DNA of 64,000 nucleotides, taken from NCBI RefSeq assembly GCF_000744825.1, contig NZ_JQMR01000001.1:1721501-1785500 (forward strand), in the 5' to 3' direction. The notes beneath the pieces were generated by a model that saw only the letters and a list, made by a program, of their open reading frames with translations, was not told where the DNA came from and did not search any database. This DNA comes from Carnobacterium mobile DSM 4848 (GTDB taxonomy: Bacteria > Bacillota > Bacilli > Lactobacillales > Carnobacteriaceae). Shown in pieces: positions 1 to 64,000 of this stretch. Position numbers and translations under genes: made by a program. Within the stretch, counting starts at the first letter, position 1. Each line of letters opens with the position of its first letter.

Positions 1-165
1 ATGGTATAACACTGTCTCTTTCTCCTTTTCTGGTACATATTCTGATACTGATTCGCTAGTTGAAGAAAAACTAGCACTGTCTTTTTTAGGTTCCGTTAAG
101 CCGTTTGAAGAGCAGCCTACCAATAAAAATCCAGATAATATGATTAAAACAGGTAAGGTTTTCAT
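1..165 (-). CDS. Putative lipoprotein, N-terminal part (cut by window edge)
   Basis: The first 55 codons are visible; the gene runs off the left edge. The N-terminus has a lysine followed by a hydrophobic stretch ending in LVGC at residues 15-18, a lipobox, so the mature protein should be lipid-anchored at Cys18 on the outer face of the membrane. Residues 19-50 are rich in Ser, Glu and Lys and look like an unstructured linker. An AGGGAG-type ribosome site lies just upstream of the ATG. The functional domain is outside the window, so no function can be given. Confidence 0.75.
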   Translation of the reverse strand, partial: MKTLPVLIILSGFLLVGCSSNGLTEPKKDSASFSSTSESVSEYVPEKEKETVLYH

Positions 166-209
166 TTTTTCTCCCTTTCTTTATTGTTGGATTGGAAGAT
201 CTCTTAGCT

Positions 210-1673
210 TCAATCTTTATCGTCTTTCAGCCACACCGAAATTGAACCGGGACTCACTAAAAATCGTCCTATTCCTTGGTCATCAATAGTGACTGTTTCT
301 TCATTATTCCCTAGATAGTCGTTAAAGCTTTGACCCGCGTATTTTTCACCGACGTACATTTCTTTATACCCAGCTTCTCCATTAGAAATTACAACGGCAC
401 ACCCATCTGGATGAGCTTCATTTCCTAAACGGGTCCAGCCAATACAATTAGGGTGATCTAAGTAATCCTTTTGTTCTCCATAAGCATAATGAGTACGAAC
501 ATAAAGCAGCGAGTCGATTATCTCTTTTTGAGGTTCTATCGGATTTTCTCCTTTGATACCATAATAATCGCCATAAAATACACAAGGATACCCTTTTTCT
601 CGTAATAAAATAGCACCATAAGCCATTGGTTTGAACCAAGGCTCAACATAAGACTCTAAGGATTGTCCAGGTTGTGAATCATGGTTATCTACAAATGTTA
701 CCGCGTAAGAAGCATTCTTTTTCATTAAAGTAGCATCAAACAATTGGCACAAGTCATACTCGTCTCCTGATTTTGATGCTTGTTCTAGATTGGTATGCAA
801 TCCGACATCAACTAAGCCTAAATTAAAATTTTGATCTTCTAAATACCCTTCAACTTCACTGTAATCAGCATCCCAATATTCTCCTACTACAAAGAATTGT
901 TCTCCAAATGTTTCGCGCATTGTTTCGATCAAGTCATAGATAAAGTCCTCATTGATATGTTTGACAGCATCTAAACGAAACCCGTCGACTCCTGTCTCAT
1001 TGACAAACCACTCTGCCCATTTTTTTGTTTCTTCAACTACTTCTGGATGAGCATAGTCAATATCAGCATACATTAAGTAATCGTAGTTGCCATGTTCATT
1101 ATTCACCTTGTCGTCTTCTGCCCAACCTTTATTTTCTCCTTCAATTCGATAAATCGCCTTTTTTCCATTCTCTTGATTGTAATCAATCCCTGAAAAATGC
1201 ACCCAGGACCATTGGAATGGTGAATACGCTCCATTTCTTCCCGGAAAAGTAAACTTTGTCCATCCTTCGATTTCATATGGATCACTAACCGGTTGATTTC
1301 GGTTCTCGGGATCAACTTCTCTAGCCATAAAGCGCTCTGTTTCATCAGCACCTGCTTTATGATTCAATACAATATCTGCATAGACTTGTATATCGTATTT
1401 GTGCAATTCGTCTATCGCGGCTTTTAACTCTTCTTTTGTTCCATATTTGGTTCGTACTGTGCCTTTTTGGTCAAATTCTCCCAAATCATAAACATCATAA
1501 ATACCATATCCGACATCATTTGAGCCGGTTCCTTTAAAACAAGGCGGAATCCAAACACCGGTTATACCAATTTCTTTTAAGTGTTTTGCATCTGCTTTTA
1601 ATCGTTGCCAATGTTTTCCGTCATCTTCTATATGCCATTCAAAATACTGCATCATTACACCATTTTCAGTCAT
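210..1673 (-). CDS. Intracellular alpha-amylase, GH13 family
   Basis: A 487-residue GH13 glucanohydrolase that would cut alpha-1,4 links in maltodextrin or glycogen-like substrates. The GH13 regions are in order: ADIVLNH near residue 99, GFRLDAVKH with nucleophile Asp235, VGEYW with acid/base Glu265, and FVDNHD with Asp332. It starts directly with MTENGVMMQYFEW and has no signal peptide, so it should be cytoplasmic; its length and opening motif resemble the GH13_5 intracellular amylases of Firmicutes. A GAGAGGAAG ribosome site precedes the ATG. It stands alone between an outward lipoprotein gene and a convergent small gene. Family assignment is firm; the physiological substrate is inferred. 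Confidence 0.93.
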   Translation of the reverse strand: MTENGVMMQYFEWHIEDDGKHWQRLKADAKHLKEIGITGVWIPPCFKGTGSNDVGYGIYDVYDLGEFDQKGTVRTKYGTKEELKAAIDELHKYDIQVYADIVLNHKAGADETERFMAREVDPENRNQPVSDPYEIEGWTKFTFPGRNGAYSPFQWSWVHFSGIDYNQENGKKAIYRIEGENKGWAEDDKVNNEHGNYDYLMYADIDYAHPEVVEETKKWAEWFVNETGVDGFRLDAVKHINEDFIYDLIETMRETFGEQFFVVGEYWDADYSEVEGYLEDQNFNLGLVDVGLHTNLEQASKSGDEYDLCQLFDATLMKKNASYAVTFVDNHDSQPGQSLESYVEPWFKPMAYGAILLREKGYPCVFYGDYYGIKGENPIEPQKEIIDSLLYVRTHYAYGEQKDYLDHPNCIGWTRLGNEAHPDGCAVVISNGEAGYKEMYVGEKYAGQSFNDYLGNNEETVTIDDQGIGRFLVSPGSISVWLKDDKD

Positions 1674-1871
1674 AGCGCTCTTCCTCTCTACTCTTTCAAA
1701 TAAACAAAACTACCTTTTTAATTAAGAATACGTCTTGATGTCTTTTTTGGCAATTTTTAAGACATATTCTGTTAACTATTTTTTATCTCTTTTTTTGCAC
1801 ATCAAGTCATATTATTCGACACTTTTAAAAAAAGCTTTATAGTAGAATATATACAAAAAGGAGGGAAAATC

Positions 1872-2087
1872 ATGAAAACATTAGACAGTATTGCTTTAGG
1901 ACTTTTAATTGTTGGCGGATTAAATTGGCTATTAGTTGGTTTATTCGAGTTTGATCTTGTTGCTACTATTTTTGGCGGGCAAACAGCTATTCTTTCAAAA
2001 ATCATCTATGTTATTGTCGGACTATGCGCTCTTTATGCTTTAAAATTTTTCCCATTGATTTCGAATGCAGGACGCAGAGAAAGATAA
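1872..2087 (+). CDS. DUF378 family small membrane protein
   Basis: A 71-residue protein with two hydrophobic segments (about residues 6-27 and 38-60) separated by a short loop containing FDLVATIFGG. The pattern GLLIVGGLNWLLVGLF is typical of DUF378 (YuzA-like) proteins, small bacterial inner-membrane proteins of unknown role. A strong AAAGGAGGG ribosome site sits 6 bases before the ATG. It is transcribed alone, away from the amylase gene, and a long hairpin follows about 90 bases downstream. No function is claimed. Confidence 0.85.
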   Translation: MKTLDSIALGLLIVGGLNWLLVGLFEFDLVATIFGGQTAILSKIIYVIVGLCALYALKFFPLISNAGRRER

Positions 2088-2174
2088 TTTTCTTTTTTAC
2101 ATTAGCTGCCAAGTCGCTTTGCTTGAGCAGCTTTTTCTATGCTGCTAATGAAACACCAATTGAATAGCGTTAAA

Positions 2175-2220
2175 AAATGTACAAATAAAGCTAGTCATTG
2201 ACTCCTTTATTTGTACATTT
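2175..2220. terminator. Bidirectional terminator
   Basis: A perfect 16-bp inverted repeat (2175-2190 with 2205-2220) around a 14-base loop, with A-rich and T-rich flanks. It lies between the convergent DUF378 and YflT-like genes and could serve both. Confidence 0.8.
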
Positions 2221-2242
2221 ATTTGATTTTTCTCTTTTTAAT

Positions 2243-2647
2243 TTAGCTTAATGGCTCATCTGTTACAGAGTGACTGCGCAATTCCTTGGCATCATCTACG
2301 ATAATCAAAATTTTTCCATCTTCTAATTCGCTTTTATAATCTAAGTCGCTCGCTACATCGTCTGAAACGCCATATTCAGCTAATGGGTTTGCTGCTGGAT
2401 TGCCTTTTTCATATCGATTAACGGTAAAAGTCTCTTTAATTTTTTCCCAGACTGATTCATCGTCATCTTCCTTAGTTGCATCAGCTGTTGAAACTTTAGC
2501 AGCTTTCAAATCTTTTAATTCTGGATTTTTATCTTGTCCTGTCACAACAGTGATTTCATTTGCAGTATATCCTTCAGTTTTAAGCTGGTTGATTGCATTG
2601 AGTGTTTCTTGTGCGTTAGTATAGATTCCTTTTACCATTTTACTCAC
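2243..2647 (-). CDS. General stress protein, YflT domain
   Basis: A small acidic protein of about 134 residues with the N-terminal VKGIYTNAQETLNAINQL segment and the VVTG strand typical of the YflT (heat-induced stress protein, PF11181) family. Its centre (about residues 45-75) is highly charged and probably flexible. Several starts are possible. I chose the GTG at 2647 because AGGAG lies 8 bases before it, whereas the upstream ATG at 2653 is too close to that site. It is monocistronic. Relatives are induced by general stress in Bacillus; the biochemical role is unknown. Confidence 0.8.
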   Translation of the reverse strand: MSKMVKGIYTNAQETLNAINQLKTEGYTANEITVVTGQDKNPELKDLKAAKVSTADATKEDDDESVWEKIKETFTVNRYEKGNPAANPLAEYGVSDDVASDLDYKSELEDGKILIIVDDAKELRSHSVTDEPLS

Positions 2648-2931
2648 TTTCATCACTCCTGTTTTTCATTTTTTTCTTCTACACTATTTATGGTATCGCT
2701 TTTATAATAGGAATACAACTAATACGCTTGCTTCATTGGCTGTTTGATGGACTTTCCATTCTGTTCGAGAGATAGCCGCTATAATAAATTGTGCAGATTA
2801 TAGATGTATAGATAATAACATTTGGAGACCGCCAATAAACCACCTCCTCATCACACTTGCTGAAAAATCTCTTTTGTACCTGTTACATTTGTGAGATACT
2901 ACTAAGCGTGACTGAAAATGGAGGGAACAAA

Positions 2932-3933
2932 ATGATTTATATTAAAGAAGCAATTTTACACATTTTTGATTTGAACAGCAATGAACCGATTTTTTCTTTT
3001 GCTGGATTAGATCTCACAGAAAAATTTACAATGGATTATCTTCATGCCATGATTGAGAAAGTAGAAGATTCAGACAATATGAAAACCGGGGTGTTAACCG
3101 CAGATAACCCTTTAAACCAAACTTTTTCTACTATTCAAGAAGATTTTATTGAAACTACAAAAACGTTAACCGAAAAGTTCTTTTCCATTACAAAAATCAA
3201 TCCGGAAATACCGGCAGCTGATTTATTATTTGTCTTCTTTACTGTGGATGAAGTACCTTGTCTAGGCCTTTTTAAATTAAATTATTCTGACAGCATAACT
3301 CATTATGTTTCATATGAAGAGGATACATTAACGAACCAATTGATTGTGAACCGTTCCATCTTACCAAGCGCTCGTCAAGCGATTCAAGAAGGGATGGTAC
3401 TGAATTTAACCAACATGGAATACCATGTGATCGAGAAAAAACACCTGATTGATGAATTAGCAGAGAAAGTTTATTATTTTACAGAGTTATTTTTAGAAGA
3501 TAAGCCTCAGCCAAGCCTCAAAGAGAACATCTCCATCATAAAAAAAGCTGTCCAAAAAACAAGTAAAGCTTTCAATGATGAAGAATTCCAAGTATTGGCC
3601 GATACGAAAGAAGCGCTTGTTCATAGTATGACAGAAGAAAATGTCATTGATAACCAAGTGATTGCTGAGACGCTTTATGGCGATAATTATGCAAAAAAAG
3701 AAAAGTTTTTTGAAGAAGTAAAAGAATTAGGATATGTAAATCTTGCTTCTGCTGAAGTGGCCGTAGCTGGACCAAAATACTCGAAGCAAAAATTCCGCTT
3801 AGATAACGGAATAGAAATCAGTATCCCGCTAGAACTTTATAAAGATCCCGAGGTTGTTGAATTTATTAATAACCCAGATGGAACTACTTCAGTTATGATT
3901 AAAAATATTGAAAAAATAAAAAACTTATTTTAA
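2932..3933 (+). CDS. Nucleoid-associated protein, NdpA/YejK family
   Basis: A 333-residue protein with the opening MIYIKEAILHIFDLNS and the region near 300 (FRLDNGIEISIPLELYKD) that mark the NdpA/YejK nucleoid-associated family (PF04245). Such proteins bind the nucleoid; in Firmicutes they are often found in accessory DNA and their role is not settled. The ATG at 2932 is preferred over an upstream in-frame start at 2857 because GGAGGG sits just before it and the family starts there. The gene is single and is followed by a hairpin terminator. Confidence 0.85.
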   Translation: MIYIKEAILHIFDLNSNEPIFSFAGLDLTEKFTMDYLHAMIEKVEDSDNMKTGVLTADNPLNQTFSTIQEDFIETTKTLTEKFFSITKINPEIPAADLLFVFFTVDEVPCLGLFKLNYSDSITHYVSYEEDTLTNQLIVNRSILPSARQAIQEGMVLNLTNMEYHVIEKKHLIDELAEKVYYFTELFLEDKPQPSLKENISIIKKAVQKTSKAFNDEEFQVLADTKEALVHSMTEENVIDNQVIAETLYGDNYAKKEKFFEEVKELGYVNLASAEVAVAGPKYSKQKFRLDNGIEISIPLELYKDPEVVEFINNPDGTTSVMIKNIEKIKNLF

Positions 3934-3982
3934 TAAGCCATGCGAAATAAGTTCATAGTGAGCCTTCCAGAATATAATGAAC

Positions 3983-4026
3983 AGTACTCTGAATGAATAT
4001 CGAAAAACTCATTCAAGGTACTATTT
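3983..4026 (+). terminator. Terminator after the NdpA-like gene
   Basis: Inverted repeat AGTACTCTGAATGA / TCATTCAAGGTACT (3983-3996 with 4009-4022) with two mismatched positions, followed by ATTTTTCT. Confidence 0.65.
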
Positions 4027-4179
4027 TTCTGACTAATGTATAATAAATAAAAGTCTTGTTCAACCATCCAATTCTGCTCCTTAAAACCTACGCTCAGATA
4101 AATGTGAATTGCTGATGTAAATAGAATCAATTTTTTAGAAGTCTTTTACTAAAAACCAAACATAAGGGTGGTCGTCAAG

Positions 4180-5019
4180 ATGGAAATAAATCACGAAGAG
4201 ACACTCAATGCACTTTATAATCTTATCCTCAATCCAGCGACTCGGGAATGGGAACGGTCATTATTACAGTCAACCAAAGATGCCTTAGATGAGGATATAA
4301 ATTTCGAGGGGCAACTTTCAAAGCTTGAAGCTGATTTGCGTCCACTTGCACTAAGGGAAAATTTAACGCCTGACGTGATGGATTTTTATAACAGCATAAC
4401 CGGTAATCCTGCTGCCAACGTTCAATTTGATTTCACAAAACACTCCCTCGCTGACTTGACTTATCAAGATTCTGTGAGATTTGCAGGAGGCTGTTTCTGG
4501 TGTATGGTAGAGCCTTTTGAAACCCTTAATGGAATTGTTTCCGTATTATCTGGGTACACCGGTGGGCACACAGATCATCCCACTTATGAGCAAGTGATCG
4601 GCCGCCACACAGGGCATGCAGAAGCTGTTGAGATTATTTTTGATACAAGGATTATACAATATAAAGAACTAGTCGAGCTTTATTGGCAGCTGACGGATCC
4701 CACAGATGAGTTTGGCCAGTTTCAAGATCGAGGTAGTCAATACCGTCCCATTATTTTCGTTCAAAATGAGCAACAACGTCAGATTGCTGAAAAGTCAAAA
4801 CAACGGTTAATGGAATCTGGTAAATATAAGCGTCCGATTGTAACCACCATTGAGCCAGCAAACGTATTTTGGCCAGCTGAGAACTACCACCAGCAATTTT
4901 ATAAGAAAAATCGCAAGAGATACAAAAGAATCGGGCGAGCTCGCCAACGCTATTTAGCATACCAACAGTTACAAGGTAAAATCCGTACTAAACTCAACCG
5001 GTCTACAAAACATTCTTAA
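4180..5019 (+). CDS. msrA: Peptide methionine sulfoxide reductase MsrA with N-terminal extension
   Basis: A 279-residue protein that would reduce methionine-S-sulfoxide in oxidised proteins. The catalytic motif GCFWC is at residues 104-108 (Cys105 nucleophile), followed by SGYTGG and GHAEAVEI, all intact. Most MsrA proteins are 160-180 residues. Here about 95 residues precede the catalytic domain, with the helical pattern [21 protein letters not shown], and about 40 basic residues follow it. Similar extensions occur in some lactobacilli; their role is unknown to me. The ATG at 4180 is chosen because AAGGGTGG lies 8 bases upstream; an upstream GTG at 4168 overlaps that site. No MsrB gene is adjacent. 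Confidence 0.92.
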
Positions 5020-5064
5020 TTAAATGTAAATTGGTTAGGTATGTTCATTCAATTTATTTGCAAA

Positions 5065-5105
5065 AAAACGCAGCTGCTCAATTGAAAAGCGCCTGCGTTT
5101 TCCTT
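5065..5105 (+). terminator. Terminator after msrA
   Basis: Stem AAAACGCAG / CTGCGTTTT (5065-5073 with 5093-5101) closing a 19-base loop with further complementarity, followed by CCTTTT. Confidence 0.7.
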
Positions 5106-5267
5106 TTAATTCAAGACTTGTTCTTGTACATACTCGCGATATAAGCCATGATTCTCTAGCAATTCTTGATGGGTCCCTTGTCCTGTGACTTGACCATTTT
5201 CGATAAAATAAATCTGATCAGCGCCCACAATTGTGAACAAACGATGTTCGATCACTAAAGTTGTCCG
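5106..5267 (-). pseudogene. C-terminal remnant of an ABC exporter ATPase
   Basis: About 53 codons in one frame end at a TAA at 5106-5108. They read RTTLVIEHRLFTI followed by ADQIYFIENGQVTGQGTHQELL, the H-loop and C-terminus of a multidrug/lipid ABC exporter ATPase. The usual TTLVIAHRLSTI here reads VIEHRLFTI, so the H-loop region is altered as well as truncated. Homology stops abruptly at about 5267, and no upstream Walker A, Walker B or membrane part is found. The IS200/IS605-type element begins 84 bases further on. The original gene was probably lost by deletion or insertion. Confidence 0.75.
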
Positions 5268-5350
5268 ATATTATCTTTTTTATAATTTTTTTCCTTATAC
5301 TAAAAAAGTTCAATTAGTTTCTGCAGTTAGTTCTAATAATTAAACAGCTA

Positions 5351-5488
5351 TTGAACTACTCCCACTTACGCGGTCGCTTAGAAGTGGGAGATTCTTGGGA
5401 ACAAAGTAGACTTAACAGCGGATGTCTTTACTGTCAGAGGTTGCTTTTATGGACCAAGCTATCCCCGCAGTACCTGCGGTTTTGTTTT
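5351..5488 (-). ncRNA. Putative omega-RNA (TnpB guide RNA) region
   Basis: The 138 bases between the tnpB stop and the element's right end hold two clear hairpins on the minus strand: CCGCAG-GTA-CTGCGG just after the gene, and CTCCCACTT...AAGTGGGAG at the end. In IS200/IS605 elements the reRNA covers the tnpB 3' end and the right end, with the guide taken from the bases just outside. Here the guide would start with TAGCTGTTTAATTATT (plus 5350 down to 5335). The exact 5' end cannot be seen. Confidence 0.55.
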
Positions 5489-6628
5489 TTATACAAGTTG
5501 TAAGGACCTCAATCCCTCTTGCAGAATGGTAATACTCGCATTGATATCTCGGTCATGAAGTATCCCGCATTCCGGGCAGACCCATGCTCGTATGTTCAAG
5601 GGTTTCTTTCCGTCCCGATGGCCACATGCAGAACAGATCTGACTGGAAGGGAACCACCGACTGACTTTAATGACTTTCTTTCCATACCAATCTGCTTTGT
5701 AGGTCAATTTTTGTACAAAAGCCGACCACGACACATCGGAAATACTTTTGGCGAGTTTATGGTTCCTTTTCATGCCTTGCACATTCAGGTCTTCGATACA
5801 GATGATATCGTGGTTTTTGATGATCTCTGTACTGAGCTTGTTTAAGAAGTCTTCTCGTTGATTGGCAACTTTCTCATGGAGTTTTGCTGTTTTTTGTTTC
5901 TGTTTCTGATAGTTTTTGGCTTCCCACAACTCTTTCCCGTCTTTTTTCGCTTGTTCGTATTTTCGGGAGAGTTTCCGTTGTTCCCGCTTCAATTTCTTAT
6001 CCATCTGAGCAGTAAACCGTTGGTTGTCTCTCTTTTTTCCGGTGGACAAAATGGCAAAATCTGTTATTCCCAGATCAATGCCTACGGCAGAACCCGTCTT
6101 GTGAAAGGGATGAATGTCCACTTCGCACAAAAGCGAGACAAAACACTTTCCAGAAGGATTTTTCCGAATAGCAGCTCTCACTATTCTGCCAGCAACTTCT
6201 CTGCTTTTCGCAAAACGAATCCATCCTATCTTAGGGAGTTTCAATTGGTTTCCTGAAATAGCGATGTTTCCATTCGTTTGTTTAGTGGTATAAGATTGGA
6301 CAAGGTTCTTTTTACTTTTGAATCGCGGGTACTTGGTTTGTTTCTTGAAGAAACGCTCGAAGCCATCCGCCAGATGTTCAAGAGAAGACTGAAGCGCAAT
6401 ACTGTCAACTTCTTTCAACCAAAGAGTTTCAGTTTCTTTTTTGAGCCGTGTGAGGAGGGAGGAACACGTACTGTACGATAATCCTTTGCCTGTTTCTTGG
6501 TAGGTTTCAGTCCACTGGTGTAAGAAATGATTGAAGACAAAACGAGCACAACCGATCGTCTGGTTGATGGACTGTTGTTGTTTCTTGTTTGGGTAAATCC
6601 GGTAGCGATAAGTTTTGTACTTGAACAT
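5489..6628 (-). CDS. tnpB: RNA-guided endonuclease TnpB (IS605 OrfB family)
   Basis: A 379-residue TnpB. The N-terminal part has the OrfB helix-turn-helix (YRYRIYPNKKQQQSINQ...). The RuvC residues are intact: Asp185 in GIDLGITD, Glu279 in CIEDLNV and Asp361 in HDRDINAS. The zinc ribbon is complete with Cys332, Cys335, Cys351 and Cys354. It is full length for the family and is therefore probably active. TnpB proteins cut DNA next to a TAM using a guide from the element end; known roles are element retention and, in some lineages, co-opted regulation. There is no transposase TnpA, so movement would need one in trans. Confidence 0.93.
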   Translation of the reverse strand: MFKYKTYRYRIYPNKKQQQSINQTIGCARFVFNHFLHQWTETYQETGKGLSYSTCSSLLTRLKKETETLWLKEVDSIALQSSLEHLADGFERFFKKQTKYPRFKSKKNLVQSYTTKQTNGNIAISGNQLKLPKIGWIRFAKSREVAGRIVRAAIRKNPSGKCFVSLLCEVDIHPFHKTGSAVGIDLGITDFAILSTGKKRDNQRFTAQMDKKLKREQRKLSRKYEQAKKDGKELWEAKNYQKQKQKTAKLHEKVANQREDFLNKLSTEIIKNHDIICIEDLNVQGMKRNHKLAKSISDVSWSAFVQKLTYKADWYGKKVIKVSRWFPSSQICSACGHRDGKKPLNIRAWVCPECGILHDRDINASITILQEGLRSLQLV

Positions 6629-6870
6629 CTGTTCCCCCTCCTTGTGCTGTTAGTATACTCTAAAAAGAGTCCCACTTCAATAGTAACGCTTACATTTTCA
6701 GGTTTATTTTTTATGCCTGAATGGGAACAAAAAACGAGACAACTTGTTGAACAACGTTCAAACGATAGTCATCTCCCCCTTAGAGAAGAGGGAGTCTTCT
6801 GTCGGGAAATGATAAAATAGTATACTAGTAAGAATTATGCCAATAGTCAGCTATTTTTAAGCAAAAAAAA

Positions 6871-6915
6871 GAGAAGAATTGTTTCCAACATGCTTTCGCA
6901 CTAACAATTCTTCTC
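6871..6915 (-). terminator. Terminator after tRNA-Lys
   Basis: Perfect 13-bp arms GAGAAGAATTGTT / AACAATTCTTCTC (6871-6883 with 6903-6915). On the minus strand the hairpin is followed by a run of eight T. It ends the purA/tRNA-Lys transcription unit. Confidence 0.85.
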
Positions 6916-6935
6916 CTTATGAACTTGGTTCTTGA

Positions 6936-7008
<73 letters not shown>

Positions 7009-7130
7009 TGGCATTTATCATCCTAACTACTTGAATAATTGTAGCACAAAAATGGAACTTTTAGCAAGAGTCCCGTTTAATTTTTTTGAAATCCAGCCTG
7101 ATAAAATCAACATTTACCAGGCTAATTCTA

Positions 7131-8432
<1,302 letters not shown>

Positions 8433-8571
8433 TCATTACTGTTTATTTTCTAAAATACTTGTCTAGTTTAGCAGTATTCTTTTAAGGATTCAACAAAAAA
8501 GCGAATATTTAATATTTTTATAACTATTTCAAAGCAATAAAACGAACTTTTTTTTGTTTTTTTTTAAAATA

Positions 8572-8605
8572 AGAGCTAAAAACGAACGATTTCGTTTTTA
8601 GCTCT
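8572..8605 (-). terminator. Terminator after dnaB
   Basis: Perfect 14-bp arms (8572-8585 with 8592-8605) and a 6-base loop, immediately after the dnaB stop; followed on the minus strand by TATTTT. Confidence 0.85.
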
Positions 8606-8608
8606 ATT

Positions 8609-9994
8609 TTATCTTTGCGGTACATCATCAGGAAAATAAGCTAATGATGAAAATTTGTTGTATTCTTTAATAAATAACAGTTTTACAGTTCCGCGGGCTC
8701 CACTTCTGTTTTTCTCAATAATAACTTCAACGATATTATCTTGCCCAGCCATATCCGCTTCTTCCTCATCATCGCCTTCTTCTCGGTCGTAATAATCATC
8801 ACGATAAAGAAAAGCTACGATATCAGCATCTTGCTCAATGGAACCAGATTCACGGATATCACTCAATACAGGACGCTTATCTTGTCGTTGTTCAACCCCA
8901 CGAGACAATTGGGATAAAGCCATAACTGGCACGTCCAGCTCTTTAGCCAGCTTTTTTAACTGTCGTGAAATCTCAGAAACTTCTTGTTGCCGGCTTTCAC
9001 GGCCAGTTCCTTCAATCAATTGTAGATAATCGATTAGTATCAAACCCAATTCGCCTTTTTCTTGTTTCAAGCGGCGGCATTTAGCACGAATTTCAGCAAC
9101 ACGAATACCCGGAGTATCATCAATATAAATACTAGCTTTAGATAAACTCCCCATCGCCACAATTAAGTTTTGCCATTCTTCTTCAGATAAATTACCTGTC
9201 CGCAAATTACTGGCATCAATACTGCCTTCTGCACATAACATCCGATTGACCAAAGATTCAGCACCCATTTCCAGACTAAAAATGGCCACTGTCTTATCTG
9301 TCTTTGTTCCGATATTTTGAGCAATATTTAAAGCAAAGGCCGTTTTACCAACAGCTGGTCTGGCAGCTAAGATAATTAGTTCTTCTTTTTGCAAGCCGGC
9401 TGTCATTTTATCCAACGCTTTGTACCCTGTTGGCAGTCCGGTAATTTCTTCATCGTTTTGATACAATTCATCAATTCTGGCAATAGAGGTATTCAATACT
9501 TCTGAAATAGATAAAAAACCGCTTCTGCTGCGTTTTTCAGATACTTCAAGTATACTGCGCTCAGCTTCATCTAAAATCGCTGCTAGCTCGTCTCCTTCTT
9601 CATATCCTTTAGTCACAATTTCAGTAGCTGTTCGAATCAAATTGCGTAAAATAGATTTCTGTTCAACTATCTTAGCGTAATGCTCCATATTGGCTGCAGT
9701 TGGTACGGTCACAGCCAGTTCAGCTAAATAAGCCATTCCACCTACATCTTCCAGTTGGTTTTTAGACTCTAACGCATTTGTGATGGTAACAATATCAATC
9801 GCTTCATTGTTATTATTTAAATCTAACATCGTTTGGAAAATCAATTGATGTCCTCGGCGATAAAAATCTTTTGCTTCAATAAATTCTAATGCACCGACCA
9901 CTGTGTCCGGATCTAAGAAAACCGACCCGAGTACAGCTTGCTCCGCTTCAATACTTTGAGGTGGTAGGCGGTCTTGAAAAGCTTCATTTGCCAA
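8609..9994 (-). CDS. dnaB: Replicative DNA helicase DnaB
   Basis: A 461-residue hexameric fork helicase. It has an N-terminal DnaB domain (PPQSIEAEQAVLGS) and a RecA-like C-terminal domain with Walker A ARPAVGKTA at about 211-219, Walker B LILIDYLQL, and the SRGVEQRQDKRP and DIRESGSIEQDAD motifs. I take the TTG at 9994 as start because it gives the usual MANEAFQDRLPPQS opening and follows AGGAAGAGG; an in-frame TTG at 10012 overlaps that site. It is downstream of rplI, as in related bacteria, but separated from it by a strong terminator. Confidence 0.95.
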   Translation of the reverse strand: MANEAFQDRLPPQSIEAEQAVLGSVFLDPDTVVGALEFIEAKDFYRRGHQLIFQTMLDLNNNNEAIDIVTITNALESKNQLEDVGGMAYLAELAVTVPTAANMEHYAKIVEQKSILRNLIRTATEIVTKGYEEGDELAAILDEAERSILEVSEKRSRSGFLSISEVLNTSIARIDELYQNDEEITGLPTGYKALDKMTAGLQKEELIILAARPAVGKTAFALNIAQNIGTKTDKTVAIFSLEMGAESLVNRMLCAEGSIDASNLRTGNLSEEEWQNLIVAMGSLSKASIYIDDTPGIRVAEIRAKCRRLKQEKGELGLILIDYLQLIEGTGRESRQQEVSEISRQLKKLAKELDVPVMALSQLSRGVEQRQDKRPVLSDIRESGSIEQDADIVAFLYRDDYYDREEGDDEEEADMAGQDNIVEVIIEKNRSGARGTVKLLFIKEYNKFSSLAYFPDDVPQR

Positions 9995-10140
9995 ATTTCC
10001 TCTTCCTTTCAACAGTCTGGTTTCTTTTGATTAAAATCTTTAAATCAACGTTCTTATTTTACCTCAAAAATAGTGGGAATACAATGCAACAACAGGAACG
10101 TGCGTTCTTTTTTTACTGATTGTTGGTTTACTTCAGATAG

Positions 10141-10178
10141 AAAAAAGTCCAGTCAGAGTTTTCTGACTGAACTTTTTT
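10141..10178 (-). terminator. Terminator after rplI
   Basis: Arms AAAAAAGTCCAGTCAGA / TCTGACTGAACTTTTTT (one mismatch) around a short loop, with T-runs on both strands. It ends the gdpP-rplI unit. Confidence 0.85.
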
Positions 10179-10205
10179 CTATTGTATCACCTATTTTTAT
10201 CTTAC

Positions 10206-10658
10206 CTATTCCGGCAAAACATTTACCGTCATTGTGGCAACTACTTCTGGGTGTACTTTAACGTCTAATTTCATGGAAGTGACTGTCCGAATTGGCACAT
10301 TTAATTCGATTTTACGCTTGTCCAATTTAATACCCAATTGTTTTTGGGCAGCAGCAGCAATTTGCTTTGTTGTAATTGATCCAAATAACCGACCATCTTC
10401 AGCAGCTTTTGCTTTAATCACAATGGCATTAGCTTCTTTCTCTAAAAGTGCTTTTAGTTCTTCTGCTTCTTGTTTGATTTCTGCTTGTTGTTTTTCTTCT
10501 GCCTTTACTTTTCCTTTTAATTCACTCAAACTGCCGGATGTTGCTTCTTTAGCTAAACCATTTTTAATTAAAAAGTTGTGTGCGTATCCATCAGCAACAT
10601 TTTTTACATCGCCTTTTTTACCTTTACCTTTTACATCTTCTAAAAATATAACTTTCAT
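10206..10658 (-). CDS. rplI: 50S ribosomal protein bL9
   Basis: A 150-residue large-subunit protein with the L9 signature [21 protein letters not shown] and [13 protein letters not shown] at the N-terminus, a long helical linker (about residues 40-75) and the C-terminal domain with GRLFGSIT. It begins with a 4-base overlap with the gdpP stop, so the two are translationally coupled. Confidence 0.97.
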
Positions 10659-12658
10659 TCTTTTTCCTCCTCTTCTTGATTTACTACTACAGCACGCAGC
10701 ATCTCTTTTGCTTCTGCAACCGTACGATCCTCTATTTGAGTGGCTGCATTAGATAAGTGACCGCCGCCGCCAAGTTTTTCCATGATTACTTGGACATTGA
10801 TCTCGCCTAAACTGCGTGCACTGATTCCTATACGGTTATCGGAACGTTTCGTGATCACAAAAGCTGCATCCACATTCGTCATATTCAGCATAGTATCTGC
10901 TGTTTGTGCTGCTACTACTGTATCATAAACCTGATCTTCTTCACCAGTTGCTACGGCCATAGAATCGCTGATAAATTCAATTGTTTCAATCAAATGGCTG
11001 CGAAGCAAATACGTATCTGTATCTTCTTTTAACAGTCGTTGAATTAAAACAGCATCCGCTCCACATGACCTCAAATAACTCGCTGCATCAAATGTTCGTG
11101 TTCCTGTCCGCAAAGAAAAACTTTTTGTGTCTACGATGATGCCGCCCAACATAGCAGTCGCTTCAATTTTATTGATTGGGTTTCCATCATTAGGCTGATA
11201 TTCAAATAATTCTGTAACTAATTCTGCAGTTGAAGAAGCATAGGGTTCTATATAGACTAAGACAGGTTTTTCCGGAAACTCCTCACTACGGCGATGATGA
11301 TCAATAACCACCACGTTGTTAATCTCTTCTACTAGATCCGGTGCTATTGATAATGATGGACGATGGTGATCGACCATAATCAACAGCGTATTCGCAGTCG
11401 TCATTTCTTTAGCTGTTTCCGGTGTGATAATGTAACGGCTAATCGAGTTATCTTTTTCTATTTCATCCACTAGTTGTGAAATATCTTTGCTAAATTCTTC
11501 TGGTTCAATAATGATCCAAGCTTCTTTTCCATTCATTTCAGCAATTCTTCGAACACCTAGTGAAGAACCGATGGCATCCATATCCGGGTAACTATGTCCC
11601 ATAATAAAGATTTGATCTGCTTGTTTCATTAATTCTTGAAGCGCTTGGCTAATGATTCTAGAGCGAACACGCGTTCTTTTCTCCATTGGATTTGTTTTCC
11701 CACCATAGTAACGGGGTTCCCCATCTGTCGATTTAACCACCACTTGGTCTCCGCCTCGTCCTAATGCTAAATCTAAGTTACTTTGAGACAGCTTCGCTAA
11801 CTTACTTAAATCATTGTCTCCATAAGCTAATCCGATGCTAAGCGTTAAAGGAAAGTTTTGTTTAGACGTTCGTTCCCGAATACGATCAATAATGGCAAAC
11901 TTTTCTTCTTCGATAGTGGCTAAAGACGAGCGGTGCATCATCACAATAAAGCGATCTTCTGCTACCCTTTTTAAATAAACATGGTGTTCCTTTGCCCAGT
12001 TGGATAATTCCATTGTAATAAAATTATTTAGACTCGAAACACTTCGGTCATTCATCCCTTGTACAATTTCATCATGATTATCTACGAAGATATTTCCAAT
12101 CACTATTTTTTCATCTTCGTATTTTTCCTGAATTTGAGCATATTCAGTAATATCCATTAAATACACAACCCGGATATCCTCTTGTACAATGATTTGATAA
12201 ATATTTCCGCCCCAATGAGCTGTTTTCAAACCTGATGTATTGCTATTCTGAATCAACTCAGCTAGTTCTTTATCGACCTCATTGATTTTCTTGCCTAAAA
12301 CCTCTTGATATCCCAAATGATTTTGAAGATAAGGGTTAGTCCACTGTACTTCATACTCTTCATTAAACAATAAAATACCAATCGGCATTTTAATGAGAGC
12401 TTCTTGTTCTCCTCTCTTAATCCGGTAAGATAAGTCAGCGATGTATTTAGTAGTTTCAACACTAATTTTTTTAGCCATGTCATATAACAAAACGACAGTA
12501 ACCGCAAAAACGACTGTCAAGATGATACCTAATGCAATATGTGTTAAAAATCCTAATACAATCGTTACTAATTGTAGTAAACCAATACCAACAGCAAACC
12601 ATTTGAATTTGTCATCATTCAAAAACTTTGGGAGTTTTTCTTGAGACAGTTTCTCCAT
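10655..12658 (-). CDS. gdpP: Cyclic-di-AMP phosphodiesterase GdpP
   Basis: A 667-residue membrane protein that lowers c-di-AMP, and so affects osmotic and cell-wall control. Two membrane helices (about 18-60) are followed by a PAS-like domain (about 85-170), a degenerate GGDEF domain (about 175-310, with RGGDQVVVK in place of the active motif) and a DHH-DHHA1 module. The module has HSYPDMD at 355-361, VDHH at 429-432 and [10 protein letters not shown] near the end. All catalytic metal ligands appear present. The order and domain set are those of GdpP/YybT. It overlaps rplI by 4 bases. Confidence 0.95.
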
Positions 12659-12744
12659 AATGAGCTCCTTTTTTCATATGTTACTTTTTAAATATCCAGA
12701 CTCTATTTTACCATGTTTTACTTTGAGATACCAGATGCTTAAAT

Positions 12745-12760
12745 TGTTCCACATGAAACA
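12745..12760. promoter_or_regulatory. parS-like site 1
   Basis: TGTTCCACATGAAACA, which matches the Firmicute ParB site TGTTNCACGTGAAACA at all but one central base (CA for CG). It lies between gdpP and rpsR, about 10 kb from oriC, where origin-proximal parS sites are expected. Confidence 0.65.
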
Positions 12761-12842
12761 ATTTAGTCGCTTCCCTCTTTCAAAAAGCATATCTAGCTTT
12801 TATTCACTTCTTTTAAAAACTATGAAAATAGAAAGAAAAAAA

Positions 12843-12870
12843 GGACATGATAAATGAAATTACCATGTCC
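12843..12870 (-). terminator. Terminator after rpsR
   Basis: Arms GGACATG / CATGTCC (12843-12849 with 12864-12870). On the minus strand the hairpin is followed by a run of T residues. It ends the rpsF-ssb-rpsR operon. Confidence 0.75.
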
Positions 12871-12882
12871 CTTGCTATTCTT

Positions 12883-13119
12883 TTATTCAGCCGTAACGAA
12901 TGGTAATAGTCCCATGATACGTGCACGTTTAATTGCAGTAGTTAATTTACGTTGGTTTTTAGCTGAAGTCCCAGTAACACGACGAGGTAAAATTTTACCT
13001 CTTTCAGAAATAAATCGTTTTAAAAGATCTAAATCTTTATAATCGATGTATTCGATATGGTTAGCTGCGATATAGTCAACTTTACGGCGTTTGCGTCCGC
13101 CTCTACGTTGGATAGCCAT
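12883..13119 (-). CDS. rpsR: 30S ribosomal protein bS18
   Basis: A 78-residue basic protein with [24 protein letters not shown] and the C-terminal [28 protein letters not shown] of bS18. It binds bS6 in the platform of the small subunit. An AGGAGG-type site precedes it. It is the third gene of rpsF-ssb-rpsR. Confidence 0.97.
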
Positions 13120-13149
13120 TTTTATTCCTCCTTTATACTCTAATTTAAA

Positions 13150-13674
13150 TTAGAACGGTAAATCATCATCTGAAATATCTATCGGTTGGCTACTCTTTTC
13201 AAATGGATCAGAGTTTCCAAAATCAGGATATTGAGAATTTTGATTTTGAGGAGCCGATTTTTGTGAGTAATTATTTTGTGTTTGGTTATATGAATGTTGT
13301 TGAGAAGTTTTTGCATGGTCAGTATCATCTGAGCCGCGACGTTGGTCACTTGTGGCTTTTGATTCCAACATTGAAAAAGTATCAACAACAACTTCAGTAA
13401 CGTAAACACGTTGCCCTTGTTGATTATCATAAGAACGCGTTTGAATACGCCCTTCCACACCAACTAATGAACCTTTACGCGTAAAATTAGCTAATGTTTC
13501 TGCTGTCTTTCTCCAAGCAACACAGTTAATAAAATCTGCTTCTCTTTCACCTTTTTGGTTTGTAAATTGTCTATTTACTGCCACAGTGAAAGAAGCAACA
13601 GCTGTACCATTTGAAGTGTATCTTAAATCCGCATCTTTAGTTAATCTTCCAACTAACACAACTCTATTAATCAC
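13150..13674 (-). CDS. ssb: Single-stranded DNA-binding protein
   Basis: A 174-residue SSB with an N-terminal OB fold ([22 protein letters not shown]...) to about residue 105. A Gln/Asn/Ser-rich linker (about 110-160) follows, then the acidic tip ISDDDLPF that recruits partner proteins. The GTG at 13674 is chosen because AAGGAG lies 8 bases before it and the family starts with (M)INRVV; an in-frame TTG at 13692 has no ribosome site. A parS-like site sits directly upstream, in the gap to rpsF. Confidence 0.96.
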
Positions 13675-13695
13675 ATTAATCGCTCCTTCCAAAAA

Positions 13696-13711
13696 TGTTT
13701 CACATGAAACA
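13696..13711. promoter_or_regulatory. parS-like site 2
   Basis: TGTTTCACATGAAACA, again one central base from the Firmicute parS consensus and with the same CA centre as site 1. It lies in the 46-base gap between rpsF and ssb. Confidence 0.7.
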
Positions 13712-13720
13712 ATCTTATTT

Positions 13721-14020
13721 TTAAGCTTCTACTTTAATAATCATATGACGTAAAATATCATCATTGATCTTAGACAAACGATCGAATTCGTTGATTGCCG
13801 CTGCATCTGTAGCAGTTAGTTTTACGATATGGTAAATTCCTTCGTGGAACTTCTTGATTTCGTAAGCTAAACGGCGTTTCGACCAGTCTTTAGATTCAGC
13901 GATTTCAGCACCATTATCTTTTAAAATAGTATCAAAACGTTCGATCAAAGTAGCTTTTTCAGCTTCTTCAATATTTGGACGGATAATGTATAAAATTTCA
14001 TAATTTACTGTTTGGCTCAT
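13721..14020 (-). CDS. rpsF: 30S ribosomal protein bS6
   Basis: A 99-residue protein with [16 protein letters not shown] and the [19 protein letters not shown] core of bS6. The ATG at 14020 gives the usual [10 protein letters not shown] start; AAGGAGG lies 11 bases upstream and an in-frame GTG at 14032 overlaps it. It heads the rpsF-ssb-rpsR operon and has a recognisable promoter and structured leader. Confidence 0.96.
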
Positions 14021-14038
14021 CTTGACTGTCACCTCCTT

Positions 14039-14135
14039 ATGGACTTTGGCTCATTCATTTGAAAGAGCAAGGAGAGCATTCTATAATAGATTACTCACGT
14101 CCATTAAATATACCATATTAATTAATAAAGTTCAA
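14039..14135 (-). promoter_or_regulatory. rpsF promoter and possible S6:S18 leader
   Basis: On the minus strand TTGAAC (14135-14130) and TATATT (14112-14107) are spaced by 17 bases, a good sigma-A promoter. The leader that follows can pair ATGGAC (14104-14099) with GTCCAT (14044-14039) next to the ribosome site, enclosing a GCTC/GAGC hairpin. This resembles the layout of S6:S18-binding autoregulatory leaders; the match to the conserved internal bases is not certain. Confidence 0.45.
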
Positions 14136-14288
14136 TGCTTTTTTCTCAGCAAATTATCCACTAGCTAAACACAAACTATTTCACAGCCATTACTGTATCG
14201 AATGCCTTTACCCTTACAGCTTTTCATTCTCAAAGATACTTTTTTAAGAAAGGGTCACTACTCTAATACGTCTACTCTATAAAAAAAG

Positions 14289-14308
14289 GACCCCAAAAGT
14301 TTGGGATC
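14289..14308 (-). terminator. Terminator after gyrA
   Basis: Arms GACCCCAAA / TTTGGGATC (one G-T pair) with a 2-base loop; followed on the minus strand by a run of T. Confidence 0.8.
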
Positions 14309-14327
14309 TCTCTTTTTCTTTTATTTT

Positions 14328-16889
14328 TTATTCTTCAGAATTTTGTTGTTCTTCCTCAAGTTGTTTCTCTGTTTCTGATACTACTTCAACATCTGATTCA
14401 TGTCCATCTTTAGCTGAAACAATTTCTACATTTGCATCTGGTGCTTCAATCTCAGCTTCTTCAGCATCAACTTTTGCCATTGTAGAAACTATGCCATTGT
14501 CTGCTACACGGATTAAACGAACGCCTAGTGTAGCACGACCAGTTTGTGAAATACTGTCTACACTAAAACGAATAATAACGCCTGAGTTGGTAATCAACAT
14601 GATGTCTTCATCACCTTTGACAGTTGTCAAGCCAGCTAAAGGACCATTTTTTTCAGTGATATTAGCTGTTTTCACGCCTTTACCCCCCCGGCCTTTAACT
14701 GCATATTCACTTGCGTTGGTCCGTTTTCCATAACCTTTTTCTGTAATGATCAGCACTTCAGAATCAGCTGTCAACAGATCCATTCCTACGACGTAATCAT
14801 CGTCGCGTAAGCGAATACCGCGTACGCCGCTTGCACTACGTCCCATATTCCGTACAACCGTTTCTTCAAAGCTGACTGCATAACCTAAATGCGTTCCGAT
14901 AATGATTGTTTGTTTTCCATCTGTAACCGAAACGGTCATCAACTCATCATCTTCTCGTAAAACAATTGCTCTGATCCCGTTGCTGCGGATATTTGAAAAA
15001 GCAGAAATGCTTGTCCGTTTTACGGTTCCTTGACGTGTTGTAAAGAAAAGATAATGATCATCGTCTGCTTTGCCTTTGATGTTGATAACGGCTTGAATCG
15101 TCTCTTCAGAATCGATTCCTAACAAGTTGATCACTGGTATCCCTTTTGCAGTCCGTCCATATTCGGGAATTTCATATCCTTTAGAACGGTATACTTTTCC
15201 GTTATTTGTAAAGAACAACAAGGTATCATGAGTCGAACAAGAAACCAGCGTTTCAATAAAGTCATCATCATGAACACCCATTCCTTGAACACCGCGTCCG
15301 CCTCTTCTTTGCGATTTGAACTCAGAACTTGGAAGACGTTTGATATACCCATTATGTGTTAAGGTGATCACAATTTCTTCTTCTTCGATCAAATCTTCAT
15401 CTTCAAGGCTCAATACTTCTCCGACTAATAATTCTGTCCGGCGAGCATCGCCAAAACGTTCTTGGATTTCTAGTAATTCTGTTTCAATAATGGAATGGAT
15501 TCTTTCCGGATTGCTTAAAATATCTGCTAGATCCGTAATCAATGCTATTAAATCGTTGTATTCAGATTCAATTTTTTCGCGTTCTAATCCAGTTAATCGA
15601 ACCATTCGCATATCCAATATGGCTTGAGCTTGCTTATCAGATAAGCCGTATGTTTCAATCAACGTATTTTTAGCGATTTCTCCCGTTTTAGAACTCCGAA
15701 TGATCCGAATGATTTCATCGATATGATCTAAAGCGATTCGTAACCCTTCTAAAATATGCGCACGAGCTTCTGCTTTGCGCTTATCGTATTCTGTTCTTCT
15801 GCGAATAATATTTTCTTGGTGTTTTAAATATTCTTCTAAAATCGATTTTAAGCTCAATACTTTTGGAATGCCATTCACAATGGCTAACATATTAAAACCA
15901 AAGGATGTTTGCAAAGAAGTCAATTTGTATAAATTATTCAAAACAACACTTGCGCTCATATCGCGACGGATGTCAATGACGATCCGCATACCGTCACGGT
16001 CTGATTCATCTGCTAGATCGGTAATGCCTTCAATCCGTTTGTCTCTTGCTAAATCTGCAATCCGTTCAACTAAACGAGCTTTATTGACCATATAAGGCAA
16101 TTCATGAACAATGATTCGTTCTCGGCCGTTTTTAGTCGTTTCGATCTCCACTTTCGCACGGATAATGATTGAACCTCTGCCTGTTTCATAAGCTCGTCTG
16201 ATTCCTGATTTACCCATCACCAGACCACCAGTTGGAAAATCAGGGCCTGGTAAAGCATCCATCAAGTCGGCTGTTGTGGCTTCTGGATCTTTCATCAAAA
16301 TGTGCAGAGCTGAAATCACTTCCGTCAAATTATGCGGTGGAATGTTCGTCGCCATCCCTACAGCAATTCCTGTGGCACCATTGACTAGCAAATTGGGAAA
16401 ACGAGCCGGTAAAACATCCGGTTCAAGTTCCGAACCATCGTAGTTATCATGGTAATCGATTGTATCCTTGTTGATATCACGCAGCATTTCTAAAGCCATT
16501 CGGGTCATCCGGGCCTCGGTGTACCGCATAGCTGCGGCTCCATCTCCGTCGACTGAACCAAAGTTGCCGTGTCCATCTACTAATGGATAACGGAAACTAA
16601 AGTCTTGAGCCATCCGAACCATGGATTCATAAATGGCACTGTCACCGTGAGGATGGTATTTCCCCATAACGTCCCCAACAATACGCGCTGATTTTTTATG
16701 GGCTTTGTCGGGCGTTACGCCTAACTCGCTCATGCCAAACAAAATCCGGCGATGGACTGGTTTTAAACCATCCCGTACATCAGGTAAAGCACGCGCTACA
16801 ATAACACTCATCGCGTAATCGAGGAATGAGTTCCGCATTTCATAGCTTAAATTGATATTTTCAATGTTTTCTTTAAATTCTTCGGCCAT
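14328..16889 (-). CDS. gyrA: DNA gyrase subunit A
   Basis: An 853-residue type II topoisomerase subunit with the winged-helix/tower core, the catalytic Tyr123 in AMRYTEARM, the coiled-coil gate and the C-terminal beta-pinwheel containing the GyrA box QRRGGRG (near residue 528). The quinolone-resistance positions read Ser84 and Glu88, the usual sensitive residues. The tail after about residue 815 is very acidic (Glu/Asp-rich), as in many lactic acid bacteria. It is 19 bases downstream of gyrB and likely co-transcribed. Confidence 0.98.
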
Positions 16890-16908
16890 TATTCATTATC
16901 CTCTCTGA

Positions 16909-19969
<3,061 letters not shown>

Positions 19970-19970
<1 letters not shown>

Positions 19971-20221
19971 TAACGTTCATCCTCAGAAGCCTGACTGATC
20001 GAGTCAACAGATTGTATAAAAAAAGTCCCTTCTTCAGGAATTTCTACAACTGTACCCGGATACAGTTTTTTGCCTCTTCGATTTTCTAATTCATTGTTTA
20101 CTAAAATAGTATGTTCTGCTAAATACCATTTAGCCATTCCTCCGCTGCTGATAATGTCGGCATGCTTTAAAAACTGGCCCAATGTAATGAATTCATTCTC
20201 AATCATGATATTCTTTTTCAT
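19970..20221 (-). CDS. yaaA: S4-domain RNA-binding protein YaaA
   Basis: An 83-residue protein with a single S4 fold (ITLGQFLKHADIISSGGMAKWYL followed by VNNELENRRGKKLYPG). It is the small RlbA/YaaA protein that regularly sits between dnaN and recF in Firmicutes and is linked to ribosome assembly. The ATG at 20221 follows GCAGGTGATTTT and gives the family's length; an upstream in-frame start would add 16 unrelated residues. Here it is separated from dnaN by an inserted SDR gene. Confidence 0.92.
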
Positions 20222-20655
20222 AAAATCACCTGCTTTCAATAAAATAAGCGTGGAGTATAAAAAACCCACGCATTTCGCACTTCTTTATTAATACCATTAT
20301 ACCCTTTTTTTCTTCATATTACAAATAATATTAGAAAATAAACCAGCTTCATTACATTTTGATAAACAAATACAAAAAGACCCTAAAAAGCTAAAAGTTC
20401 CTTAAAAGGGTAAAAAAAGGCTTTTTTTGAAGGAAGATAAAAAAATGAGTCGAGTTTACTCGAGCTAGTTCTGAAAATAGTCAGTAAGAATAAAAAATAG
20501 AACTGCTCTCACATGTTTCCATTCAGAATCTAATGCAGAGAGGCAGTCCTATTTTAAATTTTTAACTATCTTTGGGTTGGATGTAAAACTATTTTATCCC
20601 TTGTTGTTAGGCTGAAATACAAAATTTGATTAACTTTATCTAATTTTTCTGTCTT
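20222..20655. other. Gap between yaaA and the SDR gene
   Basis: No gene is supported in these 434 bases. The part next to yaaA holds its upstream region. The rest is AT-rich, apart from the hairpin listed separately at 20494-20555. The gap and the SDR gene together break the usual dnaN-yaaA neighbourhood, which suggests an insertion in this lineage. Confidence 0.5.
20494..20555 (-). terminator. Probable terminator of the SDR gene
   Basis: Long imperfect arms AAAATAGAACTGCTCTC / GAGAGGCAGTCCTATTTT (20494-20510 with 20538-20555). On the minus strand the hairpin is followed by TTTTTTATTC. It lies about 100 bases after the SDR stop. Confidence 0.65.
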
Positions 20656-21414
20656 TTATTGTGCAGTATAACCGCCGTCAACTGCCAATTCAGCACCTGT
20701 CACATATTTAGATTCGTCTGAAGCTAGATATACGCAAGCATAAGCAATATCGTCAGCGTCACCAACATACTTCAGTGGTATCCCTTGAAGCATCTTGTCC
20801 AAAATTGTGGGTACGGATAAAGAAGGGGCAGACATTGGCGTTTTAATTGTTCCTGGGTGAATGGAGTTGCAACGGATGTGATCAGGTCCATAATTGACTG
20901 CAACGTTTTTAGTGAGCAAACGAACCCCGCCTTTTGAAGCTGTATAAGAAAAAGGACCGCCAGAACCAACTAATCCCGCAATTGAAGAAATATTTACGAT
21001 CGACCCACCGCCATTTTCTTTCATAGCTGGAATCACTCGATTGACACCTAAGTAGACACTCTTCAAGTTGATGTCTATTACTTTTTGCCATTCTTCTTCA
21101 TCCGTTAATTCAGCTGATTTTGTATAATCTCCAGTAATCCCCGCATTGTTAACCAAAATATCAATTTTTCCAAAAGTTTTCAGTGTTTCTTCTTTGACGT
21201 GATCCCAATCAGCTCCAGAAGCAACATTTTGTTTAATTGCGATCGCTTCTCCGCCTTTTTCTTTGATATCAGCAAGCAATTCTTGCATTTTTTCTTCTTG
21301 AAGATCTGTTAGGACAACTTTAGCCCCTTCTTTTACGAACATAACAGCTGTTGCTGCTCCCATTCCATTAGCTGCTCCAGTAATGATAGCTACTTTGTTT
21401 TCTAAAAGTCCCAT
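20656..21414 (-). CDS. Short-chain dehydrogenase/reductase
   Basis: A 252-residue classical SDR. The NAD(P)-binding TGAANGMG is at residues 12-19, NNAG near 88-91, the catalytic Ser near 143 (SIVNISSIAG), and YTASK (Tyr and Lys of the catalytic tetrad) at about 157-161. The C-terminus VTGAELAVDGGYTAQ is typical of the glucose-dehydrogenase/R-alcohol-dehydrogenase-like group; Asp37 after the second strand (VVLTDL) suggests NAD rather than NADP. The substrate cannot be read from sequence. It is inserted between dnaN and yaaA, on the same strand. Confidence 0.88.
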   Translation of the reverse strand: MGLLENKVAIITGAANGMGAATAVMFVKEGAKVVLTDLQEEKMQELLADIKEKGGEAIAIKQNVASGADWDHVKEETLKTFGKIDILVNNAGITGDYTKSAELTDEEEWQKVIDINLKSVYLGVNRVIPAMKENGGGSIVNISSIAGLVGSGGPFSYTASKGGVRLLTKNVAVNYGPDHIRCNSIHPGTIKTPMSAPSLSVPTILDKMLQGIPLKYVGDADDIAYACVYLASDESKYVTGAELAVDGGYTAQ

Positions 21415-21558
21415 TTTAAAATGTTCCTTTCCATAAATAACTTTAATAATGTTATTTTAGCGATTGGTGAAGCTATTTACAAGAAATAAGGAAAGAAATT
21501 CTATTATTAAGAAATTTCATTGCTAAATCATAGTGTGTTTGAAGAAGGCCAAAATAAA

Positions 21559-21592
21559 AGACTGTTTTTCTATAAAGTTAGAAAAACAGTCT
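21559..21592 (-). terminator. Terminator after dnaN
   Basis: Perfect 12-bp arms AGACTGTTTTTC / GAAAAACAGTCT (21559-21570 with 21581-21592) with a 10-base loop. It would end dnaA-dnaN transcription before the SDR gene. Confidence 0.8.
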
Positions 21593-21600
21593 GGCTTTTC

Positions 21601-22743
21601 TTAGAATGTCCGAACAGGTGTAATCAATTGGATAAAGTTTTGATCGTTTTCGCTCGGTACTAAAATAAAAGGCCGAACAGGCGATGTAAATTTTATTTTA
21701 ATATCTGTTTGTCCAAATGTTCTTAACGCATCTTTCATGTAGTCTGGGTTGAAAGACAATTCGATTGGTTCACCTTCAACAGCCAGGTAATCAACTTCTT
21801 CTTGCACGTTTCCTACATCAGGAGAGTTTCCGGAAAGTTTCACTAATTCTGGATTGACCGTAATTTTGACAACATTATTTTTACCTTCATGTGACAATAA
21901 CGATGCTCGTTCAATTGCTCCTAAAAGGACTGTGGCATTAAATTCAACTTCAGATGATGAACTGTCAGGAATCAGACGTTTTGTATCGGGATAATAACCT
22001 TCCAAAAGACGAGAATAGAAATACATATTTTCTGTTTTGAATAGAACTTGGTTTTCAGTAACCATCATTTCTAAGTTTTCAGAATTATCAACTAATGTAC
22101 GAGCAAGTTCAATCAAACTTTTCCCTGGAATAATGACATTGTATTTCTTGCTTGCTTGTTCCTCTGTCATTTCCAATGGAATAATGCGTTGGCTCAAACG
22201 GTGACTGTCAGTAGCCACAGCCAGAAGTTGACCATTTTCAATGACCATATTGACACCAGTCAAAATAGGTCGGCTTTCATGAGTTGAAATAGCAATGACA
22301 GTTTGCCCAATGACTTGTTTGAATAAACCCACTGGTAAAGTAAATGATTCGTTTGTATCAATAACTGGTAAATGAGGGTAATTATTAGCATCTAAGCCAT
22401 TAATGGTAAAAGATGCTGTTGCTGAAGTGATCAAGGTTTGAAAATGATCCAATACTTCTAATTCCATCGTTTCTTCAGGTAATTTTTTTACAATTTCACT
22501 GAAAAAACGAGCTTGTAAGACGATGCTTCCAGTTTTTTCAATGGTTAAAGCATTGGTCTCATCGGTTACTGGAATAAATGTTTCGATAGAAATATCCGAA
22601 TCACTTCCCGTTAAGGTAAGTCCTTCTTCGTTAGCTACGATTTTGATCCCCGTTAAAATCGGAATAGTCGTTCTTGAAGAAATTGCACGTTGGACATCTG
22701 CAATGCTTTTTAAGAATGAACTTCTTTTGATTGTAAATTTCAT
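21601..22743 (-). CDS. dnaN: DNA polymerase III sliding clamp (beta)
   Basis: A 380-residue protein with the three clamp domains. It starts MKFTIKRSSFLKSIADVQRAISSRTTIPILTGI and ends with RPFILVP and QLITPVRTF. The ATG at 22743 follows GGAGG by 8 bases; an in-frame upstream codon at 22758 is not needed. It forms the dnaA-dnaN pair with part of the origin in between. Confidence 0.97.
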   Translation of the reverse strand: MKFTIKRSSFLKSIADVQRAISSRTTIPILTGIKIVANEEGLTLTGSDSDISIETFIPVTDETNALTIEKTGSIVLQARFFSEIVKKLPEETMELEVLDHFQTLITSATASFTINGLDANNYPHLPVIDTNESFTLPVGLFKQVIGQTVIAISTHESRPILTGVNMVIENGQLLAVATDSHRLSQRIIPLEMTEEQASKKYNVIIPGKSLIELARTLVDNSENLEMMVTENQVLFKTENMYFYSRLLEGYYPDTKRLIPDSSSSEVEFNATVLLGAIERASLLSHEGKNNVVKITVNPELVKLSGNSPDVGNVQEEVDYLAVEGEPIELSFNPDYMKDALRTFGQTDIKIKFTSPVRPFILVPSENDQNFIQLITPVRTF

Positions 22744-22996
22744 TGAGTAAACCTCCAAAATTATAGTTAATTAATTTAATAAGATCTTTAGTAATAGTAG
22801 TAGGGCCTGTGGATACTGTGGGTAAGTTATTTGACGCTTAATATTACAAGGTTTTCCACATGTGGATAAGTTGTGGGTAACCTCGAGATAACTTTTATAG
22901 TTATATACATGGGCACAGATATTTTTTATCTCTTTAAAATGAGTTTAACGGATAATAGGAAAAAATGTAAATGAATAAGTCCATTACTTAAAAAAA
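22744..22996. other. oriC, dnaA-dnaN part, with DnaA boxes and DnaA-trio
   Basis: The gap holds at least five DnaA boxes: TGTGGATAC (22808-22816), TGTGGGTAA (22817-22825), TTTTCCACA (22852-22860), TGTGGATAA (22861-22869) and TGTGGGTAA (22872-22880). On the minus strand the box at 22808 is followed by GGCCC and then TACTACTATTACTA (22789-22802). That is the order box, GC patch, DnaA-trio known from the Bacillus unwinding site. An AT-rich stretch (22760-22790) follows. This is the likely unwinding region. Confidence 0.85.
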
Positions 22997-24334
22997 TTAT
23001 TTCAATTTATTTTTTATTTCTTCTATATCTTGTTTTAATTGGTGATCTTTTGTAATAGCATGGGTAATTTTTTCATAAGCGTGAATAACAGTTGTATGAT
23101 CTTTTCCGCCAAATTCAGCTCCGATTTTTGGTAAAGAATTTGCAGTTAATTCTCGTGAAAGGTACATAGCTATTTGTCTAGGAACAACAATGGATTTTAC
23201 GCGCTTTTTCCCTTTTAAGTCGGTTAACGAGACTTGATAATATTTGCAAACCGTATTTTGAATATCGAGAATGGATAACGTACTCGGCTTATTTGTATGC
23301 AGCATGCTTTTTAAGGCATCTGCAGCAAGACTAGTAGTGATATCCCGACTTTCGATAGCAGCATAAGCTTGTACGCGTACTAAAGCTCCTTCTAATTCAC
23401 GGATATTAGAGTCGATTTGTCCTGCGATATAGCTCAACGTATCATCTGGTATTTCCAATCTTTCAGCATTGGCTTTTTTCCGTAAAATGGCAATCCGGGT
23501 TTCCAAATCTGGCGGTGTGATATCCACTGACAAACCCCATGCAAATCTGGAAATCAACCGTTCTTGTAATTTAGGAATTTCGTTTGGTAAGCGATCGCTG
23601 GTTAAAACAATTTGTTTCCGGTCATCATATAAAGCATTAAATGTGTGAAAGAATTCTTCTTGTGTTCCTTCTTTGTCCGCAAAAAATTGAATATCATCGA
23701 CTAATAAAAGATCCACGCTCCGGTATTCATTCCGAAATTTTTCTTGCATTTTATTTTGAATAGAATTGATGAAATCATTCGCAAAGGTTTCGCTACTGAC
23801 GTACTTTACTTTTGCATCTGGGTTTAATAACAACATTTGATGGCCGATTGCATGCATTAAATGGGTTTTCCCAAGGCCGACGCCTCCATAGAAAAACAAA
23901 GGATTGTAAATCGTACCTGGTTCTTCAGCAACGACTAATGCTGCTGCATGAGCCATTTGATTACCTTTTCCGATAACAAAAGTATCAAATGTGTATTTGT
24001 CGTTTAATTGAATGTCCTTTTTAAAGGCATTTTTTTGCATGAGCGATTGGCTTTTTTGTTTTCCAGCAGTGTCTGGATTTTCCTGTTCATTTTTAATAAC
24101 GAATAAGGGAGAAATTTCACGACTGGAGTATTCATAGATATTTTCGACAATGCGAGTGGCTAAGTTATTTTCCCAATATTCTTTATGTAAAGAAGAGGGA
24201 ACTTCAATAATGATATTGTGTTCAGTGATGCGAACGGGGTGAGCACTTTCGATCCATGTATCGTAGCTGACTTTGGAAAGTGACTCTTTAAATTTTTCTT
24301 TTAAAAAATTCCACAAAGATTGCAAGTCATCCAA
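22997..24334 (-). CDS. dnaA: Chromosomal replication initiator DnaA
   Basis: A 445-residue initiator. Domain I is at the N-terminus ([22 protein letters not shown]), a short linker follows (about 85-108), and the AAA+ domain has Walker [10 protein letters not shown] at 150-158 and Walker [10 protein letters not shown] at 209-217. The C-terminal DNA-binding domain carries the signature [11 protein letters not shown] at 409-419. The ATG at 24334 follows AAAGGAGGTTCTTTG. DnaA boxes lie on both sides, so it is probably autoregulated. Confidence 0.98.
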
Positions 24335-25103
24335 GCAAAGAACCTCCTTTATAAATCTGTCTTTCTTATTTTAGCACGTTCGTTAAAAGTTTTCCACAAG
24401 TAGTTTACTCCTGTTGAAAATTCATCCACCCTGTGCATATACAGTTATCCACAAGGTGAAAAAGACAGTGGATAACTTCTTCATTTAATGAGTTGTTCAC
24501 TTAAAAAGTGGATAAAAGGTAAAAATGAAAGCTATAAGACACAGTGTTTTTGACGGTTATCCACAGTCCTCACAAAAAAAGATTCAGTGCTTACACACAG
24601 CTTGTTTGTTTGTGCATAACTTCAAAATAACTTGTTCCTAATAAAAAACTAGAAATAACTTATACCAGAGGCTGTGGATAATAAAAATGGTTTGTGGATA
24701 TCTTTACATGCTGAGAAATAGAGTGAAAATAACCATAAGTTTTTAGTTATAGGTGGAAAAAGAAGAATAGATTTAATAAAAATCAGCGAGGAAAGGAAGG
24801 AAGAATAAATAGAATCAACTGTCTTTCGTTTACCTATTATGATGTAGCAAATAAACAGAAAGAGGAATATAAAATGCAAATTTGATGAGAATAATGTAAA
24901 AGAAAACGATTAAGCTGTAAAAAAATTAAAAAGAAGGTTTCCTATTTCTGAGATTTATGCTATCATACTGAAGTGAATGAATGAAAATAGGTTTGTCTCT
25001 TATTTGATTAAACTATTTTTAGTTCGTTATAATAATTGAGACTGTCTTATGTTGAACACGTACAAAATGATGAGAGATAGTTATTGCAGGAGGTGTATTA
25101 CGA
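24335..25103. other. oriC, upstream part, and rpmH promoter region
   Basis: The 769-base gap between the divergent dnaA and rpmH genes holds a second DnaA-box cluster: TTTTCCACA (24390-24398), TTATCCACA (24445-24453 and 24557-24565), AGTGGATAA (24467-24475 and 24507-24515), TGTGGATAA (24673-24681) and TGTGGATAT (24693-24701). Beyond 24710 the DNA is AT-rich, with no gene I can support, up to the rpmH ribosome site AGGAGG at 25089. The two clusters flanking dnaA make this a bipartite origin of the Bacillus type. Confidence 0.85.
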
Positions 25104-25238
25104 ATGAAAAGAACTTACCAACCTAAAAAACGTAAACGTCAAAAATTACATGGCTTCCGTAAACGTATGAGTACAAAAAATGGACGTAATGTATTACAAA
25201 GTAGACGCCGTAAAGGCAGAAAATCATTGTCTGCATAG
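25104..25238 (+). CDS. rpmH: 50S ribosomal protein bL34
   Basis: A 44-residue very basic protein ([19 protein letters not shown]... ending KGRKSLSA), exactly the L34 family length and pattern. AGGAGG lies 9 bases before the ATG. It is the first gene on the right side of the origin, followed by rnpA. Confidence 0.97.
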
Positions 25239-25268
25239 ATCACTGAACGTCTCAGTGGTCTTTTTTTT
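25238..25268 (+). terminator. Terminator/attenuator between rpmH and rnpA
   Basis: Stem GATCACTGA / TCAGTGGTC (one G-T pair) overlapping the rpmH stop, then eight T. It probably lets most transcripts end after rpmH and a fraction read into rnpA. Confidence 0.75.
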
Positions 25269-25333
25269 CTTTTTAATTGCAGTTTTTTATGCAATTTGTA
25301 ACTGTTCAAAAAAAGTGATGAGAGGTTATTTGA

Positions 25334-25672
25334 ATGAAAAAAGCCTATCGTGTCAAAAAAGAATCAGAATTTCAAAAAGTTTTTCATCATGGAAAATCTA
25401 CAGCTAATCGGCAATTTGTTCTTTATGTATTGGATAAAAAAGAACAACCTCATTTTCGAGTAGGCTTATCGGTCGGCAAAAAAATAGGGAATGCTGTTAC
25501 AAGGAATGCGGTTAAACGAAAAATACGTCAAAGTTTAACCGAACTAAAGCCACATTTAAAAACGGAAGCAGATTTTATTGTAATAGCCCGCAAGCCAGCG
25601 GCGACTATGTCAGTAAAAGAAACTAAAAAAAGCTTGATTCATGTTTTAAAATTGGCTAAATTGTTAAATTAG
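25334..25672 (+). CDS. rnpA: Ribonuclease P protein component
   Basis: A 112-residue basic protein that assists the RNase P RNA in tRNA 5' maturation. The conserved [18 protein letters not shown] is present at about residues 53-70, preceded by [10 protein letters not shown]. The position between rpmH and yidC is the standard one. Confidence 0.97.
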
Positions 25673-25706
25673 CTTATTTTTATTTAAAGAATGCGGAGGG
25701 AAAAAC

Positions 25707-26540
25707 GTGAAAAAACGTAAGCGATTACTCCTGTTATTAGGAACTGTTTTATTAGCAGTTGTTTTGGCAGGATGTGGGACAGCACCTATTACTGCTGAAA
25801 GTACTGGTTTTTGGGATCGGTATATTGTATTGAATTTCTCGCGTGTGATTATTTGGTTATCTGATTTATTTGGCGGCAGTTATGGTCTGGGGATTATTGT
25901 TTTCACTTTGATCATTAGAATTATTTTATTGCCGTTGATGCATGGACAAACTAAAAGTACGCGCAAAATGAGCGAATTACAACCGCAACTTAAAGCTCTG
26001 CAAGCAACCTATTCTTCTAAGGATGCTGAAACTCAAAGCAAATTAAAAGAAGAAACTTCTAAATTGTATTCAGAAGCTGGGGTTAATCCGGCAGCCGGGT
26101 GCTTACCATTACTGATTCAAATGCCTGTATTAATGGGACTGTACCAATCAATCAGCCGGACGGAAGCATTAAGCACGGGAAACTTCTTATGGATGAACTT
26201 AGGTAAACCAGATCCAATGTTTATCTTGCCTGTCTTAGCAGCTATTCTAACGTATGCGACTACAAAGTTGTCAAGTATGAGTCAAGCAGAATCAAATGCT
26301 ACAACGACATCAATGATGTACATGATGCCGGCCTTGATTTTATTTATGGGGATCACTTTACCGAGTGCGTTATCATTATACTGGGTAGTAGGAAATGCTT
26401 TCTCTGTAGGGCAAACACTGTTATTAAATAACCCATTTAAAATCAGAAAAGAACGTGAAGAAAAACTGCAAGCTGAACGTGAACGACAACGTGCATTAGA
26501 AAAAGCGTTAAATCCGAAAAAGAAGAAGAAAAAGAAATAA
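25707..26540 (+). CDS. yidC: Membrane protein insertase YidC (lipoprotein type)
   Basis: A 277-residue insertase. The signal peptide ends in LAGC (about residues 20-23), so it is a lipoprotein, as for Gram-positive YidC1/SpoIIIJ. Five membrane segments follow, including the conserved region LLPLMHGQTKSTRKM with the groove arginine (Arg at about 69) and NPAAGCLPLLIQMPVL. The C-terminus is a long Lys-rich tail ending KKKKKKK that would contact the ribosome. It is part of the rnpA-yidC-khpB unit. Confidence 0.95.
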   Translation: MKKRKRLLLLLGTVLLAVVLAGCGTAPITAESTGFWDRYIVLNFSRVIIWLSDLFGGSYGLGIIVFTLIIRIILLPLMHGQTKSTRKMSELQPQLKALQATYSSKDAETQSKLKEETSKLYSEAGVNPAAGCLPLLIQMPVLMGLYQSISRTEALSTGNFLWMNLGKPDPMFILPVLAAILTYATTKLSSMSQAESNATTTSMMYMMPALILFMGITLPSALSLYWVVGNAFSVGQTLLLNNPFKIRKEREEKLQAERERQRALEKALNPKKKKKKK

Positions 26541-26584
26541 ATCTTTACTATCGATCAAGAGGAGATAGAACGGAGGATTAACAG

Positions 26585-27385
26585 ATGAATAAGTACACAG
26601 CTCAAGCAGCGACAACAGCAGAAGCGATTCAAAAAGGATTAAAAATTTTGGGTATCAGTGAAAAAGAAGCTTCTATTGAAGTTATTACTGAAGGAAAAAA
26701 AGGCGTATTTGGTTTTGGTCAAAAAGATGCGATTGTGATAGTTGAAAAGAAAAAAATCGAAGCACCTCTAACACGATCAGATGCAAAAATTGATTCAGCG
26801 GCTATACTAGAAAACTTAGAAGGCCCGGAAGCTCAAAAGCAAGTTAAAGCAGAGTTTCAAGAAGAGAAAGAAGCGTCTCATCAAGTGGACCAAGAAGTTA
26901 CAGATACGACTAAAAACGTGCAAAATGATGAAGAAGCAGTGCAATTAGTTTCCGCTTATTTAATTGATATTGCTCAAAAAATGGGTGCTCCGGCAACTGT
27001 ATCAGCAGATATTGATGCCTCACAACGTCAAGTCGTTTTTCATATCCATACCGAAAAAGCTGGTTTGATTATCGGCAAACACGGGAAAGTTTTAAATGCT
27101 TTGCAATCACTTGCGCAAGTAGTGTTGTACCACCATGCAAAAACTAAGTTCACTGTTATAGTGAATGTTGGAGATTACAGGGAACGCCGTGAAGCTACGT
27201 TAAAACATCTGGCTGAACGCACTGCAGAAAAAGTTATGACTACTAATCAACCTGTTTTTTTAGAACCGATGCCTGCTTTTGAAAGAAAACAAATCCATTT
27301 TTACTTAAGTAAAAATAAACAAGTGACAACCCATTCAGAGGGCAATGAGCCTCATCGTTATTTAGTGGTTGAACCGACAAAATAA
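26585..27385 (+). CDS. khpB: RNA-binding protein KhpB (Jag/EloR)
   Basis: A 266-residue protein with an N-terminal Jag domain (AEAIQKGLKILGISEKEASIEVITEGKKGVFGFG), an acidic linker (about 70-120), a KH-II domain with GLIIGKHGKVLNALQ at about 158-172, and a C-terminal R3H domain (REATLKHLAERTAEKV). It acts with KhpA in RNA regulation and cell elongation in streptococci and lactobacilli. It lies directly after yidC, as usual, and a terminator follows. Confidence 0.94.
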   Translation: MNKYTAQAATTAEAIQKGLKILGISEKEASIEVITEGKKGVFGFGQKDAIVIVEKKKIEAPLTRSDAKIDSAAILENLEGPEAQKQVKAEFQEEKEASHQVDQEVTDTTKNVQNDEEAVQLVSAYLIDIAQKMGAPATVSADIDASQRQVVFHIHTEKAGLIIGKHGKVLNALQSLAQVVLYHHAKTKFTVIVNVGDYRERREATLKHLAERTAEKVMTTNQPVFLEPMPAFERKQIHFYLSKNKQVTTHSEGNEPHRYLVVEPTK

Positions 27386-27408
27386 GAATTAAGAAAAGCT
27401 TGCTAAAG

Positions 27409-27448
27409 AAAGAGGCTGATCCTTTTGGGTCAGCCTCTTTCTTTTTTT
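27409..27448 (+). terminator. Terminator after khpB
   Basis: Perfect 11-bp arms AAAGAGGCTGA / TCAGCCTCTTT (27409-27419 with 27430-27440) followed by CTTTTTTTT. Confidence 0.9.
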
Positions 27449-27589
27449 TAGGTTGGCCTTTTATATGAATAAGAGAGCTTATTCTGAAAGAGGAGCACGA
27501 TTTAGACAAACAACTTAGGAAAAAATGTAGTAGAGCTTCCAAGGTTTAACCTGTTTCTGACCGGATTCATTTTTATTGCGTGAAAAAAG

Positions 27590-27652
27590 ATAAAACGCTT
27601 GCATTTTCTTGTGCAACAAGGTATATTCAACTTGTATATACAAGTTGAATAT
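27590..27652 (+). promoter_or_regulatory. Trehalose operon promoter, TreR operator and possible cre
   Basis: TTGCAT (27599-27604) and TATATT (27622-27627) with 17-base spacing form a good promoter. A perfect 30-base palindrome at 27623-27652 (half-site ATATTCAACTTGTAT) overlaps the -10, so a bound repressor would block it; TreR is the obvious candidate. A sequence at 27590-27603 matches 12 of 14 positions of the CcpA cre consensus and overlaps the -35. Confidence 0.8.
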
Positions 27653-27675
27653 CTTTTTAAAAGGAGGAGAAAAAA

Positions 27676-29187
27676 ATGGCAGATTACAAGCAAGATGCAA
27701 AACAATTGTTACAAGATATTGGAGGTCCGGAGAATATTTCTGCAGTTAGTCACTGTGCGACTCGGATGCGTTTTGTGCTAAATGATCCTGCAAAGGCGGA
27801 TAGCAAAAAGATAGAAGAAATACCTGCAGTTAAAGGAACATTTACGCAAGCTGGTCAATATCAGGTTATTATCGGTAATGATGTCGCTACTTTTTATAAT
27901 GAGTTTGCGAAAATTTCTGGTAAAGAAGGTGTTTCAAAAGATGAGGTGAAAGCAGCCAGTAAACAGAACCAAAATCCGGTTCAACGTGCTATGTCCGTTT
28001 TAGCTGAAATTTTTTCGCCTATTATTCCTGCAATTGTTGTCGGGGGGCTGATTTTAGGGTTCCGTAATATTTTAGAAGGCGTTCCGATGGAGTCACTTGG
28101 TCAACAGGTAATTGATGGTGCAGCACAATTTACTAAAGCTGGTGCTCCGATCTACAATACTATTGTAGATGTAAGTCAATTCTGGAGCGGCGTCAACAGT
28201 TTCTTATGGTTGATCGGCGAAGCTATTTTCCACTTCTTGCCAGTTGGAATCACATGGAGTATTGCTAAAAAAATGGGAACCACTCAAATACTAGGAATTG
28301 TTTTAGGAATTACATTAGTGTCACCGCAATTATTAAATGCTTACAGTGTAGCTGAAACAGCAGCTGCAGATGTTCCATTTTGGGACTTTGGTTATTTCCA
28401 AATTGATATGATTGGTTATCAAGCACAAGTTATTCCTGCTATGTTAGCTGGTTTCTTATTAGCTTATTTAGAGTTATGGCTGCGTAAAGTTATCCCGCAA
28501 GCTGTTTCAATGATTTTTGTACCGTTCTTCGCATTGGTACCGACTGTCTTGATTGCCCATACTGTTTTAGGTCCTATTGGCTGGGTTATCGGAGGATGGA
28601 TTTCAAGTTTAGTTTATGCAGGATTAGGCAGTTCGGTCAATTGGCTATTTGGAGCTTTATTCGGCTTCTTGTATTCACCACTCGTTATTACGGGACTGCA
28701 CCATATGTCAAATGCCATCGACTTGCAATTGATTGCAGACTATGGCGGAACCAATTTATGGCCAATGATCGCTTTATCGAATATTGCCCAAGGTTCTGCT
28801 GTACTAGCGATTATTTTCCTTCACCGCGGCGATAAAAAAGAAGAACAAGTTTCGATTCCAGCAGCTATTTCATGTTACTTGGGTGTAACAGAACCGGCGA
28901 TGTTCGGGATCAATATCAAATACGTTTACCCCTTTGTAGCAGCAATGATCGGTTCTGGTCTAGCTGGAATGGTTTCAACGATGTTTAACGTTACAGCAAA
29001 TTCAATCGGAGTCGGCGGACTTCCTGGGATTCTTTCAATTCAAAATCAATACTGGATCATCTTTATTATTTGTATGGCCATTGCTATTGTAGTGCCGTTT
29101 GTCTTAACTGTTGTGTTCCGCAAATACAATATCTTTAATAAATCAGATCAAACCATTGAAGCAAGCCAACCAGAATTAGGACAATAA
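27676..29187 (+). CDS. treP: PTS trehalose transporter, EIIBC
   Basis: A 503-residue trehalose PTS permease that would import trehalose as trehalose-6-phosphate. The EIIB domain is at residues 1-80, with the phosphocysteine in SHCATRMRF (Cys at about 27). The EIIC domain spans about 105-485, with ten or so membrane helices and the GITEP-like VTEPAMFGIN motif. No EIIA domain is fused, so it must borrow another EIIA (usually the glucose one). AAAGGAGGAG precedes the ATG, right behind the operator. treC follows at 23 bases. Confidence 0.94.
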   Translation: MADYKQDAKQLLQDIGGPENISAVSHCATRMRFVLNDPAKADSKKIEEIPAVKGTFTQAGQYQVIIGNDVATFYNEFAKISGKEGVSKDEVKAASKQNQNPVQRAMSVLAEIFSPIIPAIVVGGLILGFRNILEGVPMESLGQQVIDGAAQFTKAGAPIYNTIVDVSQFWSGVNSFLWLIGEAIFHFLPVGITWSIAKKMGTTQILGIVLGITLVSPQLLNAYSVAETAAADVPFWDFGYFQIDMIGYQAQVIPAMLAGFLLAYLELWLRKVIPQAVSMIFVPFFALVPTVLIAHTVLGPIGWVIGGWISSLVYAGLGSSVNWLFGALFGFLYSPLVITGLHHMSNAIDLQLIADYGGTNLWPMIALSNIAQGSAVLAIIFLHRGDKKEEQVSIPAAISCYLGVTEPAMFGINIKYVYPFVAAMIGSGLAGMVSTMFNVTANSIGVGGLPGILSIQNQYWIIFIICMAIAIVVPFVLTVVFRKYNIFNKSDQTIEASQPELGQ

Positions 29188-29210
29188 TTTTTTAGAAAGT
29201 AGGAATAACA

Positions 29211-30866
29211 TTGAGTACGTTTCATGAAAAAGTCGTTTACCAAATTTATCCAAAGTCTTTTAAAGATTCAAATGGAGATGGAATTGGAGATTTAAAAGGA
29301 ATTATTGAAAAGATTTCTTATTTAGCAAGCTTGGAAGTGGATATGCTCTGGCTGAATCCTTTCTTTTCATCTCCGCAAAAAGATAATGGATACGATATTT
29401 CCAATTATACTGAAATTGATCCGTTATTTGGAACGATGGAAGACTTTGAAGTGCTCGTGTCAGAAGCTAAAAAACACAAAATGGATATTATGTTAGATAT
29501 GGTTTTGAATCATACGTCAATTGAACATGAATGGTTCCAAAAAGCATTAGCCGGTGACAAGAAGTACCAAGATTACTATATTTTGAGAGAGCCAAAAGCT
29601 GATGGTACCTATCCAACCAACTGGGTCTCCAAATTTGGCGGCCCGGCTTGGGCACCGTTTGGCGATACGGGGAAGTACTATTTGCATCTTTATGACGTTA
29701 CTCAAGCTGATTTAAATTGGCGCAATCCAGAAGTTCGTCAGGAGCTATATGAAGTGGTTAATTTTTGGCTGGAAAAAGGTGTGACTGGATTCCGGTTTGA
29801 TGTGATCAATGTCATCGGAAAAGACGAAGTGCTGATTGATGCGGAAGACCAGGTAGGCAAATCGTTGTATACAGATCGGCCGATTGCCCATCAATTTATT
29901 CATGAGTTGAATCAAAAATCATTCGGACGGATCGAAGGAGCCATGACAGTTGGAGAAATGTCTTCAACGACGATAGAAAATGGTGTAGCTTATTCCAACC
30001 CTGAAAATGAAGAATTATCGATGGTCTTTAGTTTCCATCATTTGAAAGTTGATTACTTGAATGGGGAAAAATGGAGCTTGATGCCGTTTGATTTTATGGA
30101 GTTGAAACGGTTGCTGGATGAATGGCAAGTGGGTATGTCAGAAGGCAATGGATGGAATGCACTGTTTTGGAACAATCATGACCAACCGCGAGCGATCAGC
30201 CGTTTTGGAGACCCTGTTCATCATTTTGAAGCTTCGGCAACCATGCAGGCTCAAACCATTCATTTACTGCGTGGAACGCCTTATATTTATCAGGGAGAAG
30301 AAATAGGGATGACGGATCCTGGTTTCGAAGAATTAGCTGATTATGTTGATGTAGAAACACATAACGCCTATGCAGAAATGGTGGAAAAAGGGTTGTCGCA
30401 CGAAGAAGCCATGGAGATCATTAAAGTAAAATCCCGTGACAACAGTCGGACGCCGATGCAATGGAATAATGAGTTGCATGCTGGCTTCACAACAGGAAAA
30501 CCTTGGTTGAAAGTAGCTGAGAACTTCCATGAAATTAACGTGGAGCAAGAACAAGCAAACGGCTCGATTTTAAATTATTATAAACAATTGATTCAGTTGC
30601 GCAAGGAAATGAAAGTTATTTCTGAAGGTAGTTATCGGGGAATCTTAATGGATCATCCAAGTGTTTATGCTTACGTTAGAGAATACCGAGGAGAACAATT
30701 GTTGGTGTTGAATCACTTTTATGACGAACGGGCAAGTGTTGAGATACCAAAAGAATTCTTGGAACGCAGGTGCCGTTATTTGATTGGAAACGGTGTGGAA
30801 AGAGAATTGACCGAATTGCTGACACTGGCTCCTTATGAAACCATTGCATTTTATTTTGAAGCTTAA
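29211..30866 (+). CDS. treC: Trehalose-6-phosphate hydrolase (GH13)
   Basis: A 551-residue cytoplasmic GH13 enzyme that splits trehalose-6-phosphate into glucose and glucose-6-phosphate. Visible motifs are VYQIYPKSFKDSNGDGIGDLKGI, DMVLNHTS, GFRFDVINVIGKDE (nucleophile Asp near 199), GEMSST (Glu near 250) and NNHDQPR (Asp near 321). The oligo-1,6-glucosidase-like opening and the linked trehalose PTS make TreC much likelier than other GH13 members. The start is TTG at 29211, with AAAGTAGGAA upstream. Confidence 0.93.
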   Translation: MSTFHEKVVYQIYPKSFKDSNGDGIGDLKGIIEKISYLASLEVDMLWLNPFFSSPQKDNGYDISNYTEIDPLFGTMEDFEVLVSEAKKHKMDIMLDMVLNHTSIEHEWFQKALAGDKKYQDYYILREPKADGTYPTNWVSKFGGPAWAPFGDTGKYYLHLYDVTQADLNWRNPEVRQELYEVVNFWLEKGVTGFRFDVINVIGKDEVLIDAEDQVGKSLYTDRPIAHQFIHELNQKSFGRIEGAMTVGEMSSTTIENGVAYSNPENEELSMVFSFHHLKVDYLNGEKWSLMPFDFMELKRLLDEWQVGMSEGNGWNALFWNNHDQPRAISRFGDPVHHFEASATMQAQTIHLLRGTPYIYQGEEIGMTDPGFEELADYVDVETHNAYAEMVEKGLSHEEAMEIIKVKSRDNSRTPMQWNNELHAGFTTGKPWLKVAENFHEINVEQEQANGSILNYYKQLIQLRKEMKVISEGSYRGILMDHPSVYAYVREYRGEQLLVLNHFYDERASVEIPKEFLERRCRYLIGNGVERELTELLTLAPYETIAFYFEA

Positions 30867-30868
30867 TT

Positions 30869-30904
30869 AAAAAATCCTCCAGATTCATTTCTGGAGGATT
30901 TTTT
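30869..30904. terminator. Bidirectional terminator between treC and treR
   Basis: Arms AAAATCCTCCAGA / TCTGGAGGATTTT around a short loop, with A-run before and T-run after. It serves the convergent treC and treR genes. Confidence 0.9.
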
Positions 30905-30907
30905 GAT

Positions 30908-31633
30908 TTAAGATGTTTCACTAGGGTTTCGGCGCCGAGCAAATTCAACAAAACGGAACCGGTCCAACCGGTGCCGAGATTCGGTATATTGAAAGAGTGT
31001 CGTATCTTCTAAATAAACATCACTCCGGACGACCACAACATGTGTATCGTCATGCAGATCCATTAATCGATGATCTTCAGCAGTAGCCGGTTCAACCGTA
31101 ATTTCTTTTTGAGCATAGCCAATTACTAATTCAAGGGTATGTTCAATGTAAGTATAGAGAGAATCACGTGCAGCCTCATCGGGCATATCAGAAATAACGG
31201 AAGTTAAAAGATAATCCTTATCTAAAATGACGACTTCACCGTTTACTTGACGTTGTCTTTCAACATAAATGGCAGTAGTTTCTTCGGGTAATTTTAAATG
31301 ATCGGCTAAAAAGCTTGGCAAAGTAGTGAGAATATTTTGGGTAACAATCGTTTGGCTGTTGAAGTGTTGAGCCGCTTGCAATTCTTTGTAGCTGGTCAAG
31401 CCAGAAACGGGGAAATCAAAGCGTTTTACATCTAAAACAATTGAGCCTTTTCCTTGTTTTTTTTGGATGTACCCATTTTCTAATAACAAAGCCAAGGCTT
31501 TTCGAATGGTTTCGCGAGACACAGCATATTTTTTTGCTAAGTCATTTTCACTTGGCAAGAGGTCTCCAGCTAAATAAGACTGATTTAAAATAGCCGCTTC
31601 AATTTCTAAGTAAATTTCAGTGAATTTATTCAT
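30908..31633 (-). CDS. treR: Trehalose operon repressor, GntR family
   Basis: A 241-residue GntR/HutC regulator. The N-terminal winged helix has LPSENDLAKKYAVSRETIRKALALLLENGYIQKKQGKGS at about 25-64, and the UTRA effector domain follows from about 85. It is convergent to treC. By analogy with Bacillus TreR it would bind trehalose-6-phosphate and release the palindromic operator at 27623-27652. Confidence 0.9.
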   Translation of the reverse strand: MNKFTEIYLEIEAAILNQSYLAGDLLPSENDLAKKYAVSRETIRKALALLLENGYIQKKQGKGSIVLDVKRFDFPVSGLTSYKELQAAQHFNSQTIVTQNILTTLPSFLADHLKLPEETTAIYVERQRQVNGEVVILDKDYLLTSVISDMPDEAARDSLYTYIEHTLELVIGYAQKEITVEPATAEDHRLMDLHDDTHVVVVRSDVYLEDTTLFQYTESRHRLDRFRFVEFARRRNPSETS

Positions 31634-31800
31634 GATTTTTTGCCTCTCATTTCTTTTCTTCCCTTATAGTTTAGCACATTCAGTAACGGAAAAAACGCCT
31701 CCTAATCATTTCTTTAGGAATGAAATTTTTAACTCTGAAATAAAACACAGATTGGATATTTAGCAGAAAATAAGCTGTGTGTTTTAGTCAGATAAAAACA

Positions 31801-31846
31801 AAAAAACTCTCTCAACAATGGACTAGCCAAGGTGAGGGAGTTTTTT
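31801..31846 (-). terminator. Terminator after the LysM/3D gene
   Basis: Arms AAAAAACTCTCTCA / TGAGGGAGTTTTTT (31801-31814 with 31833-31846), with T-rich ends on both strands. Confidence 0.8.
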
Positions 31847-31889
31847 GATGAAAAGGTTTTTTATGCTAACTCAATAAAAGTCTTTTCAA

Positions 31890-32705
31890 TTAGTTTGAAA
31901 CTTGAACAGTTAGTGTTTGTCTGCCAAAGTTTAAAGCTTGGTTTAAATCAGTCATATGAATGTCGATGCGGTTTCCTTGAATAGCGCTACCTGTATCGCC
32001 AGCGACAAATGTACCGTATCCTGGGATAGTAACAGTTGATCCTAGAGGAATAACGCTTGGGTCTACAGCAATAACATTAGGATTTTCATTTAAATTGATT
32101 CCTGTTGCAGTTGTATCGCTTAATTCTGGTTGATTTGTTGAATAAGCAGTAGCTTGTACTGTAACAGTTTGACCAGATTGTGCTGCTGGTTCAGCTGCTT
32201 CAGTTGCTTGTGTTTCTTCTGGTTGTTGTTCAACAGGAGCAGCAGCTTCAGTTTCTTCTACAGGAGCTTGTGCTTCTTCAGCTGGAGCTTCTGTTTCTTG
32301 AGTTGTTTCAGCTTCGACAGCTTCTTCAGCTTGGGTTACATCATAGCTGACAACTTCGTCTTCTTTTTCGATGGTAACTGTTGAATGATCAGCAGATAAA
32401 GAGATAACATTGCCACTATAAATAATGTTGGCATTATTTATGTCGTTCACATCAATCAAAGCATTAAGGGATGTATCTGTAGCAGCTGCTACTGAAGATA
32501 AAGTATCTCCCCATTGAATTGTGTATTCTGTGCTGCCGTCTTCGTTATTTTGAATATCTTGTTTAATATCGGCTACTGAACGTGCTTCCCAAGTAGTCGT
32601 ATCATATTCTGCTGCTGAAGCTTCAGTTGGGTTTGAAACAGCGACAACACCTGTTAGAGCTAAAGTAGCACTTGCGATAAATAATTTTGATTTTATGTTA
32701 AACAT
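31890..32705 (-). CDS. Secreted LysM and 3D-domain cell-wall protein
   Basis: A 271-residue exported protein. A signal peptide (about 1-32, ending in EASAAE) is followed by a LysM domain (YTIQWGDTLSSVAAATDTSLNALI..., about 62-105) that should bind peptidoglycan. A Glu/Ala/Pro/Thr-rich spacer (about 125-180) and a C-terminal 3D domain (about 182-271) with aspartates in GDTGSAIQGNRIDIHMTD complete it. 3D domains are found in MltA/Rpf-like cell-wall lytic enzymes such as YocH, so a muralytic role is likely. The low-complexity spacer is typical of wall-spanning proteins. AAGGAG precedes the ATG. Confidence 0.88.
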   Translation of the reverse strand: MFNIKSKLFIASATLALTGVVAVSNPTEASAAEYDTTTWEARSVADIKQDIQNNEDGSTEYTIQWGDTLSSVAAATDTSLNALIDVNDINNANIIYSGNVISLSADHSTVTIEKEDEVVSYDVTQAEEAVEAETTQETEAPAEEAQAPVEETEAAAPVEQQPEETQATEAAEPAAQSGQTVTVQATAYSTNQPELSDTTATGINLNENPNVIAVDPSVIPLGSTVTIPGYGTFVAGDTGSAIQGNRIDIHMTDLNQALNFGRQTLTVQVSN

Positions 32706-33365
32706 TTTTTTATTCTCCTTTTTATTCCATAATAGTTTTATTGACTACATTTCGTTAAGAGCAATTGACTGTAGTTTCTAGCGACTTATTTAATTGTAAG
32801 TTAAACTATTGTTGTAAATGAAGGGTTCGTTCCTTCAACATTTGCTATCCTACCATGAATATTGAAAAAATAAAGTGATTACGCCAAACGTTATCTTTTC
32901 TTAGTCTGTTTGTATTATTAGAGCTTTTATTTGTCGAAAGAACTACAAATAGTCATTTTTCGTAAGATAAGGCTTTCTTTGTAATCTCACCGACATACTA
33001 ACGAATTATTCGTAAATTAACGTCCTGTTTTAGAGGGAGAAAAGTCGATTGTGTCGCTTTTTTTTAAAATTAAGGTCAAAAAGCGGGAAAAATAAAACCT
33101 ATCTTTAGGTCATTTGCCTTATTTTGAATAAGTAAATTTTTGTTTTGTAATGTAAAAAAAGCTTGCTTTCTCTTTAAAAGGATAAAAAATATCCTGAAAA
33201 AGAAAAGTAAACGAGAGGTTAATGGCTATTGACTAGTAGATTATGCGGTAGTTTGAATAAAAAGAAAAACCGTTCATTTTTACTTTCTACTATATATAAG
33301 AGGTAAAATAGCTGAGGAAAAGTAGAAAGCAGTTCATGAATAGCAAAAAAAGTGAACTGAATTTA
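32706..33365. other. Gene-free stretch upstream of the LysM/3D gene
   Basis: About 660 AT-rich bases without a supportable gene. It should hold the promoter and leader of the LysM/3D gene on the minus strand. A hairpin at 32817-32845 (AAATGAAGG / CCTTCAACATTT) is the only clear structure. I found no match to a known riboswitch. Confidence 0.4.
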
Positions 33366-33394
33366 TTGACAAATAGTTAGAGAACTTGTATAGT
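33366..33394 (+). promoter_or_regulatory. Strong sigma-A promoter upstream of mnmE
   Basis: TTGACA (33366-33371), 17-base spacer, TATAGT (33389-33394). It starts a leader of about 150 bases that contains an intrinsic terminator before the mnmE start. Confidence 0.8.
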
Positions 33395-33461
33395 CTTAAC
33401 GGAACAACTAGCAAAAGAAACCAAACTAAAAATTAAACTTATCTGAATGATAAAAGTAGTC

Positions 33462-33518
33462 AAAGTGCTTTATCCATTCCATTTGTCAACAGCAAAGGGG
33501 TGGAGTGGGCACTTTTTT
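33462..33518 (+). terminator. Intrinsic terminator in the mnmE leader
   Basis: Outer arms AAAGTGC / GCACTTT (33462-33468 with 33510-33516) and inner arms CCATTCCA / TGGAGTGG (33474-33481 with 33501-33508), followed by TTTTTT. It could end a short RNA of about 120 nt, or act as an attenuator of mnmE. Confidence 0.75.
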
Positions 33519-33549
33519 CGTGCGAAAAATTAAGAAGGAGTGAAGGAGT

Positions 33550-34938
33550 TTGTCATTAGAATTTGAAACAATTGCAGCTATCTCAACGCCGCCGGGTGAA
33601 GGTGCTATCGGTATCGTCCGCCTAAGCGGAGAACATGCAGTAGAAGTTGCTGATCGTGTTTACCAATCAGGATCGAAAGTTTTAGCAGAACAAAAAAGCC
33701 ACACCATTCATTATGGACACATCCAAAATCCAAAGACGAATGAAATAGTTGATGAAGTAATGATTTCAGTCATGCGAGCTCCTAAAACCTTTACTCGTGA
33801 AGACATTGTTGAAATAAACTGCCATGGTGGAATCACTTCGATCAATCAAGTGCTTCAAGTCGTCTTGCAACATGGTGCCCGCTTAGCAGAGCCGGGTGAA
33901 TTTACCAAACGGGCCTTTTTAAACGGCCGCATTGATTTGTCACAAGCAGAAGCTGTGATGGACTTGATTCGGGCCAAAACAGATAGAGCGATGCATGTTG
34001 CTTTACAACAATTGGATGGCAATTTATCTGAATTGATCCGTCAATTGCGTTCGGATATTTTAGATACGCTTGCTCAAGTAGAAGTGAACATTGATTATCC
34101 AGAATACGATGATGTAGAAACACTGACGTCTCAATTACTAGTCGAAAAAGCTCGGCTGGTAAAAGCTCAAATCCAACAATTGCTGCAAACAGCCAGCCAA
34201 GGAAAAATTTTAAGAGAAGGTTTGGCAACAGCGATTATTGGCCGACCTAATGTTGGGAAATCGAGTTTATTGAACTTCTTGCTGCAAGAAGAAAAGGCGA
34301 TTGTGACGGAAGTTGCAGGAACAACGCGAGATGTGATTGAAGAATATGTCAATGTCAGAGGCGTTCCGTTGAAATTGATCGATACAGCCGGAATTCGTGA
34401 AACAGAAGATATTGTTGAACGCATTGGCGTTGAACGAAGTCGCCAAGCACTGCAAGATGCTGACTTAGTATTGTTGGTGTTTAACCAAAATGAACCATTA
34501 ACTGAAGAAGACAAGTTATTAATAAAAGCAACCGAACAAAATCACCGCATTATTATTTTAAATAAAATGGATCTGCCTAATCGTTTAGATTTATCTGAAT
34601 TAGAACAACTGGTTGACCCTAGTTCGATCGTGAAAACATCTATTTTAACTAAATCAGGTATCGATCGATTAGAGGAACAAATCGCCAGCTTGTTTTTTGC
34701 CGGTCAAACAGGTGAAAGAGATGCAACGTATGTTTCCAATGTCCGGCATATTGCTTTATTGAATGATGCTGAGACTGCTCTAGATGACGTCATCAATGGA
34801 ATTGAAACGGGCATGCCAGTCGATCTAGTCCAAATTGATATGACTCGTTGTTGGGATCTTTTAGGAGAAATCACAGGAGACAGCGTGCAAGATGAACTGC
34901 TTACTCAACTATTCAGCCAATTCTGCCTAGGAAAATAA
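33550..34938 (+). CDS. mnmE: tRNA modification GTPase MnmE
   Basis: A 462-residue GTPase that works with MnmG to place the cmnm5 group on wobble uridine 34. An N-terminal tetrahydrofolate-binding domain (about 1-120) and a helical domain enclose the G domain, with GRPNVGKSS at about 227-235, DTAG ([13 protein letters not shown]) and NKMD. The C-terminus FCLGK supplies the catalytic Cys. The start is TTG at 33550, with AAGGAG 9 bases upstream; no better ATG exists. Confidence 0.96.
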
Positions 34939-34939
34939 C

Positions 34940-35235
34940 AGGATGCGGAGTGCTCTCGTCCAGCTCAGACAGAAAATTTGGAAAATTCCCGCAAAAGGCT
35001 GCAAGCCTTGAGGACAATTTTATCTATTTTCCGAAGAGCTAGAGCACGCAGCTCAACTAAAGGATGCGAAGAACAACGTTTAGCTTCGAAAAGAAAATAG
35101 GAAAAGTTGAAGAAAACTATGATTTCAAAAACTTTTATCTTTTTCTCGAGTAGCTGTTGTTCGTAGCTCAACTACCCGGATATCAAATGTCTGGGTCACG
35201 CAGCTCAATTTAGGTAAGATGCGGAGTGACCCGTG
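34940..35235 (+). repeat. Cluster of related hairpin modules between mnmE and mnmG
   Basis: Two complete modules and pieces of further ones share a head GGATGCG(G/A)AG and a tail CGCAGCTCAA or CGTAGCTCAA. The variable bases next to head and tail are complementary in each module: GTGCTCT/AGAGCAC (34950, 35041), GAACAAC/GTTGTTC (35071, 35156) and GGGTCAC/GTGACCC (35193, 35226). The first module also has arms AGCTC/GAGCT and an apical AAGGCT-GCA-AGCCTT (34995-35009). The stems differ in sequence but keep pairing. I do not recognise a named repeat family. Confidence 0.7.
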
Positions 35236-35333
35236 TAGACACACAGCAATTTTAGGTAAGAGACAAACATTATTAGGGTTTATATATAGAAGAAAATAAT
35301 GAATTTGATTAACGAAATGAGAGGAATGATTCG

Positions 35334-37226
35334 ATGCAACAATATGAAGCAGGCAATTATGATGTGATTGTAGTGGGAGCTGGACACGCTGGTTCTGAAG
35401 CTGCTTTAGCAGCAGCGAGAATGGGCAGCAAAACACTCTTAATCACAATTAACTTAGATATGATCGCTTTTATGCCGTGTAATCCATCAATCGGCGGACC
35501 GGCTAAAGGAGTCGTCGTTCGTGAAATTGATGCATTAGGCGGAGAAATGGGGCGCAACATTGATAAAACCTATATCCAAATGAGAATGCTGAATACAGGT
35601 AAAGGTCCTGCCGTAAGAGCATTGAGAGCACAAGCCGATAAATTTATGTATGCTAATGAAATGAAAAAAACCATTGAAAACACTGAAAACCTCGTATTGA
35701 AACAAGGAATTGCTGAAGAATTAATTATTGAAGATGGCGTTTGTCAAGGAATTATTACCAATACAGGAGCCATTTATCGCGCCAAAGCAGTCATTTTAAC
35801 AGCTGGTACTTCTTCTCGAGGAGAAATCATCATCGGCGAATTAAAATACTCTTCTGGCCCTAATAATTCTCAACCATCTATTAAACTATCTGAGAGTTTG
35901 TTGGAGCATGGTTTTGAATTAAATCGGTTTAAAACCGGTACACCGCCGCGTGTAAAAGCTTCAACGATCAATTATAGCGTAACAGATGAACAACCGGGTG
36001 ATGAAAAAGCGAATCATTTTAGTTATGAAACGCCAAACAGTGCGTATTTAAAAGACCAATTGTCTTGTTGGTTAACGTATACAAACGAAAAAACACATAG
36101 CATTATTCAAGATAATCTGCACCGTGCACCTATGTTTACCGGAATCGTAGAAGGTGTAGGAGCGCGTTACTGCCCGTCAATCGAAGATAAAATCGTTCGA
36201 TTTAGTGATAAGCCAAGACACCAACTGTTCTTAGAACCTGAAGGCCGTCATACAGAAGAAGTATATGTCCAAGGTTTATCAACTTCGCTTCCTGAAGACG
36301 TGCAAGAAGACATTCTGCATACGATCGAAGGATTGGAAAACGCAGAAATGATGCGGACCGGTTATGCGATCGAGTACGATGTGGTCGTTCCGTACCAATT
36401 ACGCCCTTCACTTGAAACTAAAGTAGTAGAAAATTTATTTACAGCTGGACAAATGAATGGGACTTCCGGATATGAAGAAGCAGCTGGACAAGGAATTATG
36501 GCGGGCATCAATGCAGCGCTTAAAGTTCAAGGAAAAGAACCTTTTGTGATGAAGCGCAGCGAAGGATATATCGGAGTGATGATCGATGATTTAGTTACTA
36601 AAGGAACAAATGAACCGTACCGCTTATTGACCTCTCGTGCAGAATATCGTTTATTGTTGCGCCATGATAATGCTGATTTCCGCTTAACTGAAATAGGTCA
36701 TCAGTTAGGCCTTGTTTCACAAGAACGCTATGCTGCTTTTCTTACTAAAAAAGCTCAAGTGGAAGAAGAATTGGAACGTTTAAGACACACTCGTTTAAAA
36801 CCAACAGAAGAGATCCAAGCATTTTTAGCTGGAAAAAATATTGCTCCATTGAAAGACGGTATTCTAGCACTAGACTTCTTGCGTCGGCCAGAAATCTCGT
36901 ATTGGGATATTCTCAAGTTTGCACCGCTAGCTGAAAACTTGTCTAGAGAAGTAGAAGAGCAAATTGAAATCCAAGTAAAATATGAAGGCTACATTCAAAA
37001 AGCCATTCAAAAAGTAGATAAATTAAAACGGATGGAAAACAAACGCATTCCTGAAAATATCGATTATTCGGCAATAAATGGAATCGCTACTGAAGCAAGA
37101 CAAAAATTAGCACTGATTCAACCTGAAACGATTGCGCAAGCTAGTCGCGTCAGTGGAGTAAATCCCGCAGATATTTCTGTCTTAATGGTGTATGTTGAAC
37201 AAGGAAAAATTGCGAAAGTAATGTAA
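35334..37226 (+). CDS. mnmG: tRNA uridine-5-carboxymethylaminomethyl modification enzyme MnmG
   Basis: A 630-residue FAD protein, partner of MnmE. The dinucleotide-binding [12 protein letters not shown] is at about 14-25, with [11 protein letters not shown] (catalytic Cys region) near 49, the GGxGxEEAxxQG-like [12 protein letters not shown], and the C-terminal helical domain that binds MnmE ([24 protein letters not shown]). Length and motifs are complete. AGAGGAATG precedes the ATG. Confidence 0.97.
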
Positions 37227-37230
37227 TACA

Positions 37231-37280
37231 AAAAACGTTCCGCTCCTTATTCTTATAAGAATAAGGAGCGGAACGTTTTT
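37231..37280. terminator. Bidirectional terminator between mnmG and the ZIP gene
   Basis: A perfect 50-base palindrome with arms of 25 bases (half-site includes CGTTCCGCTCCTTATTC), flanked by A and T runs, between convergent genes. Confidence 0.95.
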
Positions 37281-37292
37281 TTAGATAATGGT

Positions 37293-38114
37293 TTAGCCTA
37301 AAGCAACGTCTAAAATCATCATGACGGTAAACCCAAGCATTAAGGAGAGCGTAGCAATATCATTATTGCCATTTGTTTGTGATTCAGGAATCAATTGTTC
37401 AACAACAACAAAAATCATTGCGCCTGCTGCAAAGGCTAAAGCATAAGGTAAAATAGCGGACATTGAAATAACTGCGAATGCGCCAATAACGGCTGCAATC
37501 GGTTCTACTATAGCGGATAACTGTCCTAAGTTAAAAGCTTTCCAGCGGCTGCTTCCAGCTGCTCGAATCGGCATTGACAAAGCAGATCCTTCGGGAATAT
37601 TTTGAATTCCGATTCCGATAGCCAGTCCGACAGCACTTAAGAAAGCATCGCCATTAGCTATCCCTACAGACGTAGCTCCAAAAGCAACACCAACCGATAA
37701 ACCTTCCGGAATATTGTGTATCGTAATCGCTAAAAAAAGAAGCATATTTTTTGAAACGCTCGTTTTTGGTCCTTCTGCATGTTCTACTGGCTCTCCCAAA
37801 TGCAAATGCGGAATAACCACATCAAGCAATCTTAAAAAGAATCCTCCAAATAGAAAGCCGACAGCTGCTGGAACCCAAGACCACAAACCATATCCATTTT
37901 GTTCAGCAGAAGAAATAGAAGGAGCTAATAAAGACCAAAATGAAGCTGCAATCATGACGCCGGCTGCAAAACCGTTCATGGAATCTAAAAATTTTCGGTT
38001 AACTTCTTTAAATAAAAAGACAAAAGCAGAACCGAAAATGGTACATCCCCAAGTAAATAAGCCTGCTATTAAAGCTTGTAAAACGGGGTGGAAAGCTTGA
38101 AATGTTTCAACCAT
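37293..38114 (-). CDS. ZIP family metal transporter
   Basis: A 273-residue membrane protein with eight predicted helices. The paired metal-site motifs of ZIP transporters are present: HNIPEGLSVG (about 133-142) and QNIPEGSAL (about 171-179), plus a cytoplasmic loop with HLHLGEPVEHAEG. It probably takes up zinc or a similar divalent cation; the specificity cannot be read from sequence. It has its own AGGAGG-type site and is convergent to mnmG. Confidence 0.88.
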   Translation of the reverse strand: MVETFQAFHPVLQALIAGLFTWGCTIFGSAFVFLFKEVNRKFLDSMNGFAAGVMIAASFWSLLAPSISSAEQNGYGLWSWVPAAVGFLFGGFFLRLLDVVIPHLHLGEPVEHAEGPKTSVSKNMLLFLAITIHNIPEGLSVGVAFGATSVGIANGDAFLSAVGLAIGIGIQNIPEGSALSMPIRAAGSSRWKAFNLGQLSAIVEPIAAVIGAFAVISMSAILPYALAFAAGAMIFVVVEQLIPESQTNGNNDIATLSLMLGFTVMMILDVALG

Positions 38115-38726
38115 ATTATTATTATTCCTCCTTAAATGAAAATCTGATAGTATTTTAAAATTAAGCCTGCTTAAGAATAAAGTGCATGAACAACTACTAC
38201 TTGCTAAAAGCTTTACTATAAAAAACAGTCAATTTATTGGGTATCTTTAGGGTTGCCTAAAAAATCATATTAAACTTAGACGACTATTTTTGCAAGCACT
38301 AAAGTGAAAATAGTGAATGATTAGCTATATGCTATTATGTTTCCAATTATAGTATTTATAAAGATAAAGGTTTAGCAATGGACTTGCCGCATTCAGAGAA
38401 GAAGAGGTTCAGGCTATAGAAGGCCTTAATCAGAACAGATGCTTTTAGAATTAAAAAGTTAGTTAGAACAAATTAATTGTGCCCTTATAAAGTTAGTAAC
38501 TCGTATTTGTATATGGAACTTCGTGAAGAAGACTGATTAGAAGAGTTCTAACTTATAGTAATTAGTACAGATGGATGGAACTATTAATCATAAGTTATTT
38601 TGACTGGCTTCGATTATCTTAATAAGCTGACAATGAAATGGGAAGTTATTTTTTTGAAAAAAATCCTTACGAAAAAAATATTTCATGATAGAGTAGTTTC
38701 TGTTACTTAGAAAGGAGACGTTTATT
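38115..38726. other. Gene-free stretch, possibly with decayed coding DNA
   Basis: About 610 bases with no open frame I can support. Short stretches near 38390-38640 look codon-like but are broken by stops in every frame, so a decayed gene is possible. The last 80 bases hold the promoter region and ribosome site AAAGGAGACG of the next gene. Confidence 0.35.
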
Positions 38727-39179
38727 TTGCCAACGAATAAAAAAGAAGGAATTATCTTTACGTCATTAATGTGTTTTTGTATGGTATTTGGTATGAGTTT
38801 ATATAATTTAGTGATTCATAACCAGTTTACATGGACAGCTTTACTATTAGGATTGATCCCCGGATTTGTGGTCGCATTTATCTTAGATGTTTTTATTGTA
38901 GGAGTCATTGCGAAAAAACTTGCTTTTAAACTGCCGGTCAATAAAGACAGTAAACTTCAGCTGATTTTGACTATTTCTTCTCTGATGGTGCTGGGAATGG
39001 TAACTTGTATGTCGCTTTTTGGTATTTTAATGGAAGGAAGCGGTTCTGAAGATCTTTTGTCCGCTTACTTAACTGCATGGAAGATGAATGTGATTGCCGC
39101 ATTGCCTTTACAATTGCTGCTGGTAGGACCTTTTTCAAGAAAAATTTTGAGCATTATTCAAGTTAAAAACCTAGCTTAA
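38727..39179 (+). CDS. DUF2798 family membrane protein
   Basis: A 150-residue protein with four membrane helices (about 8-28, 38-60, 78-100, 112-135). The duplicated pattern of FTSLMCFCMVFGMSLYN and ISSLMVLGMVTCMSLFG marks the two-repeat DUF2798 family, whose role is unknown. The start is TTG at 38727, with AAAGGAGACG upstream. It lies alone before the MarR operon. Confidence 0.8.
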   Translation: MPTNKKEGIIFTSLMCFCMVFGMSLYNLVIHNQFTWTALLLGLIPGFVVAFILDVFIVGVIAKKLAFKLPVNKDSKLQLILTISSLMVLGMVTCMSLFGILMEGSGSEDLLSAYLTAWKMNVIAALPLQLLLVGPFSRKILSIIQVKNLA

Positions 39180-39243
39180 AGAAGCAATAGACTTATTGAA
39201 GATTTGCTGAAATGATGTAACCTAAGAAAACCGAGATCTTATC

Positions 39244-39285
39244 TTGACACACATGGGTTGCGACTATATAATTAACATCGTTAAC
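39244..39285 (+). promoter_or_regulatory. Consensus promoter and operator of the MarR operon
   Basis: TTGACA (39244-39249), 17 bases, TATAAT (39267-39272) is a perfect sigma-A consensus. A palindrome TTAAC-ATC-GTTAA (39273-39285) follows the -10 at once and fits a MarR dimer site, so autorepression is likely. Confidence 0.8.
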
Positions 39286-39305
39286 TATATGTGGAGGAGA
39301 TATTT

Positions 39306-39755
39306 ATGAGTGATTCAAATTGGAAAGAGTTGGGTGAAAATATCGCTCTGCTCCATTCTTTTTCTAGAAAAGTACTGGCACAGCATTACTTACTTACTAT
39401 TACTACAAATGAATTAGATATATTAACGTGGATTTTTTTTGCAAAGGGCAAAGAAACACCGATAAAGATAAGTCAGGATTTAAAATTAAAAAAGGAATCA
39501 GTTAGCAGGACATTGAAGAGTTTGATTGAAAAAGGTTTAGTAAAAAAAGAATTAAATAACTTAGATGAACGCAGTTACTATTTGGCTATTACAGAAAAAG
39601 GAATTGCAACTCTGGAGGAAAACTATATCTATTTAATGAAACCTTATTATTATTTGAAAAGAAGTATGGGAGACGACTATGATCTTTTTATTAAGCAAGT
39701 AGCTGAAGCTGATAAGTCATTAACCCATTTCAATAATGGAGGAACTAGCGAATGA
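39306..39755 (+). CDS. MarR family transcriptional regulator
   Basis: A 149-residue winged-helix regulator. The DNA-binding part reads LDILTWIFFAKGKETPIKISQDLKLKKESVSRTLKSLIEKGLVKKE, with a wing at DERSYYLAITEKG, and terminal helices for dimerisation. The ATG at 39306 has GGAGGAG 6 bases upstream; the GTG at 39291 overlaps that site. It overlaps the next gene by 4 bases, so it probably controls that membrane protein and itself. Confidence 0.88.
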   Translation: MSDSNWKELGENIALLHSFSRKVLAQHYLLTITTNELDILTWIFFAKGKETPIKISQDLKLKKESVSRTLKSLIEKGLVKKELNNLDERSYYLAITEKGIATLEENYIYLMKPYYYLKRSMGDDYDLFIKQVAEADKSLTHFNNGGTSE

Positions 39756-40816
39756 ATTTTTACCAATCACTTCAGTTAGATCCATTCGTTTTGAAACAAC
39801 AAATGAAAAATGCAACCTCGAGTAAAGAAAAGCATTTTTTCATAAAGGCTTTAGTTGTTCGAGATATCTTATTAGTGGCTTTTGCAATTTTTTTTGTGTC
39901 TGTTATCACAACTTTTTTTGGAGAAGACACTAGTTCTCTTGCAGTAGTATTGTTTTGTATTTTGTTGAGTATCCGTTTTGTTGATTTTGGTTACCACATC
40001 ACTCACTCTCTTATTAGTCTGGCTGTCGTATTTGCAGTTCTGTTTATTTCACCAGTTTTGAATCAGATAGTTTCACCAATTCCTGGATTCTTTATTAATT
40101 TTATATCTCTGTTAATTCTTTTTTTCTTAACAAGCAGTAACCCTCAAATGGGTAATGCTAGTTTATATTCATTTTCTTACATTTTTTTAACGGGAACTTC
40201 TAATGCTAAAGATATTTATAACTTAAGCAATAAAGGTCTGTTATTGGTTCTTTGTTATATACTGTTTGCAGTTATATTTTTTATAAAACACAAAAATAAA
40301 AATGAAAACCATTCGTTTATGCAAGAAATGATCGGAGAAGATTTCTTTTCTAAAAGAAATTTATGGCTCATATATGTAGTACTAGGAGTTAGTATGCTTT
40401 TCTTTATAGGGGAATATAGTTCATTAAACAGGTTTATGTGGGTTGGATTTGCCTGTTCCTCACTTTTATCTAATTATAATACTCATGATATTAAGCAACG
40501 TTTCTATGACCGTTTGATAGGGGTTGTTCTAGGTTCTGTATTATTTAGCGTAGTTTTACAACTCACTCCGCCTTCAGCAACATTTATTTTAGGACCTATG
40601 GGCGGATTGGCATTAGGACTTTGTTCTTCCTATAGATATAAGTCGCTCTTTAACTGTTTTGGAGCTTTAGCTTTGGCTAGTGGTATTTATGGGATTCATG
40701 ATGCAGTAATTTTTCGTATCCTGAATAATTTGATAGGATTAATATTTGGGTACGTGTATTATATAATTTCCATAAAAATATTTTCATTATTGAAAACTAA
40801 ACACGCGCATAACTGA
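39752..40816 (+). CDS. FUSC-like multi-pass membrane protein
   Basis: A 354-residue protein with about ten membrane helices in two halves, separated by a charged loop near 180-205. The arrangement, with a soluble N-terminus and a C-terminal half containing RFYDRLIGVVLGSVLF, resembles the FUSC/aromatic-acid exporter group (DUF2955-like). The link to a MarR regulator supports an efflux role, but no substrate can be assigned. Start overlaps marR by 4 bases. Confidence 0.65.
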   Translation: MNFYQSLQLDPFVLKQQMKNATSSKEKHFFIKALVVRDILLVAFAIFFVSVITTFFGEDTSSLAVVLFCILLSIRFVDFGYHITHSLISLAVVFAVLFISPVLNQIVSPIPGFFINFISLLILFFLTSSNPQMGNASLYSFSYIFLTGTSNAKDIYNLSNKGLLLVLCYILFAVIFFIKHKNKNENHSFMQEMIGEDFFSKRNLWLIYVVLGVSMLFFIGEYSSLNRFMWVGFACSSLLSNYNTHDIKQRFYDRLIGVVLGSVLFSVVLQLTPPSATFILGPMGGLALGLCSSYRYKSLFNCFGALALASGIYGIHDAVIFRILNNLIGLIFGYVYYIISIKIFSLLKTKHAHN

Positions 40817-40820
40817 GTAA

Positions 40821-40866
40821 AAAAAGAACGAGCTGAAAGTTTTAACTGGAGGTACGTTCTTTTTTA
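40821..40866 (+). terminator. Terminator after the MarR operon
   Basis: Arms AAAAAGAACG / CGTTCTTTTT (40821-40830 with 40855-40864) with a partly paired loop, ending in TTTTTT. Confidence 0.8.
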
Positions 40867-40938
40867 CTTCTTTCTTAGAATAAATCACGTTGTTGGCGAG
40901 CCCATGGAGCTCTAAGGCTGTAAATGTGGTTAAAATAA

Positions 40939-40989
40939 AAATCGCCAATAAGAAAGACTGCTGTATCAGCATTTTCTTATTGGCGATTT
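40939..40989 (-). terminator. Hairpin at the left edge of the insertion sequence
   Basis: Perfect 16-bp arms (40939-40954 with 40974-40989). On the minus strand it is followed by TTTTTATTTT, so it can act as a terminator for leftward transcription. Whether it belongs to the IS or to the host flank is unclear. Confidence 0.6.
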
Positions 40990-40998
40990 ATCATTTTT

Positions 40999-42420
40999 GG
41001 TATTTTGCGACTAATTAAAAAAATAAGAGAAAAAGTGCCTCAAACTACTGAAACAGTAGTAAAATATGGTTATCAGACTCATATAAGGAGGTCACTTTTC
41101 CCATGAATAGAATAACACAATTATCATTATTTGAAAACCATGAATTAGGCGATTTAGAAAAGTTGAATGATCTATTAACTGCATTACCGGATGAAAACCT
41201 GTTAACTGCATTAGAAGAAGAACGTGGAAAGGGCAGAAATGATTATCCAGTTCATACCATGTGGCGTGCTTTCGTAGCTAGTTTTGTCTTTCAACATCGC
41301 TCTGTCGCTTCTTTGATTCGAGAGTTGAAGCGGAATAGCCAACTCAGAGAACTATGCGGCTTTCAACCTCATTTTTCGCGCTCACAAAAAGGAAGGTATA
41401 GGGTTCAACTAGCTCCCACAGAAGCTGCTTTTTCTCGATTTTTAAAAAAGTTACTGCTCCATCAACACCTATTAGATGAGATGTTTACTGAATTGGTCAC
41501 TACTTTATATGAAACACTGGATGGATTTGGGCAAACGTTAGCTTTAGATGGAAAAATCATCCCTTCTTATGCTACAAAACCAAATAAAAAAGTAGAACAT
41601 GATGGCAGAAGAGATACTGAAGCAGATTTCACACTAAAACAATATACCACTACGACAGCCAATGGCGAGAAGATAACAAAGAAGAAAACATGGTTTGGTT
41701 ATCGACTTCATTTAATCGTTGATGCAAATTATGAATTGCCTGTAGCCTACGAAGTGACTAAAGCATCTGAAGGCGAACCGACGGTCGCAAAAAGACTGAT
41801 CAAACATTTTTCTACCTCACAAGCAAAACAGTGTGACTATCTTCTAGCTGACAGAGGATATGATGGAGCTCCATTATTAAGTCTCATTGAATCTAAAGAA
41901 ATAATTCCCATTATTGATATTAAAAACCAGTGGGATAAAGATACGCTAACCAAACAATATCGAGATTCAGATTTGATTTATACGTATAATGGAGCCGTTT
42001 CCTATGTCGATGGAAAAGGAAATGAGATAAAGCTAGCGTATAAGGGATATGATAAGAAAACAGATTCTTTACGTTATGGATTTAAACCTCAATATCAGGA
42101 TAACCGGCTTTTCAGAATAAAACGTGAAGAAGACAGACGTATATTTAACAAAGTCGCTAGGGATAGTTTTAAGTTCAAACGAATCTACAAAAAGCGAACC
42201 TCTATTGAGCGAGTAAATGGACGAATCGATCGAGATTACCTATTTGAGAATCATACGATACGAGGAAAAAAGAAACTGAATCTTTTTGTGACAATGACTT
42301 TTCTCATTATGTTAGCCTTTGCGAAAGATAAGATCAGTAAAAACCATCTAGCTCATCTAACTGCTTGGGTAGCTTAATTTTTTAAAAAATTAGAAGGGAT
42401 AGTTTATTTGGCGTGCGCAA
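40999..42420 (+). mobile_element. DDE insertion sequence
   Basis: One transposase gene with related ends: TATTTTGCGAC near 41000-41012 and, inverted, TATTTTTGCGCAC near 42408-42420. Inner pieces CTAATTAAAAAAAT and ATTTTTTAAAAAATTAG also mirror each other. The exact tips and any target duplication are not resolved. It sits between the MarR operon and tRNA-Val. Confidence 0.6.
41103..42377 (+). CDS. DDE transposase, DUF772/IS4-IS5 superfamily
   Basis: A 424-residue full-length transposase. The N-terminal DUF772-type helical part includes YPVHTMWRAFVASFVFQHRS. The catalytic core shows the first Asp in LALDGKIIPS (about 152), the second in YLLADRGYDG (about 248) and the Glu in TSIERVNGRID (about 368). 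No frameshift is seen, so it may be active. AAGGAGGTC precedes the ATG. The exact IS family (IS1182 or a relative) is not certain. Confidence 0.88.
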   Translation: MNRITQLSLFENHELGDLEKLNDLLTALPDENLLTALEEERGKGRNDYPVHTMWRAFVASFVFQHRSVASLIRELKRNSQLRELCGFQPHFSRSQKGRYRVQLAPTEAAFSRFLKKLLLHQHLLDEMFTELVTTLYETLDGFGQTLALDGKIIPSYATKPNKKVEHDGRRDTEADFTLKQYTTTTANGEKITKKKTWFGYRLHLIVDANYELPVAYEVTKASEGEPTVAKRLIKHFSTSQAKQCDYLLADRGYDGAPLLSLIESKEIIPIIDIKNQWDKDTLTKQYRDSDLIYTYNGAVSYVDGKGNEIKLAYKGYDKKTDSLRYGFKPQYQDNRLFRIKREEDRRIFNKVARDSFKFKRIYKKRTSIERVNGRIDRDYLFENHTIRGKKKLNLFVTMTFLIMLAFAKDKISKNHLAHLTAWVA

Positions 42421-42582
42421 AAATAAAAGCGGAGTTAAAAAACAGACGCTTTTTTTACACAAACCATGGAATGAACTGACTACTTTTCGCTATTTTACAA
42501 ATAATGAAGCCTACGGCTTATTTCTATGCTAGTTATTTTCACAAAAAATGGTACAACGTAATTTATTCTCTTATTAAAAAGC

Positions 42583-42611
42583 TTTACTTAAGGAATAAGC
42601 TCTATTATAAT
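42583..42611 (+). promoter_or_regulatory. tRNA-Val promoter
   Basis: TTTACT (42583-42588), 17-base spacer, TATAAT (42606-42611), 45 bases before the tRNA. A small hairpin TTGTTAA / TTAACAA follows in the leader. Confidence 0.7.
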
Positions 42612-42655
42612 AAAGCTGTTGTTAATTTTTTAACAATAGAGAGAATAATTTACTC

Positions 42656-42728
42656 GGTTCCTTAGCTCAGTTGGGAGAGCACTACCTCGACAAGGTAGGG
42701 GTCGCTGGTTCGAGCCCAGTAGGGACCA
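42656..42728 (+). tRNA. tRNA-Val (anticodon GAC), insertion target
   Basis: Cloverleaf with acceptor GGTTCCT / AGGGACC (one G-T pair), discriminator A, anticodon stem CTACC/GGTAG with loop TCGACAA giving GAC (valine, GTC codon), and T-arm GGTTCGAGCC. CCA is not encoded. Its last 13 bases belong to the 15-bp repeat that marks the left end of the integrated element. Confidence 0.95.
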
Positions 42729-42730
42729 TA
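42716..42730 (+). other. attL core repeat
   Basis: CCAGTAGGGACCATA covering the tRNA-Val 3' end, identical to 58119-58133. Confidence 0.9.
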
Positions 42731-42744
42731 CAGTAATTTTATAT

Positions 42745-42800
42745 GAAGCCTTAGAACAGTTGGTACGAGTGCATTCTCGCAACTTTCTAGGCTTCTTTTT
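42745..42800 (+). terminator. Element-supplied terminator behind tRNA-Val
   Basis: Long hairpin GAAGCCTTAGAACAGTT / AACTTTCTAGGCTTC (42745-42761 with 42781-42795) plus an inner GAG/CTC stem, followed by TTTTTT. It lies inside the element and replaces the tRNA's own terminator. Confidence 0.8.
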
Positions 42801-42806
42801 TGTTTC

Positions 42807-42828
42807 CCTTGCATATAAGCCTTGCATA
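42807..42828. repeat. Integrase arm-type repeats near attL
   Basis: Two direct copies of CCTTGCATA (42807-42815 and 42820-42828), 13 bases apart. Related pairs occur at 45385-45403 (inverted) and 57991-58012 near attR. Confidence 0.5.
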
Positions 42829-42847
42829 CGAATGAACGTTCTCATGA

Positions 42848-43993
42848 TTAAAAGCCCATAAAACTAGCGAACTTAGCAGCCGTTTCTTCTTTTCTTTCTT
42901 TAGTTACGTGTGTATAGATGTTCATTGTAACTTCATAACTACTGTGGCCAAGTCGTTCTTGAACTTCTTTGATACTTGCACCAGCTTCAAAAAGCAATGA
43001 ACAGTGCGAGTGGCGTAATTGGTGAACGGTGATGCGTTTAAGATTATGTTTCTTAACGATACGATCCATTACAGTGGTTAAGTGTGCATGCTGAATATAG
43101 TTATTTTCTAAGTTGGTAAATATATTCTGACCAGGTTTGTTTGTGTTCATACCTAGCTTTAAATAGTCTAAACGTTGCGCTGTACGCCATTGTTTTAGTA
43201 TCTCAAGGGTTTTATCATCTAACGAGATTGTACGCTCTCCGGACGTTGTTTTAGTGGTTTGAATAATAAGCTTATTACCTTCTCCTCTAGCAAGCGTCTT
43301 GTTTATAGAGATTGTTTTATTTTCAAAATTAATATCTTTCCATTGTAAGCCTAGTGCCTCACCTTTACGCATACCACTAAAGGACAGCAGGCGAAGCAGA
43401 ACAAACCATTTAGGGTTTTCTTCTTGTTTAGCACACTCCAAGAAATGCTCTAGTTCCTCACGACTATAAAAAGCGTAATCCTCTTTAGATGTTTTCTTTA
43501 AATTGGGAATATCCACACCACTCATAGGGTTCTTCTTAATAATATCCATTGCATAAATAGCATAATCGAAGATACGCTTACAGTAACCAGCCATAGATTT
43601 AGTTTTGGTTGTCTTTTTACTCCATTTATTAACCGCTTCTTGACAGTGCGCAAATGTAATGGCGGTTATACGCAGTTTTCCAAAGTCTTTTAAAATGTGG
43701 TTCTTAAATAGTTCTTTTGTTTTAACTGCCGTACTTTCTTTTACCTTATTTACATAACGAGATTCAAACCATAATTCATAAACTTCTTCGAACGTTTCGT
43801 AGGTGGGTTTTTGGTAGCCGTCTTCTTGATACTCTGATTTAAGCCGCATAGCTTCTTTTCTTGCATCACTTTTAGTAGCAAAGCCTTGTCTTGCTGCACG
43901 AACTACTTTCCCAGTTTCGTCTGTACCTAGATATGTTTGAAATTTGTAGTAGGTTTTACCGTTTTTCTTCGTATAAGATTTAATTTGTAACAT
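42848..43993 (-). CDS. Tyrosine site-specific integrase
   Basis: A 381-residue phage-type integrase. The N-terminal arm-binding domain (about 1-55, QGFATKSDARKEA) and core-binding SAM-like domain (about 62-160) precede the catalytic domain with Arg209 (FSGMRKGEAL), His324 and Arg327 (VHQLRHSH), His350 (RLGHSS) and Tyr360 (NIYTHV). All catalytic residues are intact. The ATG at 43993 has GGGAG 8 bases upstream. It reads toward the tRNA and would recombine the 15-bp core. Confidence 0.95.
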   Translation of the reverse strand: MLQIKSYTKKNGKTYYKFQTYLGTDETGKVVRAARQGFATKSDARKEAMRLKSEYQEDGYQKPTYETFEEVYELWFESRYVNKVKESTAVKTKELFKNHILKDFGKLRITAITFAHCQEAVNKWSKKTTKTKSMAGYCKRIFDYAIYAMDIIKKNPMSGVDIPNLKKTSKEDYAFYSREELEHFLECAKQEENPKWFVLLRLLSFSGMRKGEALGLQWKDINFENKTISINKTLARGEGNKLIIQTTKTTSGERTISLDDKTLEILKQWRTAQRLDYLKLGMNTNKPGQNIFTNLENNYIQHAHLTTVMDRIVKKHNLKRITVHQLRHSHCSLLFEAGASIKEVQERLGHSSYEVTMNIYTHVTKERKEETAAKFASFMGF

Positions 43994-44011
43994 TTTAATT
44001 ACTCCCTTTTT

Positions 44012-44030
44012 ACTACCGCAGGGCATTGGG
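44012..44030. repeat. Repeat ACTACCGCAGGGCATTGGG, copy 1
   Basis: Lies just upstream of the integrase ribosome site. A second copy with one change is at 45363-45381, and an inverted partial copy (AGCAGGGCATTGG) is at 57963-57975 near attR. Confidence 0.6.
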
Positions 44031-44070
44031 TATGTATAAGGGTTAGGCGTTTAATGAATTTATTGTAGAA

Positions 44071-44694
44071 TTATTTATTTTTATTATAAAACTCATTATA
44101 TTCTTCATGAGCTTCTTTTGGAGTTAAGCCAAAATGTTTTCTATACCAAAATATTACTTCTTTCAAATGTCTACTAACCTCATCTAACTTCTTATGCTTT
44201 TCATCTAAAGATAATTTTTCAAATTTTTCTAAATCACTCAATATTTCATTTCTCTTAGAAGCCACTGCATATATTTCTTTTCCGAAACGCAAAATATATT
44301 CTTCTTTTGTATCTAGCTGTTCCTCTTTAAACGCCTTGTAAGCTTTAATGACTTCTTCTTCATTAGGAAATTCGTCTTCTTTCCATCTATTTGTTATTAT
44401 CAGTGGATTTCTCGCTAACCATATAGTATTGTAATCATCTTTAATTTCATTGGCACTCTCTAATACGTCAACTATATAACTAGCTAATGAATCGTCTTTA
44501 CCACTAAAAAGATAAGCTTCTGATACACCGAGAGATTTAGAGAGTTTTGTGATTGTGTCAGCACTAGGACTCTTTCTGTTATTCTCTAAATCACCTAAAT
44601 ATGACCTTGATAAACCAATTTTGGAAGCAAAATCTTTTTGTGTCATTTTTCTTTCTTTTCGTATGTTTTTGATGTTCTCGCCTATGTTTGCCAC
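44071..44694 (-). CDS. CI/Stl-like XRE repressor
   Basis: A 207-residue protein with an N-terminal Cro/CI helix-turn-helix (IGENIKNIRKERKMTQKDFASKIGLSRSYLGDLENNRKSPS, residues 3-43). The C-terminal part is helical and charged, with no Ser-Lys peptidase motif, so it is not a LexA-type self-cleaving repressor. That is like satellite master repressors, which are relieved by a helper-phage protein. It is divergent from the early genes across a region with repeated operators. Confidence 0.85.
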   Translation of the reverse strand: MANIGENIKNIRKERKMTQKDFASKIGLSRSYLGDLENNRKSPSADTITKLSKSLGVSEAYLFSGKDDSLASYIVDVLESANEIKDDYNTIWLARNPLIITNRWKEDEFPNEEEVIKAYKAFKEEQLDTKEEYILRFGKEIYAVASKRNEILSDLEKFEKLSLDEKHKKLDEVSRHLKEVIFWYRKHFGLTPKEAHEEYNEFYNKNK

Positions 44695-44731
44695 GAAAAA
44701 ACACCTCCTTATTATTGATTAAACCACAAAA

Positions 44732-44819
44732 TGACGCCGATAGCAATAAATTTCATGCGAATGGTTGACGCCGATAGAATGATATGATAAACTATGTTTA
44801 GGTTGAATGACGCCGAAAG
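44732..44819. promoter_or_regulatory. Operator repeats TGACGCCGATAG in the divergent promoter region
   Basis: Three direct copies at 44732-44743, 44766-44777 and 44808-44819 (the last TGACGCCGAAAG), with a fourth at 45037-45048. The second overlaps TTGACG (44765-44770), which with TAAACT 17 bases on forms the probable rightward promoter. Repressor binding would block it. Confidence 0.8.
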
Positions 44820-44833
44820 AAAGAGGTGAGAGG

Positions 44834-45061
44834 ATGAATGTTGGAAAATTTCAAAAAGAATTACAAAATACCATGCTTATAGGTAGAAAAAATAAAAAAT
44901 GGACACAAGTAGAAGCAGCCGAACAACTTGGTATCTCTAGATCCTATTATTCAGAAATTGAAACCGGAATTAGTTTACCGAGTTTATCATTAGTTATAAA
45001 AATTAACAGTGTGTTTCCATTTTTTTTACTAATTAATGACGCCGATAGAGTGTTTATTTGA
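44834..45061 (+). CDS. Cro-like XRE protein
   Basis: A 75-residue single-domain HTH protein (GRKNKKWTQVEAAEQLGISRSYYSEIETGISLPSLSL). The ATG at 44834 follows AGAGGTGAG; an upstream in-frame ATG at 44807 lies within an operator copy. A fourth copy of the operator motif is inside its last codons. It is the first rightward gene and likely works with the repressor in the switch. Confidence 0.8.
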   Translation: MNVGKFQKELQNTMLIGRKNKKWTQVEAAEQLGISRSYYSEIETGISLPSLSLVIKINSVFPFFLLINDADRVFI

Positions 45062-45075
45062 AAGGAGTGAACTAA

Positions 45076-45354
45076 ATGGCACAACTATCTTTTGAAGTTT
45101 CTTCTGAACTGGAGAAGCAAATTGAAGGCATGGTATTCAACACAGCAAAGAACGTGCTTGCTGAATTAGAGAAAAGAGAACCTATGGGAAAACCATATAT
45201 GAATCTTAAGGAATGCTGCCAGTATGTGGGTTGTTCAAATGTAACTTTGAATGATTGGATAAGAGAACGAAAATTACAAGTTATCAAAATAGGTGGCAAG
45301 AAATATATCGCTAAAATAACAATCGATCAATTCATGATGAATCATCAGAAATAA
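45076..45354 (+). CDS. Excisionase-like helix-turn-helix protein
   Basis: A 92-residue protein. An N-terminal amphipathic helix (LEKQIEGMVFNTAKNVLAELEK) is followed by a winged HTH of the MerR/Xis type (YMNLKECCQYVGCSNVTLNDWIRERKLQVIKIGGKKYI). Such proteins in phage and satellites act as excisionase or AlpA-type activators. AAAGGAG precedes the ATG. The TLNDW helix recurs in the small protein at 56258-56524. Confidence 0.7.
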   Translation: MAQLSFEVSSELEKQIEGMVFNTAKNVLAELEKREPMGKPYMNLKECCQYVGCSNVTLNDWIRERKLQVIKIGGKKYIAKITIDQFMMNHQK

Positions 45355-45362
45355 AAAAACAC

Positions 45363-45403
45363 ACTACCGCAGGGCATAGGGAAGTGCAAGGGAATGTGCA
45401 AGG
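45363..45403. repeat. Second copy of the ACTACCGCAGGGCAT repeat with paired TGCAAGG motifs
   Basis: ACTACCGCAGGGCATAGGG (45363-45381) is followed by two TGCAAGG copies 12 bases apart (45385-45391, 45397-45403), the inverse of the CCTTGCA arm motif near attL. Confidence 0.5.
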
Positions 45404-45518
45404 ATTTAATACATTCAACGTTACAAAATCACAAAAGTCAACCGTTTATAGGGTTAAAGCAGTCAAGTATTTGGAGTTAATAAGGTTCATAACAGTGAAA
45501 AATAGGAGGAAATAAAAG

Positions 45519-45767
45519 ATGAATATTCATGAAAAAGTAGATATGCAATACAAATTTGTAGAAGCTTTCAATAGTAGAAACGATGAAAATGATGGTGCAA
45601 TAAAAGATTTAGAAACATTAGTTGGTTATTACAAAGAAGGGCATGAGGTATTAAGTAGTATGGACATCGTCAATGAAATGTTTTCTGTTATCCAAGATAT
45701 GTATTCAATAGAAATTGAGAAAGATACCTTGAGTAAGGTAATTAGAATTATCGGAGAGGAGGTTTAA
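45519..45767 (+). CDS. Hypothetical satellite protein
   Basis: An 82-residue acidic, mostly helical protein beginning MNIHEKVDMQYKFVEAFNS. TAGGAGGAAAT precedes the ATG. I recognise no domain. It starts a cluster of three small genes between the switch and the replication genes. Confidence 0.6.
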   Translation: MNIHEKVDMQYKFVEAFNSRNDENDGAIKDLETLVGYYKEGHEVLSSMDIVNEMFSVIQDMYSIEIEKDTLSKVIRIIGEEV

Positions 45768-45771
45768 TGAT

Positions 45772-45918
45772 ATGAAACCAGAAGAAAAAAAGGCAATGGA
45801 TAGTTTAAAAAAAGAATTAAATGACTACCCAGAAATGATGATGGTTACCATTTCAAGAAAAGATTTAGAAACAGTTATCAATTATTTAAAAAAGAGCACA
45901 AAAAAAGCCTTGAAATGA
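45772..45918 (+). CDS. Hypothetical 48-residue satellite protein
   Basis: Encodes MKPEEKKAMDSLKKELNDYP and a further 28 residues ending KKSTKKALK. GGAGAGGAGG lies just upstream of the ATG, and it begins 4 bases after the previous stop. Helical and lysine-rich; no known domain. Confidence 0.55.
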   Translation: MKPEEKKAMDSLKKELNDYPEMMMVTISRKDLETVINYLKKSTKKALK

Positions 45919-46016
45919 GCGACGAGCTCCACAAGGCAAATAGGTATAACTAGTAACTAGACACTACTATTATACCCCAAAAGAGTAAGAAATACTATAA
46001 GAATGGGGCTTTAACA

Positions 46017-46304
46017 ATGGGAAAAGAACAATTAGGTGAGTTAATAAATAAATCTGAGAACATCTCTACAAAAAATGAATACTCAAAAGCTGTTTTGATG
46101 TCAATCCATAGTATCTTTGATGGAATTATAGACTGCACTAATGAAAAAGAAGATAAAAAAGATTGGACCTTTTATGAAGTTGAACGAGTAGCAGAAAGAA
46201 CTGAAATCCTTTTAAACTTACTTTCTGACTTATTAAAAGATTCCAGTAGTTTTAATGATGAATTAGCAATTCAATTAATGCTGCTGAAAGATGAAGAAAT
46301 GTAG
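46017..46304 (+). CDS. Hypothetical satellite protein
   Basis: A 95-residue acidic helical protein (MGKEQLGELINKSENISTKNEYSK opening in part). The GGGGCTTTAACA region upstream is only a modest ribosome site. It ends 9 bases before the primase gene, so it is likely in the same operon. No domain recognised. Confidence 0.55.
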   Translation: MGKEQLGELINKSENISTKNEYSKAVLMSIHSIFDGIIDCTNEKEDKKDWTFYEVERVAERTEILLNLLSDLLKDSSSFNDELAIQLMLLKDEEM

Positions 46305-46313
46305 GTGAGTTAA

Positions 46314-47165
46314 ATGGTTGCATACGAATCTTTGCTAACAGACGCATTGAAACTCACTAAAACGTTTGACGTATATCCATTAGCGCCATTCACAAATATT
46401 CCTTTTCGTGGATCCAACGGAGATTTAAACGCCACTAAAGACCACCAGTTAATAGTTGAATGGTTTGAGAAAGAACCTTTGAGTAGTTTAGGATTGCGAT
46501 TGAAAAATACAAATGTATTAGTGTTGGATGTTGACGACCATCTAAACGATGGAGCAGGTATAAAAGAACTGGCTGCATTATCTAATGGCAATAGTTTAGA
46601 GGGCGCTACAATCGTTAAAACTCCGAACGGTCAAGGTTTTCACGCTTACTATCATTTTCCGTCTAACCTAACTATTGAAGATGTAAATTTAACAAATAAT
46701 ATCGAAATTTTAAGAACGAAAGTTACCGCACCAGGCTCAAGAAAGAGATTGAAAGATGGTTCGATTGGTGAATATGTTTTAGCTGCTGAATCTTCTTTAA
46801 ATGACTTAAAAATGATGCCTAAATGGCTTCTTGATTTGATTATGAGTAAGCAGCAAGGGGAACAACCAAATACGACGTACCAGTTAGATTACAACAATAC
46901 AGCAGGGCGGACTAAAAAATATACTGCCACCTTGATCGAGGAGCTGACTCGAGGTGTACAGACATCCGAAAGAAATATTTGGGTGACAAAATACACAGGC
47001 AAACTTCTAGCTTTAGGAACGGAGCCAGATATAGCGTATCAATTTATCATGATGGTTAATGAGAGTTTTGTGCGACCTCCTTTACCAGATAGAGAAGTGA
47101 ATTCCATTTTTCGAAGTGTATTAAAACGTGAAGTTAGGAAGAGAGGGGGAGAAATAAGTGAATGA
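46314..47165 (+). CDS. Primase-polymerase (Prim-Pol) with PriCT domain
   Basis: A 283-residue replication protein. The N-terminal half is a bifunctional primase/polymerase domain: the metal-binding D-x-D is Asp72 and Asp74 in VLVLDVDDH, and the conserved His110 is in TPNGQGFHAYYH, with GSRKR near 140. The C-terminal part (about 205-275, RGVQTSERNIWVTKYTGKLLALG) looks like a PriCT_1 domain. It would prime replication from the nearby iteron origin. Stop and start overlap the helicase gene by 4 bases. Confidence 0.88.
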   Translation: MVAYESLLTDALKLTKTFDVYPLAPFTNIPFRGSNGDLNATKDHQLIVEWFEKEPLSSLGLRLKNTNVLVLDVDDHLNDGAGIKELAALSNGNSLEGATIVKTPNGQGFHAYYHFPSNLTIEDVNLTNNIEILRTKVTAPGSRKRLKDGSIGEYVLAAESSLNDLKMMPKWLLDLIMSKQQGEQPNTTYQLDYNNTAGRTKKYTATLIEELTRGVQTSERNIWVTKYTGKLLALGTEPDIAYQFIMMVNESFVRPPLPDREVNSIFRSVLKREVRKRGGEISE

Positions 47166-48694
47166 GTGAGATGCCGGAAGATATCAAAAATTTAGTAAAA
47201 GAATATAAAGATAGCAACACAGAACTTTCAAATAAACCTTATCTAACTATGGAAAGTTTGAAATCAGCGCTTGCTGCAAAAGGGGAAGAATGGCGATTAG
47301 ATCACGAGACTGTAAATGAAAAGACGGGGAAAACGAAAAAATACCCGGTCAGTCCAAGAGCAGTTGCTGATATCCTTCAAAAAGAATGTACATTTTGTCT
47401 TATCGGAGAAGATGATCCGGAGAGTTCTCCTCTGGCTGTATACGATATAGATAATGGTATCTATAACAAAGGTGAACGATTTATAAACAGTCTCTCTTTA
47501 ACTGTAGAAAGAACTCTTAACGAACCTTCATGTAAGACTGTAAGGCATTATTTAACTGTTGAAAGCGTAGAGAAAGAACCTACTAAAGATAAGAACCTTA
47601 TTATTGTTAATAATGGTATTTATGATAAAAAAAAAGCTTCTCTAGTACCCTTCAGCGATGAATATATTTTTGTAAATAAGATCGCAACAAACTATATAGA
47701 AGATGCAGCAGAACCGAAATTTGACGATTGGAACTTTTCAGAATGGATTGATGAATTATCAGACAATGACGAAAAGAAAAAAAACTTACTTTATCAAATT
47801 TTTGCAGTAGCAGTGAATAGTAATTATATTTCTGAAGTAGCATTTTTCTTCGTTAGTGAAGAAGGAAGAACGGGAAAATCAACTTTTCAGAATTTATTAA
47901 AAAATTTAATTGGTAATAAGAATACAACTAGTTTAAAAATCAAAGAATTTGAAAGTGATTTTAAGCTAGCCAGCGCATATAGCAAAAGCTTGATTATTGG
48001 TGATGATAACAATCCTAAAGATTTTAACCAAACAAGTGAAAATTTTAAATCGGTTATCACTGGAGAACTTGTTTTAATTAACCCGAAAATGGTTAAACCA
48101 TTCTCTACCATATTAACCCCTACGGTTATTCAGTCAATGAATGGCACTCCTAAATTTAATGATGTATCGGATGGTTTGCTTAGAAGATTAAGGATTATTC
48201 GTTTTAACCATTCGTATAAGGGGAACCATGGAAATAGAAAAATCAAAGAAGAATATATTTGCGATAAACGCTTATTAGAATACATTTTGTTTGTTGCTTT
48301 AAATCTTGATGTTATCGAAGTGGAAAACACTAAAGAAAGTGAAGAAGCTGTAAAAGATATAGCAAAAGATAATGATCCGGTTATTGAATTTTATGAAGAT
48401 GTTTTTTACCAGTTGGAAAGCACCAGATTACCTACGAAATTTATATTCTCTTTATATCAAGCTTGGTGCGATATCGAAAATAACCCAACTAAAATGAAGC
48501 AGCGGACATTTACCAAGAATTTAAGAAGCATAGTTACAAAAGACGGTTGGCTTTACGATGTGAAAAACCTTGCACCAATTCACTTTTTTTCTAAACGAGA
48601 TGAAGAATTGTTAAAAGAATGGGACATAAACTACAAATATAGGTTTGAAGTAGACACAAAAAAGTATCAACCTTTGATTGAAAAAATAGAGTAA
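47162..48694 (+). CDS. D5/P4-type replicative helicase
   Basis: A 510-residue SF3-like helicase of the phage/plasmid primase-associated D5 type. Walker A SEEGRTGKST is at 232-241, the next strand SLIIGDDNN (about 276-284) fits the acidic motif, and PTVIQSMNGTPKF carries the sensor Asn. A winged-helix-like C-terminus (about 400-500) could bind the origin. Together with the Prim-Pol it forms the satellite replication pair; the origin follows directly downstream. Confidence 0.87.
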   Translation: MSEMPEDIKNLVKEYKDSNTELSNKPYLTMESLKSALAAKGEEWRLDHETVNEKTGKTKKYPVSPRAVADILQKECTFCLIGEDDPESSPLAVYDIDNGIYNKGERFINSLSLTVERTLNEPSCKTVRHYLTVESVEKEPTKDKNLIIVNNGIYDKKKASLVPFSDEYIFVNKIATNYIEDAAEPKFDDWNFSEWIDELSDNDEKKKNLLYQIFAVAVNSNYISEVAFFFVSEEGRTGKSTFQNLLKNLIGNKNTTSLKIKEFESDFKLASAYSKSLIIGDDNNPKDFNQTSENFKSVITGELVLINPKMVKPFSTILTPTVIQSMNGTPKFNDVSDGLLRRLRIIRFNHSYKGNHGNRKIKEEYICDKRLLEYILFVALNLDVIEVENTKESEEAVKDIAKDNDPVIEFYEDVFYQLESTRLPTKFIFSLYQAWCDIENNPTKMKQRTFTKNLRSIVTKDGWLYDVKNLAPIHFFSKRDEELLKEWDINYKYRFEVDTKKYQPLIEKIE

Positions 48695-48973
48695 CCGACT
48701 TACCGACATTAAACCGACATCATAAAAACATAAAGTCGGTATTCAAAACCGTTGAAGCTGTAAGGTTAGTCTCTATTTTACCGACTTACCGACTTTATAT
48801 TTATATATTATTCGAAAATATAAAAATAAAATAAATAACAAAAAAATATATATAAGCTTTTTAGAGCATTTGATGTCGGTTGTCGGTTTTTTATCAAAAT
48901 CATCTTAAAAACGTTGGTATAGCAATAAACACAAATACCGACATTAAACCGACTTCTCGACTTTCAATGTCGG
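48695..48973. other. Satellite replication origin with iterons
   Basis: Eleven copies of the core CCGAC/GTCGG occur in 280 bases: forward at 48695, 48703, 48714, 48781, 48789, 48938 and 48949; reverse at 48735, 48876, 48883 and 48969. Most read ACCGACATT or ACCGACTT. They flank an AT-rich core (48794-48866) almost free of G and C. This is the iteron/AT-core/iteron layout of satellite origins read by their own Rep helicase. Confidence 0.85.
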
Positions 48974-49013
48974 TTGAATCCTAAAAAAAGAATAAATGAA
49001 AAGGAGCTGAAAC

Positions 49014-49229
49014 ATGACATTTTATAATTGGCTGATTAAGTTTAGAACTGTCGACCTAGCTATTGGAGAGTTAGCACAAGATGTATATAACGATGCTAAA
49101 TTTCCTAAAGGGTCAAACGATTATAACAAGCTACTAAATTACTTGATATCTACTGCTGATAACGATGATTGTGTAGACACTTTTGTAAAAGCGTTTAAAT
49201 TTTATGAAATTAGTATAAAAGGAGCTTAG
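49014..49229 (+). CDS. Hypothetical YozE-like small protein
   Basis: A 71-residue protein, MTFYNWLIKFRTVDLAIGEL then DVYNDAKFPKGSNDYNKLLNYL. The pattern FYNWL, D...D..FP and the C-terminal helix resembles the YozE/SAM-like small proteins (about 70 residues) of Firmicutes. AAAGGAGCTG precedes the ATG. First gene after the origin. Confidence 0.6.
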   Translation: MTFYNWLIKFRTVDLAIGELAQDVYNDAKFPKGSNDYNKLLNYLISTADNDDCVDTFVKAFKFYEISIKGA

Positions 49230-49233
49230 ATAC

Positions 49234-49542
49234 ATGAAGAATAAAAAACTGTCCATTATTCAAGAAGCTGTATTAACACAAATACCTAAAGGGATTGAAA
49301 ACCCGATATTATCGCAAGATATTGCGAAAAGAATTGGATTGTCAAGACGTGATGTAATGGCCGTAATCAGTGCGTTGATTATAGATCATAACATACCGAT
49401 TGGAGGTGCTCGAATAAGTGGTAAAAGTGGGTATTTTATTATCACTAACGAAGCCGAGCGCCTCAGAGCAATAGTGCCACTGAAAAATACAATAGTTAAC
49501 ATGCAGCAACGAGTTAATCGTTTAGAGAAAATTAAAATATGA
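49234..49542 (+). CDS. Winged-helix protein with C-terminal RLEK helix
   Basis: A 102-residue protein. Residues 8-80 fit a winged helix (AVLTQIPKGIENPILSQDIAKRIGLSRRDVMAVISALI, then a wing GARISGKSGYFII). The end NMQQRVNRLEKIKI is a short amphipathic helix of the same type found at the start of the next small proteins. DNA binding is likely; target unknown. Confidence 0.65.
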   Translation: MKNKKLSIIQEAVLTQIPKGIENPILSQDIAKRIGLSRRDVMAVISALIIDHNIPIGGARISGKSGYFIITNEAERLRAIVPLKNTIVNMQQRVNRLEKIKI

Positions 49543-49569
49543 GGATGCCATGATAAAAGGTGGGATTAG

Positions 49570-49794
49570 ATGAGACAACTTTCCAGAAGAGCTAAGTTAC
49601 TTGAGGATATGCTTCCAAAAGAAAATGCTGAACAAGTCATTATGCTTTTAATAGAACATAGTGATGGTACAGCTACATTTACTGATAAAAAAGGAACAAA
49701 AAAAGAATTGAATCAGCTTTTGGGCGAAAGTGATAAAGACATCACATTATTGTTATCGACATTTGAAACAGACGTTAAGCCACTGTATGGATAG
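49570..49794 (+). CDS. Small protein with N-terminal RRAKLLE helix
   Basis: A 74-residue protein starting MRQLSRRAKLLEDMLPKEN, then a beta-like stretch (QVIMLLIEHSDGTATFTDKKG). Acidic C-terminus. AGGTGGGATTAG precedes the ATG. No known domain; the opening helix is shared with neighbours. Confidence 0.6.
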   Translation: MRQLSRRAKLLEDMLPKENAEQVIMLLIEHSDGTATFTDKKGTKKELNQLLGESDKDITLLLSTFETDVKPLYG

Positions 49795-49827
49795 GTATTA
49801 TACACGAAGGAGAAAAGAGGTGAAATA

Positions 49828-50046
49828 TTGGCTAAAGAAATCACTAATAGGCTAAAACGATTAGAAAAAATAGTCAATATAAATAGAGAAGATGTATTTT
49901 TAGTTTTTCTTTTCGAAGGTGAATATGACATATTCAATGCGGTAACTATGAAAGACATTGGTTCAATGAGCGAAAAAGCTTTCAGTAATTGGTTAATTGA
50001 AGTTGAACAATCTGGAGCAACGGTCATTGTTGACGATATTTTATAA
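49828..50046 (+). CDS. Small protein with N-terminal RLKRLE helix
   Basis: A 72-residue protein starting at TTG 49828 (AGAAAAGAGGTG upstream). Opening AKEITNRLKRLEKIVN, then a strand VFLVFLFEGEYDIFNAV and a helix SEKAFSNWLIEVEQSG. The fold plan helix-strands-helix matches the next gene's product, so the two may be paralogues. Confidence 0.6.
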   Translation: MAKEITNRLKRLEKIVNINREDVFLVFLFEGEYDIFNAVTMKDIGSMSEKAFSNWLIEVEQSGATVIVDDIL

Positions 50047-50085
50047 AAACCAATATAAAATCCGACATATAAGGAGGTAAAACAC

Positions 50086-50322
50086 ATGAAGCAGCGGTTA
50101 AATGAACGTTTGAAATTATTGGAGTATAAAACGTCAAGGAACGATTCCCGTCCTTTGTTCATTGATATTATTGAAGATGGAATAGTAGAAATTTATTCTG
50201 AAATAGATGGTAAAAAAGAACGAATGAGTGAAGAAGAATATGCAAGATGGAGTAAACAGTTTTTACAATCAAAAGAAATAGCAAACTTTGAGTTGAACTT
50301 AGGCCGATGGGAAAATGGGTAA
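50086..50322 (+). CDS. Small protein with N-terminal RLKLLE helix
   Basis: A 78-residue protein, MKQRLNERLKLLEYKTSRND, then strands LFIDIIEDGIVEIYS and a helix SEEEYARWSKQFLQ. It follows the pattern of the previous product. AAGGAGGTAAAAC precedes the ATG. Confidence 0.6.
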   Translation: MKQRLNERLKLLEYKTSRNDSRPLFIDIIEDGIVEIYSEIDGKKERMSEEEYARWSKQFLQSKEIANFELNLGRWENG

Positions 50323-50366
50323 TTTTAAGACAGTAGTTACACAAAACAATACATGGAGGTGGAAAA

Positions 50367-50738
50367 TTGATTCAACTAAAACCGAAACAAGAGAAGTTCA
50401 TTATTGCATTAATGAGTAAAGCAACAACAGAAGAAGCAATAGAAGAAGCTGGGATAAATAGAAATACAGCATATAAGTATTTACGAGATCCAGATTTTTC
50501 TAATGAATACCGTAGAATTAGACGGGAAACAATGCAACAAGTCACTTCTAAGCTTCAAAACGCTTCATTTATAGCGGTAGAAACGTTATTGGATGTAATG
50601 GCAGATAAAGAGTTGTCAACTTCATCATCAAGGGTGCAGGCATCAAGAGCAGTCCTAGAGAACGCATATAAAGGGCTTGAACTGGACGACTTGCAGCAGC
50701 GTATTGAGCAATTAGAAGAAAGATTGGGTGATTCCTGA
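50367..50738 (+). CDS. Small-terminase-like HTH protein (phBC6A51 type)
   Basis: A 123-residue protein with an N-terminal HTH (KPKQEKFIIALMSKATTEEAIEEAGINRNTAYKYLRDPDF), a helical middle and a C-terminal helix DLQQRIEQLEERLGDS. This is the plan of the phBC6A51-type HTH and of small terminase subunits. Satellites often encode TerS to redirect packaging by the helper's TerL; no TerL lies here. Start TTG at 50367 with GGAGGTGG upstream. Function as TerS is inferred. Confidence 0.65.
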   Translation: MIQLKPKQEKFIIALMSKATTEEAIEEAGINRNTAYKYLRDPDFSNEYRRIRRETMQQVTSKLQNASFIAVETLLDVMADKELSTSSSRVQASRAVLENAYKGLELDDLQQRIEQLEERLGDS

Positions 50739-50977
50739 TGAAAAATAAAAATATTATCGCTCGATTGAAGCAATTGGAAGATAAAGTACCAAACTTAGAA
50801 AGATTAACAGAACAACGCTATGAAGAAGCAGCAAAGAAAGTTTTGGAACAAGCCACTACAGAAGAATTGAGAATAGCTTCAATGAGCGACAAATATAGAG
50901 ATATATCAGAAGAAGAATCACTTGAAATGCTTGAGATCCTTTCTGAACGTGTTCGTTTAGTGATTCAACAAAGATAG
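50738..50977 (+). CDS. Small coiled-coil protein with RLKQLE helix
   Basis: A 79-residue, almost wholly helical protein: MKNKNIIARLKQLEDKVPNL, then RYEEAAKKVLEQATTEELRI and SLEMLEILSERVRLVIQ. It shares one base with the TerS-like stop. Likely an assembly partner of its neighbours. Confidence 0.6.
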   Translation: MKNKNIIARLKQLEDKVPNLERLTEQRYEEAAKKVLEQATTEELRIASMSDKYRDISEEESLEMLEILSERVRLVIQQR

Positions 50978-51168
50978 GGTAGTTACTACCGACACCATCG
51001 ACAAATTAGGTGTTGCGAAAGTAGGTAACTCCAAACCATATAAGAGTAAAAGGCTGCTATCTAAAGGTAATAAGGTTGTTTTATAGTTAAAACCAAGAAA
51101 TGCTTGCATATTTACTTGCACTTGGAACAGAAAAAAACATATTTTGCAGGAGAGGTGGAGGTGAACTA
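50978..51168. other. Short gap before the coiled-coil genes
   Basis: Nothing clearly coding. It ends with AGGAGAGGTGGAGG, the ribosome site of the next gene. Confidence 0.4.
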
Positions 51169-51621
51169 TTGGAAGATGTGCAAATTTATGACCTACAGGA
51201 AAAGCGAGACGATATAAACAAATGGCTAAACCTCCCCTACTCTATTGCTGAATTGGAGTATGAGCTAAAAACATTTAGCCAAAGCTACTACCAAGAACAC
51301 AGCTTCTACTCTCATACTATTTATGACGAGATACATGGCGTAATTACCGAAGCCCCTAGAGTTGAAGATGTAGCAATCAACTTAGCAGATAGTTCTTTAG
51401 TGCTTGAAAGCCATATAAAGCGAAATAAGGCAGAATACAAGTTATTTGAACAGTATGTGTCGCGTTTACCCGTGTTTGAAGTAGATAGCTTAAACGATAA
51501 GGAAGTAACCGAATTATGCAGTGTCATACAAGAAATCAAGAAAATTTCCCGAACAAATAATATAGATTTAAAAATCAAGTTAGAAAAAGAATTTAAAAAT
51601 AGAATGGAGAAATTAATATGA
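51169..51621 (+). CDS. Hypothetical helical satellite protein
   Basis: A 150-residue protein, LEDVQIYDLQEKRDDINKWL opening, rich in Glu, Lys and Tyr and mostly helical. The TTG at 51169 is chosen because AGGTGGAGG ends 8 bases before it; an upstream ATG at 51100 has no ribosome site. Stop overlaps the next start by 4 bases. No recognised domain. Confidence 0.6.
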   Translation: MEDVQIYDLQEKRDDINKWLNLPYSIAELEYELKTFSQSYYQEHSFYSHTIYDEIHGVITEAPRVEDVAINLADSSLVLESHIKRNKAEYKLFEQYVSRLPVFEVDSLNDKEVTELCSVIQEIKKISRTNNIDLKIKLEKEFKNRMEKLI

Positions 51622-52259
51622 ACATTGAAGAATTTACAGCAGATAGACAAGCTAAAATGAAACGTGTGGACGATTTACGTAAACAAGTGGAAGTAGATAA
51701 AGCAGAGCTGCAAGAGCTGGAACTGGTTTATAATACGGCTTTAATAGAGGGTAATGATAGTGAAGCTGATAAGCTATTCCCAGAATTAACTTCACTTAAA
51801 GATAAAATTAAGAGTAGCAGTTACAAAGCGGACAAATTGGAGTTTTTAAATGCTGAAGCAATTCATAAAAATGCAGAAGAAACTTTCTTACATTTGAAAT
51901 CTATTCAAGCAGAGTATGAGAAAAAGGCTAAAAAATTAGATGATGAAATGAAACCTATTGAAGAAAAAGCATTGAAATTGCTGCATAAGTCTGACGAATT
52001 AGTAAATGAATATCGAGAAGTGACACAAGAGTATTTTAGATTAGCGGACAACTACAAAGTAAGCACAACTAATAAAGGTCTATCACGTTACAGCTCCTTA
52101 GATGTATTCAAAGAAACAGGCGTGAGAGTAAATGGCTATGGTGTAGTAGCTGAAAAAGATAGTGGCCGACCAACTGGCTCTAATCAATCGAACGATCATA
52201 CGGAAGAAAGTACCATTTCAGATTTCGCGAAATCAAACAGACTTATTGGAGGGAAATAA
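51618..52259 (+). CDS. Coiled-coil protein with C-terminal DFAKSNR motif
   Basis: A 213-residue protein. Long coiled coils (about 5-55 and 85-150) are followed by a flexible part and the tail ISDFAKSNRLIGGK. The plan resembles phage scaffold or head-associated proteins but I recognise no family. The next gene, one base downstream, ends in nearly the same tail, which suggests a shared docking site. Confidence 0.6.
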   Translation: MNIEEFTADRQAKMKRVDDLRKQVEVDKAELQELELVYNTALIEGNDSEADKLFPELTSLKDKIKSSSYKADKLEFLNAEAIHKNAEETFLHLKSIQAEYEKKAKKLDDEMKPIEEKALKLLHKSDELVNEYREVTQEYFRLADNYKVSTTNKGLSRYSSLDVFKETGVRVNGYGVVAEKDSGRPTGSNQSNDHTEESTISDFAKSNRLIGGK

Positions 52260-52260
52260 T

Positions 52261-52518
52261 ATGACAAAATTAAACTATGAACGAATGTACAAAGATTTGA
52301 CAAATAAGATCGTTACGTTGAAAGGTACTGATCCATTAGGGCAAAAGGTGGAAACCAAGACCGTTATTAATCTACTGAACATAGTAGAAGACCACGAGAA
52401 AGAACTTGTCAAAAGTGAAGCACCAGAACAAATTGAATCGACTAACAGCGAGCCAACCGATCAGCCAGCCAATCTTATTAGAGATTTTGCTAGGAGTAAT
52501 CGTATCGTTAAAGACTAA
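52261..52518 (+). CDS. Small protein with C-terminal DFARSNR motif
   Basis: An 85-residue protein starting MTKLNYERMYKDLTNKIVTL, with a Glu/Ser/Pro-rich linker (about 50-70) and the tail LIRDFARSNRIVKD, matching the upstream product's C-terminus. GGAGGGAAATAAT precedes the ATG. Confidence 0.6.
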   Translation: MTKLNYERMYKDLTNKIVTLKGTDPLGQKVETKTVINLLNIVEDHEKELVKSEAPEQIESTNSEPTDQPANLIRDFARSNRIVKD

Positions 52519-52537
52519 GTAACTGGGGGAAAGACTA

Positions 52538-52828
52538 ATGAAAAATAAAAAACTCTTGAAGAAAAAAGAGAAAGTTCGATCCATATATATCCATAAAGAT
52601 GGAGTTTTGAGCCATGTAACTGTCGGAGAACAAGGTGTTATATCGATAAAACTCGATAAGTGGTCCGCTTTAATAAAAATGGATAACGGACAGAAACTTA
52701 TTATTGATCAAGTTGAAGGTGTAGCAATAGAGGACAATAAAGGAATCATATCTACTTTTGTAAAAAATAAAATGGGAAAACTTAAAAAAATAAGAAATGA
52801 GGAAAAGTATGAAAAAAACAGTAAATAA
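52538..52828 (+). CDS. Hypothetical basic satellite protein
   Basis: A 96-residue protein with lysine-rich ends (MKNKKLLKKKEKVRSIYIHKD) and a beta-rich middle (VTVGEQGVISIKLDKWSALI). TGGGGGAAAG precedes the ATG. Possibly nucleic-acid binding; no domain recognised. Confidence 0.55.
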   Translation: MKNKKLLKKKEKVRSIYIHKDGVLSHVTVGEQGVISIKLDKWSALIKMDNGQKLIIDQVEGVAIEDNKGIISTFVKNKMGKLKKIRNEEKYEKNSK

Positions 52829-52943
52829 ATTATTTGTCTGGTTTGTAATATTTATTTTTGGATCCGTTACATTAGGTATGGCGTTATGGCTACTTGGTTT
52901 TATATGGACTGGTGTTCTTGAATTATGGAGTGCGCTGTTATAA
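52809..52943 (+). CDS. Small membrane protein (44 residues)
   Basis: MKKTVNKLFVWFVIFIFGSV and a further hydrophobic stretch, one or two membrane spans. It starts within the last codons of the previous gene in another frame, with GAGGAAAAG just before the ATG. It is too short for a confident role. Confidence 0.5.
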   Translation: MKKTVNKLFVWFVIFIFGSVTLGMALWLLGFIWTGVLELWSALL

Positions 52944-52959
52944 ACCAATAGGAAGGATA

Positions 52960-53121
52960 ATGCAAATGGATAATATTAAATTGACAGAAAATGCAGTATA
53001 CGTCGTTAAAAATGGAAAACTAGAGTTAGTAGATATGCCTAAAAGTGGTTTTGGTAAGACTATTTTAAATTGGCAAGATGGCAAGGTAATAAGCAAGGAA
53101 ATAAGTTACACAATTCGATAA
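52960..53121 (+). CDS. XtrA/DUF3954-like small phage protein
   Basis: A 53-residue protein with NAVYVVKNGKLELVDMPKSG and FGKTILNWQDGKVISKE. The pattern V..G.L..V..P.SGFG....WQ.GKV resembles DUF3954/XtrA proteins of Firmicute phages. The ATG at 52960 follows AGGAAGGATA; earlier in-frame codons lack a ribosome site. Confidence 0.6.
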   Translation: MQMDNIKLTENAVYVVKNGKLELVDMPKSGFGKTILNWQDGKVISKEISYTIR

Positions 53122-53146
53122 CTAAATAGCTACTGTACAAAACAGG

Positions 53147-53188
53147 GCGTTAGTTGAGTGATCTAAATCACTTAATTAGCGCTCTTTT
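53147..53188 (+). terminator. Terminator upstream of the tape-measure gene
   Basis: Arms GCGTTAGTTGAGTGAT / ATCACTTAATTAGCGC (53147-53162 with 53167-53182), then TCTTTTTATTTT. It separates the early-type small genes from the tape-measure gene. Confidence 0.85.
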
Positions 53189-53268
53189 TATTTTACTTGA
53201 AAGAAGGTGGTTAAGAGAACAAGGGTGGGAGGATGGCGCAACATAAAGAGAAAGAAAGGTGAGAATAA

Positions 53269-55578
53269 ATGAGTCAATATTCAGTTGAAGCAATATTGAA
53301 AGCAAGTGGTGTGGAAAATTTCCAAAAAGCGTTCTCTAAAGCAGAAGAAGCCGTAAAAAAATTTAAAGATGCTGGCGCTAAATTCGGCGAGATAGGTAGT
53401 AGTTTCCAAGACGTTGGTAAATCAATGACCAAGGGCATAACCGCTCCTGTAGTAGCTGGTATAGGCGCAGTAGTTAAATCATACGCTGATTTAGAACAAG
53501 CAGTCGGTGGGATTGAAACGCTGTTCAAAGGCTCGGCAAGTGGCGTGATAAAAAACTCTGAATCAGCCTACAAGCGAGCTGGAGTGTCGGGCGTTAAGTA
53601 TATGGAGCAAGTAACATCGTTCTCAGCCACTCTTTTACAAGGGTTAGGCGGAGATACGGAAAAAGCCGGGGCGTATGCTGATAAAGCTATTGTTGATATG
53701 TCAGACAATGCGAATAAATTCGGTACAAACATTGGAGATATTCAAAATGCTTATCAAGGTTTCGCAAAAGATAACTATACAATGCTGGATAACTTAAAAC
53801 TTGGTTATGGTGGTACTGCGGGAGAAATGGCTCGCTTAGTAAACGAGTCTGGTGTTATGGGTGATTCGTTTGAAGCAACAGCTGAAAACGTTAAAGATAT
53901 ACCGTTCGATCAATTGATAGAAGCAATCCATCAAACGCAAGTAGAAATGGACGTTACAGGAACAACAGCAAAAGAAGCGAGTGAAACAGTTAGTGGTTCG
54001 TTTGATTCTATGAAGGCAGCAGGCGCAAATTTGTTAGCCGGATTAGGGGATTCAACTGCCGATATAGGTATTTTAATGGAGAACTTAGGCTCAACAGTGC
54101 AGATATTTGCAAATAACGTAAAGGGTGTTTTATCCACAATTTGGGATAACTTGCCGTTAACAGACTTTCAAAAGTGGGTAGGTTTAATTATCGTTGGTGC
54201 TGGTCCTGTTCTGTTAGCTTTCGGGACGGTGTTAGGTGTGATAAGCAAAGTCGGTTTAGCTATCCAAGCAATGCCAGCAATACTATCTCTCTTGACAGGA
54301 CCTGTTGGTATCGTTATAGGATTGTTAGCTGGTCTAATTGCAATTGGTGTGTTAGTTGCTGCTAATTGGGACACAATAAAAGAAGCAGCTACTAATATGT
54401 TTAACTCGATTTTTCCAAACTTTGAAGAGTTTAAAAATGTAATATTAGATTTGTGGGAAACAATCAAAACCTCATTTTCTGCAGGAAACTTTGATGAAGT
54501 TTCAGCGTTAGTAGGTGTAATGGTTACTAAGATGGTTCAGTATATTAGTGATTCTATACCAATATTCTTAGAAAAAGGTTTAGAACTAGTAACTAATATT
54601 ATTAATGGAATTACACAAAAAGTGCCAGAACTCGTGCAAAAAGGACTAGAATTAATGGTTATGTTTGCAAATATACTCGCGGATAATTTACCTAAACTAT
54701 TGCGACTAGGAATGGAGTTCGTTACAAGCCTAATAAAAGGATTGACTGACAAGCTACCTGAATGGATTGCAAAAGGCGTGGAGATGGTTGTCAAAATAGT
54801 TAATTCTATTTCTCAAAATTTGCCAAAAATAATTCAAGCTGGTGGACGTATGCTTTCTTCTGCGGCAAAAGGTTTTAGGGATAAATTTCCAGAGATGTTA
54901 AATGCAGCTGTTCAATTAATAGCTAAATTATTGGCTTCTCTAATGTCTAATCTCCCCAAATTACTAGCTGCAGGAGTTAAGTTAATTCTTTCACTGGTAA
55001 AGGGACTGATTCAAACAATACCTTCTGTTTTGAGTGCAATATTCGACATGGGGTCTGGTATCGTTGAAGGTGTAACCGGTATTGATTTATTTTCAGCCGG
55101 TAAAGCGATCATTGAAGGTTTCTTACGAGGTTTAAAATCAGCATACGAAGGTGTCAAATCATTTGTAAGCGGCATAGCTGGTTGGATTGAATCCCATAAA
55201 GGTCCGATATCCTATGATAAAAAACTTTTAATTGGTGCAGGTAACGCCATCATGGGTGGTTTGAACAAAGGTTTGCAAACGAGCTTTAAAGACGTTCAGG
55301 CAACCGTTAGCGGTATGGCTGGTTCGATTTATGATACCATGAACACTTCGCCAGTAATGGACATCAACGGCTCAATCGCACGAAGTAATGCACAGGTTAA
55401 ATCAAGCGTATCGCATGAATTGAAAAACAACAGTAGTAGCAGGTTAGAAAACGCCATTATGAAGCTAGCTAACCAAGGCATCTATTTAGATGGAGATACA
55501 TTAGTTGGTGGAACGTATGCGAGATACGATAAGATGGGCGGAAATAAAACACAGTTAAACGAAAGGTGGGGCAGATAG
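53269..55578 (+). CDS. Phage tail tape-measure-like protein
   Basis: A 769-residue protein. Residues 1-260 match the start of TP901-type tape measures ([54 protein letters not shown]). Two hydrophobic segments follow (about 300-370). Residues 420-600 hold repeated amphipathic units of about 20-25 residues with a KxPE or LPKL spacing. The C-terminal third has [27 protein letters not shown]. Tape measures set tail length and enter the host membrane. It is short for the family and stands without any other tail gene. AAAGGTGAGAATAA precedes the ATG. Confidence 0.88.
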
Positions 55579-55585
55579 ACGAGGT

Positions 55586-55616
55586 AGGACTACCTAAATT
55601 CGGTAGTCCTTTCATT
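55586..55616 (+). terminator. Terminator after the tape-measure gene
   Basis: Perfect 9-bp arms AGGACTACC / GGTAGTCCT (55586-55594 with 55602-55610), then TTCATTATT. Confidence 0.75.
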
Positions 55617-55764
55617 ATTAATTATCAAATACTTTTTTAGAATTGACTTACAGATAGTTATACCTTTGGATTATGAAATGAGCTTAGGATGCTTCTAACA
55701 GGCACAAGTAAGATAACTAGTTTTTTGTTTTTTTATTTTCCATATCCTTCAATTCGTAACTCAT

Positions 55765-55795
55765 GGGTAGTCCATAATTGGACTACCCTATTTTA
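55765..55795 (+). repeat. Second GGTAGTCC hairpin
   Basis: Arms GGGTAGTCC / GGACTACCC (55765-55773 with 55780-55788), followed by TATTTTATA. It repeats the stem sequence of the hairpin at 55586 and ends 60 bases before the DUF771 gene. Confidence 0.6.
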
Positions 55796-55851
55796 TATAC
55801 ATTGGCAACAAAAAGCAGTACAATAAACCTTAAATATAAGGAGGTCAAACC

Positions 55852-56166
55852 ATGCAGCAACTAGAAGCTATCGTAAAAGTTGTTATTCCAGAAGAAATGA
55901 TATTAGTCAAAAAAGTTGAATACGAAGAATTGCAAAATGACAAAAAAACTGGCTGGGGAAACTTGCAATGGCTGCTTAAGGAGACAGAAATAAAAAGTCC
56001 TCAAACAATCAAAGAAAAAGTCCTTTATCCATTCAGGCAAGAACTCGAAGACTTTGTTTACTATCCTGACGAAGGTCAAAACTGGAAATTTAATAAAAAA
56101 CCAATGGTGAAATGGCTAGAAGAAAACTTCAAAAGAGTGTGGAACCGAAAAAACATGGTCTTGTAA
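55852..56166 (+). CDS. DUF771 family protein
   Basis: A 104-residue protein. The N-terminal strand and helix (VKKVEYEELQNDKKTGWGNLQWLL) and the C-terminal part (FVYYPDEGQNWKFNKKPMVKWLEENFKRVW) are the DUF771 pattern found in Firmicute phages and satellites. It looks like a small DNA-binding HTH protein related to excisionases. AAGGAGGTCAAACC precedes the ATG. Confidence 0.75.
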   Translation: MQQLEAIVKVVIPEEMILVKKVEYEELQNDKKTGWGNLQWLLKETEIKSPQTIKEKVLYPFRQELEDFVYYPDEGQNWKFNKKPMVKWLEENFKRVWNRKNMVL

Positions 56167-56257
56167 TAAAATTGCATGATTGTAAAATAATATAATTTTA
56201 CTACTGTTGTTTAAAAAAACTAATGGTATATAAAATAAATAATTGGAGGTCTAACTC

Positions 56258-56524
56258 ATGCCTAAACCAATCACGATAAACATCGAAGAAGTGAACCAAG
56301 ATCCGGAACGGGCAGAAATAAAATACGGAAATAAAGCAGTCGTTTGTAAACTTTATAGCTTGAACAAATCAACATTGAATGACTGGCTAAAAGATATGCG
56401 CGGCAATCCTAAGTTCGCTGAAGGAGTCATAAACCCTACTCATAAAATTGTACTGATCCACTTAGACACTTTCGAAGATTACTTTAGGTGGTTAGAAAAG
56501 AACCGGTATAAAAGAAAAAAATGA
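56258..56524 (+). CDS. Small HTH protein, excisionase-like
   Basis: An 88-residue protein with VCKLYSLNKSTLNDWLKDMRG and a C-terminal wing-like part (VLIHLDTFEDYFRWLEKN). The TLNDW helix is shared with the HTH protein at 45076-45354, and the overall plan resembles the preceding DUF771 protein. A recombination-directionality or regulatory role is possible. TTGGAGGTC precedes the ATG. Confidence 0.55.
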   Translation: MPKPITINIEEVNQDPERAEIKYGNKAVVCKLYSLNKSTLNDWLKDMRGNPKFAEGVINPTHKIVLIHLDTFEDYFRWLEKNRYKRKK

Positions 56525-56543
56525 ATCGAATGGAGGTGTAACC

Positions 56544-56690
56544 ATGCCTACAAAAAACAATAAAACAAAATTTACTGTTATCAATTACGACAAAAACGGA
56601 AAGGTCATTCATGACTTATCAAAGTTAGTTGTTCCGAGAGAATGGCAAATTGATCTATTGAAAACAATCAATCGGAATAATGGCTTTTAA
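56544..56690 (+). CDS. Small hypothetical phage-type protein (48 residues)
   Basis: MPTKNNKTKFTVINYDKNGK followed by VIHDLSKLVVPREWQ. Short strand-helix proteins of this sort are common in Lactobacillales phages and satellites. AATGGAGGTG precedes the ATG, 19 bases after the previous stop. Confidence 0.6.
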   Translation: MPTKNNKTKFTVINYDKNGKVIHDLSKLVVPREWQIDLLKTINRNNGF

Positions 56691-57100
56691 AAGGGTTGAA
56701 AAAGCGCTTTTTTGTGATAACTAAACTATCTATAATGAGTGTTTGTCTGCCAGCTAAAAGGTCACTTGGGATTTGATTAGCCGAAGCCAAAGTTAGACAG
56801 GTAATTTTTCTCTTTCTCTAATGCTGAATGAAGAACTTGCACTGACAACCTATTTTTACCACGATTGAAAGAGGTGTATCAGGTATAAATAGTGAATGGA
56901 AAAATTGTATAACGGACATGAATGCTTCTTGTGGTAGTTGGATTGACTAAACTATCTATAAAATATAAATTTCTATAAAAGAGTTTATTATACGTGAAAA
57001 ATACTCAATAATGAAAGAAATGTGACGGAAAACAACTCTTCATCTTAAGTGGTTTGAGATAAAATGCTTGATAAGCATTATTACAAGATGTAAGATGTAA
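56691..57100. other. Gene-free stretch with a 16-bp direct repeat
   Basis: No supportable gene. ACTAAACTATCTATAA occurs at 56720-56735 and again at 56946-56961. The first copy contains a good -10 (TATAAT, 56731-56736). The purpose of the repeat is unknown. Confidence 0.4.
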
Positions 57101-57270
57101 TAGAAGATAAGTTCAAAGCCATCTAGCGCCTTATCTTCTTTCTCAGAAACATTACCCATGTTTGCAGACGTGGAAAAAAGAGTGCACCACGTTGCCTGAC
57201 GGAGGCATGATATCCGATCGTTGGTCCCGCATGAGACGTCTTCATGCTTGCGCTCTTATTTTTTTTGTAT
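57101..57270 (+). ncRNA. Candidate structured RNA before the nuclease-like gene
   Basis: A dense run of hairpins: AGAAGATAAG / CTTATCTTCT near 57104-57142; ACGTGG / CCACGT (57168 and 57187), which competes with CCATGT / ACGTGG; and AGAGTGCA / TGCGCTCT near 57178-57256, enclosing TGCCT-GACGG-AGGCA and GCATGA-GACGTCT-TCATGC. A run of T follows at 57260. The last part is a multi-branched structure with an intrinsic terminator at its end, 30-40 bases before the next gene. I do not recognise a known RNA family. Confidence 0.5.
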
Positions 57271-57295
57271 TTTTTAGAGAGAGGTTGCTGCTTTT

Positions 57296-57877
57296 TTGGA
57301 AAATGTTAATTCTGTAAAAGATAGTAATACTACTCATCTTTTAAGTATATATAATAATTATCGTAAAAATTATCATGGGAAAATGGTCACAATTACTACT
57401 GGATACAAACCTTTTTCCACAATAGAAATAACATTTAATGAAAAACAATTACCTCACTTGTTAGGTTTACATAAAATTGATAAAGATAAAGCTTCTAAGC
57501 AATTAACGAGAATTAAAAATGAGACTCTAACTTATCAGACTTTAAAAAAAAATGACAATTTCTATCAAATAAAAGATAGAATAAAATACTTTTCTTTTAT
57601 AGATGATGTGTTTATTTTTCAAAAAGTTAAGCAATGTATATGTGTTTCAAAAGAAGATAGCAGAAATATTATGAGATTAGACATTGTCTTTTTAGAGGAC
57701 AATATCGAGAGGGTTCTTAATTTAGGACTTAGAAAAGACTTTTCTGGAAAATACGCGCCAGTTACATTCTTTGTTAGCAAAAATAAAGTAAAAAGTTATC
57801 CTTCGTCTAAAAGAGCGAAAATAGAAACTTTAGAATGGGATACAAGTTTGAGTTTATTAGAAAAATCAAAAAAATAA
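57296..57877 (+). CDS. Putative PBECR4-like nuclease (satellite cargo)
   Basis: A 193-residue protein. The segment LPHLLGLHKIDKDKA (about 52-66) and the following helix-strand pattern recall PBECR4 domains (BECR-fold, RelE/barnase-like nucleases of phages and mobile elements); this is from memory and not certain. The start is weak: TTG at 57296, with AGAGAGAGG about 12 bases upstream and no in-frame ATG nearby. It lies next to attR, the usual cargo slot of satellites, behind the structured RNA. Confidence 0.5.
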   Translation: MENVNSVKDSNTTHLLSIYNNYRKNYHGKMVTITTGYKPFSTIEITFNEKQLPHLLGLHKIDKDKASKQLTRIKNETLTYQTLKKNDNFYQIKDRIKYFSFIDDVFIFQKVKQCICVSKEDSRNIMRLDIVFLEDNIERVLNLGLRKDFSGKYAPVTFFVSKNKVKSYPSSKRAKIETLEWDTSLSLLEKSKK

Positions 57878-57883
57878 CTTCCT

Positions 57884-57925
57884 TAATCCCCTACTTCTTA
57901 ATAGAGTTAGGGTATTTTTTGTTTA
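57884..57925 (+). terminator. Terminator after the nuclease-like gene
   Basis: CCCCTA / TAGGG arms with a loose loop, followed by TATTTTTTG. Confidence 0.55.
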
Positions 57926-57962
57926 TTCCTAAAAATCCACTCTTCATAGAGTAGTTTAATAT

Positions 57963-58012
57963 CCAATGCCCTGCTTTTAGTAGTAGTTTTGCTTGCATGA
58001 TTTCCCTGCATA
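57963..58012. repeat. Repeats near attR (inverted ACTA..GCAGGGCATTGG and arm motifs)
   Basis: CCAATGCCCTGC (57963-57974) is the inverse of the repeat at 44012 and 45363. GCTTGCATGA (57991-58000) and CCCTGCATA (58004-58012) resemble the CCTTGCATA arm pair near attL. Confidence 0.5.
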
Positions 58013-58118
58013 CGTTATTAAATGTATTTATATCTATTTTACTATTTTTCTAGTTCCTTCTATATAATACTGCTAAATATCACACTAATTAAAAGCTATT
58101 AAAACACCTACTTCTAAA

Positions 58119-58133
58119 CCAGTAGGGACCATA
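58119..58133 (+). other. attR core repeat
   Basis: CCAGTAGGGACCATA, identical to the tRNA-Val end at 42716-42730. The tRNA's original downstream DNA continues from here. Confidence 0.9.
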
Positions 58134-58138
58134 TAGGT

Positions 58139-58187
58139 TAATCAATAAAGACACCGGATATCCAATATCTGGTGTCTTTATTGATTA
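58139..58187 (+). terminator. Displaced terminator of tRNA-Val
   Basis: Arms of 23 bases (58139-58161 with 58165-58187, one G-T pair) begin 6 bases after the attR core. In the uninterrupted chromosome this hairpin would end tRNA-Val transcription. Confidence 0.8.
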
Positions 58188-58346
58188 ACTCGTCGAATTT
58201 TAGAAAAATCTGATTGCACTATCTATTAAAAAAAACTAAAAAAACTTTTGATTAAGCATTGCACTTAGCTTAGATTTGTTATACAGTTATACAGATGAAC
58301 CTGTGAAACAAAATAGTGTTTCACACTATCAAAAGGAGTTGTCTTT

Positions 58347-59063
58347 ATGAATCCAGAAGAGTTTAAACAGGCCCTTCATGACAAAGGGATTGACATTACG
58401 GAGAAGCAAATGCAACAGTTTGATGATTACTTGAGGTTATTACAGGAATGGAATGAAAAAATCAATCTAACAGCCATTACTGAAAAAGAAGAAGTTTATT
58501 TAAAACACTTTTATGATTCCATAACAGCCGGATTGTATGTGGATTTTAATAAAGGGGTCCAAAGCTTATGTGATGTAGGTGCTGGTGCTGGGTTTCCAAG
58601 CATCCCCCTAAAAATTATCTTTCCTCAACTAGAAGTAACCATTGTGGATTCTTTAAACAAAAGGATTCAATTTTTAACTACTTTAGCAGAGACATTAGCA
58701 TTAGAAGGTGTGCACTTCTACCATGACCGTGCAGAGACATTTGGGCAAAATAAACAATTCCGTGAATCATTTGATTTTGTAACGGCCAGAGCTGTAGCCC
58801 GGATGAGTGTTTTAGCTGAATTGTGTTTACCTCTAGTAAAAAAAGGCGGTATTTTTATTGCATTGAAAGCAAGTAACAGTGATCAGGAGATGCAAGAAAG
58901 TCAAAAAGCCATTACGACACTTGGCGGGAAAATTCGCGAGGATTATATTTTCGAACTGCCAAAAGAAGCTGGCGAGCGTCATATTTTATTGATTGATAAG
59001 AAGAAAGAAACACCTAAAAAATTTCCAAGAAAACCAGGGACACCAAATAAAAGCCCGTTATAA
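58347..59063 (+). CDS. rsmG: 16S rRNA (guanine-527-N7) methyltransferase
   Basis: A 238-residue AdoMet methyltransferase (GidB). The N-terminal [22 protein letters not shown] is typical, the AdoMet loop is [13 protein letters not shown] at about 73-85, and [14 protein letters not shown] follows. The C-terminal tail is basic ([14 protein letters not shown]). It normally follows mnmG near the origin; here 21 kb of other DNA lie between. AAAGGAG precedes the ATG. Confidence 0.96.
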
Positions 59064-59154
59064 ATAGAATAAGGTCATCCGTTAATCTTGATAAAGAAAA
59101 CAGCACAATTAAATAAAGAGCGAGAAATGAATGTTTCATTTTGAACAAATGCGT

Positions 59155-59193
59155 AGGAGAAAGATGCGCACCCGTATTCTTTCTCCTTTTTAC
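59155..59193 (+). terminator. Terminator after rsmG
   Basis: Arms AGGAGAAAGA / TCTTTCTCCT with a 15-base loop, followed by TTTTTACC. Confidence 0.8.
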
Positions 59194-59248
59194 CTTTTTA
59201 AGGAAAAGTAAGAGCACAAGATAGATACACATAGATGGAGGGAAAAGA

Positions 59249-60010
59249 ATGGCACGGATTATAGCAGTTGCAAACCAAAAAGGCGGAGTCGGAAAAACTA
59301 CTACAACGGTTAATTTAGGTGCTAGTTTAGCCTATTCTGGTAAAAAGATCTTACTGGTTGATATTGATGCTCAAGGAAACGCAACAAGCGGATTAGGGGT
59401 CCGCAAAGCAGATGTGGAAAAAGACATTTATGATATTTTAGTCAATGATACACCGATTGAAGAAGTGGTCCTGCCCTCTTCAAGAGAAAACCTTTGGGTT
59501 GTTCCTGCTACGATTCAATTAGCAGGTGCAGAAATTGAATTGACCAACCAAATGGCTCGTGAAATAAGGCTGAAACAAGCTTTAGAAAAAGTTTCGGATG
59601 ACTATGATTATATCTTGATCGATTGTCCGCCTTCTCTCGGTCACTTAACAATCAATGCCTTTACTGCCAGCAATACGATTCTAATACCTGTCCAATGTGA
59701 GTACTATGCCCTTGAAGGACTAAGCCAATTGCTGAACACCGTCCGTTTAGTTCAAAAGCATTTTAATCCGGATTTAAAAATTGAAGGAGTCTTGTTAACG
59801 ATGCTGGATGCACGAACCAATTTGGGTTATGAAGTAGTAGATGAAGTGAAGAAATACTTCCGCGAGAAAGTCTACAAATCGATTATTCCACGCAATATTC
59901 GGTTATCTGAGGCGCCAAGTCATGGATTGTCTATTATTGACTATGATCCACGTTCAAGAGGAGCAGAAGTTTATCTGGAGTTAGCAAAGGAAGTGATGGC
60001 ACATGGTTAA
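59249..60010 (+). CDS. parA: Chromosome partitioning ATPase ParA (Soj)
   Basis: A 253-residue ParA/MinD-type ATPase. The deviant Walker A KGGVGKTTT is at about 11-19, with DIDAQGNATSGLG and Walker B YILIDCPPSLG. It works with ParB in origin segregation and modulates DnaA. GGAGGG precedes the ATG. The 3' end overlaps parB by 8 bases. Confidence 0.96.
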   Translation: MARIIAVANQKGGVGKTTTTVNLGASLAYSGKKILLVDIDAQGNATSGLGVRKADVEKDIYDILVNDTPIEEVVLPSSRENLWVVPATIQLAGAEIELTNQMAREIRLKQALEKVSDDYDYILIDCPPSLGHLTINAFTASNTILIPVQCEYYALEGLSQLLNTVRLVQKHFNPDLKIEGVLLTMLDARTNLGYEVVDEVKKYFREKVYKSIIPRNIRLSEAPSHGLSIIDYDPRSRGAEVYLELAKEVMAHG

Positions 60011-60893
60011 CAAAAACAGTAAAGGCTTAGGCAGAGGAATTGACGCACTTTTTAGCGATTATTCTAATTTAGATAAAATCGATATTGCAAGCGAACAGGT
60101 ACAAGAAATTGGATTAAGCGATATCCGGCCAAATCCTTATCAGCCAAGAAAAACGTTTGATGAAGAAGCTTTGAACGAATTGGCACACTCTATTAAACAA
60201 TCTGGTGTATTTCAGCCGATTATTTTGCGTGAGTCAACAGTCAAAGGCTATGAAATCATTGCCGGCGAACGGCGTTTTAGAGCGTCAAAAATAGCAGGGA
60301 AGACGACGATTCCAGCAATTATCCGTGAATTTGATGAAGAAAAAATGATGGAAGTAGCAGTCTTAGAAAACTTACAAAGAGAAGACCTCACATCACTTGA
60401 AGAAGCGGAAGCTTATGATATGTTGATGAAGAAATTAAAATTGACACAAGAAGAAGTAGCGGCTCGTTTAGGAAAAAGCCGTCCGTATATCGCAAACTAT
60501 TTGCGGTTATTAGGATTGCCTGAAGCAGTCAAACAAATGCTGCAAGATAACGGCATTTCTATGGGACAAGCGCGCACACTATTAGGCTTAAAAGACAAAA
60601 AGCAAATCGTAAAATTGGCCAAACGGGTCATGAAAGATAATCTAACTGTCCGCCAAGTAGAACAGTTGGTGATTCAAATGAATCAACCAAAAGAGCAAAA
60701 CGTACAGCCTGAAAAAGCAGCACAAAAACCTTATTATATTCGAGAGAGCGAAGAACGGTTAATGGACAAGTTTGGCACCTCTGTCACGATTCATGAAAAA
60801 AATAAAAAAGGTAAAATTGAAATTGAATATCTTTCCACAGATGATCTGACTCGTATTTTAGATGTTTTAGACATTCAGTTTGATGATGAATAG
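60003..60893 (+). CDS. parB: Chromosome partitioning protein ParB (Spo0J)
   Basis: A 296-residue parS-binding CTPase. The N-terminal domain has the CTP motifs (NPYQPRKTF, GYEIIAGERRFRAS, ENLQREDL). The HTH region is TQEEVAARLGKSRPYIANYLRLLGLP (about 147-172), and a C-terminal dimer domain follows. It should act at the parS-like sites 46-47 kb to the left. GTG/ATG start overlaps parA. Confidence 0.96.
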   Translation: MVNKNSKGLGRGIDALFSDYSNLDKIDIASEQVQEIGLSDIRPNPYQPRKTFDEEALNELAHSIKQSGVFQPIILRESTVKGYEIIAGERRFRASKIAGKTTIPAIIREFDEEKMMEVAVLENLQREDLTSLEEAEAYDMLMKKLKLTQEEVAARLGKSRPYIANYLRLLGLPEAVKQMLQDNGISMGQARTLLGLKDKKQIVKLAKRVMKDNLTVRQVEQLVIQMNQPKEQNVQPEKAAQKPYYIRESEERLMDKFGTSVTIHEKNKKGKIEIEYLSTDDLTRILDVLDIQFDDE

Positions 60894-60920
60894 AGAAAAT
60901 AACGATAGGGTGTGAAAAGA

Positions 60921-61112
60921 ATGTATGATCTACATGATATGGTTGAAATGAAAAAAGCTCATCCTTGCGGGGAAAACCGTTGGGAAATTATTAGAATGGG
61001 TATGGACATTCGGATTAAATGTACGAAGTGCGGCCATATGGTTATGATGCCCAGAAGAGAATTTGAAAAAAAAATGAAAAAAGTTCTTGAACATGCTGAA
61101 AAAAGCAACTAA
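60921..61112 (+). CDS. DUF951 family protein
   Basis: A 63-residue protein with DLHDMVEMKKAHPCGENRWE and a pair of Cys in IKCTKCGHMVMMPRREF, the DUF951 pattern. It regularly sits between parB and ychF in Firmicutes; role unknown. The ATG at 60921 is preferred to the GTG at 60912, which overlaps the ribosome site. Confidence 0.88.
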   Translation: MYDLHDMVEMKKAHPCGENRWEIIRMGMDIRIKCTKCGHMVMMPRREFEKKMKKVLEHAEKSN

Positions 61113-61140
61113 ATATAAGAAGAGAAAGAGTGAATGAAGA

Positions 61141-62241
61141 ATGGCATTAACAGCAGGAATCGTAGGTTTACCTAACGTTGGAAAGTCAACTCTTTTTAAC
61201 GCAATTACAAAAGCAGGAGTAGAAGCTGCCAATTATCCTTTTGCTACTATTGATCCTAATGTAGGAGTAGTAGAAGTACCCGATTATCGTTTAGATCGTT
61301 TGACTGAATTGGTGATACCTAAAAAAACAGTACCGACAACGTTTGAATTTACCGATATTGCTGGTATTGTTAAAGGCGCTAGTAAGGGCGAAGGACTAGG
61401 GAATAAGTTCCTGGCTAATATTCGTCAAGTAGATGCGATTTGTCATGTTGTCCGTTGTTTTGACGATGACAATATTACCCATGTGACTGGAAAAGTTGAT
61501 CCTTTAGCAGACATTGAAACAATCAATTTAGAATTGATTTTAGCGGATTTAGAATCGGTTGAAAAACGCTATGCTCGAGTAGCTAAGATTGCTAGAACGA
61601 AAGACAAAGAAGCGGTGTTAGAAGCAGCTACGCTAGAAAAAATCATTGCGACTTTGGAAAAAGGCGAATCTGCTCGAACAATTGAATTTAACGAAGAAGA
61701 AGAAAAAGTTGTACATGATTTATTCCTATTGACCACAAAACCAGTATTATATGTAGCGAATGTTGCGGAAGAAGAAGTAGGACAAGCAGATGATAACGAG
61801 TACGTTCAACAAGTGAGAGCTTTTGCTGAAAAAGAAAATTCAGAAGTGATTGTTATTTGTGCTCAAATAGAAGAAGAAATTGCTGAATTAGAAGATGATG
61901 AAAAAGAAATGTTCTTAGAAGATCTAGGTATTGAAGAATCTGGTTTGGATAAATTGATTCGTTCCACTTATTCTTTATTAGGATTGGCTACTTATTTTAC
62001 AGCCGGTGTTCAAGAAGTTCGCGCCTGGACGTTCAAAAAAGGGATGAAAGCTCCTCAAGCTGCTGGAGTTATCCATACCGACTTTGAAAGAGGATTTATT
62101 CGGGCTGAAACAGTTTCTTTTGAAGATTTGGATAAATACGAAACCATGCAAGCAGCTAAAGAAGCTGGCCGTGTGCGTTCAGAAGGAAAAGAATACGTCG
62201 TTCAAGACGGCGATGTGATGTTGTTCCGATTTAATGTATAA
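61141..62241 (+). CDS. ychF: Redox-regulated ATPase/GTPase YchF
   Basis: A 366-residue Obg-family P-loop protein. G1 is GLPNVGKST at about 8-16, [17 protein letters not shown] follows, then a coiled-coil insertion and a C-terminal TGS-like domain ([32 protein letters not shown]). It prefers ATP in studied members and binds the ribosome. Standard neighbourhood with DUF951. Confidence 0.96.
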
Positions 62242-62298
62242 TAATAGAATTGATTTATCAGTTTAGTTTAATTAAGGATTCAATAGGAGGCTTTTCCA

Positions 62299-62982
62299 GT
62301 GGAACAAGAGAATACAAATGAACAAATGCTGAAACAAGAAGAAAATGAAGCATTATTTAAGCAATTGACTAAGCGAAACGATCAATACATGATGAATTTG
62401 GATAAAGCATTGATTGCCGCTAATATTTCAGAAAAAAAACGTGAATCCATTTATAATGATATGCTGAAAACTTTAATTAAAGGGCAAAAATCCGGTCAAA
62501 CGGCTCGACAATTATATGGAACTGTTACGGAGCGCACCAATGCTTTATTAGAAGGGCCCAAAGAAGAAGAAACCGGCCGGTCAGAAGACTGGAAAATCAT
62601 GTTGGATGGCGGATTGTTAATGGGAGCCATGTTCGCCTTGATTACAGGAGTGTCAGGTTTTATCGGCAAAGGCCAAGGTTCTGAAATGGGATTGATCACG
62701 ATGATCTTAAACTTTATCATTGGTGGATTCGTCATTTTGCTTATTTCAAAAAATGTGCCAGATAAAAATAAAACAAAAAAAGGCAGCACTTTACGTTATA
62801 TCCTGATTTCAACTGCCGGTATGTTAGGTTGGATGTTCTTGATGACGGCATCTATGGCGTTTATTCCGACCTCAATCAACATTTTACTGCCTGGAAGTGT
62901 CAATATTGCAATAGGTGTGGTGGCGTTCGCTGCTAAAATGTACTTTAAACGAAAATTAAATATCCGCGGCGGTTTATTTTAA
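62299..62982 (+). CDS. DUF1129 family membrane protein
   Basis: A 227-residue protein. A charged helical N-terminus (about 1-95, with RNDQYMMNLDKAL) is followed by four membrane spans (about 102-125, 133-152, 165-190, 197-215). This is the DUF1129 layout; role unknown. The start is GTG at 62299, with AGGAGGCTTTTCCA upstream. Confidence 0.85.
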   Translation: MEQENTNEQMLKQEENEALFKQLTKRNDQYMMNLDKALIAANISEKKRESIYNDMLKTLIKGQKSGQTARQLYGTVTERTNALLEGPKEEETGRSEDWKIMLDGGLLMGAMFALITGVSGFIGKGQGSEMGLITMILNFIIGGFVILLISKNVPDKNKTKKGSTLRYILISTAGMLGWMFLMTASMAFIPTSINILLPGSVNIAIGVVAFAAKMYFKRKLNIRGGLF

Positions 62983-63298
62983 TTGAAAGAAAAGCAGGAG
63001 AAGCCTGCTTTGGCTCGAACTGCTAGACATCACGCAGATCCATACTTTGTTGAAGAAAAATCAAATAAAATATTCTACTCGGATGGAAAGCTTCAGGCTT
63101 TAGGCTATTGCCTGTCTGAGGCTTTTTTCTCATCATTTTTTCAGTAAATTCTTTCTTTCAAAGTGGCTTCATGAGAAAAGAAAAGATGTAAGCCTTATCT
63201 AAGCAAACTCATCTTGACGAACAAAAGTATCTCTGTTACTTTTGTAAGTAAAATCTCAACCAAATTTAAGGGAAAATAAAAAAAGGAGTGTTTAATAA
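62983..63298. other. Gap before guaB with two hairpins
   Basis: AAAGCAGG-AGAAG-CCTGCTTT follows the DUF1129 gene. A second hairpin, AAGCTTCAG...CTGAGGCTT with a T-run, lies at 63087-63126 and is a likely terminator. The rest is AT-rich up to the guaB ribosome site AAAGGAG. No purine riboswitch was seen. Confidence 0.5.

Positions 63299-64000
<702 letters not shown>

Follow-up and report, generated by a model that had tools for sequence, protein, structure and literature searches.

PICIs have a layout of an HTH repressor without a peptidase, a primase module and TerS, and their size is like that of the island considered here. The cf-PICIs encode their own TerL, portal and capsid genes.

Satellites are defined, in the part of PMC13376191 available, by an integrase between attL and attR, a length of 7-20 kb, regulatory and replication modules, and no viral structural protein genes; the available part of PMC6813308 describes a pneumococcal satellite without structural genes. 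The Streptococcus satellite prophages of the latter source (the Javan set) have an integrase at one end, a divergent repressor, a replication module and a TerS-like gene toward the right end. The C-terminus of SaPI1 CpmB bears an RIIK capsid hook (PMC5644958, in the part available). The Vibrio cholerae PLEs encode a tail tape-measure protein (TMP) and are the working model for chimeric tails, which are proven around a satellite TMP only for them: the TMP of PLE11 is present in the virion, and tmp deletion cuts transduction by ~99.9% in PLE11, 96% in PLE1 and 99% in PLE4 (Nature 2026, PMC12987554, in the sections available). The same sections describe a tail assembly chaperone in PLEs (in PLE11 also BhuB), the use of the contractile-tailed phage ICP1, and putative tmp genes in cf-PICIs (Extended Data Fig. 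10).

The island lies in a 64-kb stretch of DNA, analysed as a whole and called here the window. It has the layout given above for the Streptococcus satellites; with PICIs and SaPI1 it shares the layout, the size and a candidate for a CpmB-like C-terminal hook, with PLEs a satellite-encoded TMP, and with cf-PICIs a predicted tmp gene. Its integrase between att sites, its length and its regulatory and replication modules agree with the definition in the available part of PMC13376191, but a structural gene, that of the 769-aa TMP, is present, unlike in that definition and in the pneumococcal satellite. This tail gene distinguishes the island from PICIs and SaPI1. The Streptococcus satellites belong to a different host, and the models used found no TMP in any of the eight examined (of 53 listed). 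Unlike PLEs, the island has no match to a tail assembly chaperone family among the proteins scanned; unlike cf-PICIs, it has no significant family match to TerL, portal or capsid (nor to lysis) genes among them.

Boundaries and gene content of the island

The element spans positions 42716-58133 of the window (15.4 kb) and has at either end a 15-bp repeat that corresponds to the 3' end of tRNA-Val; the coordinates, the repeat and the tRNA given by the first-pass annotation were reproduced exactly. The 15-mer CCAGTAGGGACCATA has only two copies in the window, at 42716 and 58119, against 5e-5 copies expected by composition (64 kb, both strands). The features are as follows.

42656-42728: tRNA-Val (gac) gene
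42716..42730, + strand: attL core, the tRNA-Val 3' end (15-bp repeat)
42848..44026, - strand: tyrosine integrase (PF00589 2e-29, SAM and Arm domains)
44071..44694, - strand: CI-like repressor, 207 aa (HTH families only in Pfam, no peptidase domain found)
44807..45061, + strand: Cro-like HTH protein (HTH_3 2e-13)
45076..45354, + strand: HTH_17/excisionase-like or regulatory DNA-binding protein (phrog_668, phrog_66)
46314..47165, + strand: Prim-Pol with PriCT_1 (PF09250 and PriCT_1)
47162..48694, + strand: D5-type helicase (PF19263, PF03288, PF08706)
48694..48974, no strand: iteron array of 11 ACCGAC/GTCGGT words, likely the origin of replication
49014..49229, + strand: YozE-like protein (PF06855 4e-16)
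49234..49542, + strand: winged-HTH-like protein common to related satellites (phrog_2113)
49570..50322, + strand: trio of small proteins that share the N-terminal motif R-[LA]-K-x-L-E; similar small proteins occur in other satellites
50367..50738, + strand: TerS-like protein of satellite type (phrog_2538 2.4e-6)
50738..50977, + strand: fourth small protein, resembling the trio at 49570..50322
51100..51621, + strand: unknown protein with weak similarity to other satellites' proteins
51618..52259, + strand: 213-aa protein ending DFAKSNRLIGGK, a hook-like C-terminus (weak coiled-coil family matches)
52261..52518, + strand: 85-aa protein ending DFARSNRIVKD, CpmB-like capsid-hook candidate by its C-terminal motif
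52960..53121, + strand: DUF3954 protein (family match)
53144..53185, + strand: terminator preceding the TMP gene, a hairpin of 19 pairs with a T-run (z -8.2)
53269..55578, + strand: TMP, 769 aa, intact, both ends conserved (phrog_58 1.8e-97)
55586-55610 and 55765-55788, + strand: two predicted hairpins downstream of the TMP gene
55852..56166, + strand: DUF771 protein (family match), common to satellite L161
56258..56524, + strand: second excisionase (phrog_904, 8e-30), absent from the first-pass annotation
57296..57877, + strand: PBECR4 nuclease-like cargo (PF18813 2e-14, phrog_3446 5e-51), likewise absent from it
58119..58133, + strand: attR core (15-bp repeat)

Profile families match every gene named at first (integrase, repressor, Cro-like, excisionase-like, Prim-Pol, D5, TerS-like, TMP). 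The island proteins scanned gave no significant match to TerL, portal, capsid or lysis families, and the TMP gene is the only clear tail or shell gene. Over its full length the TMP can be aligned with a phage TMP of 804 aa at 47% identity, the ends being conserved. The suggested iteron origin is borne out by clustering: 11 of the 27 ACCGAC/GTCGGT words in the window fall within 48694-48974, and other 310-bp stretches hold at most two. This shorter ACCGAC word was counted in place of the pattern CCGACNTTNA, which proved marginal (four matches, equalled in 5 of 100 shuffles).

Judging by sequence, the island is an intact, PICI-like phage satellite of a kind known from streptococci, since 53 of the 56 phage records matched by the TerS of the related satellite L090 (all 56 listed) are Streptococcus satellite phages. 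With the island's own TerS as the query, 53 of 56 matching records are from Streptococcus, and the best 25 of the 56 are all satellites, at 35-50% identity. Its TerS is 46-61% identical to those of satellites L089, L090 and L161, its integrase 50-52% to those of L107 and L161, and its D5 helicase 62-64% to those of L089 and L090, the two closest D5 elements. The D5 query found no relatives among viral contigs, and the island has no near DNA match among 50,697 phage records. Outside satellites the TerS assignment is weak, and a fold search gave no match at E < 0.001. The only suggestive fold match was the Bacillus phage protein 2ao9 (E 0.26, prob 0.96).

The proposal that the island is a satellite is well supported by the TerS family, the architecture, the attachment repeats and the lack of other structural genes; that it uses a helper, as was also proposed, we presume. 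The proposal that its unusual gene complement may make it a new subgroup holds only in part: the island shares its backbone with known Streptococcus satellite prophages, and its TMP has the look of a recurrent accessory. No earlier description of this gene set as prophage remnants turned up, nor were the missing phage genes found adjoining the island: a search of the genome with the TerL family phrog_2 alone gave one prophage, ~0.7 Mb away and equipped with a TMP of its own. A second TerL match is weak (E 7e-4) and lies inside an ordinary-looking chromosomal ORF.

Tape-measure genes in related satellites

A full TMP is found in four of the 24 Lactobacillales loci with a satellite TerS (the island, L090, L202 and L198), and a fifth TMP-bearing element, L085, lies beyond these 24. 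Among the ORFs near TerS in the 23 relatives, 108 of the 187 listed were profile-scanned; the head-or-tail families among the 25 most-matched of 84 families near TerS are all of TMP type, and one of the five TMP satellites also has head genes. Direct repeats bound four of the five (15 bp in the island, 55 bp in L090, 18 bp in L085, 97 bp in L202); for L198 no convincing att repeat was found. We did not count two elements of one genome outside Lactobacillales (L220/L221), which lack a TMP family match; large glucosaminidase-domain proteins near their TerS are TMP-like in look. A TMP beside a D5 gene in genome G006 was dropped as phage-like, because its 51.9-kb contig (L143/L144), judged by annotation, places it in a long series of head-tail-like genes, and the 11 loci fetched by TMP (L095-L104, L106) look like ordinary prophages, to judge from their long head-tail gene runs.

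Instead of marking a single clade, the TMP seems to be an accessory that recurs, because the elements with the closest D5 differ: the models used found no TMP in L089, and that of L090 is distant from the island's (24% identical over 372 residues). By bit score every satellite TMP has a phage TMP, and not one from another satellite, as its nearest match, and for this reason we read them as probable separate captures. A hairpin precedes the TMP gene in three of the five satellites and in none of 15 phages (the TMPs of L085 and L198 have no flanking hairpin); the gap to the preceding ORF is 51-177 nt in the satellites and at most 15 nt in 14 of the 15 phages.

Might the island be a decayed prophage, left with only a replicon and a TMP? 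Its TMP, DUF771, DUF3954 and excisionase do match phage families, but no broken structural gene is seen, the element retains an intact integrase, replicon and pair of repeats, its TerS is of the satellite type, the hairpins are unlike the phage arrangement, and decay would not be expected to leave elements of other genera in the same state but with different TMPs; we find this scarcely credible. That a true satellite carries the TMP as a neutral, unused passenger from a phage we regard as highly improbable: in its favour, the models used found no TMP in 20 of the 24 TerS loci, but an unused 2.3-kb gene should vanish from a small packaged genome, and five intact, different copies argue for use.

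Capsid-hook candidates and the predicted helper

As regards the redirection of capsid size by PICIs, what the island offers is hook-like C-termini, which were noticed post hoc. RIIK-like C-termini occur in six of 2777 ORFs, among them four phage scaffolds (three of one related type) and the island's 85-aa protein. Compared with Javan573-type scaffolds, the 85-aa protein ranks 6-11 of 2800 and the 213-aa protein 43-77; neither resembles four other scaffold types, that of phage G304 included. The TMP of G304 is the closest to the island's. The 85-aa protein matches two portal families at chance level (E 0.007-0.03) and no solved structure significantly (best E 0.39), and tblastn gave no relatives of the 213-aa protein in phages.

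We predict that the helper is a siphovirus whose TMP is of the Javan573 type and whose scaffold ends in RIIK; these two predictions, from the TMP type and from the hook, are separate and do not fully agree. The resident prophage (~C1:1.009-1.054 Mb) encodes TerL, a portal, a scaffold, a capsid-like protein and a TMP of 1631 aa. We disfavour it as the helper because its TMP differs in type and its scaffold does not end in RIIK.

Probable use of the tape-measure protein

We consider it probable that this PICI-like satellite redirects the capsid and packaging of a helper siphovirus and makes chimeric tails whose core is the TMP that it encodes itself. The integrase and excisionase would excise it from tRNA-Val, and Prim-Pol and the D5 helicase would replicate it from the iterons. 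The TerS-like and scaffold-mimicking hook proteins may then take over packaging and shell assembly of the helper. Late in the cycle the satellite's TMP would be made from its separate, terminator-insulated gene, and helper tail proteins would assemble around it to give a particle with a chimeric tail.

An alternative is that the TMP is an interference factor, either a competitor that disrupts tail assembly in helper or rival phages, or a decoy against TMP-sensing systems. TMP is a reported target of the tail-blocking defences Tab and Rta (available parts of PMC10884400 and PMC12987554, respectively), and the insulated gene could have its own expression. Still, we think this unlikely: all five TMPs are long and open (769 to 1644 aa), the island's keeps both conserved ends, which is more than a decoy needs, the TMPs of PLEs function in the virion, and the eight island proteins scanned, TMP included, have no good match to defence families (best E 0.0077). 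Tail shortening as a general purpose of satellite TMPs is rejected on the same lengths, and the TMP of L090, at 962 aa, is longer than the stretches of roughly 865-949 codons over which its listed phage relatives match.

Returning to chimeric tails, we give about even credence to TMP exchange as a general weapon of Gram-positive satellites: distinct elements would repeatedly capture a TMP from one siphovirus or another, often in the form of a free-standing cassette insulated by a terminator, and use it to retune the length of the stolen tail or genome ejection, or to evade defences aimed at TMP, while the shell would be redirected by a CpmB-like hook. Some relatives appear to have taken TMP genes from other viruses, which suggests that exchanging this single component of the stolen tail is a strategy adopted more than once. 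Five Gram-positive PICI-like satellites have intact TMPs, each nearest to that of a different phage, and the question of why a parasite replaces the ruler of a stolen tail becomes testable in hosts unrelated to Vibrio.

The island, its genes and its site

Family searches of the island proteins bear out the gene content proposed in the first-pass annotation, from integrase and repressor to the TerS-like and tape-measure-like proteins, and add a second excisionase and a nuclease-like cargo gene. The features needed below are:

41103-42377, ORF directly 5' of tRNA-Val, presumably resembling an IS transposase
42656-42728, tRNA-Val; a 15-bp stretch of its 3' end is repeated at 58119-58133
47162-48694, D5-type helicase (D5)
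50367-50738 (+), TerS-like protein
51618-52259, 213-aa protein
52261-52518, 85-aa protein
53269-55578 (+), tail tape-measure protein (TMP)
57296-57877, PBECR4 nuclease-like cargo gene, adjoining attR
58137-58189, 25-bp inverted repeat, 96% complementary, immediately outside attR
58347-60893, genes that we take to be rsmG-, parA- and parB-like

The iteron array is a strong feature: 281 bp hold 11 of the 27 ACCGAC/GTCGGT words of the window. TerL, portal, capsid and lysis genes had been reported as absent, and indeed the scanned island proteins matched no significant family of these kinds; the portal-family matches of the 85-aa protein are at chance level (E 0.007-0.03). TerS is flanked by four small proteins (49570-50322 and 50738-50977) whose N-termini share the motif R-[LA]-K-x-L-E, and the TerS neighbourhood of several related satellites holds similar ones.

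The integrated element is bounded by the 15-bp repeat exactly at the coordinates first proposed, and the 15-mer has no further copy within the window. Site occupancy was compared at the rsmG side in four other genomes of the genus, and the site is clearly unoccupied in one of them (G001), where the terminator stands after the tRNA-Val core and an rsmG-like gene comes about 1.5 kb further on, with the island absent between. In G004 the tRNA-Val sequence lies at a distance of about 3.7 kb; in G002 and G003 none was seen within the 3.6-4.0 kb examined at this side. The inverted repeat outside attR is probably the displaced tRNA-Val terminator. A related satellite, L089 (1299-5858), presumably adjoins mnmE/mnmG-like genes; these, like rsmG/parA/parB-like genes, are often origin-proximal, and such siting of both elements is perhaps a coincidence here.

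Relatives and their tape-measure genes

The best family marker of the island is its TerS-like protein. It matches 56 phage records, 53 of them named Streptococcus, and 25 of 25 among the matches listed are satellite phages; the orthologue from satellite L090 also matches 56, namely 53 Streptococcus satellite phages and three short unnamed phage records. The D5 is 62-64% identical to those of L089 and L090. An IMG/VR element (L161) has the integrase (52%), TerS (61%), DUF771 (41%) and several small proteins in common with the window, and no TMP in the stretch examined. In G002, a genome of the same genus, lies a satellite that is less closely related (integrase 50%, D5 34%) and in which no TMP was found.

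A TerS profile matched 24 of 395 genomes of the order (presumably Lactobacillales), and all 24 loci, the window included, were examined. An integrase related to that of the window lies in the stretch examined in 23 (the exception is L199), and TerS is interrupted by stops in two (L208 and L214). Searches with a single TMP profile and seven individual TMPs, which a divergent TMP could escape, detected a full-length TMP in four loci: the window, L090, L202 and L198. A genome scan added a fifth element, L085 (Aerococcaceae DSM 111176), with integrase, repressor, Cro, Xis-like and primase-helicase genes; no capsid gene was seen in it, the profile scan covering three of its other proteins. The TMP is recurrent in these satellites. 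Direct repeats of 55 bp in L090, 18 bp in L085 and 97 bp in L202 flank the element; for L198 one was sought and none was convincing.

Of 187 ORFs listed near TerS in the 24 loci, 108 (from 23 loci) were profile-scanned and matched 84 families; among the 25 most-matched, every head-or-tail family is of TMP type, and two of the TMPs also match an endolysin family that has two matching members. In a second census, covering 42 of 66 other D5 matches in Lactobacillales, TMPs accompany D5 in L090 and the phage-like G006. Outside the order, TerS was found in four further genomes (five loci, one match weak), and the TMP models matched none of these loci. In one genome outside the order, glucosaminidase-domain proteins of 840-1003 aa lie near TerS of the same type (L220, 4143-7154; L221, 11445-13967); they are possible TMP-lysin fusions.

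Besides TerS and TMP, the satellite L202 (8493-9947) encodes a scaffold (phrog_2932, 3.8e-43) and a major head protein (phrog_840, 9.6e-93), and no portal or TerL was seen in it; it stands between satellites without capsid genes and capsid-forming ones. In L198 (2124-7769) the TMP has a phrog_1194 neighbour, and an excisionase-like gene is also present. Over its whole length the L198 TMP shows 38.5% identity with that of a prophage in the window's own genome.

Source and setting of the TMP genes

Satellite TMPs and their nearest phage TMPs (best matches within the searches made)
Window, 769 aa: G304 prophage, 47% over full length; residues 1-340, Streptococcus azizii prophage, 67%
L085, 822 aa: G013 prophage, 56% over 424 residues; IMG/VR segments, up to 66%
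L090, 962 aa: Lactococcus phage D4351, 32%
L202, 792 aa: Brochothrix phage NF5, 38%
L198, 1644 aa: Lactococcus phage TP712, 43%

By bit score, each of the five is closer to a phage TMP than to any other satellite TMP. In stretches of 232-424 residues, the L085 protein shows 50-56% identity with other TMPs; it has no Pfam match. Among the satellites, L090 and L202 resemble each other most (31% over 650 residues, 290 bits); their best phage matches score higher, at 393 and 438 bits, but the two could have a common older source. Judged by these pairwise scores, the satellite TMPs look like separate captures.

The window TMP gene has a 19-pair hairpin with a T-run upstream (z -8.2) and two hairpins downstream. 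An upstream hairpin occurs in three of five satellites (window, L090 and L202, the last with a later in-frame start used, since the first falls inside the hairpin) versus 0 of 15 phages, and a downstream one in two of five versus 0 of 15; none was found at the TMPs of L085 and L198. The one-sided Fisher value for hairpins is 0.009, the phages being a non-independent sample. The distance to the preceding ORF is 51-177 nt in the satellites and at most 15 nt in 14 of 15 phages.

A candidate capsid hook and the proposed role of the TMP

SaPI1 CpmB and the 80alpha scaffold are described as ending alike, in a RIIK helix-and-hook through which they bind the capsid protein (PMC5644958). The 85-aa protein ends in DFARSNRIVKD, the 213-aa protein in DFAKSNRLIGGK, and Javan573-type scaffolds in GDIFRGSRIIK. 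Among the 2777 distinct ORF C-termini compared, six are RIIK-like and belong to three Javan573-type scaffolds, a protein of L103 that is a scaffold by position, and two other proteins; the island's 85-aa protein lay outside this pool and was checked separately. In a ranking of 2800 against the three Javan573-type ends, the 85-aa protein comes at 6-11 and the 213-aa protein at 43-77; the ends of four other scaffold types, that of G304 among them, show no likeness to island proteins. Because the idea came after inspecting the sequences, a CpmB-like hook counts as a lead.

In virions of the Vibrio cholerae satellite PLE11, the satellite TMP replaces that of the helper and the tails are shorter by about 10 nm; deletion of tmp reduces transduction of PLE11, PLE1 and PLE4 (PMC12987554). 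For Gram-positive PICI-like satellites other than capsid-forming ones (cf-PICIs), we found no report of TMPs in the open-licence PMC literature. The island TMP is possibly a rival one that causes interference. By analogy with the PLE data, we infer a chimeric tail, in which the island TMP would take the place of the helper's.
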